In this document: piece by piece, positions 1-64,000 of the stretch
How the letters are laid out: each line of letters begins with the position of its first letter
Numbering within the stretch: the stretch's first letter is position 1
Source of the DNA: Pseudidiomarina aquimaris
GTDB taxonomy: Bacteria; Pseudomonadota; Gammaproteobacteria; Enterobacterales; Alteromonadaceae
DNA length: 64,000 nt
Assembly: GCF_003987395.1 (NCBI RefSeq)
Contig: NZ_PIPT01000004.1
Location: 1-64,000, forward strand
Reading direction: 5' to 3'
The notes under the pieces: model-generated
Told to the model about the DNA's origin: nothing
Databases searched by the model: none
What the model saw: only the letters and a program-made list of their open reading frames with translations
Made by a program: the position numbers and the translations under genes

Positions 1-112
1 CCGTCCGCCGCTCGTCAGCAAAGAAGCAAGCTTCTCTCTGTTACCGCTCGACTTGCATGTGTTAGGCCTGCCGCCAGCGTTCAATCTGAGCCATGATCAA
101 ACTCTTCAGTTT
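1..112 (-). rRNA. rrs: 16S ribosomal RNA, 5' end (partial)
   Basis: Read on the minus strand, the segment starts with AAACTGAAGAGTTTGATC and runs through the universal 27F-type stretch (ATGGCTCAG, then GAACGCTGGCGGCAGGCCTA) into the first variable region. This is the 5' end of a bacterial 16S rRNA. The mature end is set at 112 by analogy with the AAAUUGAAGAG start in E. coli. The rest of the gene, and presumably the 23S and 5S genes, lie left of the window. The first helices look gammaproteobacterial. Confidence 0.97.
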
Positions 113-283
113 AAAAGTTTAATCGACTCATTGAATTTCATGACTTAAGCTTTATTTTGTTAAGCACTTCGTTCAATCAGTCAGGTGTATCCCATTCGTT
201 AAACGAAAGGAGATACTTGTTGCATCCGAAGATGCTTCTCTGCCTGAATCCGGTAAGTGCCCACACAGTTTGCTTGGCTTGAT

Positions 284-299
284 ATATTGTTAAAGAACG
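284..299 (-). promoter_or_regulatory. rrn leader boxA antitermination element
   Basis: On the minus strand the leader reads CGTTCTTTAACAATAT, matching the gammaproteobacterial boxA core (GCTCTTTAACA) where NusB/NusE load to make rRNA transcription resistant to termination. It lies about 20-35 nt after the predicted P2 start and about 170 nt before the mature 16S end. The rest of the leader, 113-283, holds no gene and should contain the RNase III processing stem, which cannot be completed here because its 3' half is outside the window. Confidence 0.8.
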
Positions 300-325
300 T
301 TTCGCTTCGTTGAGCGAGGCCGCGT

Positions 326-353
326 ATTCTACATGGCCTTAGTTTTCTGTCAA
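326..353 (-). promoter_or_regulatory. rRNA operon promoter P2 (sigma-70)
   Basis: On the minus strand TTGACA (348-353) is followed by a 16-bp spacer and TAGAAT (326-331). The discriminator after the -10 box is GC-rich (ACGCGGCC), as expected for a promoter under stringent (ppGpp) and growth-rate control. An A/T-rich tract (AAAAAATTATG) sits just upstream of the -35 box where an UP element would be. The predicted start is near 318-320. Confidence 0.8.
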
Positions 354-429
354 GCCTTTCGGCATAATTTTTTCTGACTGAAAACTTATGCTTTTGGCGG
401 CTTCGTTGCCTGCCTCAAGCGTGGAGCGC

Positions 430-457
430 ATTTTAGAGATTTAACTTAGAAGGTCAA
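430..457 (-). promoter_or_regulatory. rRNA operon promoter P1 (sigma-70)
   Basis: A second promoter about 100 bp upstream of P2 reads, on the minus strand, TTGACC (452-457), a 16-bp spacer, and TAAAAT (430-435), followed by a GC-rich discriminator (GCGCTCC). Tandem P1/P2 promoters are the classic rrn arrangement. No Fis site was assigned, since Fis sites are too degenerate to call by eye. Confidence 0.7.
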
Positions 458-520
458 GCGCCTTTTTGCAGTTTTTGCGTGTTTTTTTGCTGACTGCTGA
501 AATACTGCACAAAGCGCATA

Positions 521-548
521 AAAAAAGCTCGCGCGAGGCGAGCTTTTT
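521..548 (-). terminator. Rho-independent terminator after the subtilase gene
   Basis: An inverted repeat (arms about 522-532 and 538-548, core GCTCGC/GCGAGC) is flanked by A on one side and T on the other. Read on the minus strand it is a GC-rich hairpin followed by a T-run, 26 nt past the protease stop codon. It insulates the protease gene from the rrn promoters and may work in both directions. Confidence 0.85.
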
Positions 549-573
549 AACAAAACAACCTATATTTCGGTGA

Positions 574-2184
574 TTATTTCTTCGGGCCGCCTTTGCCGCC
601 ACCTTTACCACCGCCATTACCACCGGTGTCACCACCTGTATCGCCACCAGTATCACCACCGGCGCCAGCACAACCATTTGCAGTTATGTAATCAACTGCC
701 GCTTTGGTTTGCACTAAACCGTGGCCATACGCATTATCGCGACCAGCTGCACCTAAGTCTTTAGCTGTTGCTTGCAATGCCGCTCGGATCTGGTCATTCG
801 TACAACTGGTATGTTGCGACCATACTAACGCAGCCACACCGGCAACATGAGGTGTCGCCATTGAGGTACCATCGAAGAATGCCCAGTCACTATCGATCAC
901 GCTTACTGTAGCTGAGCTACCTAGTTGCGACATCAATGCTGCTCCATCAGTATCGGAAACACCTACTGCAGGGATTGATGCGGAATATTCTCCTAAAGTG
1001 CCCAATAAAGGACCTGGCTCATTGTTATATACAATCGCAGCAGCACCCCCGCCGGCTTCGCACGCCTGTACTTTTTCAGCAAATGAAATAGCACCGCGCT
1101 CGATTAAGCATACTGCACCACTTGCGCCAGCACATGCCGAGTCGCCAATACCACAATCGACAAGTCCCCCGGTGGCCTCAGCGCGAGCCGAGCCATCCAT
1201 ACCGTTAGCATCGTATCCGTTGCTACCAACAGTGACCGCTACCTTTTCACCTGTACCGCGCGGCACAGACGAAAGAACTGCAACACCTGGACCCGCGAGC
1301 TCTACTTGATCTGTTTGCTGAGAAAACGCGGCAATGGTCTCGGTGCTATCTACAGCAGCAACAGAAACAACAGAGTCATAAGAAGCTGGGTAAGAGTGGC
1401 GCGTATTACCGTCGTTACCTGCAGCAGCGATGCTCAAAACACCTGCACTATTCAGTTGTGCGAAGCCACGTTCTTCTGTGCGGTTTGCACGGCTACCGCC
1501 CAAGCTCATGTTGATCACTTGTGCGCCTTCAGCTGCACATTCATCAGCAGCTGCGATTAATGAAGAAGAGTACGACCAGCCACTTGCGCTGAATACTTTA
1601 ACGATATGTAGGTTCACATTGCCGTTCGGCAATACGCCGACCACACCATCACCATTTGCTAATGCTGCGATGGTTCCCGCTACGTGAGTTCCGTGGCCGT
1701 TCTCGTCGGTATACCAATTACCAGAGCCGCTATTAAAGCGTCCGGTGACGCCGTTCGTCGGCAAATCTGGGTGACCTAAATCATAACCAGAATCAATAAT
1801 ACAAACTTTTACTGCACCGGCGCCAGCATCGCTGACGAGGTCGGCTTGCACTTGCGTAATACCATAAGGCGTGCCCGGTTCGTACTGTGAACTCAGGAGA
1901 TAACGCTTGCTATCTTCTTCCACCAACACAATATTCGGGTTATTACGTAGACCATTAAGCGCTGCGCTTGGCACTGAAACGGCCATCGCGTCGAGCTTGC
2001 TTAACTCTACATGTTTATTACCACCGGCGCGCTGCACAGCTTTTTCCACGTGTGCTTGGCTACCTGGTTTAAACTGGATGATAACGCGTTCCTTATCGTT
2101 ACCGGCATGAACTACCGCACTGCTTACGGCGAGCGCTAAAGCTGCAACGGCAAAGCCGCCACGCTTGGCAAAGTGCTTAGACAT
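574..2184 (-). CDS. Secreted subtilisin-family (S8) serine protease with PA insert
   Basis: This is an extracellular subtilase of 536 residues. Numbered from the chosen start, a signal peptide ends near residue 27 (AVVHA), followed by an inhibitor I9-type propeptide (about 30-95) and the S8 catalytic domain with Asp131 (IIDSG), His164 (GHGTHVAG), oxyanion Asn257 (AAGN) and Ser441 (GTSMATPHVAG). A PA (protease-associated) domain of about 120 residues is inserted between Asn257 and Ser441. The tail is low complexity: GGDT repeats, then a GGGK repeat and a lysine end. A GTG codon at 2193 is in frame, but AAGG lies 8 nt before ATG 2184, which is therefore preferred. It probably provides extracellular peptides as nutrients. 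Confidence 0.93.
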   Translation of the reverse strand: MSKHFAKRGGFAVAALALAVSSAVVHAGNDKERVIIQFKPGSQAHVEKAVQRAGGNKHVELSKLDAMAVSVPSAALNGLRNNPNIVLVEEDSKRYLLSSQYEPGTPYGITQVQADLVSDAGAGAVKVCIIDSGYDLGHPDLPTNGVTGRFNSGSGNWYTDENGHGTHVAGTIAALANGDGVVGVLPNGNVNLHIVKVFSASGWSYSSSLIAAADECAAEGAQVINMSLGGSRANRTEERGFAQLNSAGVLSIAAAGNDGNTRHSYPASYDSVVSVAAVDSTETIAAFSQQTDQVELAGPGVAVLSSVPRGTGEKVAVTVGSNGYDANGMDGSARAEATGGLVDCGIGDSACAGASGAVCLIERGAISFAEKVQACEAGGGAAAIVYNNEPGPLLGTLGEYSASIPAVGVSDTDGAALMSQLGSSATVSVIDSDWAFFDGTSMATPHVAGVAALVWSQHTSCTNDQIRAALQATAKDLGAAGRDNAYGHGLVQTKAAVDYITANGCAGAGGDTGGDTGGDTGGNGGGKGGGKGGPKK

Positions 2185-2261
2185 GTGTGTCACCTTATTA
2201 TTGTTGTTTAACTACTTTGTTGTTCATCGCTCTTTATTGTTTTTTCATCGAGCGAAGAAAC

Positions 2262-2290
2262 AATATGAAACACTTTAGGTGGTTAATCAA
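2262..2290 (-). promoter_or_regulatory. Putative sigma-70 promoter of the subtilase gene
   Basis: On the minus strand TTGATT (2285-2290), a 17-bp spacer and CATATT (2262-2267) lie about 80 bp upstream of the protease start, in the gap before the divergent trmA. The -35 box is good and the -10 weak. It was found by eye only. Confidence 0.4.
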
Positions 2291-2395
2291 TGTTCATATG
2301 CAAGGATTTTGTAAAGATGACGAATAAGCAACGCGCTGGACATTTACCGGCGAGTAATTACAATTCGCAGCTCATTTAAGAATCTCGAGGTCTTC

Positions 2396-3499
2396 ATGAC
2401 ACATTTAGCAGTACAACCTGAACTCTACCAACAACAGCTCGATGAAAAAGCCGCCCGTTTAGGCGCAATGCTTGAGCCGTTTTGCCAAGAGCCGCTCAGT
2501 GTGTATGCCTCACCAGCCAAGTTTTATCGGATGCGTGCCGAATTTCGTGTCTGGCATGAGGGCGATGACCTCTACTACATCATGTTTGATCCCGAGACAC
2601 GTGAAAAACTGCGTATGGATGATTTCCCAGCTGGCAGTCAATTGATCAACCAATTGATGCCAGCCCTACTGGACTCCATTCGGTCTCGCCCCACTCTGCG
2701 GCAAAAGCTATTTCAAGTTGAGTTCCTGACTACCACGAGTGGTCAAGCGCTGATCAGCTTAATCTACCATCGGCAGCTTGACGAAGCCTGGCAACAAGCG
2801 GCTGAGCAATTACGCGAAACGCTTAGCCAATTTGCTGAGATTCAACTCATCGGCCGCGCGCGAAAACAAAAACTTGTGCTCGAGCAAGATTGGGTGGTTG
2901 AACAACTCTCAATTGCTGGACGCGATTATCAGTTTCAGCAAATCGAAAATAGTTTTACGCAGCCAAACGCAGCGGTGAATATTCACATGGTGGAATGGGC
3001 ATTAGCGGCGACGGCTGAAACCGATCATGATTTGCTCGAACTCTATTGCGGTAACGGCAACTTCAGCTTGCCACTTGCTCGTAACTTTAACCGTGTATTG
3101 GCGACAGAAATCAGCAAAACCAGTGTCGCTTCAGCACGTTTCAACAGTGAACTAAACGGTATTGATAATGTGACCGTCGTGCGCATGTCGGCTGAAGATT
3201 TCAGCGCAGTGATGCAAGGGGAAAAGGAATCACGTCGTGCGGCGGAAGCACAATTGGAGCGGTTCAACTGTCAGACGGTCTTAGTCGATCCGCCACGTGC
3301 AGGTCTTGATGATGACACTTTGGAATTAGTGCGGCAGTATCCACGAATTATTTATATTTCGTGCAACCCAGAAACCTTGGTGCAGAACCTTGAAAAACTG
3401 AAGACCACGCATCGGGTTGTGAAGCGGGCACTCTTTGATCAATTCCCTTACACCCATCATATGGAAGCGGGTGTGGTCTTAGAACGACGGACGGATTAA
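2396..3499 (+). CDS. trmA: tRNA (uracil-5-)-methyltransferase TrmA
   Basis: TrmA makes 5-methyluridine at position 54 of the tRNA T-loop with S-adenosylmethionine. At 367 residues it is full length for the family. Visible motifs are the SAM loop LELYCGNGNFSLPLA, the VLVDPPRAGLD segment, the catalytic cysteine in YISCNPETL, and the general-base region HHMEAGVVLERR at the end. There is no N-terminal TRAM domain or [4Fe-4S] cysteine set, which separates TrmA from RlmD/RlmC. It overlaps the convergent MerC-like gene by 4 bases at the stop codons. Confidence 0.95.
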   Translation: MTHLAVQPELYQQQLDEKAARLGAMLEPFCQEPLSVYASPAKFYRMRAEFRVWHEGDDLYYIMFDPETREKLRMDDFPAGSQLINQLMPALLDSIRSRPTLRQKLFQVEFLTTTSGQALISLIYHRQLDEAWQQAAEQLRETLSQFAEIQLIGRARKQKLVLEQDWVVEQLSIAGRDYQFQQIENSFTQPNAAVNIHMVEWALAATAETDHDLLELYCGNGNFSLPLARNFNRVLATEISKTSVASARFNSELNGIDNVTVVRMSAEDFSAVMQGEKESRRAAEAQLERFNCQTVLVDPPRAGLDDDTLELVRQYPRIIYISCNPETLVQNLEKLKTTHRVVKRALFDQFPYTHHMEAGVVLERRTD

Positions 3500-3882
3500 G
3501 AGGTCGCTTTCGCTACCAGCACATCAGCAGCACGGGTGAGCCGCAAGTTCACCCAGTGAGCCGCAACAATCAAGCTGGCACCCAATAGAATAATGGCTGG
3601 CTCGCCCATCTCACCAAGACTATCTTTGTGCCAGTAAATCACGCCACCAGCAAACAACAGCAATAATGGATAGAAGCGTAAATGTTTACGCATGCCAATC
3701 ATCAAGGCAACAAAGCCAACGATAAGACTGATACTCAAAATAGTACGTTCTAAAAGCTCTTCACCGATAAATGACAAGCCAATCAGCGACAACATAGGCA
3801 AGATCACAGGCAACAACAAGCAGTGCAACGCACACAAAGTGGTTACCCAAATTCCTGTCTTGTCCAGAGAACGCTGTGTCAT
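3496..3882 (-). CDS. MerC-family small membrane protein, predicted Zur-controlled
   Basis: This 128-residue inner-membrane protein has about four hydrophobic segments and a CALHC motif at about residues 17-21, typical of the MerC domain family. MerC in mercury operons carries Hg(II) inward. No mer operon genes lie nearby, so mercury transport is not supported. A near-perfect Zur-type palindrome 40 bp upstream suggests zinc homeostasis instead. The start ATG is at 3882, and the 3' end overlaps trmA by 4 bases. Membrane topology and the family call are secure from the sequence; the transported metal is inference. Confidence 0.7.
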   Translation of the reverse strand: MTQRSLDKTGIWVTTLCALHCLLLPVILPMLSLIGLSFIGEELLERTILSISLIVGFVALMIGMRKHLRFYPLLLLFAGGVIYWHKDSLGEMGEPAIILLGASLIVAAHWVNLRLTRAADVLVAKATS

Positions 3883-3921
3883 ATGCCCAACTGCCTATCT
3901 TGAAAACTACAATCTCGAAGT

Positions 3922-3936
3922 TGTTATATTATAACA
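3922..3936. promoter_or_regulatory. Zur-type operator palindrome
   Basis: The sequence TGTTATATTATAACA is a perfect 7-1-7 inverted repeat, matching the centre of the enterobacterial Zur box (GTTATANTATAAC). It sits between the epmA stop (3959) and the MerC-like start (3882), 40 bp upstream of that ATG, so it can only control the MerC-like gene among adjacent starts. A Fur box would read GATAATGATAATCATTATC and does not fit. Confidence 0.75.
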
Positions 3937-3958
3937 TCACGATTGCGATCAGCAAGTG

Positions 3959-4924
3959 CTACGCTCGATCAATAGCAAAAGGAAGGACTTCGGAGATATG
4001 TTGCTTCTGCAGGGCAATCATTAAGAGGCGATCGAAACCTAATGCGATTCCCGAACAATTTGGCATGCCGTACTCGAGCGCCTCAAGTAAACGTTGATCG
4101 CCCGTACGAGGCGGCTTGCCGAGCGCACTTCTGCGCTCGTTATCAGCATGAAAACGTTGCGCTTGTTGTTGCGCATCGGTGAGCTCTTGATAACCGTTAG
4201 CTAGTTCGAGTCCCCCGTAGAAAACCTCAAATCTCAGAGCCACGCGTTCATCATTGCTATCAAGTTGGGCTAGTGCGGCTTGCGATGCTGGATAGTGGGT
4301 TATCGCCCAAGGTGTCTTTGGATCGAGTTGCGGCTCGATGACAAATGCCATCGCGCCATCGAGCAGAATATCTAGCTCACTTTCGGCTAACGCCCAATCA
4401 CGCAATTCACTGTGCTCCGCAAGAGCTGACTGAAGCGACTCGAATGCATCACTTGCAAGGGGATCAACACCTAACAGTTTTCCGAATAGTTGCTGGTAGG
4501 TTACCTGCTGTAGCGGCGGAGCTTGCACTGTTTTCTGTAAAAGCGCGCCAACCTCAGCAATCAAGTCCTGCATCGCAAACCCAACACGGTACCATTCAAG
4601 CATGGTGAACTCAGGGTTGTGCCGCGCACTTTGCTCGTCAGCTCGGAATACCTTGCCCAGCTGGTAAATACAGCCACTGCCTGCTGCCAACAGACGCTTC
4701 ATGGCATACTCAGGTGAGGTTTGTAGATAGTAAGTGGTGCCGAATAATTCTGTTGTTAGATTGTCGAGGTGGGGATCGGTGACACCGCATTGCCCAAGCA
4801 ATGGGGTGTCGACCTCTAAGACATTTCGTGCAGCAAAAAACGCACGAATTTCAGCTAACAAAGCAGCACGCGTCTTGAGCGTATCGAGGCGGGCCGATGG
4901 CTGCCAATTCAAAAAGTGCTGCAT
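3959..4924 (-). CDS. epmA: EF-P--(R)-beta-lysine ligase EpmA (PoxA/GenX)
   Basis: EpmA is a truncated class II lysyl-tRNA synthetase paralogue that attaches (R)-beta-lysine to Lys34 of EF-P. At 321 residues it is of normal length. It lacks the N-terminal anticodon-binding domain and has class II motif 2 (FRADEQSARHNPEFTMLEWY) and motif 3 (GIALGFDRLLM). It lies 13 bp downstream of efp on the same strand, with epmB divergent on the other side of efp, so the whole modification system is together. Confidence 0.95.
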   Translation of the reverse strand: MQHFLNWQPSARLDTLKTRAALLAEIRAFFAARNVLEVDTPLLGQCGVTDPHLDNLTTELFGTTYYLQTSPEYAMKRLLAAGSGCIYQLGKVFRADEQSARHNPEFTMLEWYRVGFAMQDLIAEVGALLQKTVQAPPLQQVTYQQLFGKLLGVDPLASDAFESLQSALAEHSELRDWALAESELDILLDGAMAFVIEPQLDPKTPWAITHYPASQAALAQLDSNDERVALRFEVFYGGLELANGYQELTDAQQQAQRFHADNERRSALGKPPRTGDQRLLEALEYGMPNCSGIALGFDRLLMIALQKQHISEVLPFAIDRA

Positions 4925-4937
4925 TGTCTAGATTTGC

Positions 4938-5507
4938 TTACTTCTGTACCCGTGAAACGTATTCGCCGGTACGCGTATCAACTTTGATAACCTCGCCGAT
5001 CTGTACGAACAACGGCACGCGCACCACTGCACCAGTGATCAGCGTAGCCGGTTTACCACCGGTGCCAGCTGTATCACCTTTCAGGCCAGGATCGGTTTCT
5101 GTGATCTCCAATTCAACGAAGTTAGGCGGTGTTACCGCAATCGGGTTGCCATTCCAAAGAGTCAAAGTACACACGTCCTGCTCAACTAACCATTTCGTCG
5201 CGTCACCAACAGCTTTTTCATCTGCTGCAATTTGCTCAAAAGTATCGTTGTTCATGAAGTGCCAAAATTCACCGTCGTTGTACAAGTAAGCTAAATCGAC
5301 ATCGATCACGTCAGCCCCTTCAACACTGTCACCGGACTTAAAGGTCTTCTCAACCACTTTGCCACTGATCAGTTTACGGATTTTAACGCGGTTAAAAGCC
5401 TGACCTTTACCCGGTTTAACCATCTCATTCTCAACAATGGCGCAAGGCTCGCCATCTTGCATAATTTTCAAACCAGCCTTGAATTCATTTGTACTGTAGT
5501 TCGCCAT
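4938..5507 (-). CDS. efp: Elongation factor P
   Basis: EF-P relieves ribosomes stalled at consecutive prolines. From ATG 5507 ([12 protein letters not shown]) the protein has 189 residues, the usual length, with an N-terminal KOW-like domain and two OB folds. The modified residue is Lys34 in VKPGKGQAF, the lysine-type loop recognised by EpmA. A longer in-frame reading to 5549 adds 14 residues not seen in the family and is rejected. The gene precedes epmA and is divergent from epmB. Confidence 0.96.
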
Positions 5508-5644
5508 AGAGTCCTCATCATCAAACAGGTTTAGCGATTTCGGCGGCAATAATAAACGAAATACGGGAAATTTTCAGGTAAAAATGATTTTCAGGTAAAC
5601 TAATGCGTTCTAAGTGAACCCTCAGCAACCGTTAGCGAGCAAGT

Positions 5645-6658
5645 GTGTCGAAAGCAGAAGTGATTTCCGTCCGCCCAGCGTGGCAACAAGAACTGGCCCA
5701 AGCGATTCGCAGCCCTATTGAACTTGGCGAGCGCCTTGGCCTACCCGAAAGTTGGGTGAATGCGCACAGCCGTGCGCGTGAGCTTTTCCCACTGATGGTT
5801 ACACGTCACTTTGTCGGTCTCATGGAAAAAGGAAATATTGCTGACCCGCTGCTACGCCAAGTGATGCCCTCCAACGAGGAGTACCTTGAGCAGGAAGACT
5901 TTGTTACTGACCCTCTTGTTGAACAAGACAATACGACTCCCGGCCTACTGCATAAGTATCACTCGCGGGTGCTCGTTATCTTGCGCGGTGGCTGCGCTAT
6001 TAACTGTCGCTACTGCTTTCGCCGACATTTCCCTTATTCCGAACACCACTTTGGGCGACAGCAGCGCAGCGAACTACTGGCTTATATTCAAGCAGACACG
6101 AATATTAATGAAGTGATCCTGAGTGGTGGTGATCCGTTACTGGCGACTGATACCCAGTTAAGTCAGCTATTAACTGAACTCGAATCGTTGCCGCAACTAA
6201 AACGTATACGGATCCACTCGCGGCTTCCGGTCGTACTGCCCGAACGCTTAACCCCAGCGCTTGCGAAGCGTCTCGGCGACAGCCGCTTACAAGCGATTTT
6301 GGTGTTGCACGCAAACCATCCGCGTGAAATCGCAGCAGAATTACAGCAAGCACTGGTTGCATGGGCGCAAGCGGGGGTGACGCTGTTCAACCAAAGCGTA
6401 TTACTGCGTGGAGTCAACGATAACGCCCAAGTATTGGCCGCGTTAAGTGAAGAACTATTTGCCGCAAAGGTCTTGCCTTACTATCTACATCAGCTCGACA
6501 AAGTAAAAGGCGCCAGCCACTTTGCTGTGACTGACGCCGAGGCATTAACTATTGGTGAGCAGCTTCGAGCTCTATTGCCGGGCTTCTTAGTGCCGCGGCT
6601 GGTGCGCGAGGTAGCTGGTGAACCCAGCAAAACTCCGCTCGAGCTTACGCTGAAATAG
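5645..6658 (+). CDS. epmB: L-lysine 2,3-aminomutase EpmB (radical SAM)
   Basis: EpmB converts L-lysine to (R)-beta-lysine, the substrate EpmA puts on EF-P. The 337-residue protein has the radical-SAM cluster motif CAINCRYCFRR (CxxxCxxC) and the SGGDPLL segment of the aminomutase family. The C-terminus carries the PLP-lysine region (HQLDKVKGASHF). It starts with GTG at 5645 and is divergent from efp with a 137-bp shared intergenic region. Confidence 0.95.
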   Translation: MSKAEVISVRPAWQQELAQAIRSPIELGERLGLPESWVNAHSRARELFPLMVTRHFVGLMEKGNIADPLLRQVMPSNEEYLEQEDFVTDPLVEQDNTTPGLLHKYHSRVLVILRGGCAINCRYCFRRHFPYSEHHFGRQQRSELLAYIQADTNINEVILSGGDPLLATDTQLSQLLTELESLPQLKRIRIHSRLPVVLPERLTPALAKRLGDSRLQAILVLHANHPREIAAELQQALVAWAQAGVTLFNQSVLLRGVNDNAQVLAALSEELFAAKVLPYYLHQLDKVKGASHFAVTDAEALTIGEQLRALLPGFLVPRLVREVAGEPSKTPLELTLK

Positions 6659-6662
6659 GCTG

Positions 6663-7181
6663 TTAGTTCGATGACGCCTTAAATTGTTCATCAAACCAAC
6701 GGTCCATCAGGCGCTTTTCATAAAAGAGTGTGTCTCGACCGCTGCGCAATGCAGTGCGCATAGTACCTGAACGTGAGCCGAGATCTTTCAGGCGCACGTC
6801 CGCATCTTCAGCGAGCACCCTGCCGCTTGCATCAGTGTATGTGAAAGCGAAACTCATCGCCGGATACGAAATTTCATCCAGCACTCGCATGTGGCTCGCA
6901 GCCGATGCTCCATAGGTTGGCTCGACACGGCCGGCGATATCTAAGTCGGTCATGGTCACTGTCAATTTATGATCTTCTGGCAGCTTCGCACCGAGCTCTT
7001 TCCAATGTGCAGTTAAACCATCCATGATTTGTTTCTCGAAACTGCTTTGAACAGCATTCACAGCTTCGATATCACGGTAACTTTCGACATCTTTCCATTC
7101 GACTTTAACTTCTGCAGCCAATGCGTTTGCGGAAAAAAGTGTTGCGGCGATTGCTGCGGTTAAAATAGTGATGTTTTTCAT
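6663..7181 (-). CDS. DUF3016-family exported protein
   Basis: This 172-residue protein has a clear Sec signal peptide (cleavage after about residue 22, SANALA) and resembles DUF3016 proteins common in Alteromonadales. Their function is unknown. The mature part is soluble and charged, with no lipobox or membrane segment. ATG 7181 is chosen because a strong AGGAGG lies 6-7 nt before it; the upstream in-frame ATG at 7223 would bury the signal peptide. It is convergent with epmB and separated from groEL by a hairpin. Confidence 0.7.
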   Translation of the reverse strand: MKNITILTAAIAATLFSANALAAEVKVEWKDVESYRDIEAVNAVQSSFEKQIMDGLTAHWKELGAKLPEDHKLTVTMTDLDIAGRVEPTYGASAASHMRVLDEISYPAMSFAFTYTDASGRVLAEDADVRLKDLGSRSGTMRTALRSGRDTLFYEKRLMDRWFDEQFKASSN

Positions 7182-7245
7182 AGTCCACCTCCTTTGGTAG
7201 CTTTGTCTATAGGACGGTCTCACGCCAAAGAATGTGACATAGAAA

Positions 7246-7271
7246 AACGGCCACTTGCGAAAGTGGCCGTT
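7246..7271 (-). terminator. Rho-independent terminator of groESL
   Basis: Arms AACGGCCACTT (7246-7256) and AAGTGGCCGTT (7261-7271) pair perfectly around a 4-nt loop, followed on the minus strand by TTTC. It lies 28 bp past the groEL stop codon and separates it from the DUF3016 gene. Confidence 0.85.
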
Positions 7272-7298
7272 CGTACTTCGACATTCAGTCGTGGGGGC

Positions 7299-8960
<1,662 letters not shown>

Positions 8961-8970
8961 CTAGCTGAAA

Positions 8971-9264
8971 TTAACCTTCAACGATCGCGAGAATGTCTGA
9001 CTCGCTCATGATCAAGTATTCTTCACCATCGATTTTCTCGGTCTTAACGCCGTAGCCTTCGCTGAACAAGACCTTGTCGCCAACTTTGACGTCGAGTGCT
9101 TTGACTTCACCGTTGTCTAAGATACGGCCGTTACCGACTGCAACGACTTCGCCACGGGTCGACTTTTCTGCTGCCGATCCAGTTAGCACGATGCCGCCCG
9201 CAGATTTGGTTTCTGCTTCAGAACGCTTAATGATCACACGATCATGTAAAGGACGAAGTTTCAT
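8971..9264 (-). CDS. groS: Co-chaperonin GroES (Hsp10)
   Basis: GroES caps the GroEL ring. The 97-residue sequence starts [14 protein letters not shown], contains the mobile-loop region ([16 protein letters not shown]) and ends SDILAIVEG, all typical. It is the first gene of the operon and lies 86 bp downstream of the heat-shock -10 box. Confidence 0.98.
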
Positions 9265-9349
9265 CTTTGATAACTCCTAAACCTAGTTGTGGTTGATAAC
9301 TTACCCTTGTGATTCCGCACGAGGGCTGTTAAAAAATGTTGTGCCACAG

Positions 9350-9377
9350 TTATGGGGTGCAAAATCCTGAACTCAAG
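9350..9377 (-). promoter_or_regulatory. Sigma-32 (RpoH) heat-shock promoter of groESL
   Basis: On the minus strand CTTGAG (9372-9377), a 14-bp spacer and CCCCATAA (9350-9357) match the RpoH consensus (CTTGAA, N13-15, CCCCATNT) with one -35 mismatch and a correct spacer. No CIRCE element (the inverted repeat used by HrcA) is seen in the leader, so control by RpoH alone is inferred. Confidence 0.85.
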
Positions 9378-9408
9378 GCTTTTCGAAAAAAAAATTTAAG
9401 GACTCACC

Positions 9409-9729
9409 ATGAGCGCTAGCTATCATTTAGTGTTTTGCAGCTGTCCCGATAAAAATACCGCAAAGGCCATTGCCGAAAAGGTTCTGCGTGCGCGCCTCGC
9501 TGCATGTGTTAACATTGGCGCACCTTCTACGTCGATGTATTGGTGGGACGATCACTTGCACAGCGACGAGGAAGTGATCCTGAATATTAAAACGACTACG
9601 CCACAACTCGAAGCGTTGTTTGAAATGGTGAAGGCAGCGCACCCTTATGATGTGGCTGAACTCATTGCTATGCCGATAGAGGCTGGTAGCGAAGCTTATT
9701 TGCAGTGGTTAACAGAGGTAACGTCTTAA
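9409..9729 (+). CDS. cutA: CutA1-family divalent-ion tolerance protein
   Basis: CutA is a small trimeric cytoplasmic protein linked to copper tolerance; its exact role remains unsettled. At 106 residues it has the family pattern: CSCPDKNTAKAIAEKVLRARLAACVN at the start, a WWDD segment, and HPYDVAELIAMP near the end. AAGGA precedes the ATG. Its stop overlaps the dsbD start (TAATG), so the two genes are translationally coupled, as in other gammaproteobacteria. Confidence 0.93.
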   Translation: MSASYHLVFCSCPDKNTAKAIAEKVLRARLAACVNIGAPSTSMYWWDDHLHSDEEVILNIKTTTPQLEALFEMVKAAHPYDVAELIAMPIEAGSEAYLQWLTEVTS

Positions 9730-11519
9730 TGCAGTACCGCCAATGGCTTGTAGCGGCTTTTTTGACGCTTTTTTTAGTTGTTTTTCCAAACGCCTCAGTA
9801 GCGCAAGACTTTGACGTCAGTACTGACGACCCTTTCGCACAAAATCAATTTTTACCTGTTGAGCAAGCTTTTCAATTCGATTTTCGACAAACGGGCAAAC
9901 AACTCGAGCTGACATTTTCGATCGCCGATGGTTATTACCTCTACCAACACCGCTTTCAGTTCGACCCCGCAATTCCGCTTGCCGAGCAACCACAGCTTCC
10001 GCCAGGTGAAGCACATTACGATGAGTTTTTTGGCGAGTCGATTATCTATCGCGATGAAGTAACGCTAAACCTCACCTTAGCTAATATCGCCGAGAGTAAC
10101 TTTACTCTAGGCTATCAAGGCTGCGCCGATGCTGGCTTGTGTTATCCACCGAGTACAAAGCAAGTACCGCTAAGTGCGGTAACAGACTCCACTGCAACTG
10201 GCGTAAGTAGCGTTAATCCACAACCTAGCGTAGCGGTCGACTTTGAACAGGTGGCAGCCAATAGCCAGCAATTTACCGCCAACAGTCTTTTTAGTGACTT
10301 AACCGAGCAACCGCTGGTTTGGGTGCTGCTGATCTTCTTTGTTGCCGGTATTGGCTTAGCTTTTACGCCGTGCGTGTTGCCAATGTACCCGATCCTTTCG
10401 ACGGTGATTATGGGGCCTAACAAGGCACTCAAAACAGCCCGTGCATTCACTTTATCCTTTGCCTACGTGCAGGGAATGGCGATTACCTACTCCGCGCTCG
10501 GCATTGTGGTTGCACTTGCTGGCTTGCGATATCAGGCCATGCTGCAACATCCGGTCGTGCTTATTGTACTTGCCGCTTTATTTGTTTTACTGGCTCTTAG
10601 CATGTTGGGCTTTTATAACCTGCAATTGCCCAGCAAATGGCAGAATTATTTAAATGAAGTCAGTCAACAACAACGCGGCGGCGCACATCGCAGTGTCTTT
10701 GTCATGGGGGTTTTGTCAGGGCTTATCGCTTCGCCGTGCACGACTGCCCCGCTCTCGGGTGTATTACTATTCATTGCCCAATCAGGCGATGTAGCGGTCG
10801 GCGCCAGTGTGCTTTATGCGCTGAGTTTGGGGATGGGGTTACCGCTTATTTTATTCGGCACGACCGGCGGCAAGTTACTGCCAAAAGCTGGCGCTTGGAT
10901 GAATGTAGTGAAGCGCATCTTCGGAGTGGTATTGCTGGCTGTGGCGGTGCTCTTTGTTGAGCGTCTGCTGCCCGTGGCGATCGCAGACTGGCTCTGGGTT
11001 GTCTTTATTTCTCTAAGTGCGCTGTATCTGATTGTCACCTCATTACGCGATATTGATAGCGGTATGGCGATCGTCCTGAGTGGCGCATGGTTGGCGCTCG
11101 CCACTTGGCTCCTCTTCCTTTGGTGGCCGCAAGGCAGTCATGCGGAACTGCCATTCCAGCAGGTCAATTCGGTTGCCGAAATCGAAGCAGAGCTTGCGCA
11201 AGCAGAGTCTAACCAGCTAGTCATGCTCGATCTTTACGCTGACTGGTGCGTTGCGTGCAAAGAGTTTGAACGTTACACCTTCACCGACCCAGCCGTTCAG
11301 CAAGCACTAGCTGACGCGGTGGTATTACAAGCTGATGTCACGCAAAACAACGCGACAAACAATGCCATTTTGCAACACTATCAAGTGGTCGGTTTACCAA
11401 CGATCTTGTTTTTCTATGATGGTGAGCTGGTAGCAAATGCCCGAGTTGCGGGTTTTCTTGATGCTGAAGGGTTTGTACAGCACCTAGAGGAACTTGAGGC
11501 AACACAAAATTTGCAGTGA
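9729..11519 (+). CDS. dsbD: Thiol:disulfide interchange protein DsbD
   Basis: DsbD carries electrons from cytoplasmic thioredoxin across the inner membrane to DsbC, DsbG and cytochrome c maturation. The 596-residue protein has a signal peptide, an N-terminal periplasmic domain with a cysteine pair (about 123-131), a membrane domain of about eight segments with redox cysteines in TPCVLP and SPCTTAPL, and a C-terminal thioredoxin-like domain with WCVACKEFE. The start is ATG 9729 overlapping the cutA stop. An upstream in-frame start at 9705 is inside cutA and is not preferred. Confidence 0.96.
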   Translation: MQYRQWLVAAFLTLFLVVFPNASVAQDFDVSTDDPFAQNQFLPVEQAFQFDFRQTGKQLELTFSIADGYYLYQHRFQFDPAIPLAEQPQLPPGEAHYDEFFGESIIYRDEVTLNLTLANIAESNFTLGYQGCADAGLCYPPSTKQVPLSAVTDSTATGVSSVNPQPSVAVDFEQVAANSQQFTANSLFSDLTEQPLVWVLLIFFVAGIGLAFTPCVLPMYPILSTVIMGPNKALKTARAFTLSFAYVQGMAITYSALGIVVALAGLRYQAMLQHPVVLIVLAALFVLLALSMLGFYNLQLPSKWQNYLNEVSQQQRGGAHRSVFVMGVLSGLIASPCTTAPLSGVLLFIAQSGDVAVGASVLYALSLGMGLPLILFGTTGGKLLPKAGAWMNVVKRIFGVVLLAVAVLFVERLLPVAIADWLWVVFISLSALYLIVTSLRDIDSGMAIVLSGAWLALATWLLFLWWPQGSHAELPFQQVNSVAEIEAELAQAESNQLVMLDLYADWCVACKEFERYTFTDPAVQQALADAVVLQADVTQNNATNNAILQHYQVVGLPTILFFYDGELVANARVAGFLDAEGFVQHLEELEATQNLQ

Positions 11520-11567
11520 TCTTCGGTGATAAGACCAGTATTTTGCTGCGTTTCGGTCATTTTTAAC

Positions 11568-11573
11568 TATAAT
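11568..11573 (+). promoter_or_regulatory. Candidate -10 box for aroQ-accB-accC
   Basis: A perfect TATAAT lies in the 143-bp gap between dsbD and aroQ, about 90 bp before the chosen aroQ start. The best -35 match, TTGCTG at 19 bp, is poor. It is the most likely promoter for the operon running through accC and perhaps prmA. Confidence 0.4.
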
Positions 11574-11662
11574 GCCAAGTTACCAGTGTAATTTGCGATG
11601 CGATTGATAGAATTTCATACATATTGCAACTTACTCATAACTTCGCAACAAATAGCAGCAAA

Positions 11663-12136
11663 ATGACCGAAAATAATCATCATAACTACAGAATCTTGTT
11701 GTTGAATGGTCCCAACCTCAACATGTTGGGGCAACGCGAACCTGAGATGTACGGTTCAGCGACACTCGCCCATATTGAAAGCGAGCTCCGTCACAAGGCG
11801 GAAGGTCTTGGCGTGACGCTCGACTGTCGTCAGTCAAATGCTGAGTATGAACTCATCGACTGGGTGCAAGAGGCGGCTTCAAGTAAAGTCGACTTCATCA
11901 TCATTAACCCTGCCGCCTATACCCACACCAGTATTGCGCTGCGGGATGCGTTTGCTGCGGTTGCGATTCCTTTTATTGAAGTGCATTTGTCCAATATTCA
12001 CGCGCGCGAAGCTTTTCGCCGCCATTCCTATTTAGCCGAATTAGCCGTTGGGGTGATTTGTGGTTGTGGTGCCAAAGGGTATGAACTTGCCCTGCAGGCC
12101 GCAGTCTCAAATTTACAGCAACGCGATAACACCTAA
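11663..12136 (+). CDS. aroQ: 3-dehydroquinate dehydratase, type II
   Basis: AroQ dehydrates 3-dehydroquinate to 3-dehydroshikimate in the shikimate pathway. The 157-residue protein has [20 protein letters not shown] with the catalytic tyrosine, the NPAAYTHTS substrate loop and the [15 protein letters not shown] active-site segment. The start is taken at ATG 11663. A longer reading begins with TTG at 11624 but has no ribosome site and an atypical N-terminus. aroQ-accB-accC is a conserved gammaproteobacterial order. Confidence 0.95.
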
Positions 12137-12163
12137 CTATTATCTACGGGGTCATATCAGATC

Positions 12164-12622
12164 ATGGATATTCGTAAAATTAAAAAATTGATCGAACTGG
12201 TCGAAGAATCAGGCATCGCTGAACTTGAAATCACCGAAGGTGAAGAGTCGGTTCGCATTCATCGGGGTGGTAGCCAGCAAATGGCGGCACCGATGCACTA
12301 TCAACCAGCGCCAATGCATGCTCCTGCAGCGCCTGCGCCTGCACCAGCAGCCGCTGTACCAACGGAAGCAGCAGAGCCTGAAATCACTGGCCATGTTGTA
12401 CGCTCACCTATGGTAGGTACCTTCTACGCGGCACCAGCACCTGGCGCGAGCGATTTTGTTACCGTTGGTCAGCAAGTCAAAGCTGGCGAGACGCTATGTA
12501 TTGTCGAAGCGATGAAGATGATGAACCAAATCGAAGCCGACAAAGGTGGCGTGGTCAAACAGATCCTTGTTGAAAACGGTGAGCCTGTCGAATTCGACCA
12601 GCCGTTATTCGTGATCGAGTAA
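12164..12622 (+). CDS. accB: Biotin carboxyl carrier protein of acetyl-CoA carboxylase
   Basis: AccB carries the biotin that shuttles CO2 between AccC and the carboxyltransferase in the first step of fatty acid synthesis. It has 152 residues: an N-terminal helical part, an Ala/Pro-rich linker (about 45-75) and a C-terminal biotinyl domain with the modified lysine in EAMKMMN. It lies 23 bp before accC in one operon. Confidence 0.97.
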
Positions 12623-12645
12623 ACACCACAATTCAGGACATCATC

Positions 12646-13995
12646 ATGTTAGATAAGGTTGTCATTGCAAACCGAGGCGAAATTGCGTTGCGCGTGCTAC
12701 GCGCATGCAAAGAACTCGGTATCAAGACGGTTGCGGTGCACTCTACGGTTGACCGTAACCTCAAACACGTTTTGTTGGCAGATGAGTCGATTTGTATCGG
12801 TAATGCGCCTGCCAACGAGAGCTACTTAAATATTCCTCGCATCATCAGCGCTGCGGAAATCACTGACGCTGCAGCAATTCACCCAGGCTACGGCTTCTTA
12901 GCCGAAAACGCTGACTTCGCTGAGCAAGTGGAAAATTCAGGCTTTATTTTCGTTGGCCCAACTGCCGACGTCATCCGCTTAATGGGCGATAAAGTATCGG
13001 CTATCGAAGCAATGAAAAAAGCCGGTGTTCCGTGTGTGCCAGGCTCAGGTGGTCCACTCGGTGACGACGAAGAGAAAAACTTAAAGATTGCGAAACGTAT
13101 TGGCTATCCAGTGATCGTCAAAGCCGCAGGCGGCGGTGGCGGTCGTGGTATGCGCGTGGTGCGTAAAGAAGAAGAACTCATCCGTGCCATTAGCACCACC
13201 CAAGCAGAAGCCGGTGCAGCATTTGGTAACTCCATGGTTTACATGGAAAAGTTTCTTGAAAACCCGCGTCATATTGAGATCCAAGTTTTGGCTGACGGAC
13301 AAGGTAACGCTGTCTACTTAGGCGAACGTGATTGCTCAATGCAGCGTCGTCACCAGAAGGTTGTGGAAGAAGCACCAGCGCCAGGTATTACTGCTGAAAT
13401 GCGTAAATATATCGGTGAGCGCTGCGCCAAAGCCTGCTTGGAAATTGGTTACCGCGGTGCCGGTACTTTCGAATTCCTTTATGAAAACGGCGAGTTCTAT
13501 TTCATCGAAATGAATACCCGTATTCAGGTGGAGCACCCAGTCACTGAAATGGTGACAGGAATCGATCTTATCAAAGAACAATTGCGCATTGCTGCCGGTC
13601 GTCCACTGTCGTTCTCTCAAGAAGATGTGGTGATTCGTGGGCACGCAGTTGAGTGCCGTATCAACGCCGAAGACCCGAATACGTTCGTGCCTTCGCCGGG
13701 CCTTATCAGCCGTTTCCATCCACCGGGTGGCTTAGGCGTGCGTTGGGACTCGCATGTTTACGCGGACTATAAAGTACCGCCAAACTACGACTCAATGATT
13801 GGTAAGCTGATTACCTACGGTGAAAACCGTGATGTTGCCATTGCGCGCATGCGTAACGCGCTCAGCGAGCTGATTATCGAAGGTATTAAAACCAACGTAC
13901 CGCTGCAAAAAGACATTATGGCTGACGAGAACTTCCAACATGGTGGCACCAACATCCACTATCTTGAGAAGAAACTTGGCATGGGTGGTCACTAA
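12646..13995 (+). CDS. accC: Biotin carboxylase subunit of acetyl-CoA carboxylase
   Basis: AccC carboxylates biotin on AccB using ATP and bicarbonate. The 449-residue protein has the N-terminal [15 protein letters not shown], the glycine-rich ATP-grasp loop ([13 protein letters not shown]), the [19 protein letters not shown] segment and the catalytic [14 protein letters not shown] motif. It is the distal acc gene, and prmA starts 5 bp after its stop. Confidence 0.98.
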
Positions 13996-14000
13996 CACCT

Positions 14001-14882
14001 ATGCCATGGATTCAGCTTACGGTATCTGCGCCTGAGCAACATGCGCCGCTAGTTGGCGACATGTTGCAAGGCAACGGTGCAATGGCGGTGACCTACCGCG
14101 ACGCACAAGACAACCCCATCTTTGAGCCGCCCTTAGGCGAAGTTCTCTATTGGCAGGAAACTCTAGTCACGGGGCTTTTCCCAGCAGAAACCGATCTCAA
14201 ACCGGTACTTGCCAACCTCAAGAAGTCTAAGTATTTCAAAGACGGTTTAAATTATAAAACCGACCCGTTGGAAGACAAAGACTGGGAACGCGAGTGGATG
14301 GATAACTTCCATCCTATTCAGTTTGGTAAGCGTCTTTGGGTATGTCCAAGCTGGCGTGATATTCCGGACCCTGCTGCAGTGAATATCCTGCTCGACCCAG
14401 GCATGGCTTTTGGTACGGGTACCCATCCAACCACCGCACTCTGTCTGCAATGGCTGGATAGCCAGGACCTCACCGGCAAAACCGTTGTCGACTTTGGTTG
14501 TGGCTCGGGGATTCTTGCGATTGCGGCACTGCTATTGGGTGCTGAGCGCGCCATCGGTATCGACATCGATCGGCAGGCGCTAATTGCCAGCCGCGAAAAT
14601 GCCGAACGCAATGGTGTTGCCGAGCGATTGGAAGTCTACTTACCTAGTGAACAACCGACCATGGCGGCCGATATCGTTTTAGCAAATGTATTAGCGGGCC
14701 CATTACAAGAATTGGGGGGTGTCATTAAAGGATATGTTGGGCCGCACGGCGATCTCGTCATGTCGGGTATCCTCGAGCGTCAAATTGAAGCCGTCGAAAG
14801 CGCCTATAACACCGAGTTCACGTTTGACCCTGCAACTATCCAGGACGACTGGGTGATGCTCCACGCGACGCGTAAACAGTAG
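14001..14882 (+). CDS. prmA: Ribosomal protein L11 methyltransferase
   Basis: PrmA trimethylates several amino groups on ribosomal protein L11. The 293-residue protein has an N-terminal substrate-binding domain, a linker with [14 protein letters not shown], and a SAM-binding Rossmann domain ([20 protein letters not shown], then IGIDID). The LANVLAGPL motif near the end is the expected NxxxxPL-type catalytic region. The 5-bp gap after accC indicates cotranscription, and a hairpin follows. Confidence 0.96.
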
Positions 14883-14916
14883 CTTGTCATCAAATTGTCA
14901 AGAGTAAAAAGTGCAA

Positions 14917-14954
14917 AAAAGGCTGCTTTTGTACAAAATACAGCCTTTTCTTTC
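14917..14954 (+). terminator. Probable terminator after prmA
   Basis: Arms AAAAGGCTG (14917-14925) and CAGCCTTTT (14941-14949) pair around a 15-nt A/T-rich loop and are followed by a T-rich CTTTCT. It stands between the acc-prmA operon and dusB. The long loop and imperfect T-run make it moderate. Confidence 0.6.
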
Positions 14955-15006
14955 TCCGCTAAATTCCCTAAAATTTCCGACCCTTGAGTTGAACAGTTTT
15001 TAACCG

Positions 15007-15972
15007 ATGCGGATCGGACCTTATCTCCTCGACAATCCAGTGATCTTAGCGCCCATGGCGGGTGTCACTGATCTGCCCTTTCGCCAGCTCTGCAATGAGC
15101 TTGGTGCCGGCATGACTGTCTCTGAGATGTTGTCGAGTAATCCGCGCGTGTGGCAAACCCAGAAGTCGCAAATGCGGATGGGCCATGCCGACGAGCCCGG
15201 TATCAAAGCTGTACAAATTGCTGGATGTGAACCTGAGTTAATGGCGCAAGCGGCGCAGCACAATGTGGCTAACGGCGCACAAATCATTGACATCAATATG
15301 GGTTGCCCAGCAAAGAAGGTGAATAAAAAGATGGCGGGCTCAGCCTTGCTGCAATATCCCGATTTAGTGCAAGACATCTTGCATGCAGTCGTGACGGCAG
15401 TTGATGTACCTGTCACCTTGAAAATACGTACAGGCTGGGATCCCGAAAACCGCAATGGCGTAGCGATTGCTAAGCTTGCCGAGCAGGCTGGCATTCAATC
15501 CTTAGCGGTTCACGGGCGAACGCGTGCCTGTATGTACAAAGGAGAAGCGGAATACGACACGATTCGTGCGATAAAGCAGGCGGTGTCCATTCCAGTTGTC
15601 GCTAACGGTGACATCAGAACTCCAGCTAAGGCCCAAGAAGTCTTAGCCTATACTGGCGCCGATGCCATAATGATTGGCCGCGGCGCTCAAGGGAATCCTT
15701 GGCTGTTTCGCGAAATTGCGCATTATTTGGCAACCGGCGAGCAGTTGGCAAAACCGAACATGAATGAAGTAACAGATGTGGTGATGCGGCATGTCCATCG
15801 GCTGCATGAACACTACGGAGACTTCACCGGTGTCCGGATTGCCCGAAAACATGTGGGTTGGTACTTGCAAGAGCAACAACCTGCGGCAGAATTTCGCCGC
15901 CACTTTGTGACTATTGAGGATGCTGCAGAGCAACTTGATGCACTGGCGACGTTTTTTAACTCAGTAAACTAA
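15007..15972 (+). CDS. dusB: tRNA-dihydrouridine synthase B
   Basis: DusB is an FMN enzyme that reduces a D-loop uridine of tRNA to dihydrouridine. The 321-residue protein begins with [20 protein letters not shown] and has the catalytic cysteine in [19 protein letters not shown]. It also shows the FMN phosphate region ([18 protein letters not shown]). It precedes fis by 19 bp, the conserved dusB-fis operon in which the fis promoter normally lies upstream of dusB. Confidence 0.97.
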
Positions 15973-15991
15973 GAAGAGATAGAGCGCACCT

Positions 15992-16285
15992 ATGTTTGAT
16001 CAAAACGCAAATCGTGACCAAGTTTCACCATTCACGACGATTGGTAATAACGCCCAGCCAAAACCGCTGCGCGATTCAGTGAAGCAAGCATTAAACTCAT
16101 TCCTTAAGCAACTTGATGGCCAAGATCCAGAAGAGTTGTACGAATTAGTGCTCGCTGAAGTCGAAGCGCCGCTATTGGAAGAGGTCATGACTTATACGCG
16201 CGGTAATCAAACCCGTGCAGCGACCATGCTCGGCATCAACCGCGGCACGTTGCGCAAAAAATTGAAAAAGTACGGCATGAACTAA
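15992..16285 (+). CDS. fis: DNA-binding protein Fis
   Basis: Fis is a nucleoid-associated factor that bends DNA and activates rRNA promoters in rapid growth. The 97-residue protein has a beta-hairpin arm at the N-terminus and a C-terminal helix-turn-helix ([26 protein letters not shown]) almost identical in style to the enteric protein. It is the second gene of the dusB-fis operon and ends just before a strong terminator. Confidence 0.98.
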
Positions 16286-16295
16286 TTGCCCCCTG

Positions 16296-16324
16296 AAAAA
16301 GAGCGCCTTGTGTGCTCTTTTTTG
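16296..16324 (+). terminator. Rho-independent terminator after fis
   Basis: The arms AAAAAGAGC and GCTCTTTTTT pair around a 9-nt loop and end in a long T-run, 11 nt past the fis stop codon. Confidence 0.9.
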
Positions 16325-16366
16325 TTTTAAGAACAATAGTTTATTGAATTTTTTACGGTGACCATC

Positions 16367-17935
16367 ATGGATTTTCGACCTATTCAACGTGCGCTGCTAA
16401 GTGTATCGGACAAGACTGGCATTATTGAGTTTGCACAGGCCCTGCAACAACGTGGTGTGCAACTACTCTCAACTGGCGGCACAGCCAAGCTGCTACGTGA
16501 CAACAATATCGCAGTGACGGATGTGTCCGAGCACACAGGCCAAGCAGAAATCATGAATGGCCGCGTGAAAACCTTACACCCGAAAATTCACGGTGGCATT
16601 CTGGCACGTCGTGGTACCGACGATGCGGTTATGGCCGAACAAGACATCGCACCGATTGATATGGTGGTGGTAAACCTCTACCCATTTGCGAAAACCGTTG
16701 CCGATCCAAACTGTTCACATGCTGACGCGGTGGAGAACATCGATATTGGTGGACCAACCATGGTGCGTGCGGCTGCCAAGAATCATCAAGACGTTGCCAT
16801 CGTTGTGAACGCGCTCGATTACGATCGAGTGATCGCTGAAATGGATGCGAATAACAACAGTCTTACTTTCGATACGCGTTTCGACCTCGCCATTCGTGCG
16901 TTTGAACATACCGCTCAATATGACGGCATGATTGCGAATTACTTTGGTGCACGTCTGCCACAGCAAGAAAGTAAATTCCCGCGCACGTTCAATACACAGT
17001 TCGAGAAAAAGCAAGATTTACGCTATGGCGAAAACAGTCATCAGCAAGCAGCTTTTTACGTTGAAGCTGAGCCGCACGAGGCTTCAGTGGCAACTGCCCA
17101 GCAGTTGCAGGGTAAAGCACTGTCTTTTAATAATATCGCCGATACTGACGCTGCTCTCGAGTGCGTTAAATCCTTCGCCGAGCCTGCCTGTGTTATCGTC
17201 AAGCACGCCAACCCTTGTGGCGTAGCTGTGGGTGAATCTATTTTAAGCGCCTATGACCGCGCATTTAAAACCGACCCGACCTCGGCGTTTGGTGGCATCA
17301 TCGCTTTCAACCGTGAACTCGACGAAGCCACGGCAAAAGCCATTATCGACCGCCAATTTGTGGAAGTTATTATTGCGCCGAGTGTGAGCGCAGAAGCACA
17401 ACAGGTGGTCGCAGCTAAAGCTAACGTGCGCTTGTTGTCATGTGGTCAGTGGCCGGAGCAACGCGCTGCAAGCTATGACTACAAACGTGTTAACGGCGGT
17501 CTGCTAGTGCAAGACGCTGACCTAGGTGAAATCACTGAGCAAGACCTTAAAGTGGTAAGTAAGGCGCAGCCAACCGCTGAGCAACTGAAGGACCTTCTGT
17601 TCTGCTGGAAGGTAGCCAAGTTCGTCAAGTCGAATGCAATCGTTTATGCCAAAGATGGCATGACCATTGGTGTGGGTGCTGGCCAAATGAGCCGCGTTTA
17701 CAGCGCCAAAATCGCCGGTATCAAAGCAGCCGACGAGAACCTTGAAGTCGCTGGCAGCGTGATGGCGTCAGATGCCTTCTTCCCGTTCCGCGACGGTATT
17801 GACGCAGCGGCAGCTGCAGGTATCAAAGCAATCATTCAGCCGGGTGGTTCGATTCGCGACGACGAAATCATTGCCGCAGCAGATGAACATGGAATTGCCA
17901 TGGTCTTCACCGGCATGCGCCATTTCCGTCATTAA
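16367..17935 (+). CDS. purH: Bifunctional AICAR transformylase / IMP cyclohydrolase
   Basis: PurH does the last two steps of IMP synthesis. The N-terminal IMP cyclohydrolase domain has [21 protein letters not shown] and [13 protein letters not shown]. The C-terminal transformylase domain has [14 protein letters not shown], the KHANPCGVA catalytic segment and a final DAFFPFRDG plus [10 protein letters not shown]. Length is 522 residues from ATG 16367. GTG 16358 is a possible alternative three codons upstream; the ACGGTGA before ATG 16367 favours the shorter form. Confidence 0.96.
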
Positions 17936-18014
17936 TAACATTGCCGTTCTGCCTTTCGGCGGCTAGGATTAAACAACCCCTATCCGTCGATAGCAGCAAC
18001 TAAAGGAAGTAACC

Positions 18015-18863
18015 ATGAAAAACTTCTTAGCAATGATTACCTTAGCAGCTAGTGTGAGTATGCTAGTCGGCTGTTCTGAGAGTCCGGAAGCCACGAGTTC
18101 AAGTAGCATGAGCCTTGAGCAAGCGGTGAATAATAATCCAGCGCGCTCAGCTGACAACCTGAGCCGCGACCGCCACCGTCATCCTATCGAAACACTGACC
18201 TTTTTCGAGGTTGAACCGGATATGACAGTGGTTGAGATCTGGCCAGGTGGCGGTTGGTATACCGAGATTCTTGCACCTTACTTAAAAGAAAATGGCAAGC
18301 TCTACGCTGCGCACTTCCCACAATCTGAAACGCGCGAGTATTACGTTAATTCACGCAAAGCGTTTATTGAGCGAGTGGCAAAAGATCCTGCTTTCAGCGC
18401 CATCGAAGTAACCGAATTTGCGCCCACCGAAGACAGTGCTATTGCACCAGCGGGAACAGCGGATCGCGTACTAACCTTCCGTAACTTGCATAACTGGTAC
18501 ATGAACGCGGGCGAAGCAGGTGTCGAAGCAGCCTTTGCCACCTTTTATAAAGCCTTGAAGCCAGGCGGTATTTTAGGGGTGGTTGATCACCGTTTACCAG
18601 AGAACCGCCCTAACACGCATATGGATAGCTCAGGTTACATGAAACAAAGCTTAGCGGTTAAGGCTGCTGAGGCCGCCGGTTTTGAATTAGTCAAGGCCAG
18701 CGACATTAATGCGAACCCTGATGATACCGCTGACCATCCGCGTGGCGTATGGACATTACCACCAACGCTCGGTCTCGGCGAACAAGACCGTGAACGCTAT
18801 CAAGGCATTGGTGAGAGTGACCGTTTTACCTTGAAATTTAGAAAACCAGAATCTTCCTCATAA
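18015..18863 (+). CDS. Predicted lipoprotein SAM-methyltransferase-like protein (COG4798 type)
   Basis: The 282-residue protein has a lipoprotein signal (hydrophobic run, then LVGC at about residues 17-20). It is followed by a class I methyltransferase-like domain: VVEIWPGGGWYTEILAPYL resembles the SAM-binding motif I, and PGGILGVVDHRLP resembles a later core strand. Its substrate is unknown. A Cys lipobox in front of a SAM-type fold is odd because SAM is not expected in the periplasm; the fold may bind something else there. It sits between purH and purD, 25 bp before purD. Confidence 0.75.
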   Translation: MKNFLAMITLAASVSMLVGCSESPEATSSSSMSLEQAVNNNPARSADNLSRDRHRHPIETLTFFEVEPDMTVVEIWPGGGWYTEILAPYLKENGKLYAAHFPQSETREYYVNSRKAFIERVAKDPAFSAIEVTEFAPTEDSAIAPAGTADRVLTFRNLHNWYMNAGEAGVEAAFATFYKALKPGGILGVVDHRLPENRPNTHMDSSGYMKQSLAVKAAEAAGFELVKASDINANPDDTADHPRGVWTLPPTLGLGEQDRERYQGIGESDRFTLKFRKPESSS

Positions 18864-18887
18864 GCGAAACAAGAGAGTCGATACGAC

Positions 18888-20177
18888 ATGAATGTACTTG
18901 TGATTGGCGGCGGTGGCCGTGAACATGCGTTGGCATGGAAAGCGGCACAATCGCCGCAGGTCGAAACCGTCTTTGTTGCACCGGGTAATGCCGGCACTGC
19001 GACTGAATTAAAGCTCGAAAATGTGGCTATCGCCGCAGATGATATTCAAGGCCTGCTGAAGTTTGCGCAGGACAATGCGGTCGGGCTGACCATAGTTGGG
19101 CCTGAAGCGCCATTGGTTGCCGGTGTTGTTGATGCCTTCAATGCCGCGGGGCTCAATATTTTTGGTCCCACTCAAGGCGCCGCGCAACTTGAGGGCTCGA
19201 AAGCATTTAGCAAAGATTTTCTCGCGCGCCACAACATTCCAACCGCTGCCTACGGTATTTTTACCGAGGTTGATGCGGCGAAAGACTATGTACGCGAACA
19301 AGGCACACCGATTGTCATTAAAGCTGACGGCCTTGCGGCTGGAAAAGGCGTGATCATCGCCGAGACGGAAGCACAAGCGTTCGCCGCCATTGACGATATG
19401 CTCGCCGGAAATCGGTTCGGTGACGCCGGTAGCCGCGTCGTGATCGAGGAGTTTTTAGTTGGCGAAGAAGCAAGCTTTATCGTTATGGTTGACGGCAAAA
19501 CAGCCTTAGCCTTTGCCAGCAGCCAAGATCACAAAGCGCGTGATAACGGCGATAAAGGTCCTAACACTGGTGGGATGGGAGCGTATTCACCTGCTCCCGT
19601 AGTTACGCCTGACGTCCACAACTGGGTGATGGAGCATGTCATTGAACCCACGGTCGAAGGTATGGCAAGTGAAGGTCACCCCTACACTGGGTTCCTGTAC
19701 GCAGGTTTGATGATTGCGCCCGACGGCACCGCAAAAGTGCTCGAGTACAACTGTCGTTTTGGTGACCCAGAAACTCAACCGATCATGATGCGCTTGCAAT
19801 CGGACTTGGTTGAACTCTGTTTAGCTGCTTGCGCCGGTAATTTGGCCGAACAAGTCATCGACTTCGATCCACGTGCGACTGTGGGTGTGGTGATGGCCGC
19901 GGGTGGTTACCCAGAAAGCTACGCTAAGGGTAAAGTTATTAGCGGTTTACAGGATGCAGACACCAGTGACACCAAAGTTTTCCATGCCGGTACGCAACGC
20001 CTCGAAAATGGCGATATTGTGACCGCGGGCGGCCGGGTATTGTGTGTCACGGCAATCGCCGACTCGGTCAGCTTAGCTCAGCAGAAAGCTTATGCAGGGG
20101 TAAGTAAAATTAGCTGGGAAGATGTGTACTATCGTACCGATATCGCACATCGAGCGATCGCTCGCGAGCAAAATTAA
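18888..20177 (+). CDS. purD: Phosphoribosylamine--glycine ligase
   Basis: PurD makes glycinamide ribonucleotide, the second step of purine synthesis. The 429-residue ATP-grasp enzyme starts MNVLVIGGGGREHALAWK and shows VGPEAPLVAGVVDAF, KADGLAAGKGV (ATP loop), the GPNTGGMGAYSP signature and EYNCRFGDPETQP. It follows purH, with a methyltransferase-like gene between them, and ends before a strong bidirectional hairpin. Confidence 0.97.
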   Translation: MNVLVIGGGGREHALAWKAAQSPQVETVFVAPGNAGTATELKLENVAIAADDIQGLLKFAQDNAVGLTIVGPEAPLVAGVVDAFNAAGLNIFGPTQGAAQLEGSKAFSKDFLARHNIPTAAYGIFTEVDAAKDYVREQGTPIVIKADGLAAGKGVIIAETEAQAFAAIDDMLAGNRFGDAGSRVVIEEFLVGEEASFIVMVDGKTALAFASSQDHKARDNGDKGPNTGGMGAYSPAPVVTPDVHNWVMEHVIEPTVEGMASEGHPYTGFLYAGLMIAPDGTAKVLEYNCRFGDPETQPIMMRLQSDLVELCLAACAGNLAEQVIDFDPRATVGVVMAAGGYPESYAKGKVISGLQDADTSDTKVFHAGTQRLENGDIVTAGGRVLCVTAIADSVSLAQQKAYAGVSKISWEDVYYRTDIAHRAIAREQN

Positions 20178-20194
20178 ACGAGCAAAAGAAAGCT

Positions 20195-20233
20195 AAGCCG
20201 CGCTACGACCTTGGGTTGAGCGCGGCTTTTTTT
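20195..20233 (+). terminator. Rho-independent terminator between purD and maoP
   Basis: The arms AAGCCGCGCT (20195-20204) and AGCGCGGCTT (20219-20228) pair perfectly around a 14-nt loop, followed by seven T on the plus strand. It lies between convergent purD and maoP, so it may serve both. Confidence 0.9.
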
Positions 20234-20235
20234 GA

Positions 20236-20601
20236 TTAGTCTTCAACTACCAAGTCGTCGTCATCGCCGCCGGAAATTTCAAACGCCTCATCAGTGTAGC
20301 GACTACGGCCGTACATGCTGCCAACTTTCGGACGGTTGATACGCGCTTGATACTTCGACCAAGCTTTTTCTACGGTCGTCTCAGCAGCTTTCTCACCGCG
20401 AGCAACAGCAAGAAGCGACTGCTCTTCAGCCGACATAGGTTCAACCTCAACGTTCATCAGCGCCGCAATCAAACTCCCGTGCTGGCTCAACAGCTCAGCT
20501 TCGCGAATAGAAAAATCGCCTGAACGGGCAAACCCGTAAGGATAATTTTTGAAGTCGTTAAACGGCTTCTTGGTGATGAAATCACGGTTGATCGTTGCCA
20601 T
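20236..20601 (-). CDS. maoP: MaoP-like DUF413 protein (YifE)
   Basis: The 121-residue protein matches the DUF413/YifE family in the run FKNYPYGFARSGDFSIREAE, in SAEEQSLLAVARGE, and in KAWSKYQARINRPK. In E. coli MaoP acts with a maoS DNA site to organise the Ori macrodomain. The start at ATG 20601 has GGAGGAAGG ahead of it; a longer frame to 20691 is not supported. It ends in an acidic tail (GGDDDDLVVED). I saw no candidate maoS site. Confidence 0.85.
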   Translation of the reverse strand: MATINRDFITKKPFNDFKNYPYGFARSGDFSIREAELLSQHGSLIAALMNVEVEPMSAEEQSLLAVARGEKAAETTVEKAWSKYQARINRPKVGSMYGRSRYTDEAFEISGGDDDDLVVED

Positions 20602-20710
20602 TGTATGCCTTCCTCCAGACCAACAACTACAGGGAAAATCGTTCGCCTCTTGCGACACTGACGATATAGAGGCGAACAGCACACTTGTCAATATTTTTTT
20701 TCAGTTTTTA

Positions 20711-22893
20711 CTAAAAACGTACGTCCAATGTGAGCCGAAGATGACGCCCTGATTGCGACAGCAGTGGCACGACCGGATCAGAGGCGAGATAGCCATTGAC
20801 TTGAGCTGGCTGCCAGTAGGTTTTATCCGTCAGGTTAAAGAGACCGGCTCCTAGTTGTAGATCTGGGCTAAGATACCATTGTATTAACCAATCGAATGTC
20901 GCGTAACCTGGTGCGGCAAAAAGCGCCTCTTCATCGGCATTAAAAAGTTGCTTTTGCCCTCGCTGCGCACGCATTACCCAACGGCTTTCCCAGTTCATGC
21001 TTGGCGGCGCATAGCTCACTGCGGCAAGCATCGATGGCGGGCTCACAGAAGCCACAGGTTCGCCGCTATTTTTATCTTCACTACGCAGGTACTGAAGCCA
21101 CAATTCACTTGACCAACGCGCTGTCCAGTCGCGCTCCCAGCTTGCCTCGAGTCCCTCTACCACTACTTTGTCGCGATTAATCGACTGAAAAATTAGCAAC
21201 CCGCGTTGCGGATCAAACCCCAATGCAGCGCGACTTTCGATGAAGTCACTATAACGGTTATGAAATGCAGTTAGACTTGCCCGAGCCTGGTGTGAGCGCC
21301 AGCGTAGTCCCGTTTCAAAGGTGTAACCACGCTCCGGCTTTAAATCAGGGTTCGCAATCGCCAACACACGGAACTGCGGGTAATACAAACCTACATTGAC
21401 ATCGGCAAATGGCGGTGCCCGATAGCCGCGTGCGTATTGCGCAAACCATTCGGCGTTGTCAGTTAACGGCCATAGCAGGCCTAACTTCGGTAGCCAAGCG
21501 TCATGGGTTAAGTCGGTCACATCGCTATTCGGATAGCGTTCAGCAAACAAACTATCTTGTTGTGTTCGCAATGCATAACGTTCATAGCGTAGGCCTGGAC
21601 TTAGGCTTGGGCCATCACGCCAGAGCCGCATTTCGTCATGTAAATAGAGACCAACCTCGTCAATCTGACTCCGCGGAAAGTCTCGCAGGGGAAACGTCTC
21701 ACCGAGTAGGACATTGGTTGCGGTTTGTTGGATCTGATTCCATTGCCATGCATCGCGCTCATCCCATACCTCTGCACGACTGAATTCAAAACCGTAACCT
21801 AAGCGATGCCGCATATCGCCCACTGCAAATTCGGTTTCAAGGTCGGCGGCTAGGCCATAACTGTCATAATCATAGCGAAAACCACGGAAGATACTGAGCG
21901 GTTCGGCGAGTACGCCGCGTTCTTCAAAAGAGTTTTGCTGGGTTTGTGCTTCTTGCACATACAAACGCCACTCACCGCGCTCAGAAAGCCAATTAGGTTC
22001 ACTGCGGAAACGCAAAATGGCACGCCATTCATAGCGCTCATCGTCACCGGATAGCGCCGTAGTGCTGGCCTGTCGACCACTACCTAAGCTGTGCAACACT
22101 TCGGTTTCACGACGTTCACGCAGGGCATCAAAGCTTAACTGCCAGGTCCCCTTATCAGTGTAGGTCTGCCACTTTAACAAGGCCCCAGTTTGGCGTATGC
22201 GCTGTGGATCATGGGTCGTCGCCGCGGCAGCATCGAGTTCCTCACGGTATTGGGCGGCACCGGCAATCAGCACACTGTGATCACCGCCACTCCAAGCTGT
22301 AGCAACGCGGCCATAGCCACGTTGCGCATCCGTCGACGCACCAAGGCGCACCCGTGTACCTCGGTTTGCGCCATACAGAACATCATCGGCGCTCAGCGTT
22401 TCGATGGCGACAACGCCGCCAAGCGCATCACTACCGTATAGAGTTGAAGCGGGACCACGCAGTATTTCCACGCGATTGGCTAAACCGAGGTCAAGTAAAC
22501 CACGCCCAGTGTCAGAAAAACTACCTACGGCAAAACGGTCTGCGAGCGCTACTTGGTCGACGACAATGGCGGTGCGGTTACCGCCAATACCACGAATACG
22601 AAAACCGCTGTGACCAAAGCGAGAACTAGTGTCATCAAGCTCTACTCCCATTTCGTAACGAAAGAGATCGTTCGCATTTAAGACTAAGTCACGCGCCAGT
22701 TCATCAGCGCTAATGACGCTAACCGTGCCAGCCACTTCGCTTAGTTCGCGCGGCTGACGGTGGGCAACAATGGTAATTACTTCGTCAGCAACTACCTTTT
22801 CCTGGGTGTCGTCCTGTTGTGCGGTGGCAGAACCTGCCACCGCAAACAGTGCTGCACCACAGGCAATCCCTAGCCTGAACTGCAGTCCTACCA

Positions 22894-22894
<1 letters not shown>
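20711..22894 (-). CDS. TonB-dependent receptor, heme-receptor-like, coupled to nirS
   Basis: This is an outer-membrane receptor of 727 residues with a signal peptide (cleavage after SATA, about residue 25) and a plug domain (about 40-170: GFRIRGIGGNRTAIVVDQV, EILRGPASTLYGSDALGG). A 22-strand barrel follows, ending in the aromatic LTLDVRF. Two boxes typical of heme receptors occur: YRAPPF at about 490 (FRAP box) and NPDLKPE at about 513 (NPNL box). The histidine normally found between them in heme receptors is absent. The start overlaps the nirS stop (TAATG). The likely cargo is a tetrapyrrole or metal complex needed with NirS; that is inference. Confidence 0.8.
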
Positions 22895-25008
<2,114 letters not shown>

Positions 25009-25027
25009 TCAGATACTTCTGAATGTG

Positions 25028-25068
25028 ATTGTAAGCCTAGTACAAAGAGGAGAATTGATCGATATCAA
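25028..25068 (-). promoter_or_regulatory. FNR/DNR-type promoter of nirS
   Basis: TTGATCGATATCAA (25055-25068) is a perfect TTGAT-N4-ATCAA FNR-family site. On the minus strand a TACAAT -10 box lies at 25028-25033, which puts the site centre about 41 bp before the predicted start. That is the class II activator position. FNR/ANR (oxygen) and DNR (nitric oxide) share this site, so oxygen and NO control cannot be told apart from sequence. Confidence 0.85.
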
Positions 25069-25077
25069 CGAATGGAG

Positions 25078-25129
25078 GCTGTACCTCTGCTCGTCAGAGG
25101 TACAGCGGGACTACTCCTATGTGAGTAGT
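25078..25129. repeat. Two adjacent hairpins upstream of the nirS promoter
   Basis: A perfect 12-bp stem (25078-25089 with 25095-25106, loop 5 nt) is followed by a 7-bp stem (25110-25116 with 25123-25129). They lie between the CoA-transferase stop codon (25139) and the FNR site. On the minus strand they can end or stabilise the transferase mRNA, but there is no T-run, so this is not a standard intrinsic terminator. Confidence 0.6.
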
Positions 25130-25138
25130 TACAGACAG

Positions 25139-26422
25139 TTAGATGTGTACTTGCAATCCCCAGTCGTTGCGTGCTTCGCGCGCCAGTTGCTCGCGGAATT
25201 GCGGCGCAGCGATAAGAATCAGCGCCGTTGCACGCTCAGTAAGGCTCTTTGCACGCAGGTTCGCGACGCCATATTCCGTCACCACATAGTGCACATGCGC
25301 ACGTGTCGTCACCACCCCTGCGCCAGGCGCTAACAGCGACGTGATCCGAGAAACTTTGCCGCCACAAGCTGTCGCCGGTAATGCAATCACAGAGCGGCCA
25401 CCTTCAGACAAACTTGCGCCGCGCACAAAGTCCATTTGTCCGCCGACGCCGGAATAGACTTTGGTGCCAATCGAGTCGGCACACACTTGGCCCGTCACAT
25501 CGACCTGCAAAGCGCTATTAATCGCCATCACTTGCTTATTCTGGCGGATCACCGAAGTATCGTTGGTGTACTCCACGTCCAAGAAGGCACACTGTGGATT
25601 ATCATCGACGAAGTCATAGAGCTGCTGACTGCCCATGGCAAAGGTCGTCACGATACGCCCGCGATGCTTGCGCTTGCGGGAATTATTAATGACGCCACTC
25701 GCGACCAGCGGTAACACGCCATCCGAAAACATCTCGGTATGAATACCAAGATCTTTGTGGTGACCAAGACATGCAAGCGTGGCGTCTGGAATAGCGCCGA
25801 TTCCCATCTGTAAACAATCACCGTCATCAATGAGCTCAGCCACACGTTCGCCGATACGCGTGGTGATCTTACTTTGCGCTGGGCGCTCATGAATCGGCAT
25901 CGGCGCCGCTTCTTCAAAATAGCGGTCGATCTGGCTGACATGAATAAACGAATCACCATGCGTGCGCGGCATCATCGGATTGACCCACGCGATCACCTTT
26001 TTGGCAACCTGCAGCGCTGCCCGCGTTGCTTCGACACTGATCCCTAAACTACAGTTACCATGCCCATCGGGCGCAGACACCTGTATCAATACAGCATCAA
26101 GTGGCTGTTCGCCGGAACGAAATAGTTTGGGAATTTCCGACAAGAAAATAGGAACATAATCGGCAAGCCCTTCGTTGACGGCACTACGAGTCGACTTACC
26201 AACAAAAAACGCACGCTGGCGTAAATGTCCCTGCAGCGCTGGATCAGACAACACTTCGCTATGTTCGGTATGCAATTGCAGTAAAGTCATATTGCGGCGT
26301 TGCAACGCCACTTCAGCGAGTCGTTGCAATAGTTTATAGGGCGTTGCTGCCATCGACTGACACCAAATGACGTCATCATCGGATAAAATTTCTAGCGCTT
26401 GTTCAGCGTTTGCAACACGCAT
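25139..26422 (-). CDS. Acetyl-CoA hydrolase / 4-hydroxybutyrate CoA-transferase family protein
   Basis: This cytoplasmic CoA-transferase family protein has 427 residues. Family features are the central SALQVDVTGQVCADSIGTKVYSGVGGQMDF segment and the C-terminal EYGVANLRAKSLTERA. The likely reaction is transfer of CoA between acetyl-CoA and a short acid such as 4-hydroxybutyrate, propionate or succinate; the substrate is not readable from sequence. The start is ATG 26422 because AAGGAG lies just before it; an in-frame ATG at 26458 is rejected. No obvious pathway partners are adjacent. Confidence 0.85.
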   Translation of the reverse strand: MRVANAEQALEILSDDDVIWCQSMAATPYKLLQRLAEVALQRRNMTLLQLHTEHSEVLSDPALQGHLRQRAFFVGKSTRSAVNEGLADYVPIFLSEIPKLFRSGEQPLDAVLIQVSAPDGHGNCSLGISVEATRAALQVAKKVIAWVNPMMPRTHGDSFIHVSQIDRYFEEAAPMPIHERPAQSKITTRIGERVAELIDDGDCLQMGIGAIPDATLACLGHHKDLGIHTEMFSDGVLPLVASGVINNSRKRKHRGRIVTTFAMGSQQLYDFVDDNPQCAFLDVEYTNDTSVIRQNKQVMAINSALQVDVTGQVCADSIGTKVYSGVGGQMDFVRGASLSEGGRSVIALPATACGGKVSRITSLLAPGAGVVTTRAHVHYVVTEYGVANLRAKSLTERATALILIAAPQFREQLAREARNDWGLQVHI

Positions 26423-26479
26423 TTCGACTCCTTTTGCGATAAAGTAGGTGGCATTCAATTAATAAAGCTTAGGCATACA

Positions 26480-26851
26480 ATGAAACTATTCGCAATGTTA
26501 GGTGCAATCAATATGGCACTTGGGGTAATTCTCGGTGCATTTGGGGCACACGCATTAAAAGCGCGGCTCTCACCTGAAATGCTAACTGTATTTCAGACCG
26601 GCGTGCAGTATCACATCTATCACGCACTTGGCTTGTTTATGGTCGCCGCACTCCTGATCCCCTACCCTAATGCCGGCGGCTTACGCACCGGTGGCTGGAT
26701 TTTATTCGCAGGTATTCTACTCTTTTCCGGCAGCTTGTATTTGATGGCATTAACCGGTATTCGCTGGTTCGGTCCGATCACCCCCATCGGTGGCGCCTGC
26801 TTCATTATCGGTTGGATTTGGATATTTTGGGCGGTGTTACGCGAACTCTAG
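26480..26851 (+). CDS. DUF423 family membrane protein
   Basis: A 123-residue inner-membrane protein with four hydrophobic segments. It starts MKLFAMLGAINMALGVILGAFGAHALKARL, the conserved AFGAHAL pattern of the DUF423/YgdD family. The function is unknown. It is divergent from the CoA-transferase gene with a 57-bp gap, and followed 21 bp later by a small exported protein gene. Confidence 0.9.
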   Translation: MKLFAMLGAINMALGVILGAFGAHALKARLSPEMLTVFQTGVQYHIYHALGLFMVAALLIPYPNAGGLRTGGWILFAGILLFSGSLYLMALTGIRWFGPITPIGGACFIIGWIWIFWAVLREL

Positions 26852-26872
26852 TCTGCACAGAGGAACCAAACA

Positions 26873-27250
26873 GTGTTTGCTTCACTTTTTTTAGTCTTTG
26901 CCCTCGCCGATACAGAGGCCGCTCTACCTGAATGCGCGTCATCTTTATCAGTGGCGACGCAAACCTGTTACCACCCAACACCGACACCCTGGAATAGCGC
27001 CAAACGGTTTATCTTTGAACTCAACCGCGCTACGACCGCCGAGATTAAGTGGCATTTACCCAGTATCGAGCGGTTAGCCCAGCTACCGCTACCCTGCGAA
27101 ACGAATGCGCAAGATACTCAGCAATGGTGGATGAGCTCGAGTTTTTTGCAACATGGTGACGAAATCCTCGTTGGCGCTTATCATTGTGGTAGCGGTGCGA
27201 CAGAATTTGTGCCCGTCAACCAAGCATTGAAGTTGTTGCTTATACGCTAA
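26873..27250 (+). CDS. Small exported protein of unknown function
   Basis: A 125-residue protein starting at GTG with GAGGA about 10 nt before it. A hydrophobic N-terminus (FASLFLVFALADTEA) looks like a short signal peptide. The mature part has four or five cysteines, including a pair in CASSLSVATQTC, suggesting periplasmic disulfides. I do not recognise a family. It lies 21 bp after the DUF423 gene and 18 bp before a lipoprotein gene, so the three may form one transcript. Confidence 0.6.
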   Translation: MFASLFLVFALADTEAALPECASSLSVATQTCYHPTPTPWNSAKRFIFELNRATTAEIKWHLPSIERLAQLPLPCETNAQDTQQWWMSSSFLQHGDEILVGAYHCGSGATEFVPVNQALKLLLIR

Positions 27251-27268
27251 CCTAAAAAGGAACTTTGT

Positions 27269-27673
27269 ATGAACTTCTCTATCGTGAAATGTATCGCTGT
27301 GTGCGCTCTAGGACTGACTTTAATGGGCTGCTCAACTAGCGCCCCTATTAACGATGTGCAAGCCGCAACCATCAATCACCAACTCAGCCATGAACAAGTT
27401 CGCATGGCGATCATTGAGGCAGGTGCGCAACGTGGATGGGCGATGAGTGACTATAGCGACGATGAGTTACATGCGGAACTGTATGTGCGTCAACATTACG
27501 CTAAAGTTCGCATTCCTTATTCGACCGAAGGCTTTTCTATCTATTACGTTGCCTCTGACAACCTCGACTTGAGCCGTGACGGCAAGCGCATTCACCGCAA
27601 TTACAACCGCTGGGTAAATAATCTTCGGCATGATATTCAAATGAACATTCAAGTGAAGGCGTTGCAGCCCTAA
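27269..27673 (+). CDS. Small putative lipoprotein
   Basis: A 134-residue protein with a clear lipobox (TLMGC, about residues 17-21). The mature part (INHQLSHEQVRMAIIEAGAQRGW) resembles small lipoproteins that are common in proteobacteria and have no assigned role. Aspartate is absent at position +2, so export to the outer membrane is expected. AAGGA precedes the ATG. Its stop codon abuts the ATG of the START-domain gene. Confidence 0.75.
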   Translation: MNFSIVKCIAVCALGLTLMGCSTSAPINDVQAATINHQLSHEQVRMAIIEAGAQRGWAMSDYSDDELHAELYVRQHYAKVRIPYSTEGFSIYYVASDNLDLSRDGKRIHRNYNRWVNNLRHDIQMNIQVKALQP

Positions 27674-28330
27674 ATGCACCACGTCGCGCGCGGGATCTGT
27701 GTCCTAGCCTGTGGATTCGGGTATCTGTTTAGCGGTGATGCCCAAGCGCAGCAACATAGTGATTGGCAACAAGCCGTTGCCAATCCGCATTATCAAATCG
27801 ATTACCGCGAACGCGCCAACGGTATCCTTGAGCTCCGTGCCAACACGGTCGTGGACGCGAGGCTCGGAAGCTTTCTGCATTTACTCGAAGATGTTGATCG
27901 CATCTCAACGTGGTTAGCGCGAGCAGAAAAAGCCACCGTCATTGCCCAACCTGATGCCCATACGCATGTCGTGCATACGGTGTTTTCCGGGTTTTTCTTG
28001 GTCGCGCGGCGTGACATGGTCACCCGTAGCGTCTGGCAGCAAGACCCCATAAGTCACATCGTAACTATCAAGGTAGAGAATGCTAACGACGACTATAAGG
28101 TACCCCCACATGGCGTTCGTATGACGGCTCTTGCTGCTGAGTGGCAACTCCAGCCTAATGAGGACGGCAGCATCACCATCCTTTATCAAGGCTATGCTGA
28201 CCCTGCTGGCGCTCTGCTAAAGGCTGTGGCGCGCAGCGCAGCCTTGGAAGCATTGAAAAAAACGCTTGCTCGCTTGCCCGCCGCGTTAGAAAATTATCAA
28301 CGCCCTTATCCAGGCATTGCCGAACCCTAA
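27674..28330 (+). CDS. Exported START/polyketide-cyclase-like lipid-binding protein
   Basis: A 218-residue protein with a signal peptide (cleavage after about residue 25, AQAQ) and a SRPBCC/START-type fold. Markers are the pattern around DVDRISTWLARAEKATVI, a long central helix-grip segment and a C-terminal amphipathic helix (ALKKTLARLPAALENY). Such domains bind a hydrophobic ligand. The gene starts immediately after the lipoprotein stop and ends 88 bp before the aryl polyene operon. A role in handling the pigment is possible but not shown. Confidence 0.65.
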   Translation: MHHVARGICVLACGFGYLFSGDAQAQQHSDWQQAVANPHYQIDYRERANGILELRANTVVDARLGSFLHLLEDVDRISTWLARAEKATVIAQPDAHTHVVHTVFSGFFLVARRDMVTRSVWQQDPISHIVTIKVENANDDYKVPPHGVRMTALAAEWQLQPNEDGSITILYQGYADPAGALLKAVARSAALEALKKTLARLPAALENYQRPYPGIAEP

Positions 28331-28347
28331 GAGCAAGTGTTAGTTTT

Positions 28348-28376
28348 TTGAAAACAACTGCGGCTTTGTGTATTAT
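28348..28376 (+). promoter_or_regulatory. Sigma-70 promoter of the aryl polyene operon
   Basis: TTGAAA (28348-28353), a 17-bp spacer and TATTAT (28371-28376) match the sigma-70 consensus at 10 of 12 positions with ideal spacing. The promoter lies 43 bp before the apeC ATG. It is the only good promoter I see before the tightly packed genes to 45043. Confidence 0.75.
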
Positions 28377-28418
28377 CCCGCTTCTTTTTTTGCGCACTCA
28401 ATCAGTCGAAATCTGCCC

Positions 28419-29087
28419 ATGCAACTATTCACCAAGGCCAGTGCCTTAGCGTTACAAGACGATGTCGTTGAGAACGATCCGCTACGAGCATTGCCGGCAG
28501 GAACGCGGCGGCGTTTGAGCCCCTATGCGAAGTTGCTCGTTCGTGTGGTTTACCAACTGCTCGATGCGCATCCACAGATTCAAACAGCACCTATCGTATT
28601 GGCCACGCAACACGGCGACTTACACCGTACCGTTCGACTCTTACATGACCTTGCGACTGAACAACCGCTGTCACCCACGCAGTTCAGCTTATCGGTGAAC
28701 AATGCCGCTTTAGGCCAACTCAGCATCTTGCTTGAGAACACCGCGGCGATGACAACTGTTGCTGCTGGCGCCGATTCTTTTGCCATGGGGTGGTTAGAGG
28801 CTGGCCTGCAGTTGCAGCAGGCATCTGAAGTTTTGTTTATCTACGTTGATGAGCCGCCGCCCGAGCCCTATACCGAACATGCCGAATTACCTGAACAGGC
28901 TGTTGCTATGGCGGTATTGCTGAGTGCAAATCAGGGCCACACTGTTACCTTTGAGCGGGCCCCATCGTCTTCACCAACGGGACTGCTAGAGCCCCTTTTG
29001 CAACTGCATGAACTCATTGCTGAGCGCCGCAGCGGCAAGGTTCAAGTCCAAGGTGAACAAGCGCTCTGGAGTTGGCATGTTGGCTAA
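28419..29087 (+). CDS. apeC: ApeC-like ketosynthase chain-length-factor subunit
   Basis: A 222-residue beta-ketoacyl-synthase-like protein (Ketoacyl-synt_2 type), about half the length of a normal ketosynthase. It has no active-site Cys: the corresponding region reads TVAAGADSFAMG. In described aryl polyene systems ApeC is the inactive partner of ketosynthase ApeO and sets chain length. The start is ATG 28419; an earlier ATG at 28368 lies within the promoter. It overlaps the next gene by 11 bp and opens the operon, as in the E. coli-type order. Confidence 0.8.
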   Translation: MQLFTKASALALQDDVVENDPLRALPAGTRRRLSPYAKLLVRVVYQLLDAHPQIQTAPIVLATQHGDLHRTVRLLHDLATEQPLSPTQFSLSVNNAALGQLSILLENTAAMTTVAAGADSFAMGWLEAGLQLQQASEVLFIYVDEPPPEPYTEHAELPEQAVAMAVLLSANQGHTVTFERAPSSSPTGLLEPLLQLHELIAERRSGKVQVQGEQALWSWHVG

Positions 29088-29874
29088 GGTACTACAATTT
29101 TGCAATCACACATGGCGGCGCTTCGCCACAGGGCTGTGTTTTGCGGTGTTTGGTTTAGGTGGTCTGGTAATGTCACTCACCGCTCTCCCATTATTAAAAC
29201 TGCGGGCCTACGGCGAACCGGAAAAACAACAGCAAATGGCAAAGGCCATGGTGCAACGCACTTTTCGCTTTTTCATTGGCTTTATGCGCTTTACTGGGGT
29301 ATTCAACTTTGCTTTTCCAGCTCGTGAACAATTGCAACACTGTCGCGGACAAGTGATCATTGCGAACCATCCATGCTTGATTGACATTGTCGCGTTAATT
29401 TCATTTGTGCCGAATGCCGACTGTGTGGTGAAAGCCCATCTTTGGCGTAATCCTTTTATGCGAGGTGTGATAAAATCGTCGGGTTATATTAGTAATGGTG
29501 ACCCCGAGGGCTTGATCATCGATTGTGAACGCTCCCTCGCCCAAGGCAATAATTTAATTATTTTCCCGGAGGGAACGCGGACGGAGCCGGGTAAGCCTTT
29601 TCGCTTTCAGCGCGGCCCAGCGAATTTAGCACTGCGGACGCAAAATGACATGATGGCTCTACGTATCTGCTGCGACCCTGTCACCCTAATAAAGAATGAG
29701 CCTTGGTACTGTGCACCGCCAAAGAAACCAACATTGACCATTGAGTTTCTGCGCGCTGTACCGACCACCAGCTATCAAACAGAACAACCGAGCATCGCCG
29801 CGCGCCAACTTACACGGGATCTCGAAGCTTATTACAACAAGGTACTCGAAAGTAATGGAAAATATAAAACTTGA
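29077..29874 (+). CDS. apeD: ApeD-like 1-acyl-glycerol-3-phosphate acyltransferase family protein
   Basis: A 265-residue membrane-associated acyltransferase of the PlsC family. An N-terminal hydrophobic anchor (about 20-40) is followed by the catalytic ANHPCLIDIVAL (NHxxxxD motif) and FPEGTRTEPGKPFRF (EGTR motif). In APE clusters it is thought to attach an acyl or polyene chain to a lipid carrier. The start ATG 29077 lies inside the end of apeC, and the end overlaps the first ACP gene by 20 bp. Confidence 0.82.
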   Translation: MLAKVLQFCNHTWRRFATGLCFAVFGLGGLVMSLTALPLLKLRAYGEPEKQQQMAKAMVQRTFRFFIGFMRFTGVFNFAFPAREQLQHCRGQVIIANHPCLIDIVALISFVPNADCVVKAHLWRNPFMRGVIKSSGYISNGDPEGLIIDCERSLAQGNNLIIFPEGTRTEPGKPFRFQRGPANLALRTQNDMMALRICCDPVTLIKNEPWYCAPPKKPTLTIEFLRAVPTTSYQTEQPSIAARQLTRDLEAYYNKVLESNGKYKT

Positions 29875-30121
29875 GCTGAAGACGTTAATTATCGAAGCAC
29901 TCGATTTGGAAGATGTTCGCGTGACCGATATTGACGATAGTGCACCGCTGTTTAGCGATGAAGACAATGGCCTCGATCTTGACTCCATCGATGCACTGGA
30001 ACTTGGGCTCGCCATCAAAAAGAAGTTCGATGTCAAACTTGATGCCAACTCCGCAGACACCAAGAAGCATTTTTATAGTGTAAATACGTTGGCTGAGTTT
30101 ATTGCCAGTCAAAAGGGATAA
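29855..30121 (+). CDS. apeE: Acyl carrier protein ApeE
   Basis: An 88-residue acyl carrier protein. The phosphopantetheine attachment site is Ser44 in GLDLDSIDALEL. Compared with the second ACP it has a longer loop before the serine (SDEDNGLDLDS) and a longer C-terminal helix region, suggesting a distinct partner set. The start ATG 29855 overlaps the acyltransferase gene. Assignment as ApeE (rather than ApeF) rests on gene order. Confidence 0.85.
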   Translation: MENIKLELKTLIIEALDLEDVRVTDIDDSAPLFSDEDNGLDLDSIDALELGLAIKKKFDVKLDANSADTKKHFYSVNTLAEFIASQKG

Positions 30122-30129
30122 GAACGACC

Positions 30130-30384
30130 ATGCAAACCAGAGAAGACGTTTATCAAACGCTTGAACAGATCCTCATGGAGGACTTTGAGATCGATGCTGA
30201 AGAGATTAAGTTAGACGCCAATCTATACCAAGATCTCGATCTCGACAGCATCGATGCAGTAGACCTCGTGGTGAAGTTACGTGAGATCACCGGAAAGAAG
30301 ATCAGTCCAGATGCATTTAAAGCGGTTCGCACCGTCGAAGATGTTGTAGATGAGGTTCTGAAACTCATTCAAGAACCAGCCTAA
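30130..30384 (+). CDS. apeF: Acyl carrier protein ApeF
   Basis: An 84-residue acyl carrier protein with Ser40 in QDLDLDSIDAVDLV as the phosphopantetheine site. It is acidic, four-helix in pattern and close in style to primary-metabolism ACPs. It is the second of two tandem ACPs; the activating enzyme is probably the Sfp-type transferase encoded at the far end of the cluster. Its stop overlaps the next ATG by one base. Confidence 0.85.
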   Translation: MQTREDVYQTLEQILMEDFEIDAEEIKLDANLYQDLDLDSIDAVDLVVKLREITGKKISPDAFKAVRTVEDVVDEVLKLIQEPA

Positions 30385-30935
30385 TGATGCGTGTTTTGCG
30401 TGTCCTGTCATTACTCTGCCTAGCGACCTATCCCTTATGGGTCGCAGGCTTGGTGCATGCAGGTCAAAGCCAACATTTATGGTGGGTACTGTGTTTGTTT
30501 GTGCTACCGCAATTGTGGCTTGCTGACTGGCGACAACCGCGCAGTTATGTGGTCGTTTTTGCCACCTTGGCGGTGCTGATTGTGGCTTGGATTGCCAGTC
30601 CGCAAGAAGCCGCACTGTTTTATCCAGTTTGGATGAACCTTGGCTTTTTTGTCCTCTTTGCTAGCTCACTTTGGCAAAAGCCTGCAATCATCACGCGAAT
30701 CGCGCAGGCAATGGAGGGCGAGCTCCCACCGAGCGGTGTGCGTTATACCGAAAATGTCACCAAAATATGGACGGTATTTTTTCTGATTAATGGCAGCATC
30801 GCATGGTGGACCGCTACCCAAGCAAGCTTGAGCATTTGGACTTGGTACAACGGCGTCATTGCTTATGTACTGATGGCTTCTCTCTTCACTATCGAGCTAG
30901 GTATTCGCTATGTGGTTAAAAAGCGACACCACTAA
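30384..30935 (+). CDS. apeG: ApeG-like integral membrane protein (COG4648 type)
   Basis: A 183-residue membrane protein with about five hydrophobic segments (for example VLRVLSLLCLATYPLWVAGLV at the start). It belongs to a family seen almost only in aryl polyene clusters and has no known catalytic motif. Position between the ACPs and the AMP ligase matches ApeG. The 3' end overlaps the ligase gene by 26 bp. Confidence 0.75.
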   Translation: MMRVLRVLSLLCLATYPLWVAGLVHAGQSQHLWWVLCLFVLPQLWLADWRQPRSYVVVFATLAVLIVAWIASPQEAALFYPVWMNLGFFVLFASSLWQKPAIITRIAQAMEGELPPSGVRYTENVTKIWTVFFLINGSIAWWTATQASLSIWTWYNGVIAYVLMASLFTIELGIRYVVKKRHH

Positions 30936-32232
30936 TTGGTTTTTAGTGCTGCCCCAAAGCGCACCTTGGCAAGAGTTCCAGGCTGATGTTGATGCTGCGC
31001 GACACTGGCTACAGTCGCAAGCGGCACAGCGCTGGCTGTTGTTTGAACCTGATAGTTATCGTTGCGCCGTTTGGTTGTTTGCTTTACTTGCAGAAGACCG
31101 TCAAGCCGTGATGCCACAGAACCAGCAACAAGAGACGTTACGCTTGGTCGCTGAGGAGATTGAAGCGGCGTTACCGGCGCAAATTCCTGAACGCTCGAGT
31201 GAACAAGACGTTCGCCCACTGAGAGGTCCGCTGACGACCCCTCTCACGCTTTTTACATCTGGCTCGAGTGGCACACCACAAGCTATTCAAAAATCTGCAC
31301 GCCAACTCTTTAACGAAGTGCAAACACTTGAGGCGACCTTCGGCGAACGCGTCGGCGATGCTGCGGTGGTCACCACCATTTCTCACCAGCACATCTATGG
31401 GCTGTTGTTCACCCTGCTCTGGCCCATATGTTCAGGTCGTTGTTTAGTTCCTCAGCGAATCGAGTACCTGGAGCAATGGCAGCTTTATCACCAGCAAGCA
31501 GATAATTATTTATTGGTAAGTAGCCCTGCGCACCTCGACCGCTTTACTGAGCTGGAACACCTGCGCGAAGGTAGCGGTGATTTGCGCGCTGTTTTCTCCT
31601 CAGGAGGCCCACTCGCCGCCGCTGTACCTCAGCGTTTTCGAAATGCAGGTTTTCTCGCACCCATCGAGGTATACGGGAGCACCGAAACCGGCGGTATTGG
31701 CTGGCGTCAACGTAACCAAGGTGAACAAGCATTTCAACGCTTTGCAGGTATTAAGCTGACGGTCGATAGCGATAACCTATTACAAGTGCAATCGCCGCAC
31801 TTACCCGGTGAACAGGTTTACACTACCGCCGACAAAGTCGAGTTACTCGATGCGAATGAGTTTAAGGTTTTAGGCCGCGCCGATCGCATTGTGAAGATTG
31901 CCGAAAACCGGGTTTCACTCGCGGAATTAGAACATTTTTGTGAAACGCTGCCCTGGGTACGCCAAGCAAAATGTGTGCTGCTCCATCAGCCACGCAGCGC
32001 GCTCGGTTTGGTCGTGGTGTTAACGACATACGGCCAACAGCTCCTTGCCAGCGAAGGTCGCCTGTCGCTCCGTCGGCGTCTAAGAGAACACCTGCAACAA
32101 CGCTTCGATAAAGTCGTGTTACCGCGCAAATTCCGTTATGTTGAAGCAATACCTTGCAATAGCAGCGGCAAAACAACCTATGCCATGTTGCAAGCACTGT
32201 TTAACACTACCGATGCAGAAGGCGATGTATGA
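30910..32232 (+). CDS. apeH: ApeH-like AMP-dependent aryl/acyl ligase
   Basis: A 440-residue adenylate-forming ligase expected to activate the aryl starter acid with ATP and load it onto an ACP. Motifs are the P-loop LFTSGSSGTPQAIQKS, VYGSTETGGIGWRQ, the hinge GRADRIVKIAENRVSLAELE, and the catalytic lysine in NSSGKTTY near the end. It is shorter than acyl-CoA synthetases (over 500), consistent with ACP-loading ligases of APE clusters. The substrate is inferred from the ammonia-lyase encoded downstream. Confidence 0.85.
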   Translation: MWLKSDTTNWFLVLPQSAPWQEFQADVDAARHWLQSQAAQRWLLFEPDSYRCAVWLFALLAEDRQAVMPQNQQQETLRLVAEEIEAALPAQIPERSSEQDVRPLRGPLTTPLTLFTSGSSGTPQAIQKSARQLFNEVQTLEATFGERVGDAAVVTTISHQHIYGLLFTLLWPICSGRCLVPQRIEYLEQWQLYHQQADNYLLVSSPAHLDRFTELEHLREGSGDLRAVFSSGGPLAAAVPQRFRNAGFLAPIEVYGSTETGGIGWRQRNQGEQAFQRFAGIKLTVDSDNLLQVQSPHLPGEQVYTTADKVELLDANEFKVLGRADRIVKIAENRVSLAELEHFCETLPWVRQAKCVLLHQPRSALGLVVVLTTYGQQLLASEGRLSLRRRLREHLQQRFDKVVLPRKFRYVEAIPCNSSGKTTYAMLQALFNTTDAEGDV

Positions 32233-32594
32233 CAGTTCATTACCCTGAGTTTACGCAACTCTCCGAGAGCATTGATGAAAGCGGTCGTCGCCATTTACGT
32301 GCGCAGTTTGCAGTCACGCCTGACTGCCTGTATCTGCAGGGGCACTTCCCTGAGGCACCGCTGCTCCCCGGCGTAACCCAGCTCGACTGGGCCATTCAAT
32401 TGGCCGCTGACCACTGGCAAACGCCACGCACGGTTCGCACCATCGAAGTTTTAAAGTTTAATGACATGATTTTACCCAAAGCTGAGGTCACGCTTACTTT
32501 AGAGTGGAAACGCGATGATTGCGTCGTGTTTCGTTATCAACATAACGACAAAGCGTACTCCTCTGGGCGCTTAATTTTTAATTCCGCGGCCTAA
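32229..32594 (+). CDS. apeI: ApeI-like 3-hydroxyacyl-ACP dehydratase
   Basis: A 121-residue single-hotdog dehydratase with the FabA/FabZ-like active-site stretch GHFPEAPLLPGVTQLDWAIQ (His in GHFP). In described APE systems ApeI pairs with ApeP to dehydrate the beta-hydroxy intermediate in each elongation cycle. It overlaps the ligase stop by 4 bp (ATGA). Confidence 0.85.
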   Translation: MTVHYPEFTQLSESIDESGRRHLRAQFAVTPDCLYLQGHFPEAPLLPGVTQLDWAIQLAADHWQTPRTVRTIEVLKFNDMILPKAEVTLTLEWKRDDCVVFRYQHNDKAYSSGRLIFNSAA

Positions 32595-32596
32595 TT

Positions 32597-33340
32597 ATGC
32601 GTGCTTGTTTTATTATTCCAATCTACAACCATCATGAAACTATTGCCGCGACAGTCGCGGCGCTCATGCCCTATCAGCTACCGATTTTTATCGTTGATGA
32701 TGGCTCTGATAGCGCAACGAAACAAGTTCTCGCCGAATTAGTTGCGCGCACGCCTTTTTTGCAACTGCACACATTAGCTGAAAATACCGGTAAAGGTGGT
32801 GCGGTGATGGCCGGGCTGGCGCAGGCCCATGCCGCCGGAATGACCCACGGCTTGCAGATTGACGCTGATGGCCAACACGACACGCGGGACATACCTGAAT
32901 TCTGGCAGCAAGCAGAACGGTATCCAGAGGCACTTATTAGCGGCGCCCCGCAATACGATGCATCAATGCCAATGTCGCGCAAAATCGGGCGCAAGATCAC
33001 CCATTTCTGGGTACACATTGAAACACTTTCTCTGCGTGTCAAAGATACCATGTGCGGCTTTCGCGTCTATCCGCTTGAGACGACTTTGGCAACGATAGCC
33101 GAGCACCGTCCGGGGACTCGAATGGATTTTGATATTGAGATCATGGTGCGCATGTATTGGCGCGGAACCCCAATTCGCTTTATCCCCACACAAGTTATTT
33201 ACCCCGAGGGCGGTCGTTCACACTTTCAGGCGTTTGCTGATAATTGGCTTATTTCCAAAATGCATACACGCTTATTCTTTGGTATGTTGCGGCGCGCACC
33301 TCTACTTATCTGGCGTCGCCTGCGTGGGAGTTCAGTATGA
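32597..33340 (+). CDS. Family 2 glycosyltransferase (N-terminal half of ApeJ equivalent)
   Basis: A 247-residue GT-A glycosyltransferase with IIPIYNHHETIAATV, the nucleotide-binding DDGS (FIVDDGSDS), the metal-binding motif region LQIDADGQHD, and the acceptor segment MCGFRVYP. It resembles dolichol-phosphate-mannose-synthase-like GT2 enzymes. In E. coli-type clusters the corresponding ApeJ is, as I recall it, a fused glycosyltransferase-acyltransferase; here the two activities are separate, 4-bp overlapping genes. Likely role: glycosylating the lipid or polyene head. Confidence 0.8.
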   Translation: MRACFIIPIYNHHETIAATVAALMPYQLPIFIVDDGSDSATKQVLAELVARTPFLQLHTLAENTGKGGAVMAGLAQAHAAGMTHGLQIDADGQHDTRDIPEFWQQAERYPEALISGAPQYDASMPMSRKIGRKITHFWVHIETLSLRVKDTMCGFRVYPLETTLATIAEHRPGTRMDFDIEIMVRMYWRGTPIRFIPTQVIYPEGGRSHFQAFADNWLISKMHTRLFFGMLRRAPLLIWRRLRGSSV

Positions 33341-34311
33341 AGCATTGGGCGGCAACTGAAGAACGCGGCAGTTACCTCGGTATTCTGATTGTCCTGCGTG
33401 CCTATAAGTATGGCGGGCATGTACTGATGCGCTTAGTGCTCGCACCGGTCATTTTCTACTTTTTCCTAACCGGCGGGAATGCTCGACGTGCATCATTGGA
33501 CTATTTACGCCGACTCCACAACTTTAGTGGCGACGCTTCGCCGTTTGCTAGCGTACCGACTTGGCGTGACAGTTTGCGCCATTTTTGGCAATTCGGCTTA
33601 GCTTCATTAGAAAAAACCGATGCTTGGATTGGCCGCATTCGTAAACAGCATGTGCAAAACTGCGGCAATACTCATTTCCGTGATCTGGAGCAGCGGCCCG
33701 AGGGCGGGGTGTTGATTGGCAGTCACCTAGGTAATTTAGAAGTTGCCCGCGCAATTGCCAGCAGTAGCTATAGTAAACGCATGAATGTGCTGGTCTTTAC
33801 CGAGCATGCGCAAGCCTTTAACCGCGCGCTACGCGAGTTAAATCCCAATGTCACGGTGGATGTAATTCAGGTAACCAATATCGATATGGGACTGGCCATT
33901 ATGTTGCGCGAGCGCGTCGACCAAGGGGAATTTGTTGTCATTGTCGGCGACCGCACCTCGGTCACCGACCCGAGCCAAAGCGTTCACCATCATTTCCTCG
34001 GTAAACCTGCGCAATTTGCCATTGGCCCTTGGGTTTTGGCGAGTATTCTGGAGTGTCCGGTGTACTTTTTGTTCTGTCTACGCAATAGCACTGGCGCAGG
34101 CTATGATTTGCACTTAGATTTCGTCACTGCGCAACTGCAGTTACCGCGGCGCAGCCGCCAGCAACATATTGATGCTATTTTATCTCAGTACATCGCCAAG
34201 CTAGAGACGTTGTGTCGACACTACCCGTATCAGTGGTTTAATTTTTTCGACTTTTGGCAACAGCAGGAAACCGCAGCAACAACAGAAGGATCAGTAGGTA
34301 ATGCCGATTGA
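33337..34311 (+). CDS. LpxL-family acyltransferase (C-terminal half of ApeJ equivalent)
   Basis: A 324-residue acyltransferase of the HtrB/LpxL lipid A type, with an N-terminal hydrophobic anchor, the HxxxxE-like catalytic motif in GSHLGNLEVAR, and the later GDRTSV segment typical of this family. Start ATG 33337 overlaps the glycosyltransferase stop by 4 bp; an upstream in-frame ATG lies inside that gene and is rejected. Likely function: transferring the polyene acyl group to the outer-membrane lipid acceptor. Confidence 0.8.
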   Translation: MKHWAATEERGSYLGILIVLRAYKYGGHVLMRLVLAPVIFYFFLTGGNARRASLDYLRRLHNFSGDASPFASVPTWRDSLRHFWQFGLASLEKTDAWIGRIRKQHVQNCGNTHFRDLEQRPEGGVLIGSHLGNLEVARAIASSSYSKRMNVLVFTEHAQAFNRALRELNPNVTVDVIQVTNIDMGLAIMLRERVDQGEFVVIVGDRTSVTDPSQSVHHHFLGKPAQFAIGPWVLASILECPVYFLFCLRNSTGAGYDLHLDFVTAQLQLPRRSRQQHIDAILSQYIAKLETLCRHYPYQWFNFFDFWQQQETAATTEGSVGNAD

Positions 34312-35842
34312 AAATGTTCAGTTTGGTGGTAAACGCACGACCATCAACGATATTGTCCGCTTAAGTAAAGGTGAGGCACAAGCCCAGCTCAGCGAAGATC
34401 CAAGCTTGCGCGAGCGCATCGCAGCTGGCACTCGTTTTCTCGATACCCTACTGCGTGAAGATGGCGTTATTTATGGCGTGACAACCGGTTACGGCGATAG
34501 CTGCACGGTGACGGTTCCAACCGAACTGGCGCACGAGCTGCCTATTCATTTAACGCGATTTCATGGCTGTGGCTTAGGTCGGCATTTCGACGCCAGCAGT
34601 GTACGCGCAATCTTAGCGACGCGACTTTGCTCTCTCGCCCAAGGCTACTCAGGGGTAAGCTGGGAACTCCTAGAGCGGTTGGTGGTGATGCTTAACGAAG
34701 GCGTGCTCCCACTCATCCCCGAAGAAGGAAGTGTCGGCGCGAGTGGCGATCTCACTCCGTTATCCTATGTCGCTGGAGCGCTTATTGGCGAACGCGATGT
34801 GCACTTTAACGGCACCACAATGAATAGCAAAGAAGCCTTCGCTAAACTTGACCTACTGCCGCTGCAGTTACGCCCCAAAGAAGGCTTGGCCATCATGAAT
34901 GGTACTGCGGTGATGACCGCGCTTGCATGCCAAGCATGGCATCGTGCCGACTACTTAAGCCGTTTGTCCGCCCGGGTGACGGCACTTGCAAGTATTGCGC
35001 TTGATGGCAACAGTAACCATTTTGACGAACTGCTGTTTGCGGTAAAACCGCATCGCGGTCAGCAAGATGTCGCACGCTGGATCCAGCAAGATATTAATCA
35101 TGTTGAACATCCGCGTAACTCGGATCGACTGCAGGACCGCTATTCTATTCGCTGCGCTCCGCACATTATCGGCGTTTTACGTGATGCGCTACCTTGGTTT
35201 GCTGAAACCATCGAAAATGAACTCAACAGCGCCAATGACAACCCCATAATTGATGGTATTGGCGAACACGTACTCCATGGCGGGCATTTCTACGGTGGGC
35301 ACATCGCGATGGTAATGGACAGCATGAAAACCGCCGTTGCCAATCTGGCTGATTTACATGATCGCCAAATGGCGCTGCTCATGGACACTAAAATGAATAA
35401 TGGCCTGCCGGCGAATTTGTCGGCGGCAAGCGGTCCGCGCGCCAGTATTAACCACGGTTTCAAAGCTGTGCAAATCGGCTGCTCGGCATGGACCGCCGAA
35501 GCCCTTAAGCTGACTATGCCAGCAAGTGTCTTTTCCCGCTCTACCGAGTGCCATAATCAAGACAAAGTAAGCATGGGCACTATTGCCGCACGCGATTGTC
35601 TACGTGTCTTAGAGCTGACTGAGCAAGTACTCGTTGCGACACTCCTAGCAGCCTATCAAGGGGTGCAGTTGCGCCGCCAAGCGACGCCTGAGCTTCGTCA
35701 ACCAGCTGCCGTGGTAGAAGCTATGTTAGCCGATATAGCTAATGACTTCGCCTTGGTCGACGAAGATCGCCCGTTGGAAGCTGAGTTACGTTACTGGCTG
35801 GAGCAAACAAGACAGCAACGCTGGGAACTCTACAAGGATTAA
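34301..35842 (+). CDS. Aromatic amino acid ammonia-lyase (HAL/TAL family)
   Basis: A 513-residue MIO enzyme that removes ammonia from an aromatic amino acid to give an aryl-acrylate. Ala147-Ser148-Gly149 in GSVGASGDLTPL form the MIO cofactor. Tyr58 (IYGVTTGYGD) is the expected catalytic base. Other active-site parts are NGTAVMT, YSIRCAPHIIG and NSANDNPI. The selectivity pair aligned with His89-Leu90 of Rhodobacter TAL is Phe87-His88, neither the TAL pair nor the Ser-His of histidase. Placement in the operon supports making the polyene starter (cinnamate or coumarate) rather than histidine breakdown. No other hut genes are present. Confidence 0.85.
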   Translation: MPIENVQFGGKRTTINDIVRLSKGEAQAQLSEDPSLRERIAAGTRFLDTLLREDGVIYGVTTGYGDSCTVTVPTELAHELPIHLTRFHGCGLGRHFDASSVRAILATRLCSLAQGYSGVSWELLERLVVMLNEGVLPLIPEEGSVGASGDLTPLSYVAGALIGERDVHFNGTTMNSKEAFAKLDLLPLQLRPKEGLAIMNGTAVMTALACQAWHRADYLSRLSARVTALASIALDGNSNHFDELLFAVKPHRGQQDVARWIQQDINHVEHPRNSDRLQDRYSIRCAPHIIGVLRDALPWFAETIENELNSANDNPIIDGIGEHVLHGGHFYGGHIAMVMDSMKTAVANLADLHDRQMALLMDTKMNNGLPANLSAASGPRASINHGFKAVQIGCSAWTAEALKLTMPASVFSRSTECHNQDKVSMGTIAARDCLRVLELTEQVLVATLLAAYQGVQLRRQATPELRQPAAVVEAMLADIANDFALVDEDRPLEAELRYWLEQTRQQRWELYKD

Positions 35843-35844
35843 GC

Positions 35845-36255
35845 ATGTTTGAAGCGCGTTTAAAGATTAACGTCCCGTTTTTTGATGTCGACGCCATGCA
35901 CGTGGTTTGGCATGGCCATTATGTGAAGTACATGGAAATGGCCCGCAGCGAATTGCTGCGCCAATTTGATTATGACTACCCCACCATGAAAGCCAACGGC
36001 CATATTTGGCCCATCGTCGATTTGCGCGTCAAATATGTGGCGTCTGCGCGTTACGGCCAAGATATAGAAGTCCTCGCAAAACTTACCGAGTGGGAACACC
36101 GCTTACGCATTGATTACGTGATTCGTTGTTGCGACACACAAAAAGTGCTGACGAAAGCGACCAGTATCCAAGTAGCAGTGGCGATCGACACAGAAGAGAT
36201 GTTGTTTGAGTCACCGGATATCTTGTTCGAGAAATTGGGAGTAACGCGCTCATGA
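35845..36255 (+). CDS. apeK: ApeK-like hotdog thioesterase
   Basis: A 136-residue 4-hydroxybenzoyl-CoA/YbgC-type thioesterase. The active-site region is VPFFDVDAMHVVWHGHYVKY, with the family's conserved Asp (FDVDAM), followed by MARSELL. It probably releases or edits ACP-bound chains during polyene synthesis. It lies 2 bp after the ammonia-lyase and overlaps the LolA-like gene by 4 bp. Confidence 0.85.
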   Translation: MFEARLKINVPFFDVDAMHVVWHGHYVKYMEMARSELLRQFDYDYPTMKANGHIWPIVDLRVKYVASARYGQDIEVLAKLTEWEHRLRIDYVIRCCDTQKVLTKATSIQVAVAIDTEEMLFESPDILFEKLGVTRS

Positions 36256-36827
36256 TGGCGTCACAGGCGCTAAGGATGTTGCTTTCTCTCTTACTGAGCG
36301 CTGTTTTGCTCGGCTCTGAAGCACGCACGGAAGAACCCCAATTAGCGCCCGAGGTAGTTGAATTTCTCCAACAGCAACAACAGCCTCTACCGTTCGTTGT
36401 AGAGTTCGAGCAAAAGCGTACCATTCAAGGTTTACCACGACCGTTGCTGAGCTCTGGTCAATTGACCATTGCCGCCGACGAAGTGATTTGGCATACCCAA
36501 CAACCCCTTGATCAGAAGCTCGTCATCAACGCAACGGGGATCCACAGCGATGAACAACCGAAGCTGCGTGGTAGCGAAGTTATCGCCGAATTGTTACTCG
36601 CTGTGCTGCAAGGCGACGCTAATGCTATTGCGCGCAACTTCGCCACGGAGCTACAAGAGGAATGCTTGGTTTTGACCCCAAAACTACAGCAGCTTCAGCA
36701 ATTTGTCGCCAGCATTGAAAGTTGTGGCGTGGCGGCCATCGAAACCATTCGCTTAGTCGAGCAACAAGGGAATCAAAGCGTGATTAGCTTCCAACCAAAG
36801 GCTGCAGTCGGTGTTGAGGCTCAATAG
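36252..36827 (+). CDS. apeL: ApeL-like LolA-type lipoprotein carrier protein
   Basis: A 191-residue exported protein with a signal peptide (cleavage near residue 25) and a LolA-like fold: the segment VEFEQKRTIQGLPRPLLSSGQLTI resembles the start of LolA and the DUF1439-type carriers found in APE clusters. Likely role: carrying the hydrophobic polyene lipid across the periplasm after the MMPL exporter. It overlaps its neighbours by 4 and 17 bp. Confidence 0.8.
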   Translation: MMASQALRMLLSLLLSAVLLGSEARTEEPQLAPEVVEFLQQQQQPLPFVVEFEQKRTIQGLPRPLLSSGQLTIAADEVIWHTQQPLDQKLVINATGIHSDEQPKLRGSEVIAELLLAVLQGDANAIARNFATELQEECLVLTPKLQQLQQFVASIESCGVAAIETIRLVEQQGNQSVISFQPKAAVGVEAQ

Positions 36828-39093
36828 GCTTACCGCGTGGTTGCTTATCGGCCTTCTTAGTTTGGTCGCAGCAGCTTTATTATGGTTACGTCTGCCATCC
36901 GTCATGTGGCAAAGCAGCTTGGTCGATACTTTACCGCAAGAAGCAGACCCAGCTCACCAAGTTTATGTTGCGCAGCAGCAGCCTAATGAGCAACGCTTTA
37001 TGCTAATGTTCACTGTTGGCAAGGAAGATGCTGAATTATTTTCAACGGCATTGCGCCAGCAGCTCGCGCAACTTAGTCAAGGTGAACCAGAGATTCTTCC
37101 ACTTGGGCAAACTGGTGGTGAGGACTTCCTGCAAACGTATACCGCCACTGCGGGACAGTGGGCCACGTCAGGGGACTTGCAGCTCTTACAGAATCAGCCA
37201 CAGCAATTGATTGCGCAAGCCCAGCAGCGTCTGCAGCAGCCAATCCCGCTATGGATGGACATTCGCCAAGATCCCCTGTTATTGAGTCAACGCTTCGTTG
37301 AGGCGCTACCCGACCCACTGCCAGGTTTCGAACATCAAGCACCACTTTATGTTCGCAGCTCAGCGACGCAAACAACGTTTTTAGTCGCCTTGACCAGTTC
37401 AGCCGACACTCTTAGTCAAGCTAATGCACGCGCTATCGTTGCACGGGTTGACGCTATGCTTGCTTCGCTTGACGAAACAGAGCTACCGCATCAGGTGACC
37501 CGCAGCGGCCTAGTCTTTCATACCGACGCGGCCGCGAGTCAAGCTAAGCTCGAAATCACTTGGTTTGGTGGCCTATCGTTAATGTTCGTACTCATCTTAC
37601 TTGCCCTCGTATTTCGTTCATTTCAGCACTTGGTCTATAGCATGTTGGTGTTGGGCGTCTCCACTCTCGTTGGCGTAACCGCTGTAGTTTGGTTTTTCAG
37701 CGCGCCGCATGTGTTGACCATGGTCTTCGCTACAACCCTGATTGGGCTTTGTATTGATTATGTTTTTCATGCCAGCATCGGTGCCAGTCATGGCAGCAAC
37801 AACTGGCGACACGTCGTGCCAGCCTTGCTGCTCGGTGCCGGGACAACCATTGTTGGCTTCTTGCTCCTAACGCTTCTGTCACTGCCATTACTACAACAAC
37901 TTGGTATATTTATGGCAGCCGCTTTGGTGACAGTTGCTGGACTCGTTTTGCTTATTCCACAGTTGGGAATAAACAAAGCGCCAACGGCTTCTTGGCAACG
38001 CCTACACTTTGCAGCCGCAGAATTCTTCCAGCGCTTTTCACCACGATTCCGAGCAAGCTTTCTATTGCTTCTAGCTGTTGCTAGCGCTGTTGCTGTATGG
38101 CAGAACTACCGCAGTGATGACTCGGTGCGCTTACTGGCAACATCAACCCCTGAGTTGCTGGCACAGGAACAACACATGCGTGCGCAGACACAAGCGTTTT
38201 ACGACGCTGACGTGATTTTGCTGCAAGCGCCGACAGCAAGTGAACTTCAGCAGCGCTATGCAGCGGTACACGAACACCTCGCGCAATGGCAGCAACAAGG
38301 TTGGCTGAGTGGCTGGCAAAGCTGGTACGACTACGTCCCCACTCCACAGCAACGCCAGCAAACAATGGCTACATTGCAGAAGCTATGGCTAACAAAGGCA
38401 GGGGAAACCTACCTTGCCTGGCTCGGTATCGATGCCCCCGAAGCCCTTCAACGCGAGACTTCAGCCCTGCCTCGGCATCCACTGCAGCAAGACTTTATTT
38501 ATCTCGCAGCGACTGCAGACTCACCTGCTGTTGGCGTGATTCGACTGCGAGGTATTACACAGCATGAAAAACTTACCGAAGCGCTAGCAACTTTCAGCGG
38601 GGCTGAACTATACAATCCGTTGACCCAAGCCAGCGACGCTTTGGGCCATTACCGAAATCAACTTATGTGGTGGATGGCCGGATTACTATTATTACTATTT
38701 GCGATTTTGTCTTGGCGCTTGCCGCAAGCAAACTGGCAGCGACGTTGCCTTATGAGCCTTCAAGTCAACGCGGTGATTGTAACAGCACTTAGTAGTGCCT
38801 TAGCGATTGCCGCATTGTGGCAACCGCTAAATGCTTTTCACCTGGTCGGTGCCATGTTAGTGATCGTGCTCGGTATTGATTATGGCATCTTCTGTGCGAG
38901 CCGAATTCAACGGGGGCACGCCTTGCAAGCCATTAGTATTTCGGCGTTAACGACCATGTTTGCGTTTGGTGCACTTAGCTTTAGTCAAACTGCTGCCATC
39001 GCAGCATTCGGTACCACCGTTTTGATTGGCGTAGCGGTTACGGCTGTACTCGTACCATTGCTGCCGACTGCAAATTCAACTCACTCTGTGTAA
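36811..39093 (+). CDS. apeM: ApeM-like MMPL/RND-family lipid exporter
   Basis: A 760-residue inner-membrane transporter with two repeats, each of one helix, a periplasmic domain and five helices. The helices lie at about 7-27, then 250-390, then 415-435, then 610-755. Conserved membrane segments include TTLIGLCIDYVFHASIG and MLVIVLGIDYGIFCASR with buried Asp-Tyr pairs. MMPL proteins export lipids, consistent with moving the polyene lipid out of the inner membrane. The start is GTG 36811, inside apeL. Confidence 0.85.
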   Translation: MLRLNRLTAWLLIGLLSLVAAALLWLRLPSVMWQSSLVDTLPQEADPAHQVYVAQQQPNEQRFMLMFTVGKEDAELFSTALRQQLAQLSQGEPEILPLGQTGGEDFLQTYTATAGQWATSGDLQLLQNQPQQLIAQAQQRLQQPIPLWMDIRQDPLLLSQRFVEALPDPLPGFEHQAPLYVRSSATQTTFLVALTSSADTLSQANARAIVARVDAMLASLDETELPHQVTRSGLVFHTDAAASQAKLEITWFGGLSLMFVLILLALVFRSFQHLVYSMLVLGVSTLVGVTAVVWFFSAPHVLTMVFATTLIGLCIDYVFHASIGASHGSNNWRHVVPALLLGAGTTIVGFLLLTLLSLPLLQQLGIFMAAALVTVAGLVLLIPQLGINKAPTASWQRLHFAAAEFFQRFSPRFRASFLLLLAVASAVAVWQNYRSDDSVRLLATSTPELLAQEQHMRAQTQAFYDADVILLQAPTASELQQRYAAVHEHLAQWQQQGWLSGWQSWYDYVPTPQQRQQTMATLQKLWLTKAGETYLAWLGIDAPEALQRETSALPRHPLQQDFIYLAATADSPAVGVIRLRGITQHEKLTEALATFSGAELYNPLTQASDALGHYRNQLMWWMAGLLLLLFAILSWRLPQANWQRRCLMSLQVNAVIVTALSSALAIAALWQPLNAFHLVGAMLVIVLGIDYGIFCASRIQRGHALQAISISALTTMFAFGALSFSQTAAIAAFGTTVLIGVAVTAVLVPLLPTANSTHSV

Positions 39094-39107
39094 AGGGAAT
39101 TCGTCGC

Positions 39108-40364
39108 GTGTCTCAAGTTCAACCCCATTACGACGTGATCATAATTGGCGCTGGCCCCTCAGGTGCCGCGGCTGCGTCGCTTCTCGCGCAAGCAAATAAA
39201 AATGTCTTAGTACTCGAAAGACAACATTTTCCACGCTTTTCGATCGGCGAAAGCCTGTTACCTCAGTGCATGATGTACTTAGAAGAAGCAGGTTTGCGCG
39301 AAGTAGTTGAGGCGAATGCTCAAGAGCTCGGTTTTCAGTTTAAAGACGGTGCCGCATTTTATCGGGACGGTGAACATACTTTGTTTGATTTTACCGCTAA
39401 GTCATCAAATGGCCCAGGCACGACCTACCAAGTGAAGCGCGAAAAATTTGATCAATTACTGATTGAACAAGCCCGTAACTACGGTGCAGAGGTGCGCCAT
39501 GGCATGCAAGTGGAGCAAGTGACGCTCGCCAACGACGGCGGCCCGACGAGTCTTAGCGTTCGCAACCTCGAAGATGACAGCGAACAGCAGTTGAGTTGCG
39601 ATTTCTTGCTTGATGCGAGCGGATTTGGCCGCGTGCTACCGCGACTTCTCGATCTTGAGTACCCATCGGATTTTCCGGTTCGCCAGGCAGCCTTTTGTCA
39701 TGTCAAAACCGACCTTGCGCACCCCAAGTTTGATCGCAATAAAATTCTTATCACGGTGCATCCCACCAACCCTGAAATATGGTTTTGGTTGATCCCCTTT
39801 GCCGATGGCACGGCCAGCTTGGGCGTGGTCGGCAGCGAGCGCTTCTTCACTGACGATAATGGTGCTGCGGCGGCGCTGTGGAACAAAGTCAATGATGAGC
39901 CCTACTTGCTTGCGGTGTTGGGCGACTATCAAGTGATTCGCGATGAGCAATTGATCACTGGCTATTCGGCGAACGTCAAACAACTTCACGGTGATGGCTT
40001 TGCCCTCCTTGGCAACGCTGGTGAGTTTCTCGACCCAGTCTTTTCCTCCGGTGTCACGATTGCACTGAAGTCTGCAGTGATGGCGGTACCGCTCGTTTTG
40101 CGTGAGTTACAGGGCGAGACAGTCGATTGGCAAAATGAATACAGTGTCCCCTTACGTAAGGGCATCGATACCTTCCGAACCTACGTTAAAGGCTGGTACG
40201 ATTGCTCATTCCAAGACGTGATTTTTTACCCCCACCAACAAGAGACGATTAAGCAAATGATTTGCTCAATTTTAGCAGGCTATGCGTGGGACTTAACCAA
40301 CCCGTTTGTGCGAGAAAGTGAACGGCGTTTGCGAGTAGTGACAGAATTATGCCAAGAATCTTAA
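39108..40364 (+). CDS. FAD-dependent oxidoreductase, flavin-halogenase-like
   Basis: A 418-residue flavoprotein of the tryptophan/phenol halogenase superfamily. It shows the FAD loop IIGAGPSGAAAASLL (about 12-26), FPRFSIGESLLP, Lys79 in FQFKDGAAF (aligned with the catalytic lysine region of phenolic halogenases), and W225-F-W-L-I-P230, which fits the WxWxIP halogenase motif. A brominated or chlorinated aryl head, as in xanthomonadin, is therefore possible. Some relatives are hydroxylases or reductases, so the reaction is open. The start is GTG 39108. Confidence 0.75.
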   Translation: MSQVQPHYDVIIIGAGPSGAAAASLLAQANKNVLVLERQHFPRFSIGESLLPQCMMYLEEAGLREVVEANAQELGFQFKDGAAFYRDGEHTLFDFTAKSSNGPGTTYQVKREKFDQLLIEQARNYGAEVRHGMQVEQVTLANDGGPTSLSVRNLEDDSEQQLSCDFLLDASGFGRVLPRLLDLEYPSDFPVRQAAFCHVKTDLAHPKFDRNKILITVHPTNPEIWFWLIPFADGTASLGVVGSERFFTDDNGAAAALWNKVNDEPYLLAVLGDYQVIRDEQLITGYSANVKQLHGDGFALLGNAGEFLDPVFSSGVTIALKSAVMAVPLVLRELQGETVDWQNEYSVPLRKGIDTFRTYVKGWYDCSFQDVIFYPHQQETIKQMICSILAGYAWDLTNPFVRESERRLRVVTELCQES

Positions 40365-40939
40365 TAGCGCTTGCCACACTTATGTTCCTCGTCGGCTGCC
40401 AAGCAACGCCGTCGCGTGATCCCCTGTGGACGCCCGTCAGCGACGCTGCCGGCTTCACTCTCGCGACCAGCTGGCCAGGCCCCGCACAGCAAGAGCTGGT
40501 ATGGATCGAATGGTCGCACCCAGAGCAAGGCCAGCACAGCTTGCAAGTAAGCAGTGCGCGCAGTGCGAAAGGCCTCACCATGGTCGGCTTAAGCCCATTA
40601 GGCCAAGAACTATGGCGCGCGGCACTCGATGCTTCGGGACGCTTCAGTTCTACAGGTGTTGCCCCCTTCGATGAGCCACGCTTGGTCAAGCAAATGCTGG
40701 CAACCATGCAGTTAGTGAATTGGCCCATTGCGGATCTGCAGCCGCGACTCCATGGCGCAAAACTGCTAGCGACCGAACAAGGGCGAATGATACACAGCGC
40801 CAGCCAAGAGCTTTTGTGGGAGTTAACACAGCAGGGGAATACCCTAGTGGTTGAACACCACGCCTTCAACTACCGCATTGAGCTACGTCAACTGCAATTG
40901 GAAATGCTAGAATTCCCCACGCAGCAAGGGGGGCAATAA
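40349..40939 (+). CDS. apeN: ApeN-like DUF3261 lipoprotein
   Basis: A 196-residue lipoprotein with lipobox LVGC (about residues 13-16) and the DUF3261 pattern found in APE clusters. The mature domain is beta-rich with a WIEWSHPEQGQHSLQVS segment. Probably an outer-membrane acceptor for the polyene lipid, a LolB-like role by analogy. It overlaps the flavoprotein gene by 16 bp and precedes apeO by 3 bp. Confidence 0.78.
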   Translation: MPRILIALATLMFLVGCQATPSRDPLWTPVSDAAGFTLATSWPGPAQQELVWIEWSHPEQGQHSLQVSSARSAKGLTMVGLSPLGQELWRAALDASGRFSSTGVAPFDEPRLVKQMLATMQLVNWPIADLQPRLHGAKLLATEQGRMIHSASQELLWELTQQGNTLVVEHHAFNYRIELRQLQLEMLEFPTQQGGQ

Positions 40940-40942
40940 TTC

Positions 40943-42154
40943 ATGTATTTAAACCAACTCGGCGTTGTTTGCGCACTCGGCACGACCACCACAGAAGTTT
41001 GGCAAAACGCCGTAGCTGGAAGTCAGCAGGGTATGCAGACCAGCGACCTGCGTTTAGTTGACGCAAGTCCCCTTATCGTTGGGCAAGTGGCTGATGAGGC
41101 TTTGCCGACGTTAGCTGAGCAGGCTGCGCTTTTTCAAACCCGTAACAATCGCCTTGCGGCCGCCGCACTAGCCAACATACGCAGTGATATTGAGCGCTGT
41201 AAAGCCCGTTTTGGCGCCGATCGTATTGGTGTCATTGTCGGTACCAGCACTTCGGGCATTGCGGAGGGTGAGCAAGCATTAAAGCATTACACGCAGCACC
41301 ATGCTCTACCGGCTAGCTTCAATTATCGGATGCAAGAAATGACAGCGCCCGCGGATTTCATCGCCGCATATTGCGACGTCAGCGGGCCTCGTTACAGTAT
41401 TTCCATTGCCTGCTCGTCGAGCGCCCGAGCTCTGATGAGCGCCCGCGAATTACTCCAAAGTAACCTTGTTGATGCAGTAATTGTCGGCGGTGTCGACTCT
41501 CTTTGCCGTCTGACTCTTAATGGCTTCCGCGCACTCGAATCGACTTCATCAGGTTTATGCCAACCCTTTAGCAAGCAACGCGATGGGATCAATATTGGCG
41601 AAGGCGCAGCATTCTTCGTAGCAACTCGTGAAGCGCTTGAACCACAGCAACCGCAAGTTTATTTGAGCGGTGCCGGGCATGCGTCTGATGCGCATCACAT
41701 GACAGCTCCAGAACCGCATGGCCGCGGCGCACAGTTAGCTATCTCGGCGGCGCTTAAAGAAGCCAAGCTCAGCCCTGAGGCGATTGACTATATCAATTTA
41801 CATGGCACCGGGACGCCACTGAACGATGCAATGGAAGCCTATGCCTTAACCGAGCTTGGCCTGCAGCATAGTCTCGCTAGTTCAACCAAACCTATGACTG
41901 GGCACACGCTTGGCGCAGCCGGCGCCCTCGAAGCGGCGCTCTGTTGGCTCACCTTACAAGCAGCAGATGGACAACTCCCGCGTCATTGCTATGCGGGCGA
42001 CTACGATGCCGACATTGCCCCACTTTCACTGGTGACTGCAGAGCGGGGTCTCAGCCACCGCGCCAAGCATTGTTTGAGCAACTCGTTTGCCTTTGGCGGT
42101 AACAACGTGGCGCTCGTTTTAAGTCGTAACGAGGCAGGAGCAAATCAGTCATGA
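40943..42154 (+). CDS. apeO: ApeO-like beta-ketoacyl synthase
   Basis: A 403-residue condensing enzyme with an intact Cys157-His287-His321 triad (IACSSSARA, LHGTGTPLND, MTGHTLGAAGA). In known systems ApeO forms a heterodimer with the inactive ApeC and extends the polyene with malonyl-ACP. The N-terminus is slightly short compared with FabF. It overlaps apeP by 4 bp. Confidence 0.9.
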   Translation: MYLNQLGVVCALGTTTTEVWQNAVAGSQQGMQTSDLRLVDASPLIVGQVADEALPTLAEQAALFQTRNNRLAAAALANIRSDIERCKARFGADRIGVIVGTSTSGIAEGEQALKHYTQHHALPASFNYRMQEMTAPADFIAAYCDVSGPRYSISIACSSSARALMSARELLQSNLVDAVIVGGVDSLCRLTLNGFRALESTSSGLCQPFSKQRDGINIGEGAAFFVATREALEPQQPQVYLSGAGHASDAHHMTAPEPHGRGAQLAISAALKEAKLSPEAIDYINLHGTGTPLNDAMEAYALTELGLQHSLASSTKPMTGHTLGAAGALEAALCWLTLQAADGQLPRHCYAGDYDADIAPLSLVTAERGLSHRAKHCLSNSFAFGGNNVALVLSRNEAGANQS

Positions 42155-42609
42155 CATTATTGACAGACCTAATAAAACATCGCCCGCCTATGCTCTTAAT
42201 TGACCGCTATATTAGCGGTGATAGTGGCACGGCTTCAGCACACTGCGAAGTAACGGTCACCAACGATAACCTTTATTACCGTGAGGAGCTTGGCGGACTT
42301 CCTGCTCATGTGGGTATCGAACTCATGGCACAAACGATTGCCGCCGCTGCAGGGTATCGCAATCGTGGTGCTGGCGAAGACATCAAGATTGGTTTCTTGT
42401 TAGGATCACGCAAGTATCGATGCTCAGTTGACTGCTTCGCGCTCGGAGAAACCTACGCTATTCATGTTGCCGAAATCCATGCCGAAAGCTCAGGTTTGAG
42501 CGTTTTCGAATGTGAAATAAGGCACCTAGATACGCCGATTGCGAGCGCCAAAATCAATGTTTTCCAGCCGCCTGATGAGGCCGCTTTTATAGAGGATACC
42601 TATGCGTAA
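42151..42609 (+). CDS. apeP: ApeP-like hotdog dehydratase
   Basis: A 152-residue FabA/FabZ-like dehydratase with LPAHVGIELMAQTIAAAAGY as the active-site helix. It starts with RPPMLLIDRYISGD, similar to FabZ. It is the expected partner of ApeI for removal of water after each ketoreduction. It overlaps apeO by 4 bp and apeQ by 8 bp. Confidence 0.87.
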   Translation: MTLLTDLIKHRPPMLLIDRYISGDSGTASAHCEVTVTNDNLYYREELGGLPAHVGIELMAQTIAAAAGYRNRGAGEDIKIGFLLGSRKYRCSVDCFALGETYAIHVAEIHAESSGLSVFECEIRHLDTPIASAKINVFQPPDEAAFIEDTYA

Positions 42610-43330
42610 ACGTGTACTTGTAACCGGTTCTAGCAAAGGAATAGGTAAAGCTATCGCGCTAAAATTAGCGCAGCAAGGGTTCGATCTTGCGATCCATTGC
42701 CGCAGCGATCGCAGCGCTGCCGAGCAGGTCTGCAAAGAAATCCAAGCACTCGGCCAAGAGGCCAGTTTAGTACAATTTGATGTGGCGGATCGCGAGGCTT
42801 GCCGGAACGCGATTGAAGCAGACATTGAGACGCATGGTGCGTACTACGGTGCGGTCTGCAATGCTGGTATTACCCGCGATGGTGCGTTTCCGGCACTCAC
42901 AGACGACGACTGGGATAGTGTTATTCATACCAACCTCGATGGCTTTTATAACGTGCTACTGCCCCTAACGATGCCAATGATTCGTCTGCGCCAAGGCGGC
43001 CGCATTGTTACCATTGCTTCAGTATCAGGGATTGCTGGTAATCGCGGACAAGTGAACTATAGTGCCTCAAAAGCAGGTCTGATTGGTGCCACCAAAGCGC
43101 TCGCTTTAGAGCTTGCGAAACGCAAGATAACCGTCAACTGTGTGGCCCCCGGACTCATTGAAACCGAGATGACCGACCACTTAGAGCATCAAGAGCATAT
43201 TCTCTCGATGATTCCGATGCAGCGGGCGGGTAAACCGGAAGAAGTGGCAGGTCTAGTTGGGTACTTGTTTGAGGATTCGGCGGCGTACATTACGCGCCAA
43301 GTTTTTTCAGTTAATGGTGGACTAGTCTAA
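42602..43330 (+). CDS. apeQ: ApeQ-like 3-oxoacyl-ACP reductase (FabG family)
   Basis: A 242-residue short-chain dehydrogenase with GSSKGIGKAIAL (NADPH loop), CNAGITRDG, the catalytic Ser and YSASKAG (YxxxK) pair, and APGLIETEMT. It reduces the beta-keto group in polyene elongation. It overlaps apeP by 8 bp, and its stop overlaps the apeR ATG by one base. Confidence 0.9.
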   Translation: MRKRVLVTGSSKGIGKAIALKLAQQGFDLAIHCRSDRSAAEQVCKEIQALGQEASLVQFDVADREACRNAIEADIETHGAYYGAVCNAGITRDGAFPALTDDDWDSVIHTNLDGFYNVLLPLTMPMIRLRQGGRIVTIASVSGIAGNRGQVNYSASKAGLIGATKALALELAKRKITVNCVAPGLIETEMTDHLEHQEHILSMIPMQRAGKPEEVAGLVGYLFEDSAAYITRQVFSVNGGLV

Positions 43331-44559
43331 TGAAACGGGTCGTTGTGACAGGGATGGGGTGTATTACCGCTTTTGGTGATAACTGGCAAGATTTCCGTAA
43401 GCGCTTATTAAACGGCGAAAATGCCGTCGTTCGTATGCCCGAGTGGGACGCCTTCGATGGCTTGAACACTCGACTTGCAGCGCCAATTCAACCGCCATTC
43501 CAAAGGCCGAAGCATTACTCACGCAAAGATGTCCGTTCGATGAGCACCGTTAGTATCATGGCCACCCGCGCTAGCGAGCTGGCACTCGAAAACGCCGGTC
43601 TGCTCGACGAGCCAAGTATCAAAGACGGTCGCTGCGGTGTTGCCTACGGTTCATCAACCGGCTCAACAGACGAAATGATCGTGTTTGGTAATATGTTAGC
43701 CAACAAGGATATGTCTGGCGTTAACGCCACTACCTACATCAAGAGTATGGGGCACACCACGGCAGTAAACGTCGGCGTATTTTTCGGCTTAAAAGGCCGT
43801 ATGTACACCACCAGCTCAGCCTGCACCTCTGCTTCTCAAGCCATCGGTTATGCTTATGAAGCGATTAAATATGGCCAGCAGCAGATGATGGTGGCCGGTG
43901 GTGCCGAAGCACTCTGTCCGTCAGAAGCCGTGGTATTCGATACGCTTTACGCAACCAGCACTCGCAATGACGACCCGAAGCTCACGCCCCGCCCATTTGA
44001 CCGCGACCGCGACGGCTTGGTCATTGGCGAGGGCGCCGGTACCTTTATACTTGAAGAACTCGAGCATGCAAAAGCCCGTGGCGCAACCATCTACGCAGAG
44101 CTTGTGGGGTTCGGTACCAATACCGATGGCGCCCATGTTACGCAACCCACGGCAGCAACCATGGAAGTCGCTATCCGGCATGCCCTCAAGGATGCCCAGC
44201 TTGAGCCAAAGACCATCGGTTATGTCAACGCGCACGGCACTGCCACTGACCGCGGTGATATCGCCGAGTCGCAAGCGACCTCTGCCGTGTTTGGTGCAAC
44301 TATGCCAATTAGTTCATTGAAGAGTTACCTTGGTCATACGCTAGGCGCTTGCGGCGCAATCGAAGCATGGGCAAGTATCGAAATGATGCGTGAGGGATGG
44401 TTTGCGCCAACCGTAAACCTGAACAACATCGACGCAGAGTGTGGTGAGCTTGACTATATTGTCGGCACGACTAAAAAATTGGATACTGACTATATTATGA
44501 GCAATAATTTTGCCTTTGGCGGTATCAACACCTCGCTTGTTTTTAAGCGTTGGGATTAA
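43330..44559 (+). CDS. apeR: ApeR-like beta-ketoacyl synthase (FabF family)
   Basis: A 409-residue ketosynthase with Cys165-His302-His336 (SSACTSASQA, NAHGTATDRGD, LGHTLGACGA) and the GGAEALCPSE segment. In described clusters ApeR is the homodimeric ketosynthase thought to perform the first condensation on the aryl starter. It closes the elongation set. Confidence 0.9.
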   Translation: MKRVVVTGMGCITAFGDNWQDFRKRLLNGENAVVRMPEWDAFDGLNTRLAAPIQPPFQRPKHYSRKDVRSMSTVSIMATRASELALENAGLLDEPSIKDGRCGVAYGSSTGSTDEMIVFGNMLANKDMSGVNATTYIKSMGHTTAVNVGVFFGLKGRMYTTSSACTSASQAIGYAYEAIKYGQQQMMVAGGAEALCPSEAVVFDTLYATSTRNDDPKLTPRPFDRDRDGLVIGEGAGTFILEELEHAKARGATIYAELVGFGTNTDGAHVTQPTAATMEVAIRHALKDAQLEPKTIGYVNAHGTATDRGDIAESQATSAVFGATMPISSLKSYLGHTLGACGAIEAWASIEMMREGWFAPTVNLNNIDAECGELDYIVGTTKKLDTDYIMSNNFAFGGINTSLVFKRWD

Positions 44560-44608
44560 TTCAAGACAGCATGTCTTTTTGGAACTAAAAAAATTAAAAG
44601 GAATTCAT

Positions 44609-45043
44609 ATGAAGCTCAAGCTCGTTTTTGCACTGCTTATAACTATTGTATTTATCCAACCGGCGCAGGCTCGCGAAGATATTCTAACTTTGCCGTTGGA
44701 TGAATTACTTGCTTCTGAAGACGCTAAAAAAGCGCTATTGGACGTGCCAATTTTCTTCGCTGGGCAGCCTCACCCGGCAGTAAAATCAAGTAAAGAGGTT
44801 ACCACCAGCCGCAAAACTAACGCCTTCAATAAGAGCGACGAAGAAGCGTGTCGTTGGGTGATGTTATCAGCGCTGAAAGTATTGCAAGATGCCGCACAAA
44901 AAGGTGGTTATGACGCTGTAGCGAACATCAAATCTAATTACGACCACAATGAATTCGCCAGTAGCACCGAGTATCAATGCGGTGCAGGTACGTTTATTGC
45001 AGGCGCCGCACTCAAAGCTGACTTAGTTCGTTTCGAGGACTAG
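44609..45043 (+). CDS. Small exported protein closing the APE operon
   Basis: A 144-residue exported protein with a signal peptide (PAQA, cleavage after about residue 21). Its C-terminal half (LKVLQDAAQKGGYDAVANIKSNY, then YQCGAGTFIAGAALKADL) resembles the YbjQ/YdgH-type small periplasmic domain. Relatives in APE clusters are sometimes labelled excinuclease ATPase subunit, but nothing here is an ATPase. Two cysteines may form a disulfide. AAAGGAATT precedes the ATG; the reading frame extends upstream to 44510 inside apeR but that start is rejected. It overlaps the convergent PPTase by 21 bp. Confidence 0.7.
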   Translation: MKLKLVFALLITIVFIQPAQAREDILTLPLDELLASEDAKKALLDVPIFFAGQPHPAVKSSKEVTTSRKTNAFNKSDEEACRWVMLSALKVLQDAAQKGGYDAVANIKSNYDHNEFASSTEYQCGAGTFIAGAALKADLVRFED

Positions 45044-45715
45044 CTCTGACGCTAATGTTTGTGTTGCAGTGGTGGTCACTCGCCACCACTGTGCTGCCGT
45101 TGGCGATACGCTGTAACAACACAACATGTGTTGCTGTTCAGTATGAAACAAACCACTTTCTGCATAGCTTCCAAAAGCTTCGCGTAGCGTCGCTAATAGC
45201 TTTCCCTGTTGTGCCTTTGTCACTGCTTCAGCCAACGTCCAACGCTGATAAAACGTCTTTAAATCTTCAACCTTAACATGCTGCATAAAGCCGTCACTGA
45301 ACTCGTTGACGAGCTCCGCTTGGCGTTTGCGGGGCTGCATCAGTTCAATATCAACCCCCAAAGCTTCAACATCACCGAACGCAACCATGACCGCATCGGT
45401 TTTGTGACTAATCGAGCAGGCAACCTCTACGTTCGCAATAGTTAGACACGGAGCCCCATTACTCTGGCGACTGATTACCACCGCATCCGGCGCTACATCA
45501 TTCACTCGGCAAACTAACCACCGCAAGAGCCCACGGCCGACTTGGTACTGCACTTGCCGAGCTTGACTGGTATAGCTTTGCGCCTGTGTGCGCTCAGCGG
45601 CCGTTAACCACTGCGTCAACGTCTTGGCAAGCTGTTCTATGACAAATCCATGGGCGATATAAAGCAAAGTTATCCTCGTCGGTTTAGTACTTGTCGCAAT
45701 GGCAATGGAGTGCAA
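45023..45715 (-). CDS. Sfp-type 4'-phosphopantetheinyl transferase
   Basis: A 230-residue transferase that attaches phosphopantetheine from CoA to carrier proteins. It has the three Sfp motifs: CSISHKTDAVMVAF, LGVDIELM, and FYQRWTLAEAVTKAQQGKL (WxxxEAxxKxxGK-like). The likely substrates are ACPs ApeE and ApeF. It is encoded convergent to the operon, overlapping the last gene by 21 bp, and 59 bp divergent from the LysR gene. Confidence 0.87.
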   Translation of the reverse strand: MHSIAIATSTKPTRITLLYIAHGFVIEQLAKTLTQWLTAAERTQAQSYTSQARQVQYQVGRGLLRWLVCRVNDVAPDAVVISRQSNGAPCLTIANVEVACSISHKTDAVMVAFGDVEALGVDIELMQPRKRQAELVNEFSDGFMQHVKVEDLKTFYQRWTLAEAVTKAQQGKLLATLREAFGSYAESGLFHTEQQHMLCCYSVSPTAAQWWRVTTTATQTLASELVLETN

Positions 45716-45774
45716 GAATAGAGCTTATCTAAGGTCATCGTCTGCACTGTAGTGTTTACCCATTAAGGTTACCG

Positions 45775-46662
45775 ATGCGTTTACGTCACATCGAAGTTTT
45801 CCATGCCATTTATACCACGGGCTCGGTCACTCAAGCAGCCCAAATCTTGCATATTTCGCAGCCAGCGGTATCGAAAAGCCTCGCCCACGCGGAGCAGCAA
45901 CTCGGCTTTGCACTCTTTACCCGCGATAAAAATAAACTCATTCCTACGGCCGAGGCGCAGGCGTTGTTCCCAGAAATTGAGCACCTGTATCGGCAACTGC
46001 ACAGCGTTAAAACCTTAGCCGACAACCTACAACGCCATGACGAAGGGATGATCGATGTTGCGATTACTCCAGCACTTGGTTTTGATGTAATTCCGCAAGC
46101 GATCGCGCGTTTCAATGACCGTTACCCCAACGTTGGTTTTCGCGTGCAAACGATTCACAACGATGAGGCGATGCAGGCCTTGGTTGAGCGCCAATGCGAA
46201 TTCGCGCTGTTATTCGCAGCGCCAAATTATCCTGGCGTGGTCGCGCATGATATTGCAGAAACCTCAATCGTGTTGGTCTACCCACGCGCCCTGCTCGCGC
46301 ACCAACCCGGTACCGTGGCACTTGCTGAAATTGCGCAGCATCCGTTGATTGGGATCGGTGATAGTGGGCCCGTGGGTCAGTTACTTTGGCAACAACTACA
46401 GGGTCTTGGCATTCACCCGCAAAGTCAGGTACAAGTAGACACCTACTACGTCGCTGCGCGACTCGTGGCGAAAGGGCTTGGTGTATGCCCACTCGATGAC
46501 CTAACCGCGCAGGGCAATCCAGATCCGGCGCTCGGCGTGGCACGAATAGAGCCAACGTTAGAGGTGCCTGTGCGTGCCCTACATCTTACCAGCCGACCGC
46601 TCAGCAAGCTTTCCCAACAATTCTTGCAGGTCGTGCGCGCGTGCATCGCTGAAAAGGCATAA
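45775..46662 (+). CDS. LysR-type transcriptional regulator
   Basis: A 295-residue regulator: N-terminal winged HTH (GSVTQAAQILHISQPAVSKSLAHAEQQLGF, about residues 16-45) and a periplasmic-binding-like effector domain (about 90-290). Next to the DgcN-like gene on the same strand it fits DgcR, the LysR regulator of D-glutamate catabolism in marine bacteria, but the pigment PPTase lies divergently on its other side and could also be a target. Confidence 0.85.
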   Translation: MRLRHIEVFHAIYTTGSVTQAAQILHISQPAVSKSLAHAEQQLGFALFTRDKNKLIPTAEAQALFPEIEHLYRQLHSVKTLADNLQRHDEGMIDVAITPALGFDVIPQAIARFNDRYPNVGFRVQTIHNDEAMQALVERQCEFALLFAAPNYPGVVAHDIAETSIVLVYPRALLAHQPGTVALAEIAQHPLIGIGDSGPVGQLLWQQLQGLGIHPQSQVQVDTYYVAARLVAKGLGVCPLDDLTAQGNPDPALGVARIEPTLEVPVRALHLTSRPLSKLSQQFLQVVRACIAEKA

Positions 46663-46752
46663 CTAAAGGTTATACCTATACGACAAGCTTTCATTCGTCA
46701 AACTAGGCTATTTCATTAATCTAGTCAGCAAGCTATTTGACTGGAGCGCAGC

Positions 46753-47760
46753 ATGTTAGAACTCAAAACCCCTTACTTACTTTTCATCGGTCACGCCACT
46801 GATCCGCTCAGCATTAAGATGGCCAAAAGTGCGGCGGATTGGAGTCCAGAAAAGTGCCTTGGCGAGGTTCGTTCACCAGGTTGCACCGTGAGCACCGGTC
46901 TACCTGCCATGACCATTGCCGAAGGGATTGCTGCGGGGGCAAAGAGTTTAGTTCTTGGTTTTGCTAATAGTGGCGGTCATCTCGACGACCAATGGCTACC
47001 GATGATTCACGAAGCCATCGAGGCAGGCCTTGATATTATCAGTGGCTTACATGACCGCTTGAATGCTTATGAAGAGCTGGTCGCCGCAGCGCAGCGTAAA
47101 AACGTGCGCCTGCTTGATATTCGCCACCCAACGAAGCGCCTGAAAACTGGCAAAGGCTACCGCCGTGACGGTAAGCGTCTACTGACCGTCGGTACTGACT
47201 GCTCAGTCGGTAAGATGTATACCAGCCTGAGCCTTACCCGTGAGATGCAGCAACGCGGCATGTCTGTCACTTTCCGGGCAACTGGACAAAGCGGTATTCT
47301 GGTTGCCGGCGAAGGCATCGCAGTGGATTGTGTCGTGGCTGATTTCATTGCTGGTGCCATTGAAGAACTTGCGCCTGCCAATGCAGCAGAGCACTGGGAT
47401 ATTATCGAAGGTCAGGGGTCACTCTTTCATCCCGCCTTTGCCGGTGTCAGTCTAGGCTTACTGCACGGTGCGCAAGCTGATGCATTGGTGGTCTGCCACG
47501 CTTTAGGCCGCACTAGCATGCGCGCCATTGATAATCGTCCGTTGCCGTCTTTAGCCGAAACCATTGCCTTAAACGAACAAATGGCACGCGTAACCAACCC
47601 TAATGCCAAGGTCGTTGGTATTGCGGTAAATACGTCAGCAGTGAGTGACGAAGAAGCGAAAACCTACTGTCGAAAAGTTGAAAGTGAATTCGGTCTACCC
47701 TGCGTAGATCCAATCCGCCACGGCGTAGCGAGCATTGTTGATAAGCTTGAGGGATTCTAA
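46753..47760 (+). CDS. dgcN: DUF1611 family N-acyltransferase, DgcN-like
   Basis: A 335-residue DUF1611 protein. It has an N-terminal Rossmann-like half and a C-terminal P-loop-like half with GTDCSVGKMYTSLS (about 154-167). DgcN is described as the N-acetyltransferase step of a D-glutamate pathway in marine Proteobacteria, with DgcA as partner dehydrogenase/epimerase. Neighbouring LysR supports this role, but dgcA is not next to it, where two tRNA genes follow. The family assignment is strong, the pathway role moderate. Confidence 0.75.
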   Translation: MLELKTPYLLFIGHATDPLSIKMAKSAADWSPEKCLGEVRSPGCTVSTGLPAMTIAEGIAAGAKSLVLGFANSGGHLDDQWLPMIHEAIEAGLDIISGLHDRLNAYEELVAAAQRKNVRLLDIRHPTKRLKTGKGYRRDGKRLLTVGTDCSVGKMYTSLSLTREMQQRGMSVTFRATGQSGILVAGEGIAVDCVVADFIAGAIEELAPANAAEHWDIIEGQGSLFHPAFAGVSLGLLHGAQADALVVCHALGRTSMRAIDNRPLPSLAETIALNEQMARVTNPNAKVVGIAVNTSAVSDEEAKTYCRKVESEFGLPCVDPIRHGVASIVDKLEGF

Positions 47761-47764
47761 AATT

Positions 47765-47840
47765 TGGAGCGGGAAACGAGATTCGAACTCGCGACCCCAA
47801 CCTTGGCAAGGTTGTGCTCTACCAGCTGAGCTATTCCCGC
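47765..47840 (-). tRNA. glyT: tRNA-Gly (GCC), copy 2
   Basis: On the minus strand a 76-nt cloverleaf begins GCGGGAATAGCTCAGCTGG, has anticodon stem-loop AACCTTGCCAAGGTT (anticodon GCC, glycine), the TTCGAAC T-loop, and ends GCTCCA with encoded CCA. Acceptor GCGGGAA pairs with TTCCCGC. It is identical to the copy 27 bp upstream. Confidence 0.96.
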
Positions 47841-47867
47841 ATATAGGATGGTGCTTGAAGTGAAGTT

Positions 47868-47943
47868 TGGAGCGGGAAACGAGATTCGAACTCGCGACCC
47901 CAACCTTGGCAAGGTTGTGCTCTACCAGCTGAGCTATTCCCGC
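47868..47943 (-). tRNA. glyT: tRNA-Gly (GCC), copy 1
   Basis: Identical in sequence to the second copy at 47765-47840: anticodon GCC, encoded CCA, 76 nt. It is the promoter-proximal gene of the pair. The two are separated by 27 bp, so they are probably one transcript matured by RNase P and exonucleases. Confidence 0.96.
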
Positions 47944-47993
47944 GTCACTTCAGGTTAGTCGCAATAGCTATGCAATTGCGATAACGGAGGCGA

Positions 47994-48021
47994 ATTTTAC
48001 TGAATTCAGCAGGCTTTGCAA
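47994..48021 (-). promoter_or_regulatory. Promoter of the tRNA-Gly pair
   Basis: On the minus strand TTGCAA (48016-48021), a 16-bp spacer and TAAAAT (47994-47999), followed by a GC-rich discriminator (TCGCCTCC) as in stable-RNA promoters under stringent control. It lies between orn and the tRNA genes. Confidence 0.65.
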
Positions 48022-48034
48022 CCGCTTTTTCAGC

Positions 48035-48589
48035 TTATTGCGACTGAATGTCGAAAAAGTGTGCACGATAGTGCTCTAATTCGTCGATTGACTCACGAAT
48101 ATCGGCAAGGGCTGTATGACTTCCTTGCTTTTTAACACCTGCTGCGACTTCAGGGGCCCAGTATTTGGCGAGTTGTTTGACGGTACTTACATCAAGGTTA
48201 CGGTAGTGAAAGAACGCCTCGAGTTTTGGCATGTAACGGGCCAAAAAACGCCGGTCTTGGCAAATGCTGTTACCACACATCGGTGAACTACCTGGTGTAC
48301 ACCATTGCTGCAGGAAGTCTAAGGTGATTTGCTCGGCCGCAGCACTGTCATAGCGGCTTTGTTGGACCCGCTCGACCAAGCCAGACGCGGTGTGGGTGCG
48401 GGTATTCCAGTCGTCCATTTTGGCCAGCGTGTCATTACTCTGATGCACGGCGATCACTGGGCCTTCCGCAAGCACGCGCAGTTGCTGATCGGTAACAATG
48501 GTAGCGATTTCGATGATGACATCTTCTTCAGGAACGAGTCCTGTCATTTCGAGGTCAATCCAAATTAAACGGTCTGCTGTTGCGGCCAT
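48035..48589 (-). CDS. orn: Oligoribonuclease
   Basis: Orn is a 3'-5' exoribonuclease that degrades 2-5 nt RNA (including pGpG). The 184-residue DEDDh enzyme has the acidic [10 protein letters not shown] site, the second Asp region around [11 protein letters not shown] and the third motif [11 protein letters not shown]. Length and ending are typical. It is divergent from rsgA. Confidence 0.96.
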
Positions 48590-48724
48590 GAACTTTCCTA
48601 ATAACGAAGAAATACGGCACCTATTGTGCGAAAGAATACGATTTTACACAACAGTTCAGGCGTTATCGGCAAGAATATTGTATGATCACGACATGTTATA
48701 AGTCGCAAGCAAGACAGGAGCCTT

Positions 48725-49804
48725 GTGGGAAAACACCGGAAATTAAATAAAGGCCAACTGCGACGCATGCGCGCCAATCAGCAAAAGCGTCTGCAACAAG
48801 TTGAGCTCACCCAGGAGCTCGATGATGCCAGCTTAGGCACTGCCGAGCCAGGCGTCATTGTCAGCCGTTTTGGTCAACACGCCATTGTTGCCGCTGAAGG
48901 CAATGCTGAGCAATTCCGTTGCCATATTCGCCGTAGTATTGAGAGTTTAGTCTGTGGTGATGAAGTCGTATGGCGGCGCTTTAGCGCTCAAGCTGGTAGC
49001 CAGGCCGAGACAGGTGAGCAGGGTGTCATCGAAGCGGTGCAAGAGCGCAAGTCATTGCTAAGTCGCCCCGATTATTACGATGGTCTTAAGCCCGTTGCGG
49101 CCAATATTGACCAGATTTTTATTATTTCGAGTGTACTGCCAGCATTCTCGTCACAGATCATCGACCGCTATTTAGTCGCCTGCGAAGACATCGATATCAC
49201 CCCAATCATTGTTCTCAATAAAGCTGATTTGTTGCCAGAACAAACCACAGAACTGCAAGCTGAGATCGAGCAAGCATTGCAAATGTATGAAGCGATTGGT
49301 TATCAAGTAGTCCGCGTTAGCGCCAAAACTCAAGGTGGCCTCGATACCATTCAGACACTTTTGCAAGATCGAGTGTCAATCGTGGTAGGCCAATCGGGCG
49401 TTGGCAAATCGTCCTTAGTGAATGCATTATTGCCTGAAATCGACGCCGATGTAGGAGCTATCTCCACTAACTCGGGGTTGGGTCAGCACACCACGACTGT
49501 GGCGACGCGCTATGCCTTGCCCCAAGGGGGATTTCTGATTGACTCCCCCGGTATTCGCGAGTTCGCTTTGTGGCACCTTGACGAGAGTCGCGTTGCTTGG
49601 TGTTTTATCGACTTCCGTCCGTTTTTAGGGCGCTGCAAATTTCGCGATTGTAAACACCAGCCGCAAGATCCCGGTTGTGCATTGCAAGAAGCAGCGGAAA
49701 CAGGTGAATTACACCCGCTTCGGTTGTACAATTTCCACAAGATTATCGAATCGATGGCAAGTACCAAGCCATCACGAGCAATACCACGAGGTAGTAAAAA
49801 GTGA
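48725..49804 (+). CDS. rsgA: Ribosome small-subunit-dependent GTPase RsgA
   Basis: RsgA checks 30S maturation. The 359-residue protein has an N-terminal basic OB-fold, then a circularly permuted GTPase with NKAD (G4, VLNKADLL) before the P-loop ([11 protein letters not shown]1) and DSPGIREF (G3), and a C-terminal zinc motif ([15 protein letters not shown]). It starts GTG 48725 with AGGAG ahead. The stop overlaps the psd GTG by 4 bp. orn-rsgA-psd is a conserved neighbourhood. Confidence 0.96.
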
Positions 49805-50667
49805 GTTGGGACGACGTAAAAATTAAAGCGCAATACATGACGCCAAAGCATGCGTTATCGCGCTTAGTAGGTAAGCTAGCTGCCGCGCGTGCTGGTTGGT
49901 TTACACAACTCTTTATCCGCTGGTTTATTCGCACCTATAAAATTGATATGAGCGAAGCCGTGCATGAGAGTCCAAAAGCCTACAAGACCTTTAATGACTT
50001 TTTTACTCGTCATCTAAAGCCCGAGCTGCGCCCATTGAAAGCGACAGCGGAGCAGTTTGCTCAGCCCGTTGATGGTGCTGTAAGCCAACTCGGTGCGATT
50101 GAAGATGGCCGCATTTTTCAGGCGAAAGGGCACGACTATAGCCTGACTGAATTGCTCGGTGGCGACCCTCGTGACGCCCATGCTTTTAAAAACGGTAAAT
50201 TCGCCACCATTTATTTAGCGCCAAAGGATTATCACCGTATTCACATGCCTTGTGACGGCGTGTTGCGCAAAATGGTCTATGTGCCAGGTGACTTGTTCTC
50301 AGTCAACCCACTAACTGCGGCAAATGTGCCGAATCTGTTCGCTCGTAACGAACGAGTGGTCGCTATTTTTGACGGCGAGTTCGGTAAGTTCGCAATGGTT
50401 TTAGTGGGCGCGACCATTGTTGCTAGCATCGGCACGGTGTGGGCCGGTACGGTCACTCCGCCAACCGGAAAGCATGTACACAGTTGGGAATACCCTGCCA
50501 GTGGCGACCAAGCGATTCGGTTAAGCAAAGGCGAAGAAATGGGTCACTTCAAGCTCGGTTCGACCGTGGTATTAACTTTCCCTGAAGATGTCATTGACTT
50601 CGCTGATGACCTCGAGGCAGGCAGTGTCACGCGCATGGGCGACATCCTTGGCGAGCGCGACGACTAA
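49801..50667 (+). CDS. psd: Phosphatidylserine decarboxylase
   Basis: Psd makes phosphatidylethanolamine from phosphatidylserine at the inner membrane. The 288-residue proenzyme self-cleaves at Gly253-Ser254 (KLGSTVV) to create the pyruvoyl group. Other signatures are [15 protein letters not shown] and [12 protein letters not shown]. It starts GTG 49801, overlapping the rsgA stop (GTGA), so the two genes are translationally coupled. Confidence 0.96.
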
Positions 50668-50670
50668 GCT

Positions 50671-51399
50671 ATGTTAGTCCTCGCGCACCGCGGAGCTAGC
50701 TTTGAGGCGCCAGAGAATACCCTGACCGCCTTTGGCCGCGCTCTTGATGCCGGTGCTGACGGTATCGAGTTAGACGTTTATCCGTTACAAGACGAATGGA
50801 TTGTCTTTCATGACCGTTATTTGGCACGTCTCACAGCGCACCCAGGTCGTTTACAAGACTTAACCCTTGAGCAAGTGCGCAAACTGAAGGTCTTCGGCCA
50901 ACAGCCCGTTCCTACCCTGACCGAGGCACTCGAATTTATCGCTGGACGTTGTCTGGTGAATATCGAACTTAAGGGCGCCGATATTAAGCGAGGCTTAACT
51001 CGGCACTTACGCCATGCGGTGCAATACAGCAACTTCCAAGCAGAGCAACTGGTCGTTTCAAGCTTCAATCACCACTGGCTTCGCCAACTCAAAGAAGATC
51101 ATCCAGAGCAACGTATTGGCGCACTCACCACATCTTGCCCACTGGATTACGCTGCCTTTGCCTCACAATTGCACGCGTGGTCGGTGCATATTGACGTCGA
51201 CTTTGTCACCGCAGAGTTTGTCGCAGACGCCCACGACCGTGGCTTGCAGGTGTTTGTCTTCACCGTAGATGAGCCCGAAGATATGCGCGATCTACATGCA
51301 CTCGGCGTTGACGGCATCTTTACCAATCATCCACTCGCAGCGCGTAATGTTATCGCAGGCTTGCCCATGCAAGCCGGCGAAACATGGCATATTGATTAA
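50671..51399 (+). CDS. Glycerophosphodiester phosphodiesterase
   Basis: A 242-residue cytoplasmic GDPD-family TIM-barrel enzyme. It has the HRGASFEAPENTLTAF start (His-Arg, then Glu in the metal site), ELDVYPLQDEWIVFHD, and the late GVDGIFTNHP. It hydrolyses glycerophosphodiesters to glycerol-3-phosphate and an alcohol. It is 3 bp after psd, suggesting a lipid-turnover operon, and is convergent with the efflux pump gene 4 bp away. Confidence 0.9.
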   Translation: MLVLAHRGASFEAPENTLTAFGRALDAGADGIELDVYPLQDEWIVFHDRYLARLTAHPGRLQDLTLEQVRKLKVFGQQPVPTLTEALEFIAGRCLVNIELKGADIKRGLTRHLRHAVQYSNFQAEQLVVSSFNHHWLRQLKEDHPEQRIGALTTSCPLDYAAFASQLHAWSVHIDVDFVTAEFVADAHDRGLQVFVFTVDEPEDMRDLHALGVDGIFTNHPLAARNVIAGLPMQAGETWHID

Positions 51400-51403
51400 A
51401 GCA

Positions 51404-54400
51404 CTAGCCGTTTATCTCACCTTTATGGTGTGGATAGCGCTGCTCAAGCTCGGTTAATTCGTGGGTTAACGCCATTGGCGAAGTCGTCTTGCGCGCCAAC
51501 ACCGAATACAGCGCAGGAATGACAAAGATGGTCAAGAAAGCCGATAAAGCGACACCACAGAAGATCACCGTACCAATGACCATACGGCTCTCGGCTCCTG
51601 GACCACTGCCTAGAATAAGCGGCACGGCACTCATCAACGTGGTAAACGCAGTCATAACAATCGGCCGCAGGCGTTGTTGCGATGCACGTACTACGGCTTC
51701 ATCGAAACCATAACCCGCATCACGCAGCTGGTTGGCGAATTCGACAATCAAGATACCGTTCTTCGCCGCCAAGCCGATGAGCATAACAATACCAATCTGG
51801 CTATAGATATTAAGCGTCAGATCGGTGAAGTAAAGGCCCACGGCAGCGCCAAGAATCGCTACTGGCACCATCAGCATAATCACCAAGGGGTGAATAAAGC
51901 TTTCAAACTGTGCAGCTAATACAAGGTAAGCAACGACCAAGGCAAGAACAAATACAAAAATGACCGAGCTGCCGCTTTCTTGATAAAGTTGCGATTCACC
52001 TTTGTAGTCAATCGATACATCGTCAGGTAATTTCTCCTGCACAATGTTTTCAAGATACGCCAGCGCATCCCCTAGGGAATAACCCTCAGCTAAGTTGGCT
52101 TCAATGGTAATACTGCGCATACGGTTGTAGCGATTCAGTTCGCCAGAGGTGGCCCGCTCTTCTACCGTCACTAAGTTTGATAGCGGGATCAGCTGCCCTG
52201 TCGCATCCGAACGAACGTATATTTGATCGATCGCTGACGGATCACGGTAGTCTGAGCGCTCGCCTTCGAGAATTACGTCATACTCTTCGCCACGGTCGAG
52301 ATAAGTGGTCACCCGTCGCTCGCCTAGCATGGTCTCCAATGTGCGCCCAATGTCACCCACTGAGACCCCTAGGTCAGCCGCTCTGGTTTGATCAATTTTA
52401 ATCAGCAACTGCGGTAGTGTTTGTTTAAAATCACTGTCCAGTTCGAGTAAGTTTGGATTTTTCGCCGCCTCTTCAATCACGATGTCACGGTAAGCAGCCA
52501 GTTGCTCGTAGGTATTGCCCTGCAAAACGAACTGCACTGGGCGACCATTGCCGCCAGAGATGCCGCTACGCATAAAGGCAAAACCGCGAACACCTGCGAC
52601 CTGATTGAGCTTTTGGCTGACGTCATCCATCAACTCGAAAGTGCTCCAGTCACGCTCTTCAAATGGGACCGCACCAACAATCGCAATACCGGCCGAATTG
52701 CCCCAACCCGGTGAGCGGACCAACAAGCGGTCGATTTTTCCTTCGTCCAAGTAGGGTAATAATAGCGCTTCAATCTCACGCATATGTTCGGCGTTGGACT
52801 CAAAGCTAGCACCCTCCGCACTGCGCACCATCACGAAGAAGGTACCGCGGTCTTCCGGTGGAACAAACTCTTGCGGAACGAGCTTCAACATGTTGTAGGA
52901 AACGACACTCGCAAACACCACCAGCACAATCGCTAACCACGGATAAGCCAAAGTGCGATTAAGCACGCGCGCATAACCGCTCTCAACCCAATTGAAGAAG
53001 CCATCTACGGCCTTACCGAAGCGACTCGTGCGCTCGCGGCGACGCAGGATTTTTGAGCTCAACATTGGCGATAAGGTCAGTGCTGCAATACTTGAACAAA
53101 GCACCGCTGCCGCGATAGCTAAGGCGAATTCGGTAAACAGCTGGCCGATGTTTCCTTCTAAGAATGCAAGCGGTACGAACACTGAAATCAAAACTAAGGT
53201 GGTCGCTACAACGGCAAAGCCGACTTCTCGCGCACCTCGATAGGCAGCGAGCAATGGTGGCTCACCGGACTCTACGCGCCGATAGATGTTCTCCAACACA
53301 ACAATAGAGTCGTCCACCACCAAACCAATCGCTAACACCAGCGCAAGTAGTGTTAACAGGTTCACCGAGAAGCCCATGGCAAAGAGCGCAATATACGAGG
53401 CGATAATAGCTACTGGAACCGTCAGCGCTGGTATCAGCGTGGCACGAACATTACCTAAGAACAGGTAAATCACCACCACCACTAGGCCCATCGCAATACC
53501 AAGGGTGTTATAAACCTCGTCGATGGAGCCTTTAATGAAAATCGAGGAATCGTAGCTGGGGACCATCACCATCGACTCCGGTAGGGTCTTGGCAATGTTA
53601 TCGATTTCACGACGGACGTTTTCGACAACTTCGAGTGTATTGGCTTTGGATTGTTTAATCACGCCAATACCGATCATGTTGATGCCATTGCCGCGGAACT
53701 CGGTTTTATCATCCTCCGAGCCCATCTCAATCCGCGCAACCTCACCAAGTCGCACTAATTGGCCACTATCACCGCGCGTGATCGTCAGTAGGTTAAACTG
53801 TTCTGGCGTCAAATAGGTTCGTGCGACACGCACACTAAACTCGCGGTCAACCGACTCGACCTCGCCGGCCGGCAGCTCGACGTTCTCCGCGCGCAAACGA
53901 CTTTCAATGTCGCTGACGGTAATGCCTCGCGCTGCCATCGCCTCGCGGTCTAACCAAATACGCATTGCATAACGACGTTCACCACCTAAGTTCACGCGCG
54001 CAACACCGTCCACCACTGACAAGCGTTCAACGATATAGCGGTCGGCATAGTCGGTAAGCTCAAGAATACTTAGGTTTTCACTGCGAAGGTTGTACCAAAC
54101 AACCGTTGATTCGTCAGAATTGGCTTTGGATACTTCTGGCGGGTCGACTTGTTCTGGAAGGTTATCCACCACTCGCGACACACGGTCGCGGACATCGTTC
54201 GCCGCCGCATCTACGTCGCGATTCAGGGTAAATTCGATGGTGATCCGCGAGCGTCCATTGCGACTGCTCGAACTGATATTTTTAATCCCTTCGATGCCGC
54301 TGATACGGTCTTCGATCAGCTGCGTAATTTGCGTTTCAACGATTTCTGCTGACGCGCCCGGGTAACTCGTATCAATAGAGACCACCGGCGGATCGATGTC

Positions 54401-54514
54401 TGGATACTCACGCAACGGCAGCATGGTAAAACAGACGATACCAAACACAATAAGGAGGATATTAACGACCGTGGCAAAAACCGGGCGCTTGACTGAAACA
54501 TCAGAGAGTAACAT
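51404..54514 (-). CDS. RND (HAE1-family) efflux pump inner-membrane subunit
   Basis: A 1036-residue AcrB/MexB-type proton-driven transporter with 12 membrane helices and two large periplasmic domains. It starts MLLSDVSVKRPVFATVVNIL (typical helix 1). The proton-relay Asp pair is in LAIGLVVDDSIVVLENIYRR (helix 4), and the second-half counterpart is QIGIVMLIGLAAKNGILIVEFANQ. It lies 2 bp after the adaptor gene. No outer-membrane factor gene is adjacent, so a TolC elsewhere is expected. Confidence 0.93.
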   Translation of the reverse strand: MLLSDVSVKRPVFATVVNILLIVFGIVCFTMLPLREYPDIDPPVVSIDTSYPGASAEIVETQITQLIEDRISGIEGIKNISSSSRNGRSRITIEFTLNRDVDAAANDVRDRVSRVVDNLPEQVDPPEVSKANSDESTVVWYNLRSENLSILELTDYADRYIVERLSVVDGVARVNLGGERRYAMRIWLDREAMAARGITVSDIESRLRAENVELPAGEVESVDREFSVRVARTYLTPEQFNLLTITRGDSGQLVRLGEVARIEMGSEDDKTEFRGNGINMIGIGVIKQSKANTLEVVENVRREIDNIAKTLPESMVMVPSYDSSIFIKGSIDEVYNTLGIAMGLVVVVIYLFLGNVRATLIPALTVPVAIIASYIALFAMGFSVNLLTLLALVLAIGLVVDDSIVVLENIYRRVESGEPPLLAAYRGAREVGFAVVATTLVLISVFVPLAFLEGNIGQLFTEFALAIAAAVLCSSIAALTLSPMLSSKILRRRERTSRFGKAVDGFFNWVESGYARVLNRTLAYPWLAIVLVVFASVVSYNMLKLVPQEFVPPEDRGTFFVMVRSAEGASFESNAEHMREIEALLLPYLDEGKIDRLLVRSPGWGNSAGIAIVGAVPFEERDWSTFELMDDVSQKLNQVAGVRGFAFMRSGISGGNGRPVQFVLQGNTYEQLAAYRDIVIEEAAKNPNLLELDSDFKQTLPQLLIKIDQTRAADLGVSVGDIGRTLETMLGERRVTTYLDRGEEYDVILEGERSDYRDPSAIDQIYVRSDATGQLIPLSNLVTVEERATSGELNRYNRMRSITIEANLAEGYSLGDALAYLENIVQEKLPDDVSIDYKGESQLYQESGSSVIFVFVLALVVAYLVLAAQFESFIHPLVIMLMVPVAILGAAVGLYFTDLTLNIYSQIGIVMLIGLAAKNGILIVEFANQLRDAGYGFDEAVVRASQQRLRPIVMTAFTTLMSAVPLILGSGPGAESRMVIGTVIFCGVALSAFLTIFVIPALYSVLARKTTSPMALTHELTELEQRYPHHKGEING

Positions 54515-54516
54515 CG

Positions 54517-55566
54517 TTAGTCCTCCTTGATGGTGACAGCGATTCCATCGCGCATGCGAACTAAGCCGTCAGAGACAACGCGTTCACCCGGTTCAATTCC
54601 GGAAATCACCTCAACGATGCCAGGCTTACGGCGGCCAATCGTGATTTGGCGTTCCTTGGCAATATTATCGTCGCCAACGACATAAACAAAATGCCGAGTA
54701 TCGAGCGGAACAACGGCGCGTTCAGGCAATTGCAGCACCGAATCAACACTGCGCAAGAGTTGCACGCGCAACAACATACCAGGGCGCAGAAGGCCTTCGT
54801 TGTTGGGAACCTCGGCGCGCACCATGATGGAGCGGGTAAGCGGATCCACACGTGAATCGATACTGCGAATCGTACCAGTGAAGTCGCGGTCTGGATAAGC
54901 GCCGCTGCGCGCGGTTACTTGCTGACCTACCGCAAGACTTGCAAAAAATAGCTCTGGGACACTGAAATCAAGTTTAATCGGCGTAATATCGTCAAGCGTA
55001 GTAATTTGTTGGCCTGGGCTAACCAACGAGCCGACACTTATTTGGCGAATACCTAGACGGCCATCAAAAGGCGCAGAGATTTGCTTCTGTGCCAGTTGTG
55101 CTTCCGCCACCTCGAGCTGCGCCACGATTTCTTTTACGATCACGTCTTGAGTTTCAACTTGCTGTGCTGATGCCGCGTTTTGCTTCCGCAGATCCTGTAA
55201 GCGTTGGTACTGACGATTGGCTTCCGCTAAGCGAAACTTCAGTTCTTGCACGCGCGCCAACTCTTCACGCGCATCTAGCTCGACTAATAGGTCTCCCGCT
55301 TGCACGGTTTGACCATCATTAAAATGCACGGCAATCACTTTATCTTGGGTTTGTGCAGTAATAACCACAGACTCATTGGCCTGCGCGGTGCCTAACGCTT
55401 CGATAATATCGCGAAAGGGTTGCACCGCGGCTTCGGTCACCTTGACCGGAACGGCCTGTTGCTGTCGCTGTTCTTCAACCTTAGGTTCGTGAATAAAGCT
55501 GAAATAAGCCGCAGCTGCGACCAATAAAAGAACCACCAATGAAATGGGATTAAAAAGTTTTGCCAC
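54517..55566 (-). CDS. RND efflux periplasmic adaptor (membrane fusion protein)
   Basis: A 349-residue HlyD/AcrA-family adaptor: one N-terminal anchor helix, a lipoyl-like domain (VVITAQTQDKVIAVHFNDGQ), a coiled-coil hairpin rich in Gln/Ala (about 95-155), and a beta-barrel (PFDGRLGIRQISVGSLVSPG). The start is GTG 55566, with GAGGAG 9 nt before it. A longer frame to 55671 would read through a palindromic repeat and lacks a ribosome site. It is the first gene of the two-gene efflux operon. Confidence 0.9.
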   Translation of the reverse strand: MAKLFNPISLVVLLLVAAAAYFSFIHEPKVEEQRQQQAVPVKVTEAAVQPFRDIIEALGTAQANESVVITAQTQDKVIAVHFNDGQTVQAGDLLVELDAREELARVQELKFRLAEANRQYQRLQDLRKQNAASAQQVETQDVIVKEIVAQLEVAEAQLAQKQISAPFDGRLGIRQISVGSLVSPGQQITTLDDITPIKLDFSVPELFFASLAVGQQVTARSGAYPDRDFTGTIRSIDSRVDPLTRSIMVRAEVPNNEGLLRPGMLLRVQLLRSVDSVLQLPERAVVPLDTRHFVYVVGDDNIAKERQITIGRRKPGIVEVISGIEPGERVVSDGLVRMRDGIAVTIKED

Positions 55567-55606
55567 CGCCAACAACTCCTCGAGGTGCGAATGCTTCAGG
55601 AAAAAG

Positions 55607-55680
55607 CGCTCTTTGCTGCTAGCTGTTTGCTGTTGGTTTAAAACAAATAGCGAACAGCAAATAGCAAACAACGCTCTTTG
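55607..55680. repeat. Small palindromic repeat flanked by 9-bp direct repeats
   Basis: Between CGCTCTTTG at 55607-55615 and again at 55672-55680 lies a 56-bp A/T-rich segment containing a near-perfect inverted repeat: arms GCTGTTTGCTGTT (55622-55634) and AACAGCAAATAGC (55653-55665) pair at 12 of 13 positions around an 18-nt loop, and CAAATAGC occurs twice. It resembles short dispersed palindromes with a target-site duplication. It lies in the leader of the efflux operon, 40-115 bp before the adaptor start. Confidence 0.6.
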
Positions 55681-55759
55681 TAGAGTATGGCGTTATTGTA
55701 ACGTGCAGATCATCGGCGGCAGCTCCGCTTACCGCCGAATACCAGAGGTCTATCGCAAA

Positions 55760-56824
55760 TCAGCGATGATAGGCAGGGCTAAGCTTATGTACTGCTTCAA
55801 TAAATGCAGCGGCATGGTCTGGATCGACTTCCGGATGGATACCGTGACCGAGGTTGAACACATGGCCGTGTCCTTGCCCATAACTGGCCAAAATGGTTGC
55901 TACCTCTTCTTCGATGCGTGCAGGAGATGCATACAACATACTTGGGTCCATATTGCCCTGCAGTGCAACTTTATCCTGCACCAATGCACGCGCTGTACCC
56001 AAGTCGGTCGTCCAATCGACACCGAGAGCATCGGCACCCGTTGCCGCCATCTCAGGTAACCAAGCACCGCCGTTTTTGGTAAACAGGGTGACTGGCACGC
56101 GGCGACCGTCCGCCTCTCGCGTTAAGCCTTGAACAATTTGCTGCATGTAACGCAACGAGAATTCGCGATAGTCTCGAGGACTCAGCACGCCACCCCAGGT
56201 ATCAAAAATCATCACCGCTTGTGCACCTGCCGCGATTTGCGCGTTCAGGTAACTGGTGACCGACTGGGCCAACTTATCGAGTAACATATGCATGGCTTGT
56301 GGTTCAGCGAACATCAACTTTTTGACTTGGCTGAAGTTCTTAGTACTGCCACCTTCCACCATGTAGGTTGCTAAGGTCCACGGGCTCCCAGAAAAGCCAA
56401 TAAGCGGTACTTTTCCATTAAGTTCACGACGAATCGTGCGCACCGCATTCATCACATAACCAAGCTCTTGCTCAGGATCTGGCACGCCGAGTTTACTAAT
56501 CGCCGCTAAGTCACGCACAGGGCGTTCAAACTTAGGGCCCTCGCCAGCTTCAAAGTACAAACCTAAGCCCATGGCATCGGGGATGGTTAAGATATCTGAA
56601 AACAGAATCGCAGCGTCCAACGGAAAACGACGGAGCGGCTGGAGGGTTACCTCGCAGGCCAGTTCCGCATTCTTACAAAGTGCCATGAAGTCGCCCGCTT
56701 GCTTCCGTACTTCACGATACTCTGGTAAATAGCGACCTGCTTGACGCATCATCCAAATAGGCGTGCGTTCAGTTGGCTCACGTAACAGGGCGCGTAAATA
56801 CAGATCGTTTTGCAAAGTGCTCAT
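55760..56824 (-). CDS. hemE: Uroporphyrinogen decarboxylase
   Basis: HemE converts uroporphyrinogen III to coproporphyrinogen III in heme synthesis. The 354-residue enzyme has the N-terminal signature [38 protein letters not shown], the tyrosine region [17 protein letters not shown] and the late [15 protein letters not shown]. It lies upstream of the efflux operon and downstream of nudC, in the conserved nudC-hemE neighbourhood. Confidence 0.97.
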
Positions 56825-56884
56825 AGCGTTAGGTTACCTATCTTGCGGTGCGACTCATAAAATAAAGGCCGTATTCTACCAGCC

Positions 56885-57715
56885 TCACGCAGAGGATTCT
56901 CGATCTATTTGCGCTTTTACGGCTTGGATCAACTTATTTGCGATAGTGCCGGGTAATGGAATATCTGGCAGCTCTGCAAAGCTATACCAAGCGCCGTCTT
57001 CGAGCTCGAACGGGTCGAAGTGCAAGTCGCCAGCAGCCCACTCTGCAGTGAAACCCATCATCAGCGAATTGGGGAATGGCCAGGGTTGACTACAAACATA
57101 CTGTAGATTTTTCACTTCAATCCCAGCTTCTTCCATCACTTCGCGCGCGAGTGTTTGCTCTAAGCTTTCTCCGGCTTCCACAAAGCCCGCCAGCACCGAG
57201 TAGAGGCCTGGACGATGCCGCTCGCCGCGCGCCAGTAATATCTTGTCACCTTTACGAATAGCTACAATAATGCACGGCGAAATCCGCGGGTAGCAACGAT
57301 GCTGACAAGCGTTGCATTGCATCGCTAGTTCCCAGTCAACTGCCTGCATGCGGGTACCACAACGGCCACAGTAACGATGTGTAGTTAGAAACTCGGTCAC
57401 TTGTTTAGCTCGCGACGCCATCATGAACATTTCTTCATCGTTGGCAGCGACCAACGGGCGCAGAGACTTGAATTCACCTAACGCACTAAAAGCATCATCA
57501 TTCAGATCGGCAACGACGAGGTAACAACTGCGTTCACGCAACTCGCCGAGCCATACCACTTGATAGTCATCGAGCTCGGGCATAGGCAGGTCTTGCAGAC
57601 GCCCATGCGGAGGTAAGTCTTTGTCATCTAATGTGAGTTCGCCTGCTGAACAAATAAACCACCAAGCCGGTTCATCTGCTGAGGGGCGTTGATAAGGTTT
57701 TGTCATAACAGCCAT
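56885..57715 (-). CDS. nudC: NADH pyrophosphatase NudC (RNA deNADding)
   Basis: A 276-residue Nudix enzyme that cleaves NAD(H) and NAD-capped RNA. It has the zinc motif (CGRCGTRM, then CNACQHRCYP) and the Nudix box GFVEAGESLEQTLAREVMEEAG. The SQPWPFPNSLM sequence after it is the family signature. ATG 57715 and ATG 57706 are both possible starts with no strong ribosome site. It lies 60 bp from hemE and is divergent from rsd. Confidence 0.95.
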   Translation of the reverse strand: MAVMTKPYQRPSADEPAWWFICSAGELTLDDKDLPPHGRLQDLPMPELDDYQVVWLGELRERSCYLVVADLNDDAFSALGEFKSLRPLVAANDEEMFMMASRAKQVTEFLTTHRYCGRCGTRMQAVDWELAMQCNACQHRCYPRISPCIIVAIRKGDKILLARGERHRPGLYSVLAGFVEAGESLEQTLAREVMEEAGIEVKNLQYVCSQPWPFPNSLMMGFTAEWAAGDLHFDPFELEDGAWYSFAELPDIPLPGTIANKLIQAVKAQIDRESSA

Positions 57716-57796
57716 TTATCGGTAAAGTAAAAACTATTGACGTAAGCTTAACATCATCGGTAGATTGACGGTAAGCATAAAAACTGGGAGTAAACC

Positions 57797-58267
57797 ATGC
57801 TAAAGCGACAACAGGAAGCCAAACAACGCTGGGGTGGTGCCCATAAAGCAGTCGATACTTGGTTACATGAACGCCAAGCCCTATTGATTGAGTATTTTAA
57901 ACTCGCTGGGTTGCCGCCTTATGAGCGCGATAACCATGCCCTCCCGGCACTACCAGATATTCGCAGTTTTTGTGGCTTACTCATGGATTATGTGTCAGCC
58001 GGCCACTTTGAGATCTACGAACAAATCATTTCGAACTGCCAAGATGCGCCGCAGGCAACCCAAGAACTTGCCGAGGAAGTCTTCCCCCTGATCAGCGATA
58101 CCACTGAAATCGCCTTAGACTTTAACGATAGTTACGGCGATTTGGATGACGATAATCACCTCAATGGCTTTGACCAGGATCTTTCTTCTCTGGGCGAGGC
58201 CTTAGAATTGCGGATGGGTTTCGAAGACCGTTTGCTGCATGCGCTGGAGCAACACCGTTTACTCTAA
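57797..58267 (+). CDS. rsd: Rsd/AlgQ anti-sigma-70 factor
   Basis: A 156-residue helical protein of the Rsd/AlgQ family that binds sigma-70 region 4 in stationary phase. Family matches are VDTWLHERQALLIEYFKLAG, LLMDYVSAGHFEIYEQI and LSSLGEALELRMGFEDRL. It is divergent from nudC, matching the enteric rsd-nudC-hemE neighbourhood. It ends before a bidirectional terminator. Confidence 0.92.
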   Translation: MLKRQQEAKQRWGGAHKAVDTWLHERQALLIEYFKLAGLPPYERDNHALPALPDIRSFCGLLMDYVSAGHFEIYEQIISNCQDAPQATQELAEEVFPLISDTTEIALDFNDSYGDLDDDNHLNGFDQDLSSLGEALELRMGFEDRLLHALEQHRLL

Positions 58268-58286
58268 ACTGAATACTTTAAAACAA

Positions 58287-58314
58287 AAAACGCCGCTCAA
58301 ATGAGCGGCGTTTT
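58287..58314. terminator. Bidirectional terminator between rsd and fkpA
   Basis: Arms AAAACGCCGCTCA (58287-58299) and TGAGCGGCGTTTT (58302-58314) form a long perfect GC-rich stem with a 2-nt gap at the tip, flanked by A and T tracts. It separates convergent rsd and fkpA. Confidence 0.92.
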
Positions 58315-58335
58315 GCTATGCTAATTCAGGTCGAC

Positions 58336-59130
58336 TTACGCGCCGCCCTCACCTTCAGCTTCAACTTCAACGTCTGCTTTTGGTGCTTCTGGTTTATCTT
58401 TTACGTCAATCAACTCAACTTCAAAGATAAGCGTCGATTTCGGCGGAATCGTACCACCACCTACTTCACGATCACCGTAAGCCAATTCAGGCGGAATCAC
58501 AAAGCGGTACTTGTCACCAACACTCATTAATTGAACGCCTTCAGTCCAACCTGGAATCACACGATTCAGCGGGAATACTGCTGGTTCACCACGCTCAATT
58601 GAGCTGTCGAATACCGTACCGTCAACCAAGGTACCTTCGTAATGAACTTCAACAATATCGTCGGCTGCAGGCTGTTTACCGCCGTCTTCACCTTCAGTCA
58701 GGATCTCATATTGCAAGCCAGACTCAGTGACCATGACGCCTTCTTTCTTCTCGTTTTCAGCGCGATAAGCGTCGCCTTCAGCTTGAGATTCAGCACCCAA
58801 AGTTGCAGTTTTGGTTTCGGTATACTGCTGCTGCATTGCTGTCAGCAGTTGCTCCGTTTCTTCTTCAGTCAGCTTTGACTTGTCTTTCAGCGAGTCAACA
58901 AAACCAGCAATGACCAAGTTACGGTCAAGCACCATTTCCATTTTGTCTTGCTCGTCGAGATTATTACCGACAAAAGTCCCAACTGATGCACCTAATGCGT
59001 AAGCCATTTTCGCTTGCTCTTCGGTCGGAGCTTGCTCACTTACCGGATACGCTTCTTGCTTCTCTTGTGTACACCCAGTAATTGCGAGAGCGACAAGGCT
59101 GACCGCAAAGGTTTTCTTTAAATAACTCAT
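58336..59130 (-). CDS. fkpA: FKBP-type peptidyl-prolyl isomerase lipoprotein (FkpA-like)
   Basis: A 264-residue FKBP-type isomerase with lipobox ITGC (about residues 17-20), an N-terminal helical dimerisation domain, and a C-terminal FKBP domain (DIVEVHYEGTLVDGTVFDSS, AYGDREVGGGTIPP). It helps fold periplasmic and outer-membrane proteins. Unlike enteric FkpA it carries a lipobox, so it should be membrane-anchored. The C-terminus is acidic and glycine-rich. It is divergent from slyX, the usual fkpA-slyX neighbourhood. Confidence 0.92.
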   Translation of the reverse strand: MSYLKKTFAVSLVALAITGCTQEKQEAYPVSEQAPTEEQAKMAYALGASVGTFVGNNLDEQDKMEMVLDRNLVIAGFVDSLKDKSKLTEEETEQLLTAMQQQYTETKTATLGAESQAEGDAYRAENEKKEGVMVTESGLQYEILTEGEDGGKQPAADDIVEVHYEGTLVDGTVFDSSIERGEPAVFPLNRVIPGWTEGVQLMSVGDKYRFVIPPELAYGDREVGGGTIPPKSTLIFEVELIDVKDKPEAPKADVEVEAEGEGGA

Positions 59131-59218
59131 TCCTTTCTACTCCAAGATTGAATTCTTGCTATTAACAAGGTCTAATGCGTTGCATTCCTATACTACACAT
59201 AAACAGGGGCCTTTGCCT

Positions 59219-59455
59219 ATGCCTGAGCAACACTCTGACACAATACTCACACAACTTGCTGACCTTGAGAGTCGCTTGGCATTTCAAGATGATACTATCG
59301 AGACACTCAATCAGCTGGTGATCCAACAATCTGACCAACTGCAGCGCTTGGAACAAAAGATGAAACTCTTGGGCCAACGACTCCAGCAATTACAAGAACG
59401 TAACGATGACCAGCAAGGGAACGACCCAGCCGACGAAGTCCCGCCGCATTATTAA
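59219..59455 (+). CDS. slyX: SlyX family protein
   Basis: A 78-residue predicted coiled coil: LADLESRLAFQDDTIETLNQLVIQQSDQLQRLEQ is the SlyX signature, and the final DEVPPHY is the typical SlyX ending (PPHY). The function is unknown. The start ATG 59219 fits the family; upstream in-frame sequence to 59156 is in the fkpA-slyX intergenic region and is rejected. Confidence 0.93.
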   Translation: MPEQHSDTILTQLADLESRLAFQDDTIETLNQLVIQQSDQLQRLEQKMKLLGQRLQQLQERNDDQQGNDPADEVPPHY

Positions 59456-59543
59456 TTGCTTCGCCATAGTGTGCATATATAGGCTAACTTGACCCCAGTC
59501 GCCTGACCCCGTATAACAATCATTCTACTTTTACGGAGTCACT

Positions 59544-60437
59544 ATGTCGGTCAAACATCCAATCATTGCGGTTACAGGCTCTTCCGGTGCGGGTACTACC
59601 ACCACCAGTCAGGCCTTACGCCATATTTTCCGCTCTCAGCATATCAATGCAGCGTGCGTTGAAGGCGACAGCTTTCATCGTTATTCACGCCCGGAAATGG
59701 ATGTCGCTATTCGTAAAGCACAAGAGCAGGGCCGACACATCAGTTATTTCGGGCCTGAGGCCAATGATTTTGATCGCCTCGAAGCACTCTTCCGAGAATA
59801 TGGGGACTGCGGCAATGGTGAGGTCCGCCGTTACCTGCATAGCTTCGACGATGCCGTGCCTTACCATCAGATGCCTGGCACTTTTACTCCTTGGGAAGCG
59901 CTGCAGGACGATACCGATCTGTTGTTCTACGAGGGGTTGCATGGTGGCGTGAAAACCACCGAGTACGATGTAGCGAAGTATGTCGATTTGCTTATCGGCA
60001 TGGTACCCATCGTTAACTTGGAGTGGATTCAAAAGCTTCTGCGCGATACGGCCGAGCGTGGACACAGCCGCGAAGCCGTGACACAGAGTATTGTGCGCAG
60101 TATGGAAGATTACATCCACCATATCGTGCCACAGTTTTCGCGAACGCATATTAACTTTCAGCGCGTCCCAACGGTAGATACGTCCAACCCTTTTAGCGCC
60201 AAAGATATTCCATCACTGGACGAGAGCTTTGTGGTCATTCGCTTTCGCGGTATGCGCAACGTCAACTTCCCATATTACCTGCAGATGATCGACGGTTCGT
60301 TTATGTCGCGCATGAACACCTTGGTTGTGCCGGGCGGCAAAATGGTTTTTGCGATGGAGTTGATTCTAGCGCCGCTCATTGAAGAAATGATGTTTGCCAA
60401 GCAGCACGGCGGCAAACCTGGCTGGCTGAAAAGCTAA
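59544..60437 (+). CDS. prkB: Phosphoribulokinase-like PrkB
   Basis: A 297-residue P-loop kinase related to phosphoribulokinase. It has VTGSSGAGTTTTSQAL (P-loop), VEGDSFHRYSRPEMD and the FYEGLHGG segment. PrkB of E. coli type lies near slyX and yhfA, and no Calvin-cycle genes are here, so a role in carbon fixation is unlikely; its physiological substrate is unknown. It is convergent with rlmJ with a 4-bp overlap at the stops. Confidence 0.93.
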   Translation: MSVKHPIIAVTGSSGAGTTTTSQALRHIFRSQHINAACVEGDSFHRYSRPEMDVAIRKAQEQGRHISYFGPEANDFDRLEALFREYGDCGNGEVRRYLHSFDDAVPYHQMPGTFTPWEALQDDTDLLFYEGLHGGVKTTEYDVAKYVDLLIGMVPIVNLEWIQKLLRDTAERGHSREAVTQSIVRSMEDYIHHIVPQFSRTHINFQRVPTVDTSNPFSAKDIPSLDESFVVIRFRGMRNVNFPYYLQMIDGSFMSRMNTLVVPGGKMVFAMELILAPLIEEMMFAKQHGGKPGWLKS

Positions 60438-61291
60438 CCCTCGAGCAGCCAACTGCCCTGCCATTCGGCCCCTTGGTCCTGAGCTAACAATGGCGTAATA
60501 AAGTCCATAATGGTCGCCATTTGCTGCACCACCCCATAAGGTGGATTCACAAACAACATCCCGCAGCCATTCATTTTGCTTGGGTCTTGCGCAGTGCGCA
60601 CGAGCATATCGGTGCAATACACTTTACTCACCGTAGTCAGGTCGGCAACTCGCTGCTGAAACTCACTCACCGCTACTGGGTCTTTTATCGGGTACCACAC
60701 CACATAGCTGCCATTCGCCCAACGCTTCGTTCCTTCGTGCAGCGCTTGCACTACTTGAGCAAATTCGTCGCGTTGCTCAAATGGCGGGTCAATCAACACC
60801 ATGCCGCGCTTTATCGGGGGTGGTGTTAATGCTTTTAGCGCTGCATAACCATTACGGCCAGCTTCAACGTGTATCGTCCCATTGTGCGGAAAGTCATTGG
60901 CGACATTCTCGCTGAGTTCTTGTGCATCTGCAGGGTGCAATTCACATAACGTCAGCGCATCTTGCGCGCGCAACTGCAATGCCGCGAGATAGGGTGAGCC
61001 TAGGTACCAACGCAACGCTTGGTCTGGATTGAGCTGTCTTACTGCTGCAAGATATCCCGCGAGCTCGTCCGGTGGGTTAGGGGCTGCTAACACCTTAGCT
61101 ATACCCGCTTGCCACTCACCGGTTTTGCTGGCTTGCTCGCCCAGCAAGTCATACATGCCGATACCTGCATGGGTATCAAGCAACCAAAAAGGTTTGTCTT
61201 TCTGCTGTAAATACGACAAACACGCCCATTGCAGGGCGTGTTTCATAACGTCGGCGAAGTTACCGGCATGATAGCTGTGGCGATAATTCAT
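60434..61291 (-). CDS. rlmJ: 23S rRNA (adenine-2030-N6)-methyltransferase RlmJ
   Basis: A 285-residue SAM methyltransferase that modifies A2030 of 23S rRNA. The N-terminus is the family signature MNYRHSYHAGNFADVMKHAL. Later LLDTHAGIGMYDL is the SAM loop and MVLIDPPFEQ the catalytic DPPF motif. It lies 8 bp after the OsmC-family gene on the same strand. Confidence 0.95.
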   Translation of the reverse strand: MNYRHSYHAGNFADVMKHALQWACLSYLQQKDKPFWLLDTHAGIGMYDLLGEQASKTGEWQAGIAKVLAAPNPPDELAGYLAAVRQLNPDQALRWYLGSPYLAALQLRAQDALTLCELHPADAQELSENVANDFPHNGTIHVEAGRNGYAALKALTPPPIKRGMVLIDPPFEQRDEFAQVVQALHEGTKRWANGSYVVWYPIKDPVAVSEFQQRVADLTTVSKVYCTDMLVRTAQDPSKMNGCGMLFVNPPYGVVQQMATIMDFITPLLAQDQGAEWQGSWLLEG

Positions 61292-61299
61292 CGTGCAGT

Positions 61300-61716
61300 T
61301 TAATCAGCTTGTTCGATACTAAAGCTATGCGTCAAGGTAACCGAAGCCTCGAGCATCTTCGCGACTGAGCAATATTTCTCAGCAGACAACTGTACCGCAC
61401 GCTCAACATGCTTCTCGGCAACGTCACGGCCAGTTACTACAAAGTGCAGATGAATCTTGGTAAACACGGCTGGTACCGCATCGGCGCGTTCACCGTGAAC
61501 TTCACAACGACAGGCCGTGACTTCTTGACGAGCTTTTTCCAAAATACTAACTACATCGACCGAAGAACAGCCACCCGCAGCTGCAAGCACCAGCTCCATC
61601 GGTGATGCTGCCTCAGTCTTGTTGCCATCCATGTGGACGGTTTGTCCTGAGCCAGTCGTAGCAGTAAAAACCAAGTCCTTCTGCCACTGAACATTTGCTT
61701 GCATTGCTGCGGCCAT
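61300..61716 (-). CDS. OsmC/YhfA-family protein
   Basis: A 138-residue OsmC-fold protein close to E. coli YhfA. The cysteine pair lies in AAGGCSSVDVVS and SAEKYCSVAKMLE. OsmC proteins reduce organic hydroperoxides, but YhfA itself has no assigned function. The start ATG 61716 has GAGG about 8 nt upstream; ATG 61704 would match the YhfA length better. It lies 3 bp after astD and 8 bp before rlmJ, so it is likely cotranscribed with the ast genes. Confidence 0.88.
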   Translation of the reverse strand: MAAAMQANVQWQKDLVFTATTGSGQTVHMDGNKTEAASPMELVLAAAGGCSSVDVVSILEKARQEVTACRCEVHGERADAVPAVFTKIHLHFVVTGRDVAEKHVERAVQLSAEKYCSVAKMLEASVTLTHSFSIEQAD

Positions 61717-61719
61717 CAG

Positions 61720-63204
61720 TTAGCCCTCACTCTTATTAAAGTGTAAGCCCGGTGCGGTTTTCTCTGGCATCGTGACCTGCTCTGCTTCTACTGAAGCAAC
61801 AGGATATGCGCAGTAGTCTGCTGCATAGTAAGCGCTCGCACGATGGTTACCGCTAGCACCGATGCCACCAAATGGAGCAGCACTACTTGCGCCCGTGATT
61901 GGCTTATTCCAGTTCACGATGCCGGCACGGATACGCTTGAAGAAGTAGCGATAGGTACTTTCTTCGTCACAAAGAATACCTGCCGAAAGGCCGAAACTAG
62001 TATTGTTAGCTTCTTTGATAGCAGCATCGAAATCAGTGTAACGATACACTTTCAAAAGCGGCCCGAAGTGCTCGATGTCAGGCATTTTTTCGACATTGGT
62101 GACGTCCAAAATACCAGGTGTAACAAAGCCTAAGTTGTGGTCTTTCTGCTGCATACGCAGCAATACGTTAGCACCGGCTTCAGCCAAGTCATTTTGCGCC
62201 TTGACCATATCGTTTGCAGCCTTCGCAGAAATCATTGCGCCCATGAACGGCTGAGGATCTGCTTCGTAGTCACCCACTTCGATTTGCTTGGTAACTTCGA
62301 GTAAGCGCTCAAGAATCGCATCGCCATTTTCGCTGCGCTCGATGAACAAGCGGCGCGCACAGGTGCAGCGCTGACCTGAGGTAATAAACGCCGACTGCAC
62401 GATGTCATGCACAGCACCATCGATATCTTTCACATCTTTGACGATCAATGGATTGTTACCACCCATTTCCAGTGCCAAGATTTTGTCTGGGCGACCGGCG
62501 AATTGTTTGTGCAATAAATGTCCAGTGGTCGAAGAACCAGTGAAGAACAAGCCATCAATTTGTGGATGTGCAGAAAGTGCTTTGCCGGTTTCTACTAAAC
62601 CTTGTACAAGGTTAATAGCGCCCTTCGGCAAGCCTGCTTTTTCCCACAGTTTCACGGTGAATTCAGCTACTTTTGGCGTCATTTCACTTGGTTTGAACAC
62701 AACTGTGTTACCCGCCAATAACGAAGGCACAATGTGACCGTTTGGTAGGTGTCCAGGGAAGTTGTAAGGGCCGTAAACAGCGACCACACCATGCGGCTTA
62801 TGACGAATAAACGCTTTACCAGCAGGCATTGGGTTTTCAACGGTACCCGTGCGTTCGTGGTAAGCGCGCTCAGATATCGCCACTTTCCCGATCATGGCAC
62901 CCACTTCGGTTAAGGTTTCCCACACCGGCTTACCGGTTTCTTCGGCAATGATCTTGGCGAATTCTTGTTTGTTTTCTTCCAGCAACTCCGCGAACTTTTT
63001 ACAAATTGCCAAGCGCTCTTCAAATTCACGATCGGCCCAATCAACAAAGGCTTCTCGCGCAGCCATGATGGCTGCTTCGACTTGTGCTTCCGTCGCACAG
63101 CGACCTTTCCAGACCTCTTCGTTACGGGCAGGATCAATCGACTTAAATTCGTCACCTTCACCAGCGACCCATTGGCCACCAATATAGAGATTCTGTTCTG
63201 ACAT
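61720..63204 (-). CDS. astD: N-succinylglutamate 5-semialdehyde dehydrogenase
   Basis: AstD is the fourth enzyme of the arginine succinyltransferase (AST) pathway. The 494-residue aldehyde dehydrogenase has the catalytic Cys in [12 protein letters not shown], the catalytic Glu in [10 protein letters not shown], and [13 protein letters not shown]. It is 18 bp after astA on the same strand. astC, astB and astE are not in the window, so the pathway gene set continues to the left of astA's upstream side or elsewhere. Confidence 0.94.
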
Positions 63205-63222
63205 CTTATGCTCCTTGTATGA

Positions 63223-64000
63223 CTAGAGTGCAACGCAACGCGCTGCATCGCCCTCGCTCAAGCGCAAGGCTTGGGCAGTCTCAGGGCTCATAATAATGGT
63301 ATCGTCGACGAGTTCGACGCGTGCTTGAGCGGCGCGGAAATCACTCACCCGTGTATTACAGACAATGTAACGTGTCGCCTTTGCACTATCTACCGTATCA
63401 ATGCGCACCTTCATGCGGCGGCTCTCACGCACACTCTTGATGTTGGCAACTTCAACTTCAACGGTAGGACCGGCATCAAAAATATCGACGTAACCACGGA
63501 AGCGAAAACCTTCATTTTCAAGCATCCGCAGGGCTGGACGCGTATTTTCATGGACCTTACCAATCACTGCCTGCGCTTCTGGCTCTAACATCTTCACATA
63601 GAGTGGAAAGGTTGGCATCAGTTCAGCAACAAAGGCCTTTTCACCAATCCCCGTAAGATAGTCAGCTTGGTTAAAGTCCATGTTGAAAAAGTGCTTTTCA
63701 AGCCAACTCCAAAACGGTGACTCGCCATTTTCGTTCGACACGCCGCGCATTTCTGCAATCGCAAATTGACTGAAACGTTCGCGGAACTCAGCCATAAACA
63801 ACATACGAAAACGCGAGAGCACGCGGCCATTTTGGTTCTTTCGAAATGGCTCACGCAAAAACAAGGTGCACAACTCACTCACACCGGTGTAATCGTTACA
63901 CAGCGTTAATGTTTCGAGTGCGTTGTAGACATCGAGACTTTTCGAGTGATGAACAACCTTTCCCAAGTGATAGTGATAGAAAGCTTCAGTTAACCCGACC
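63223..64000 (-). CDS. astA: Arginine N-succinyltransferase (partial, runs off the right edge)
   Basis: AstA transfers succinyl from succinyl-CoA to arginine, opening the AST pathway. The visible 259 codons are the C-terminal three-quarters of a protein of usually about 340 residues. In-frame codons continue to the window end (LTEAFYHYHLGKVVHHS), so the TTG at 63966 is internal, not the start. Conserved segments include YTGVSELCTLFLREPFR, FSQFAIAEMRG and FDAGPTVEVEV. Confidence 0.93.
   Translation of the reverse strand, partial: VGLTEAFYHYHLGKVVHHSKSLDVYNALETLTLCNDYTGVSELCTLFLREPFRKNQNGRVLSRFRMLFMAEFRERFSQFAIAEMRGVSNENGESPFWSWLEKHFFNMDFNQADYLTGIGEKAFVAELMPTFPLYVKMLEPEAQAVIGKVHENTRPALRMLENEGFRFRGYVDIFDAGPTVEVEVANIKSVRESRRMKVRIDTVDSAKATRYIVCNTRVSDFRAAQARVELVDDTIIMSPETAQALRLSEGDAARCVAL

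Follow-up and report, generated by a model that had tools for sequence, protein, structure and literature searches.

According to the available part of one source, aryl polyenes (APEs) rank with the most widespread secondary metabolites of bacteria (PMC8358021). The window analyzed here, a 64,000-nucleotide stretch of the Pseudidiomarina aquimaris genome, contains an ape locus that also encodes an ammonia-lyase and a halogenase-like flavoprotein, which raises the questions of which starter its pigment is built from and how the head group is modified. 4-Hydroxybenzoate has been used as the starter even for a species whose cluster has the lyase, and the lyase and flavoprotein gene pair, present in many marine genera and in some clinical ones, bears on pigment chemistry. 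The yellow pigment is probably built from tyrosine rather than hydroxybenzoate.

Organization of the ape cluster

From the ATG of apeC at 28419 to the stop codon of apeR at 44559, 19 genes lie on the forward strand in the order apeC to apeR (the start codons of apeC and apeD are our choice). Thirteen of the 18 junctions are overlaps of 1 to 26 bp, and the remaining 5 are gaps of 2 to 14 bp. With a small forward-strand gene at 44609..45043, these are the twenty mostly overlapping same-strand genes counted in an earlier note on this DNA, and gene calls and family matches bear out its order, with the lyase gene (34301..35842) between the split apeJ and apeK and the flavoprotein gene (39108..40364) between apeM and apeN. 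The boundaries given in that note, 28348 and 45715, require revision. The true start lies earlier, with forward-strand genes for ApeA (27269..27673), a small lipoprotein with 41% identity to ApeA of Escherichia coli CFT073, and for a START-domain protein (27674..28330; PF01852, 1.6e-8) at the position of E. coli apeB. The latter is present only in the window and loci L035 to L038 among the 97 rows scanned (the window and 96 loci; 76 counted as complete clusters). Position 45715 is the distal edge of a minus-strand gene (45023..45715) for a 4'-phosphopantetheinyl transferase (PPTase), the likely loader of the carrier proteins (PF22624 marginally above and PF01648 marginally below the cut-off). 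The absence of the methyltransferase ApeB before apeC was correctly noted: E. coli ApeB had no tblastn match in window positions 20001 to 52000, no ApeB was found at E 1e-30 in a whole-genome search of six congeners, and the window cluster has no methyltransferase.

The locus is, by gene content, a complete pigment cluster of the APE biosynthetic type, with an APE lipid as its predicted product. The ketosynthase ApeO (40943..42154; NF006618, above cut-off) is paired with the chain-length-factor-like protein ApeC (28419..29087; PF13723, 169 bits), and a second ketosynthase is encoded by apeR (43330..44559; NF006587, above cut-off). Two acyl carrier proteins score above their cut-offs, ApeE (29855..30121; NF006617), the starter carrier by analogy, and ApeF (30130..30384; NF003757), and are accompanied by the putative aryl acid:ACP ligase ApeH (30910..32232; PF00501). 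Reduction and dehydration are represented by the ketoreductase ApeQ (42602..43330; TIGR01831, above cut-off) and the dehydratase subunits ApeI (32229..32594; ApeI-like PF22818) and ApeP (42151..42609; ApeP-like PF22817). The remaining genes encode the acyltransferase ApeD (29077..29874; PF01553), the thioesterase ApeK (35845..36255; TIGR00051, marginally above cut-off) and two halves of ApeJ, a glycosyltransferase (32597..33340; PF00535) and an acyltransferase (33337..34311; PF03279), which are fused in E. coli and form a single gene in L089. Export is represented by the LolA-like chaperone ApeL (36252..36827; PF03548), the exporter ApeM (36811..39093; a weak HpnN match and 25% to the E. coli apeM slot) and the DUF3261 protein ApeN (40349..40939; PF11659). 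ApeG (30384..30935) is without a family match and shows 34% to the E. coli apeG slot. The product of the small gene after apeR has a signal-like start and no Pfam match, and is called "excinuclease" in annotated relatives, which lie directly after apeR in L087 (Acinetobacter baumannii) and one gene further on in L086.

Distribution of the lyase and flavoprotein genes

All seven lyase-bearing clusters of the window's genus share this gene order, as do records from Pseudoalteromonas and Acinetobacter, the A. baumannii version having two genes fused. The recurrence of an identical order in other genera excludes chance arrangement. Among 55 complete clusters found through apeC alone, 33 contain the lyase and 15 contain both lyase and flavoprotein in the locus, and the arrangement is therefore one of several common layouts rather than a canonical order to which two genes were added, as the note had put it. 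Corresponding values for all 76 complete clusters (50 with the lyase, 30 with both) are inflated, as 21 of the 76 include loci taken because of the lyase or flavoprotein, and the regions were picked for spread over genera rather than at random. Rare insertion of the two genes is ruled out by their recurrence across the genus, other genera and the apeC-found clusters, and the window cluster is of a widespread type, ordinary in itself. Another common layout is that of E. coli CFT073, which has neither gene. The literature searched, a set that leaves most subscription papers outside, yielded no description of either the lyase or this flavoprotein in ape clusters resembling those of E. coli and Acinetobacter.

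The ammonia-lyase

The lyase belongs to the MIO aromatic amino acid ammonia-lyases, with a PF00221 score of 539 bits and the Ala-Ser-Gly MIO motif (GASGDL). The motifs [FY]HGCG, NQDKVS and GASGDL are conserved in all 54 APE-type lyases, the window lyase included. The signature rules for tyrosine ammonia-lyases (TAL), as given in the available part of the source, are Gln in motif 2, common with phenylalanine ammonia-lyases (PAL), and His first in motif 1, with FlxA as a proven exception that has residues like those of histidine ammonia-lyases (HAL) (PMC3992019). Motif 2 (NQDKVS) follows the TAL rule, shared with PAL, as Gln occupies the Glu position of histidases in 54 of 54 sequences, whereas motif 1 departs from it, with Phe-His or Tyr-His in all 54. 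To our knowledge, such a motif 1 fits none of the HAL, PAL, TAL or FlxA motifs, and the substrate could consequently be phenylalanine or another amino acid.

This mismatch lends some support to reading the enzyme as a histidine or phenylalanine ammonia-lyase, with a urocanate- or cinnamate-derived starter, as do the HAL models, which are the top NCBIfam scorers for the window lyase, though below cut-off (404.9 for the hutH equivalog, against a cut-off of 539.15). A histidase is opposed by the invariant replacement of Glu by Gln at the histidase-specific position and by a separate true histidase in the genome, and we regard this reading as improbable. The genome's own histidase, a positive control with LSHAAG and NQEDH, scores above the hutH cut-off, which rules out that the cluster lyase is that enzyme. 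Nor is it FlxA by the corresponding model (NF053541, 329 bits against a cut-off of 700). The lyase is predicted to be a tyrosine ammonia-lyase.

ApeH residues that track the lyase

Thirteen ape proteins (C, D, E, F, G, H, I, K, M, O, P, Q and R) from 76 clusters were compared for columns differing in frequency by >0.8 between lyase-positive and lyase-negative clusters, and such columns were found in ApeH only. Gly262 and Leu/Ile166 each occur in 50/50 lyase-positive and 1/26 lyase-negative clusters, and Ile162 in 46/50 and 2/26; the window ApeH has the lyase-type residues I162, L166 and G262. Among the matches listed, at least 80 named loci contain the lyase, and all 73 with a scored ApeH have Gly262 (some of these loci end at contig edges). 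A further 40 loci, several sharing a genus with the first set, gave 35 usable ApeH sequences (26 from complete clusters), with Gly in 19/19 that have the lyase in the locus and 3/16 that do not.

One of these three lyase-less Gly loci belongs to genome G943, in which an unlinked APE-type lyase was found; its locus, L272, was scored as lyase positive for this copy in paired comparisons. It was the ApeH code that drew attention to this unlinked copy. In the pooled data, Gly262 is present in 70/70 lyase-positive and 3/41 lyase-negative loci. A whole-genome search covering every lyase-negative row except E. coli CFT073 (40 of 41) detected no APE-type lyase, the best match being 360 bits versus 832 for G943. 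The exceptions are G125, G852 and G901, which have the Gly code and in which no APE-type lyase was found; by their signature motifs, the lyase-like matches in G852 and G901 are histidases.

The association recurs in independent pairs. On a tree built from five ape proteins other than ApeH, from which two rows were omitted, six pairs changed in the same way, none in the opposite way and two were unchanged (p 0.031), and on an ApeH tree built without the pocket motifs the corresponding numbers were seven, none and two (n = 9, p 0.016). Through kinship, the other ape proteins also sort in part by the lyase, with nearest-neighbour values of 65 to 70 of 75 or 76 versus 72/76 for ApeH. The comparison of many clusters suggests that a few ApeH amino acids distinguish the two cluster types. 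From the motifs that contain them, we infer an acyl-pocket location for positions 162, 166 and 262. The NCBIfam 4-coumarate--CoA ligase model does not separate the types, as all 11 ApeH proteins scored, from both types, fall below its cut-off (71 to 119 bits), and the only matches of ApeH to solved structures are distant members of its enzyme superfamily.

The starter unit

Residues of ApeH that change with the lyase, together with Gln in lyase motif 2, make tyrosine-derived 4-coumarate the likely starter, and support the proposal of the earlier note that an aromatic amino acid is converted to the starter locally. Alternatively, 4-hydroxybenzoate could remain the starter, with the lyase supplying a second product, either an ester group or a free hydroxycinnamate, and with another cause behind the ApeH residues. 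4-Hydroxybenzoate is the proposed starter for the E. coli cluster (PMC8253772), and the core ape enzymes of A. baumannii were assembled in vitro with this acid, which ApeH accepted (PMC8041823). The A. baumannii ApeH in our set has the lyase-type residues I-L-G, and its pocket therefore does not exclude 4-hydroxybenzoate. Such a starter nevertheless leaves unaccounted for that, of the starter ligase and the 12 other ape proteins, the ligase alone has lyase-linked columns, and that these columns change repeatedly with the lyase. It also runs against the flexirubin precedent, in which, according to the available part of the source, a TAL is combined with a 4-coumarate ligase (PMC3992019). We consider a 4-hydroxybenzoate starter unlikely here.

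For the 4-coumarate route, we infer substrates and a final structure as follows. The lyase would deaminate L-tyrosine to 4-coumarate, which ApeH, its acyl pocket opened by Gly262 (with Ile162 and Leu166), would activate and load onto ApeE. ApeC/ApeO, ApeQ and ApeI/ApeP would then elongate the chain with malonyl units to a polyene whose first double bond is tyrosine derived. ApeK, ApeD and ApeJ may release the chain and attach it to lipid, and ApeL, ApeM and ApeN may transfer the product to the outer membrane.

The flavoprotein and head-group modification

The flavoprotein (FDH; PF04820, 93.5 bits) contains GxGxxG, WxWxIP, FxxPxxSxG and a conserved Lys, which we take to be the four motifs of flavin-dependent halogenases. 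Among 40 relatives, GxGxxG is found in 39, WxWxIP in 40, FxxPxxSxG in 38 (the other two being incomplete proteins) and the Lys motif, as searched, in 35. Foldseek places the uncharacterized structure 3nix first, followed by the halogenases ChlB4, PltA, Mpy16, RadH and Bmp2; the 33 chains after 3nix, at ranks 7 to 39, are all halogenases, and 4-hydroxybenzoate hydroxylases appear from rank 42. Alternatively, the lyase route would stand and the flavoprotein would hydroxylate or oxidize the head group or polyene, or have a protective redox role. Its closest solved relative by sequence is 3nix, a Cytophaga flavoprotein, at 316 bits versus ≤127 for any halogenase, and the arcuflavin cluster has a halogenase gene, arcA, and a pigment without halogen (PMC3949708), so that such a gene need not mean a halogenated product. 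Set against the largely retained motifs and the Foldseek ranking, a non-halogenating role is a serious if somewhat doubtful possibility. The evidence for halogenating activity is about evenly balanced, and halogenation of the head group is plausible. In that case, the FAD enzyme would halogenate the phenol ring, perhaps on the carrier, replacing the methylation assigned to ApeB in the E. coli type.

Among the matches listed, 44 named loci have FDH in the apeM-apeN slot, and ApeB was found in none of them within the 10-kb flanks; FDH and ApeB occur together in 13 of 80 named loci, all Vibrionaceae by record title. At the locus level, 4 of the 76 clusters have both genes, 31 FDH only, 23 ApeB only and 18 neither, in regions that extended only 2.6 kb past apeC; FDH adjoins ApeB there in L118, L120, L121 and L122. 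Across 74 whole genomes, FDH was found in 35, near-full-length ApeB in 32 and both in 8 (Fisher p 0.001), and independent pairs gave no support for exclusion. Strict exclusion is weakened by these co-occurrences and by the independent pairs. FDH lies far from the ape genes in G036, G477, G508 and G606.

More broadly, APE clusters may divide into two classes by starter, one using 4-coumarate from tyrosine and the other 4-hydroxybenzoate from chorismate, with the class encoded in ApeH positions 162, 166 and 262, whose residues would switch repeatedly as the lyase is lost or gained. An incorrect starter would then have been assumed for many marine gammaproteobacterial and Acinetobacter pigments, and the apeM-apeN flavoprotein would lead to halogenated instead of methylated head groups. 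This generalization is tentative, and we place it just short of even confidence. If true, the ApeH residue code that follows the lyase would make the starter class readable from sequence.

Comparison with known systems

E. coli CFT073 shares the core genes apeA, apeC to apeI and apeK to apeR with the window but lacks the lyase and flavoprotein, has ApeB and a fused ApeJ, and has the ApeH residues L-T-I. The flexirubin system of Chitinophaga pinensis (FlxA/FlxY) is similar in that, in the available part of the source, a TAL feeds a 4-coumarate ligase and a type II polyene synthase (PMC3992019); it differs in its lyase model and in its dialkylresorcinol gene, which is absent among the cluster proteins scanned. 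Xanthomonadin and arcuflavin are likewise aryl polyenes whose clusters include a halogenase gene (PMC3691225, PMC3949708), but their starter comes from chorismate via a XanB2-type enzyme (PMC3949708), and no XanB2-type chorismatase was found among the cluster proteins scanned with family profiles. Halogenase-like genes near xanthomonadin-like ape genes score approximately 170 to 230 bits (query A2), versus at least 430 for the APE type, in a class sample that leaves out Xanthomonas.

The closest system is that of A. baumannii, a studied cluster that comes near to what the earlier note had named as a counterexample, identical gene content in a cluster with a known product. The VB31459 record has the same order, including the lyase and an FAD oxidoreductase gene, followed by the "excinuclease" gene and a downstream PPTase gene. 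It differs in that ApeH and ApeI are fused and the PPTase gene is on the cluster's strand, and apeA and the START-domain gene were not found in the A. baumannii locus. Published A. baumannii assays used 4-hydroxybenzoate, and their main texts do not contain the words lyase or halogenase. ApeQ and ApeO of L087 align over their full length with the solved structures 7CAW and 7F28 of strain CRAB C1, and, by analogy with VB31459, strain CRAB C1 probably carries the lyase as well.

Gene content and recurrence of the cluster

In the window, which comes from a genome of 2.8 Mb, 19 plus-strand genes run from apeC (28419) to apeR (44559), with overlaps at 13 of 18 junctions. By profile matches, their families agree with the Escherichia coli ape scheme in the available part of PMC8253772, including its Table 1. 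The earlier note had placed two extra genes in this order, and both were found at the positions it gave: a MIO ammonia-lyase (34301-35842) between apeJ and apeK and a halogenase-like FAD protein, hereafter the flavoprotein (39108-40364), between apeM and apeN. Two further genes belong to the upstream end of the cluster: apeA (27269) and, between apeA and apeC, where E. coli has apeB, a START-domain gene (27674-28330). A phosphopantetheinyl transferase gene lies behind the cluster on the opposite strand. Among 97 loci scanned, the START-domain gene was found only in the window and four others (L035 to L038), and it therefore seems confined to some members of the genus. The window also encodes a cytochrome d1-domain protein with cytochrome c domains (22894-24981), adjoined by a TonB-dependent receptor (20711-22894).

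Related (APE-type) lyases occur in 7 of 26 genomes of the genus, including its own, and the flavoprotein in 6 of 23 tested congeners, the same six that carry the lyase. The 19-gene order is identical in all seven lyase-bearing clusters, one of which (L038) ends inside apeR at a contig end, and apeA and the START-domain gene were detected in some of the seven. Judged by the lyase, the closest named relative among the best 80 of at least 563 matches is Pseudidiomarina homiensis (92%). In a class sample of 185 genomes, again including its own, nine have a lyase of ≥57% identity, all remaining matches being ≤39%. The lyase adjoins apeK within an ape cluster in all eight other genomes (L051 is rearranged), and four of these have the flavoprotein.

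With the ApeC family PF13723 as cluster marker, matches were found in 86 of 369 class, 136 of 295 order and, under a stricter limit, 85 of 398 phylum genomes. Regions were picked to spread over genera. The first 70 gave 55 complete clusters, 33 with the lyase, 17 with the flavoprotein, 15 with both in the locus and 25 with ApeB, the methyltransferase of E. coli-type clusters; a later 40 gave 26 complete clusters (16 with the lyase, 13 with both). The working set of 76 complete clusters, loci fetched earlier included, has the lyase in 50. The window's cluster exemplifies a common subtype well. The literature examined yielded no study of the lyase or flavoprotein of such clusters, and the available parts of PMC9966250, PMC11573776 and PMC11596576 held nothing bearing on either.

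Lyase signature and the starter-loading ligase

All 54 APE-type lyases of the set, the window's own among them, share the MIO motif and NQDKVS as second motif; their first motif reads Phe-His or Tyr-His. In the part of PMC3992019 available, the second motif distinguishes histidases, which carry Glu, from TAL and PAL, which carry Gln; FlxA, an assayed TAL, is an exception to the first-motif rule. A separate histidase in the window's genome has Glu in the second motif and scores above the hutH cut-off. The predicted lyase route to the starter is well supported by sequence.

Thirteen ape proteins (all but apeJ, L and N) were aligned and compared between lyase-positive and lyase-negative clusters. 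Only ApeH, the starter-loading ligase, has columns with a frequency difference of >0.8: I162, L166 and G262, in the motifs HQHIYGLLF and YGSTETGG. Lyase-negative clusters have Thr at 166 in 23 of 26 cases and Ile, Val or Ala at 262 in 21 of 26. In enzymes of this superfamily such motifs presumably flank the acyl pocket, and Gly262 would give space for a longer acid in the predicted pocket.

Further sets agree for Gly262: it is present in 73 of 73 named lyase loci with a scored ApeH (from the best 80 of at least 563), and among new loci 19 of 19 that carry the lyase and 13 of 16 that lack it in the locus fit. The ApeH residues of one of the three misfits, genome G943, suggested an unlinked lyase, and an APE-type lyase was then found on another contig (L292, contig C22), away from the ape cluster. 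The other two misfits, G852 (L267) and G901 (L258), and G125 (L090) from the first set also have lyase-type ApeH; whole-genome searches found no APE-type lyase in these three, which stand as exceptions to the code. Across 111 loci, the code fits 70 of 70 lyase-positive and 38 of 41 lyase-negative loci, 40 of the latter searched as whole genomes. To allow for relatedness, changes were counted in independent pairs (same way, opposite, unchanged): 6-0-2 with a tree built from five other ape proteins (p 0.031) and 7-0-2 with an ApeH tree from which the pocket motifs had been removed (p 0.016). These p values are guides, since rows and genera recur between the sets and the first set is where the code was discovered. 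On an earlier 74-row tree the count was 3-0-1, which leaves too few pairs for a test. This ApeH code is the new finding here and the one of greatest use.

Flavoprotein layouts and putative function

Among named lyase loci (the best 80 of at least 563), 58 of 80 have the flavoprotein, directly after apeM in 44, none with ApeB in the locus, and elsewhere in 14, of which 13 have ApeB. The flavoprotein thus has two layouts: the apeM-apeN slot without ApeB, or elsewhere with ApeB in Vibrionaceae. In four further loci it immediately adjoins ApeB. Both layouts would fit a head-group tailoring enzyme.

Other arrangements were also seen. G036 (L043), G477, G508 and G606 carry an APE-type flavoprotein far from their ape genes. 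In G024 (L044), only short separate pieces match, as if decayed, ~1 Mb from an ape cluster with ApeB. G079 has a lyase-bearing ape cluster that lacks the APE-type flavoprotein; next to it, at 83713-84873 of contig C19, is a halogenase-like gene of more distant kinship (209 bits with the window's flavoprotein as query).

A structure model of the flavoprotein (mean pLDDT 87) matched 3nix of Cytophaga hutchinsonii first in Foldseek, followed by halogenases, among them ChlB4, PltA, Mpy16, RadH and Bmp2; 4-hydroxybenzoate hydroxylases appear from rank 42 on. For PltA, Mpy16, Bmp2 and ChlB4 the substrate is carrier-bound, which would suit a polyene on its carrier. An argument against halogenation is that the arcuflavin cluster has a halogenase gene, arcA, and its pigment is nonetheless C41H52O4 (PMC3949708, in part). 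In the available part of PMC3691225, Lysobacter pigment is nonbrominated and its cluster has no halogenase gene, and Xanthomonas clusters have one. Halogenation by the flavoprotein is a guess, if a testable one.

Comparison with known clusters

The same order is found in Pseudoalteromonas Bsw20308, P. shioyasakiensis and Acinetobacter baumannii VB31459. The P. shioyasakiensis flavoprotein is annotated as tryptophan 7-halogenase, and two of its cluster genes match in two pieces. ApeQ and ApeO of A. baumannii match 7CAW and 7F28 over their full length. These structures come from two papers on strain CRAB C1 (PMC8041823 and PMC8358021, available in part), whose main texts lack the word "lyase"; in the former, a polyene was assembled from 4-hydroxybenzoate. 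A. baumannii VB31459 has the window's gene order but differs in that apeH and apeI are fused.
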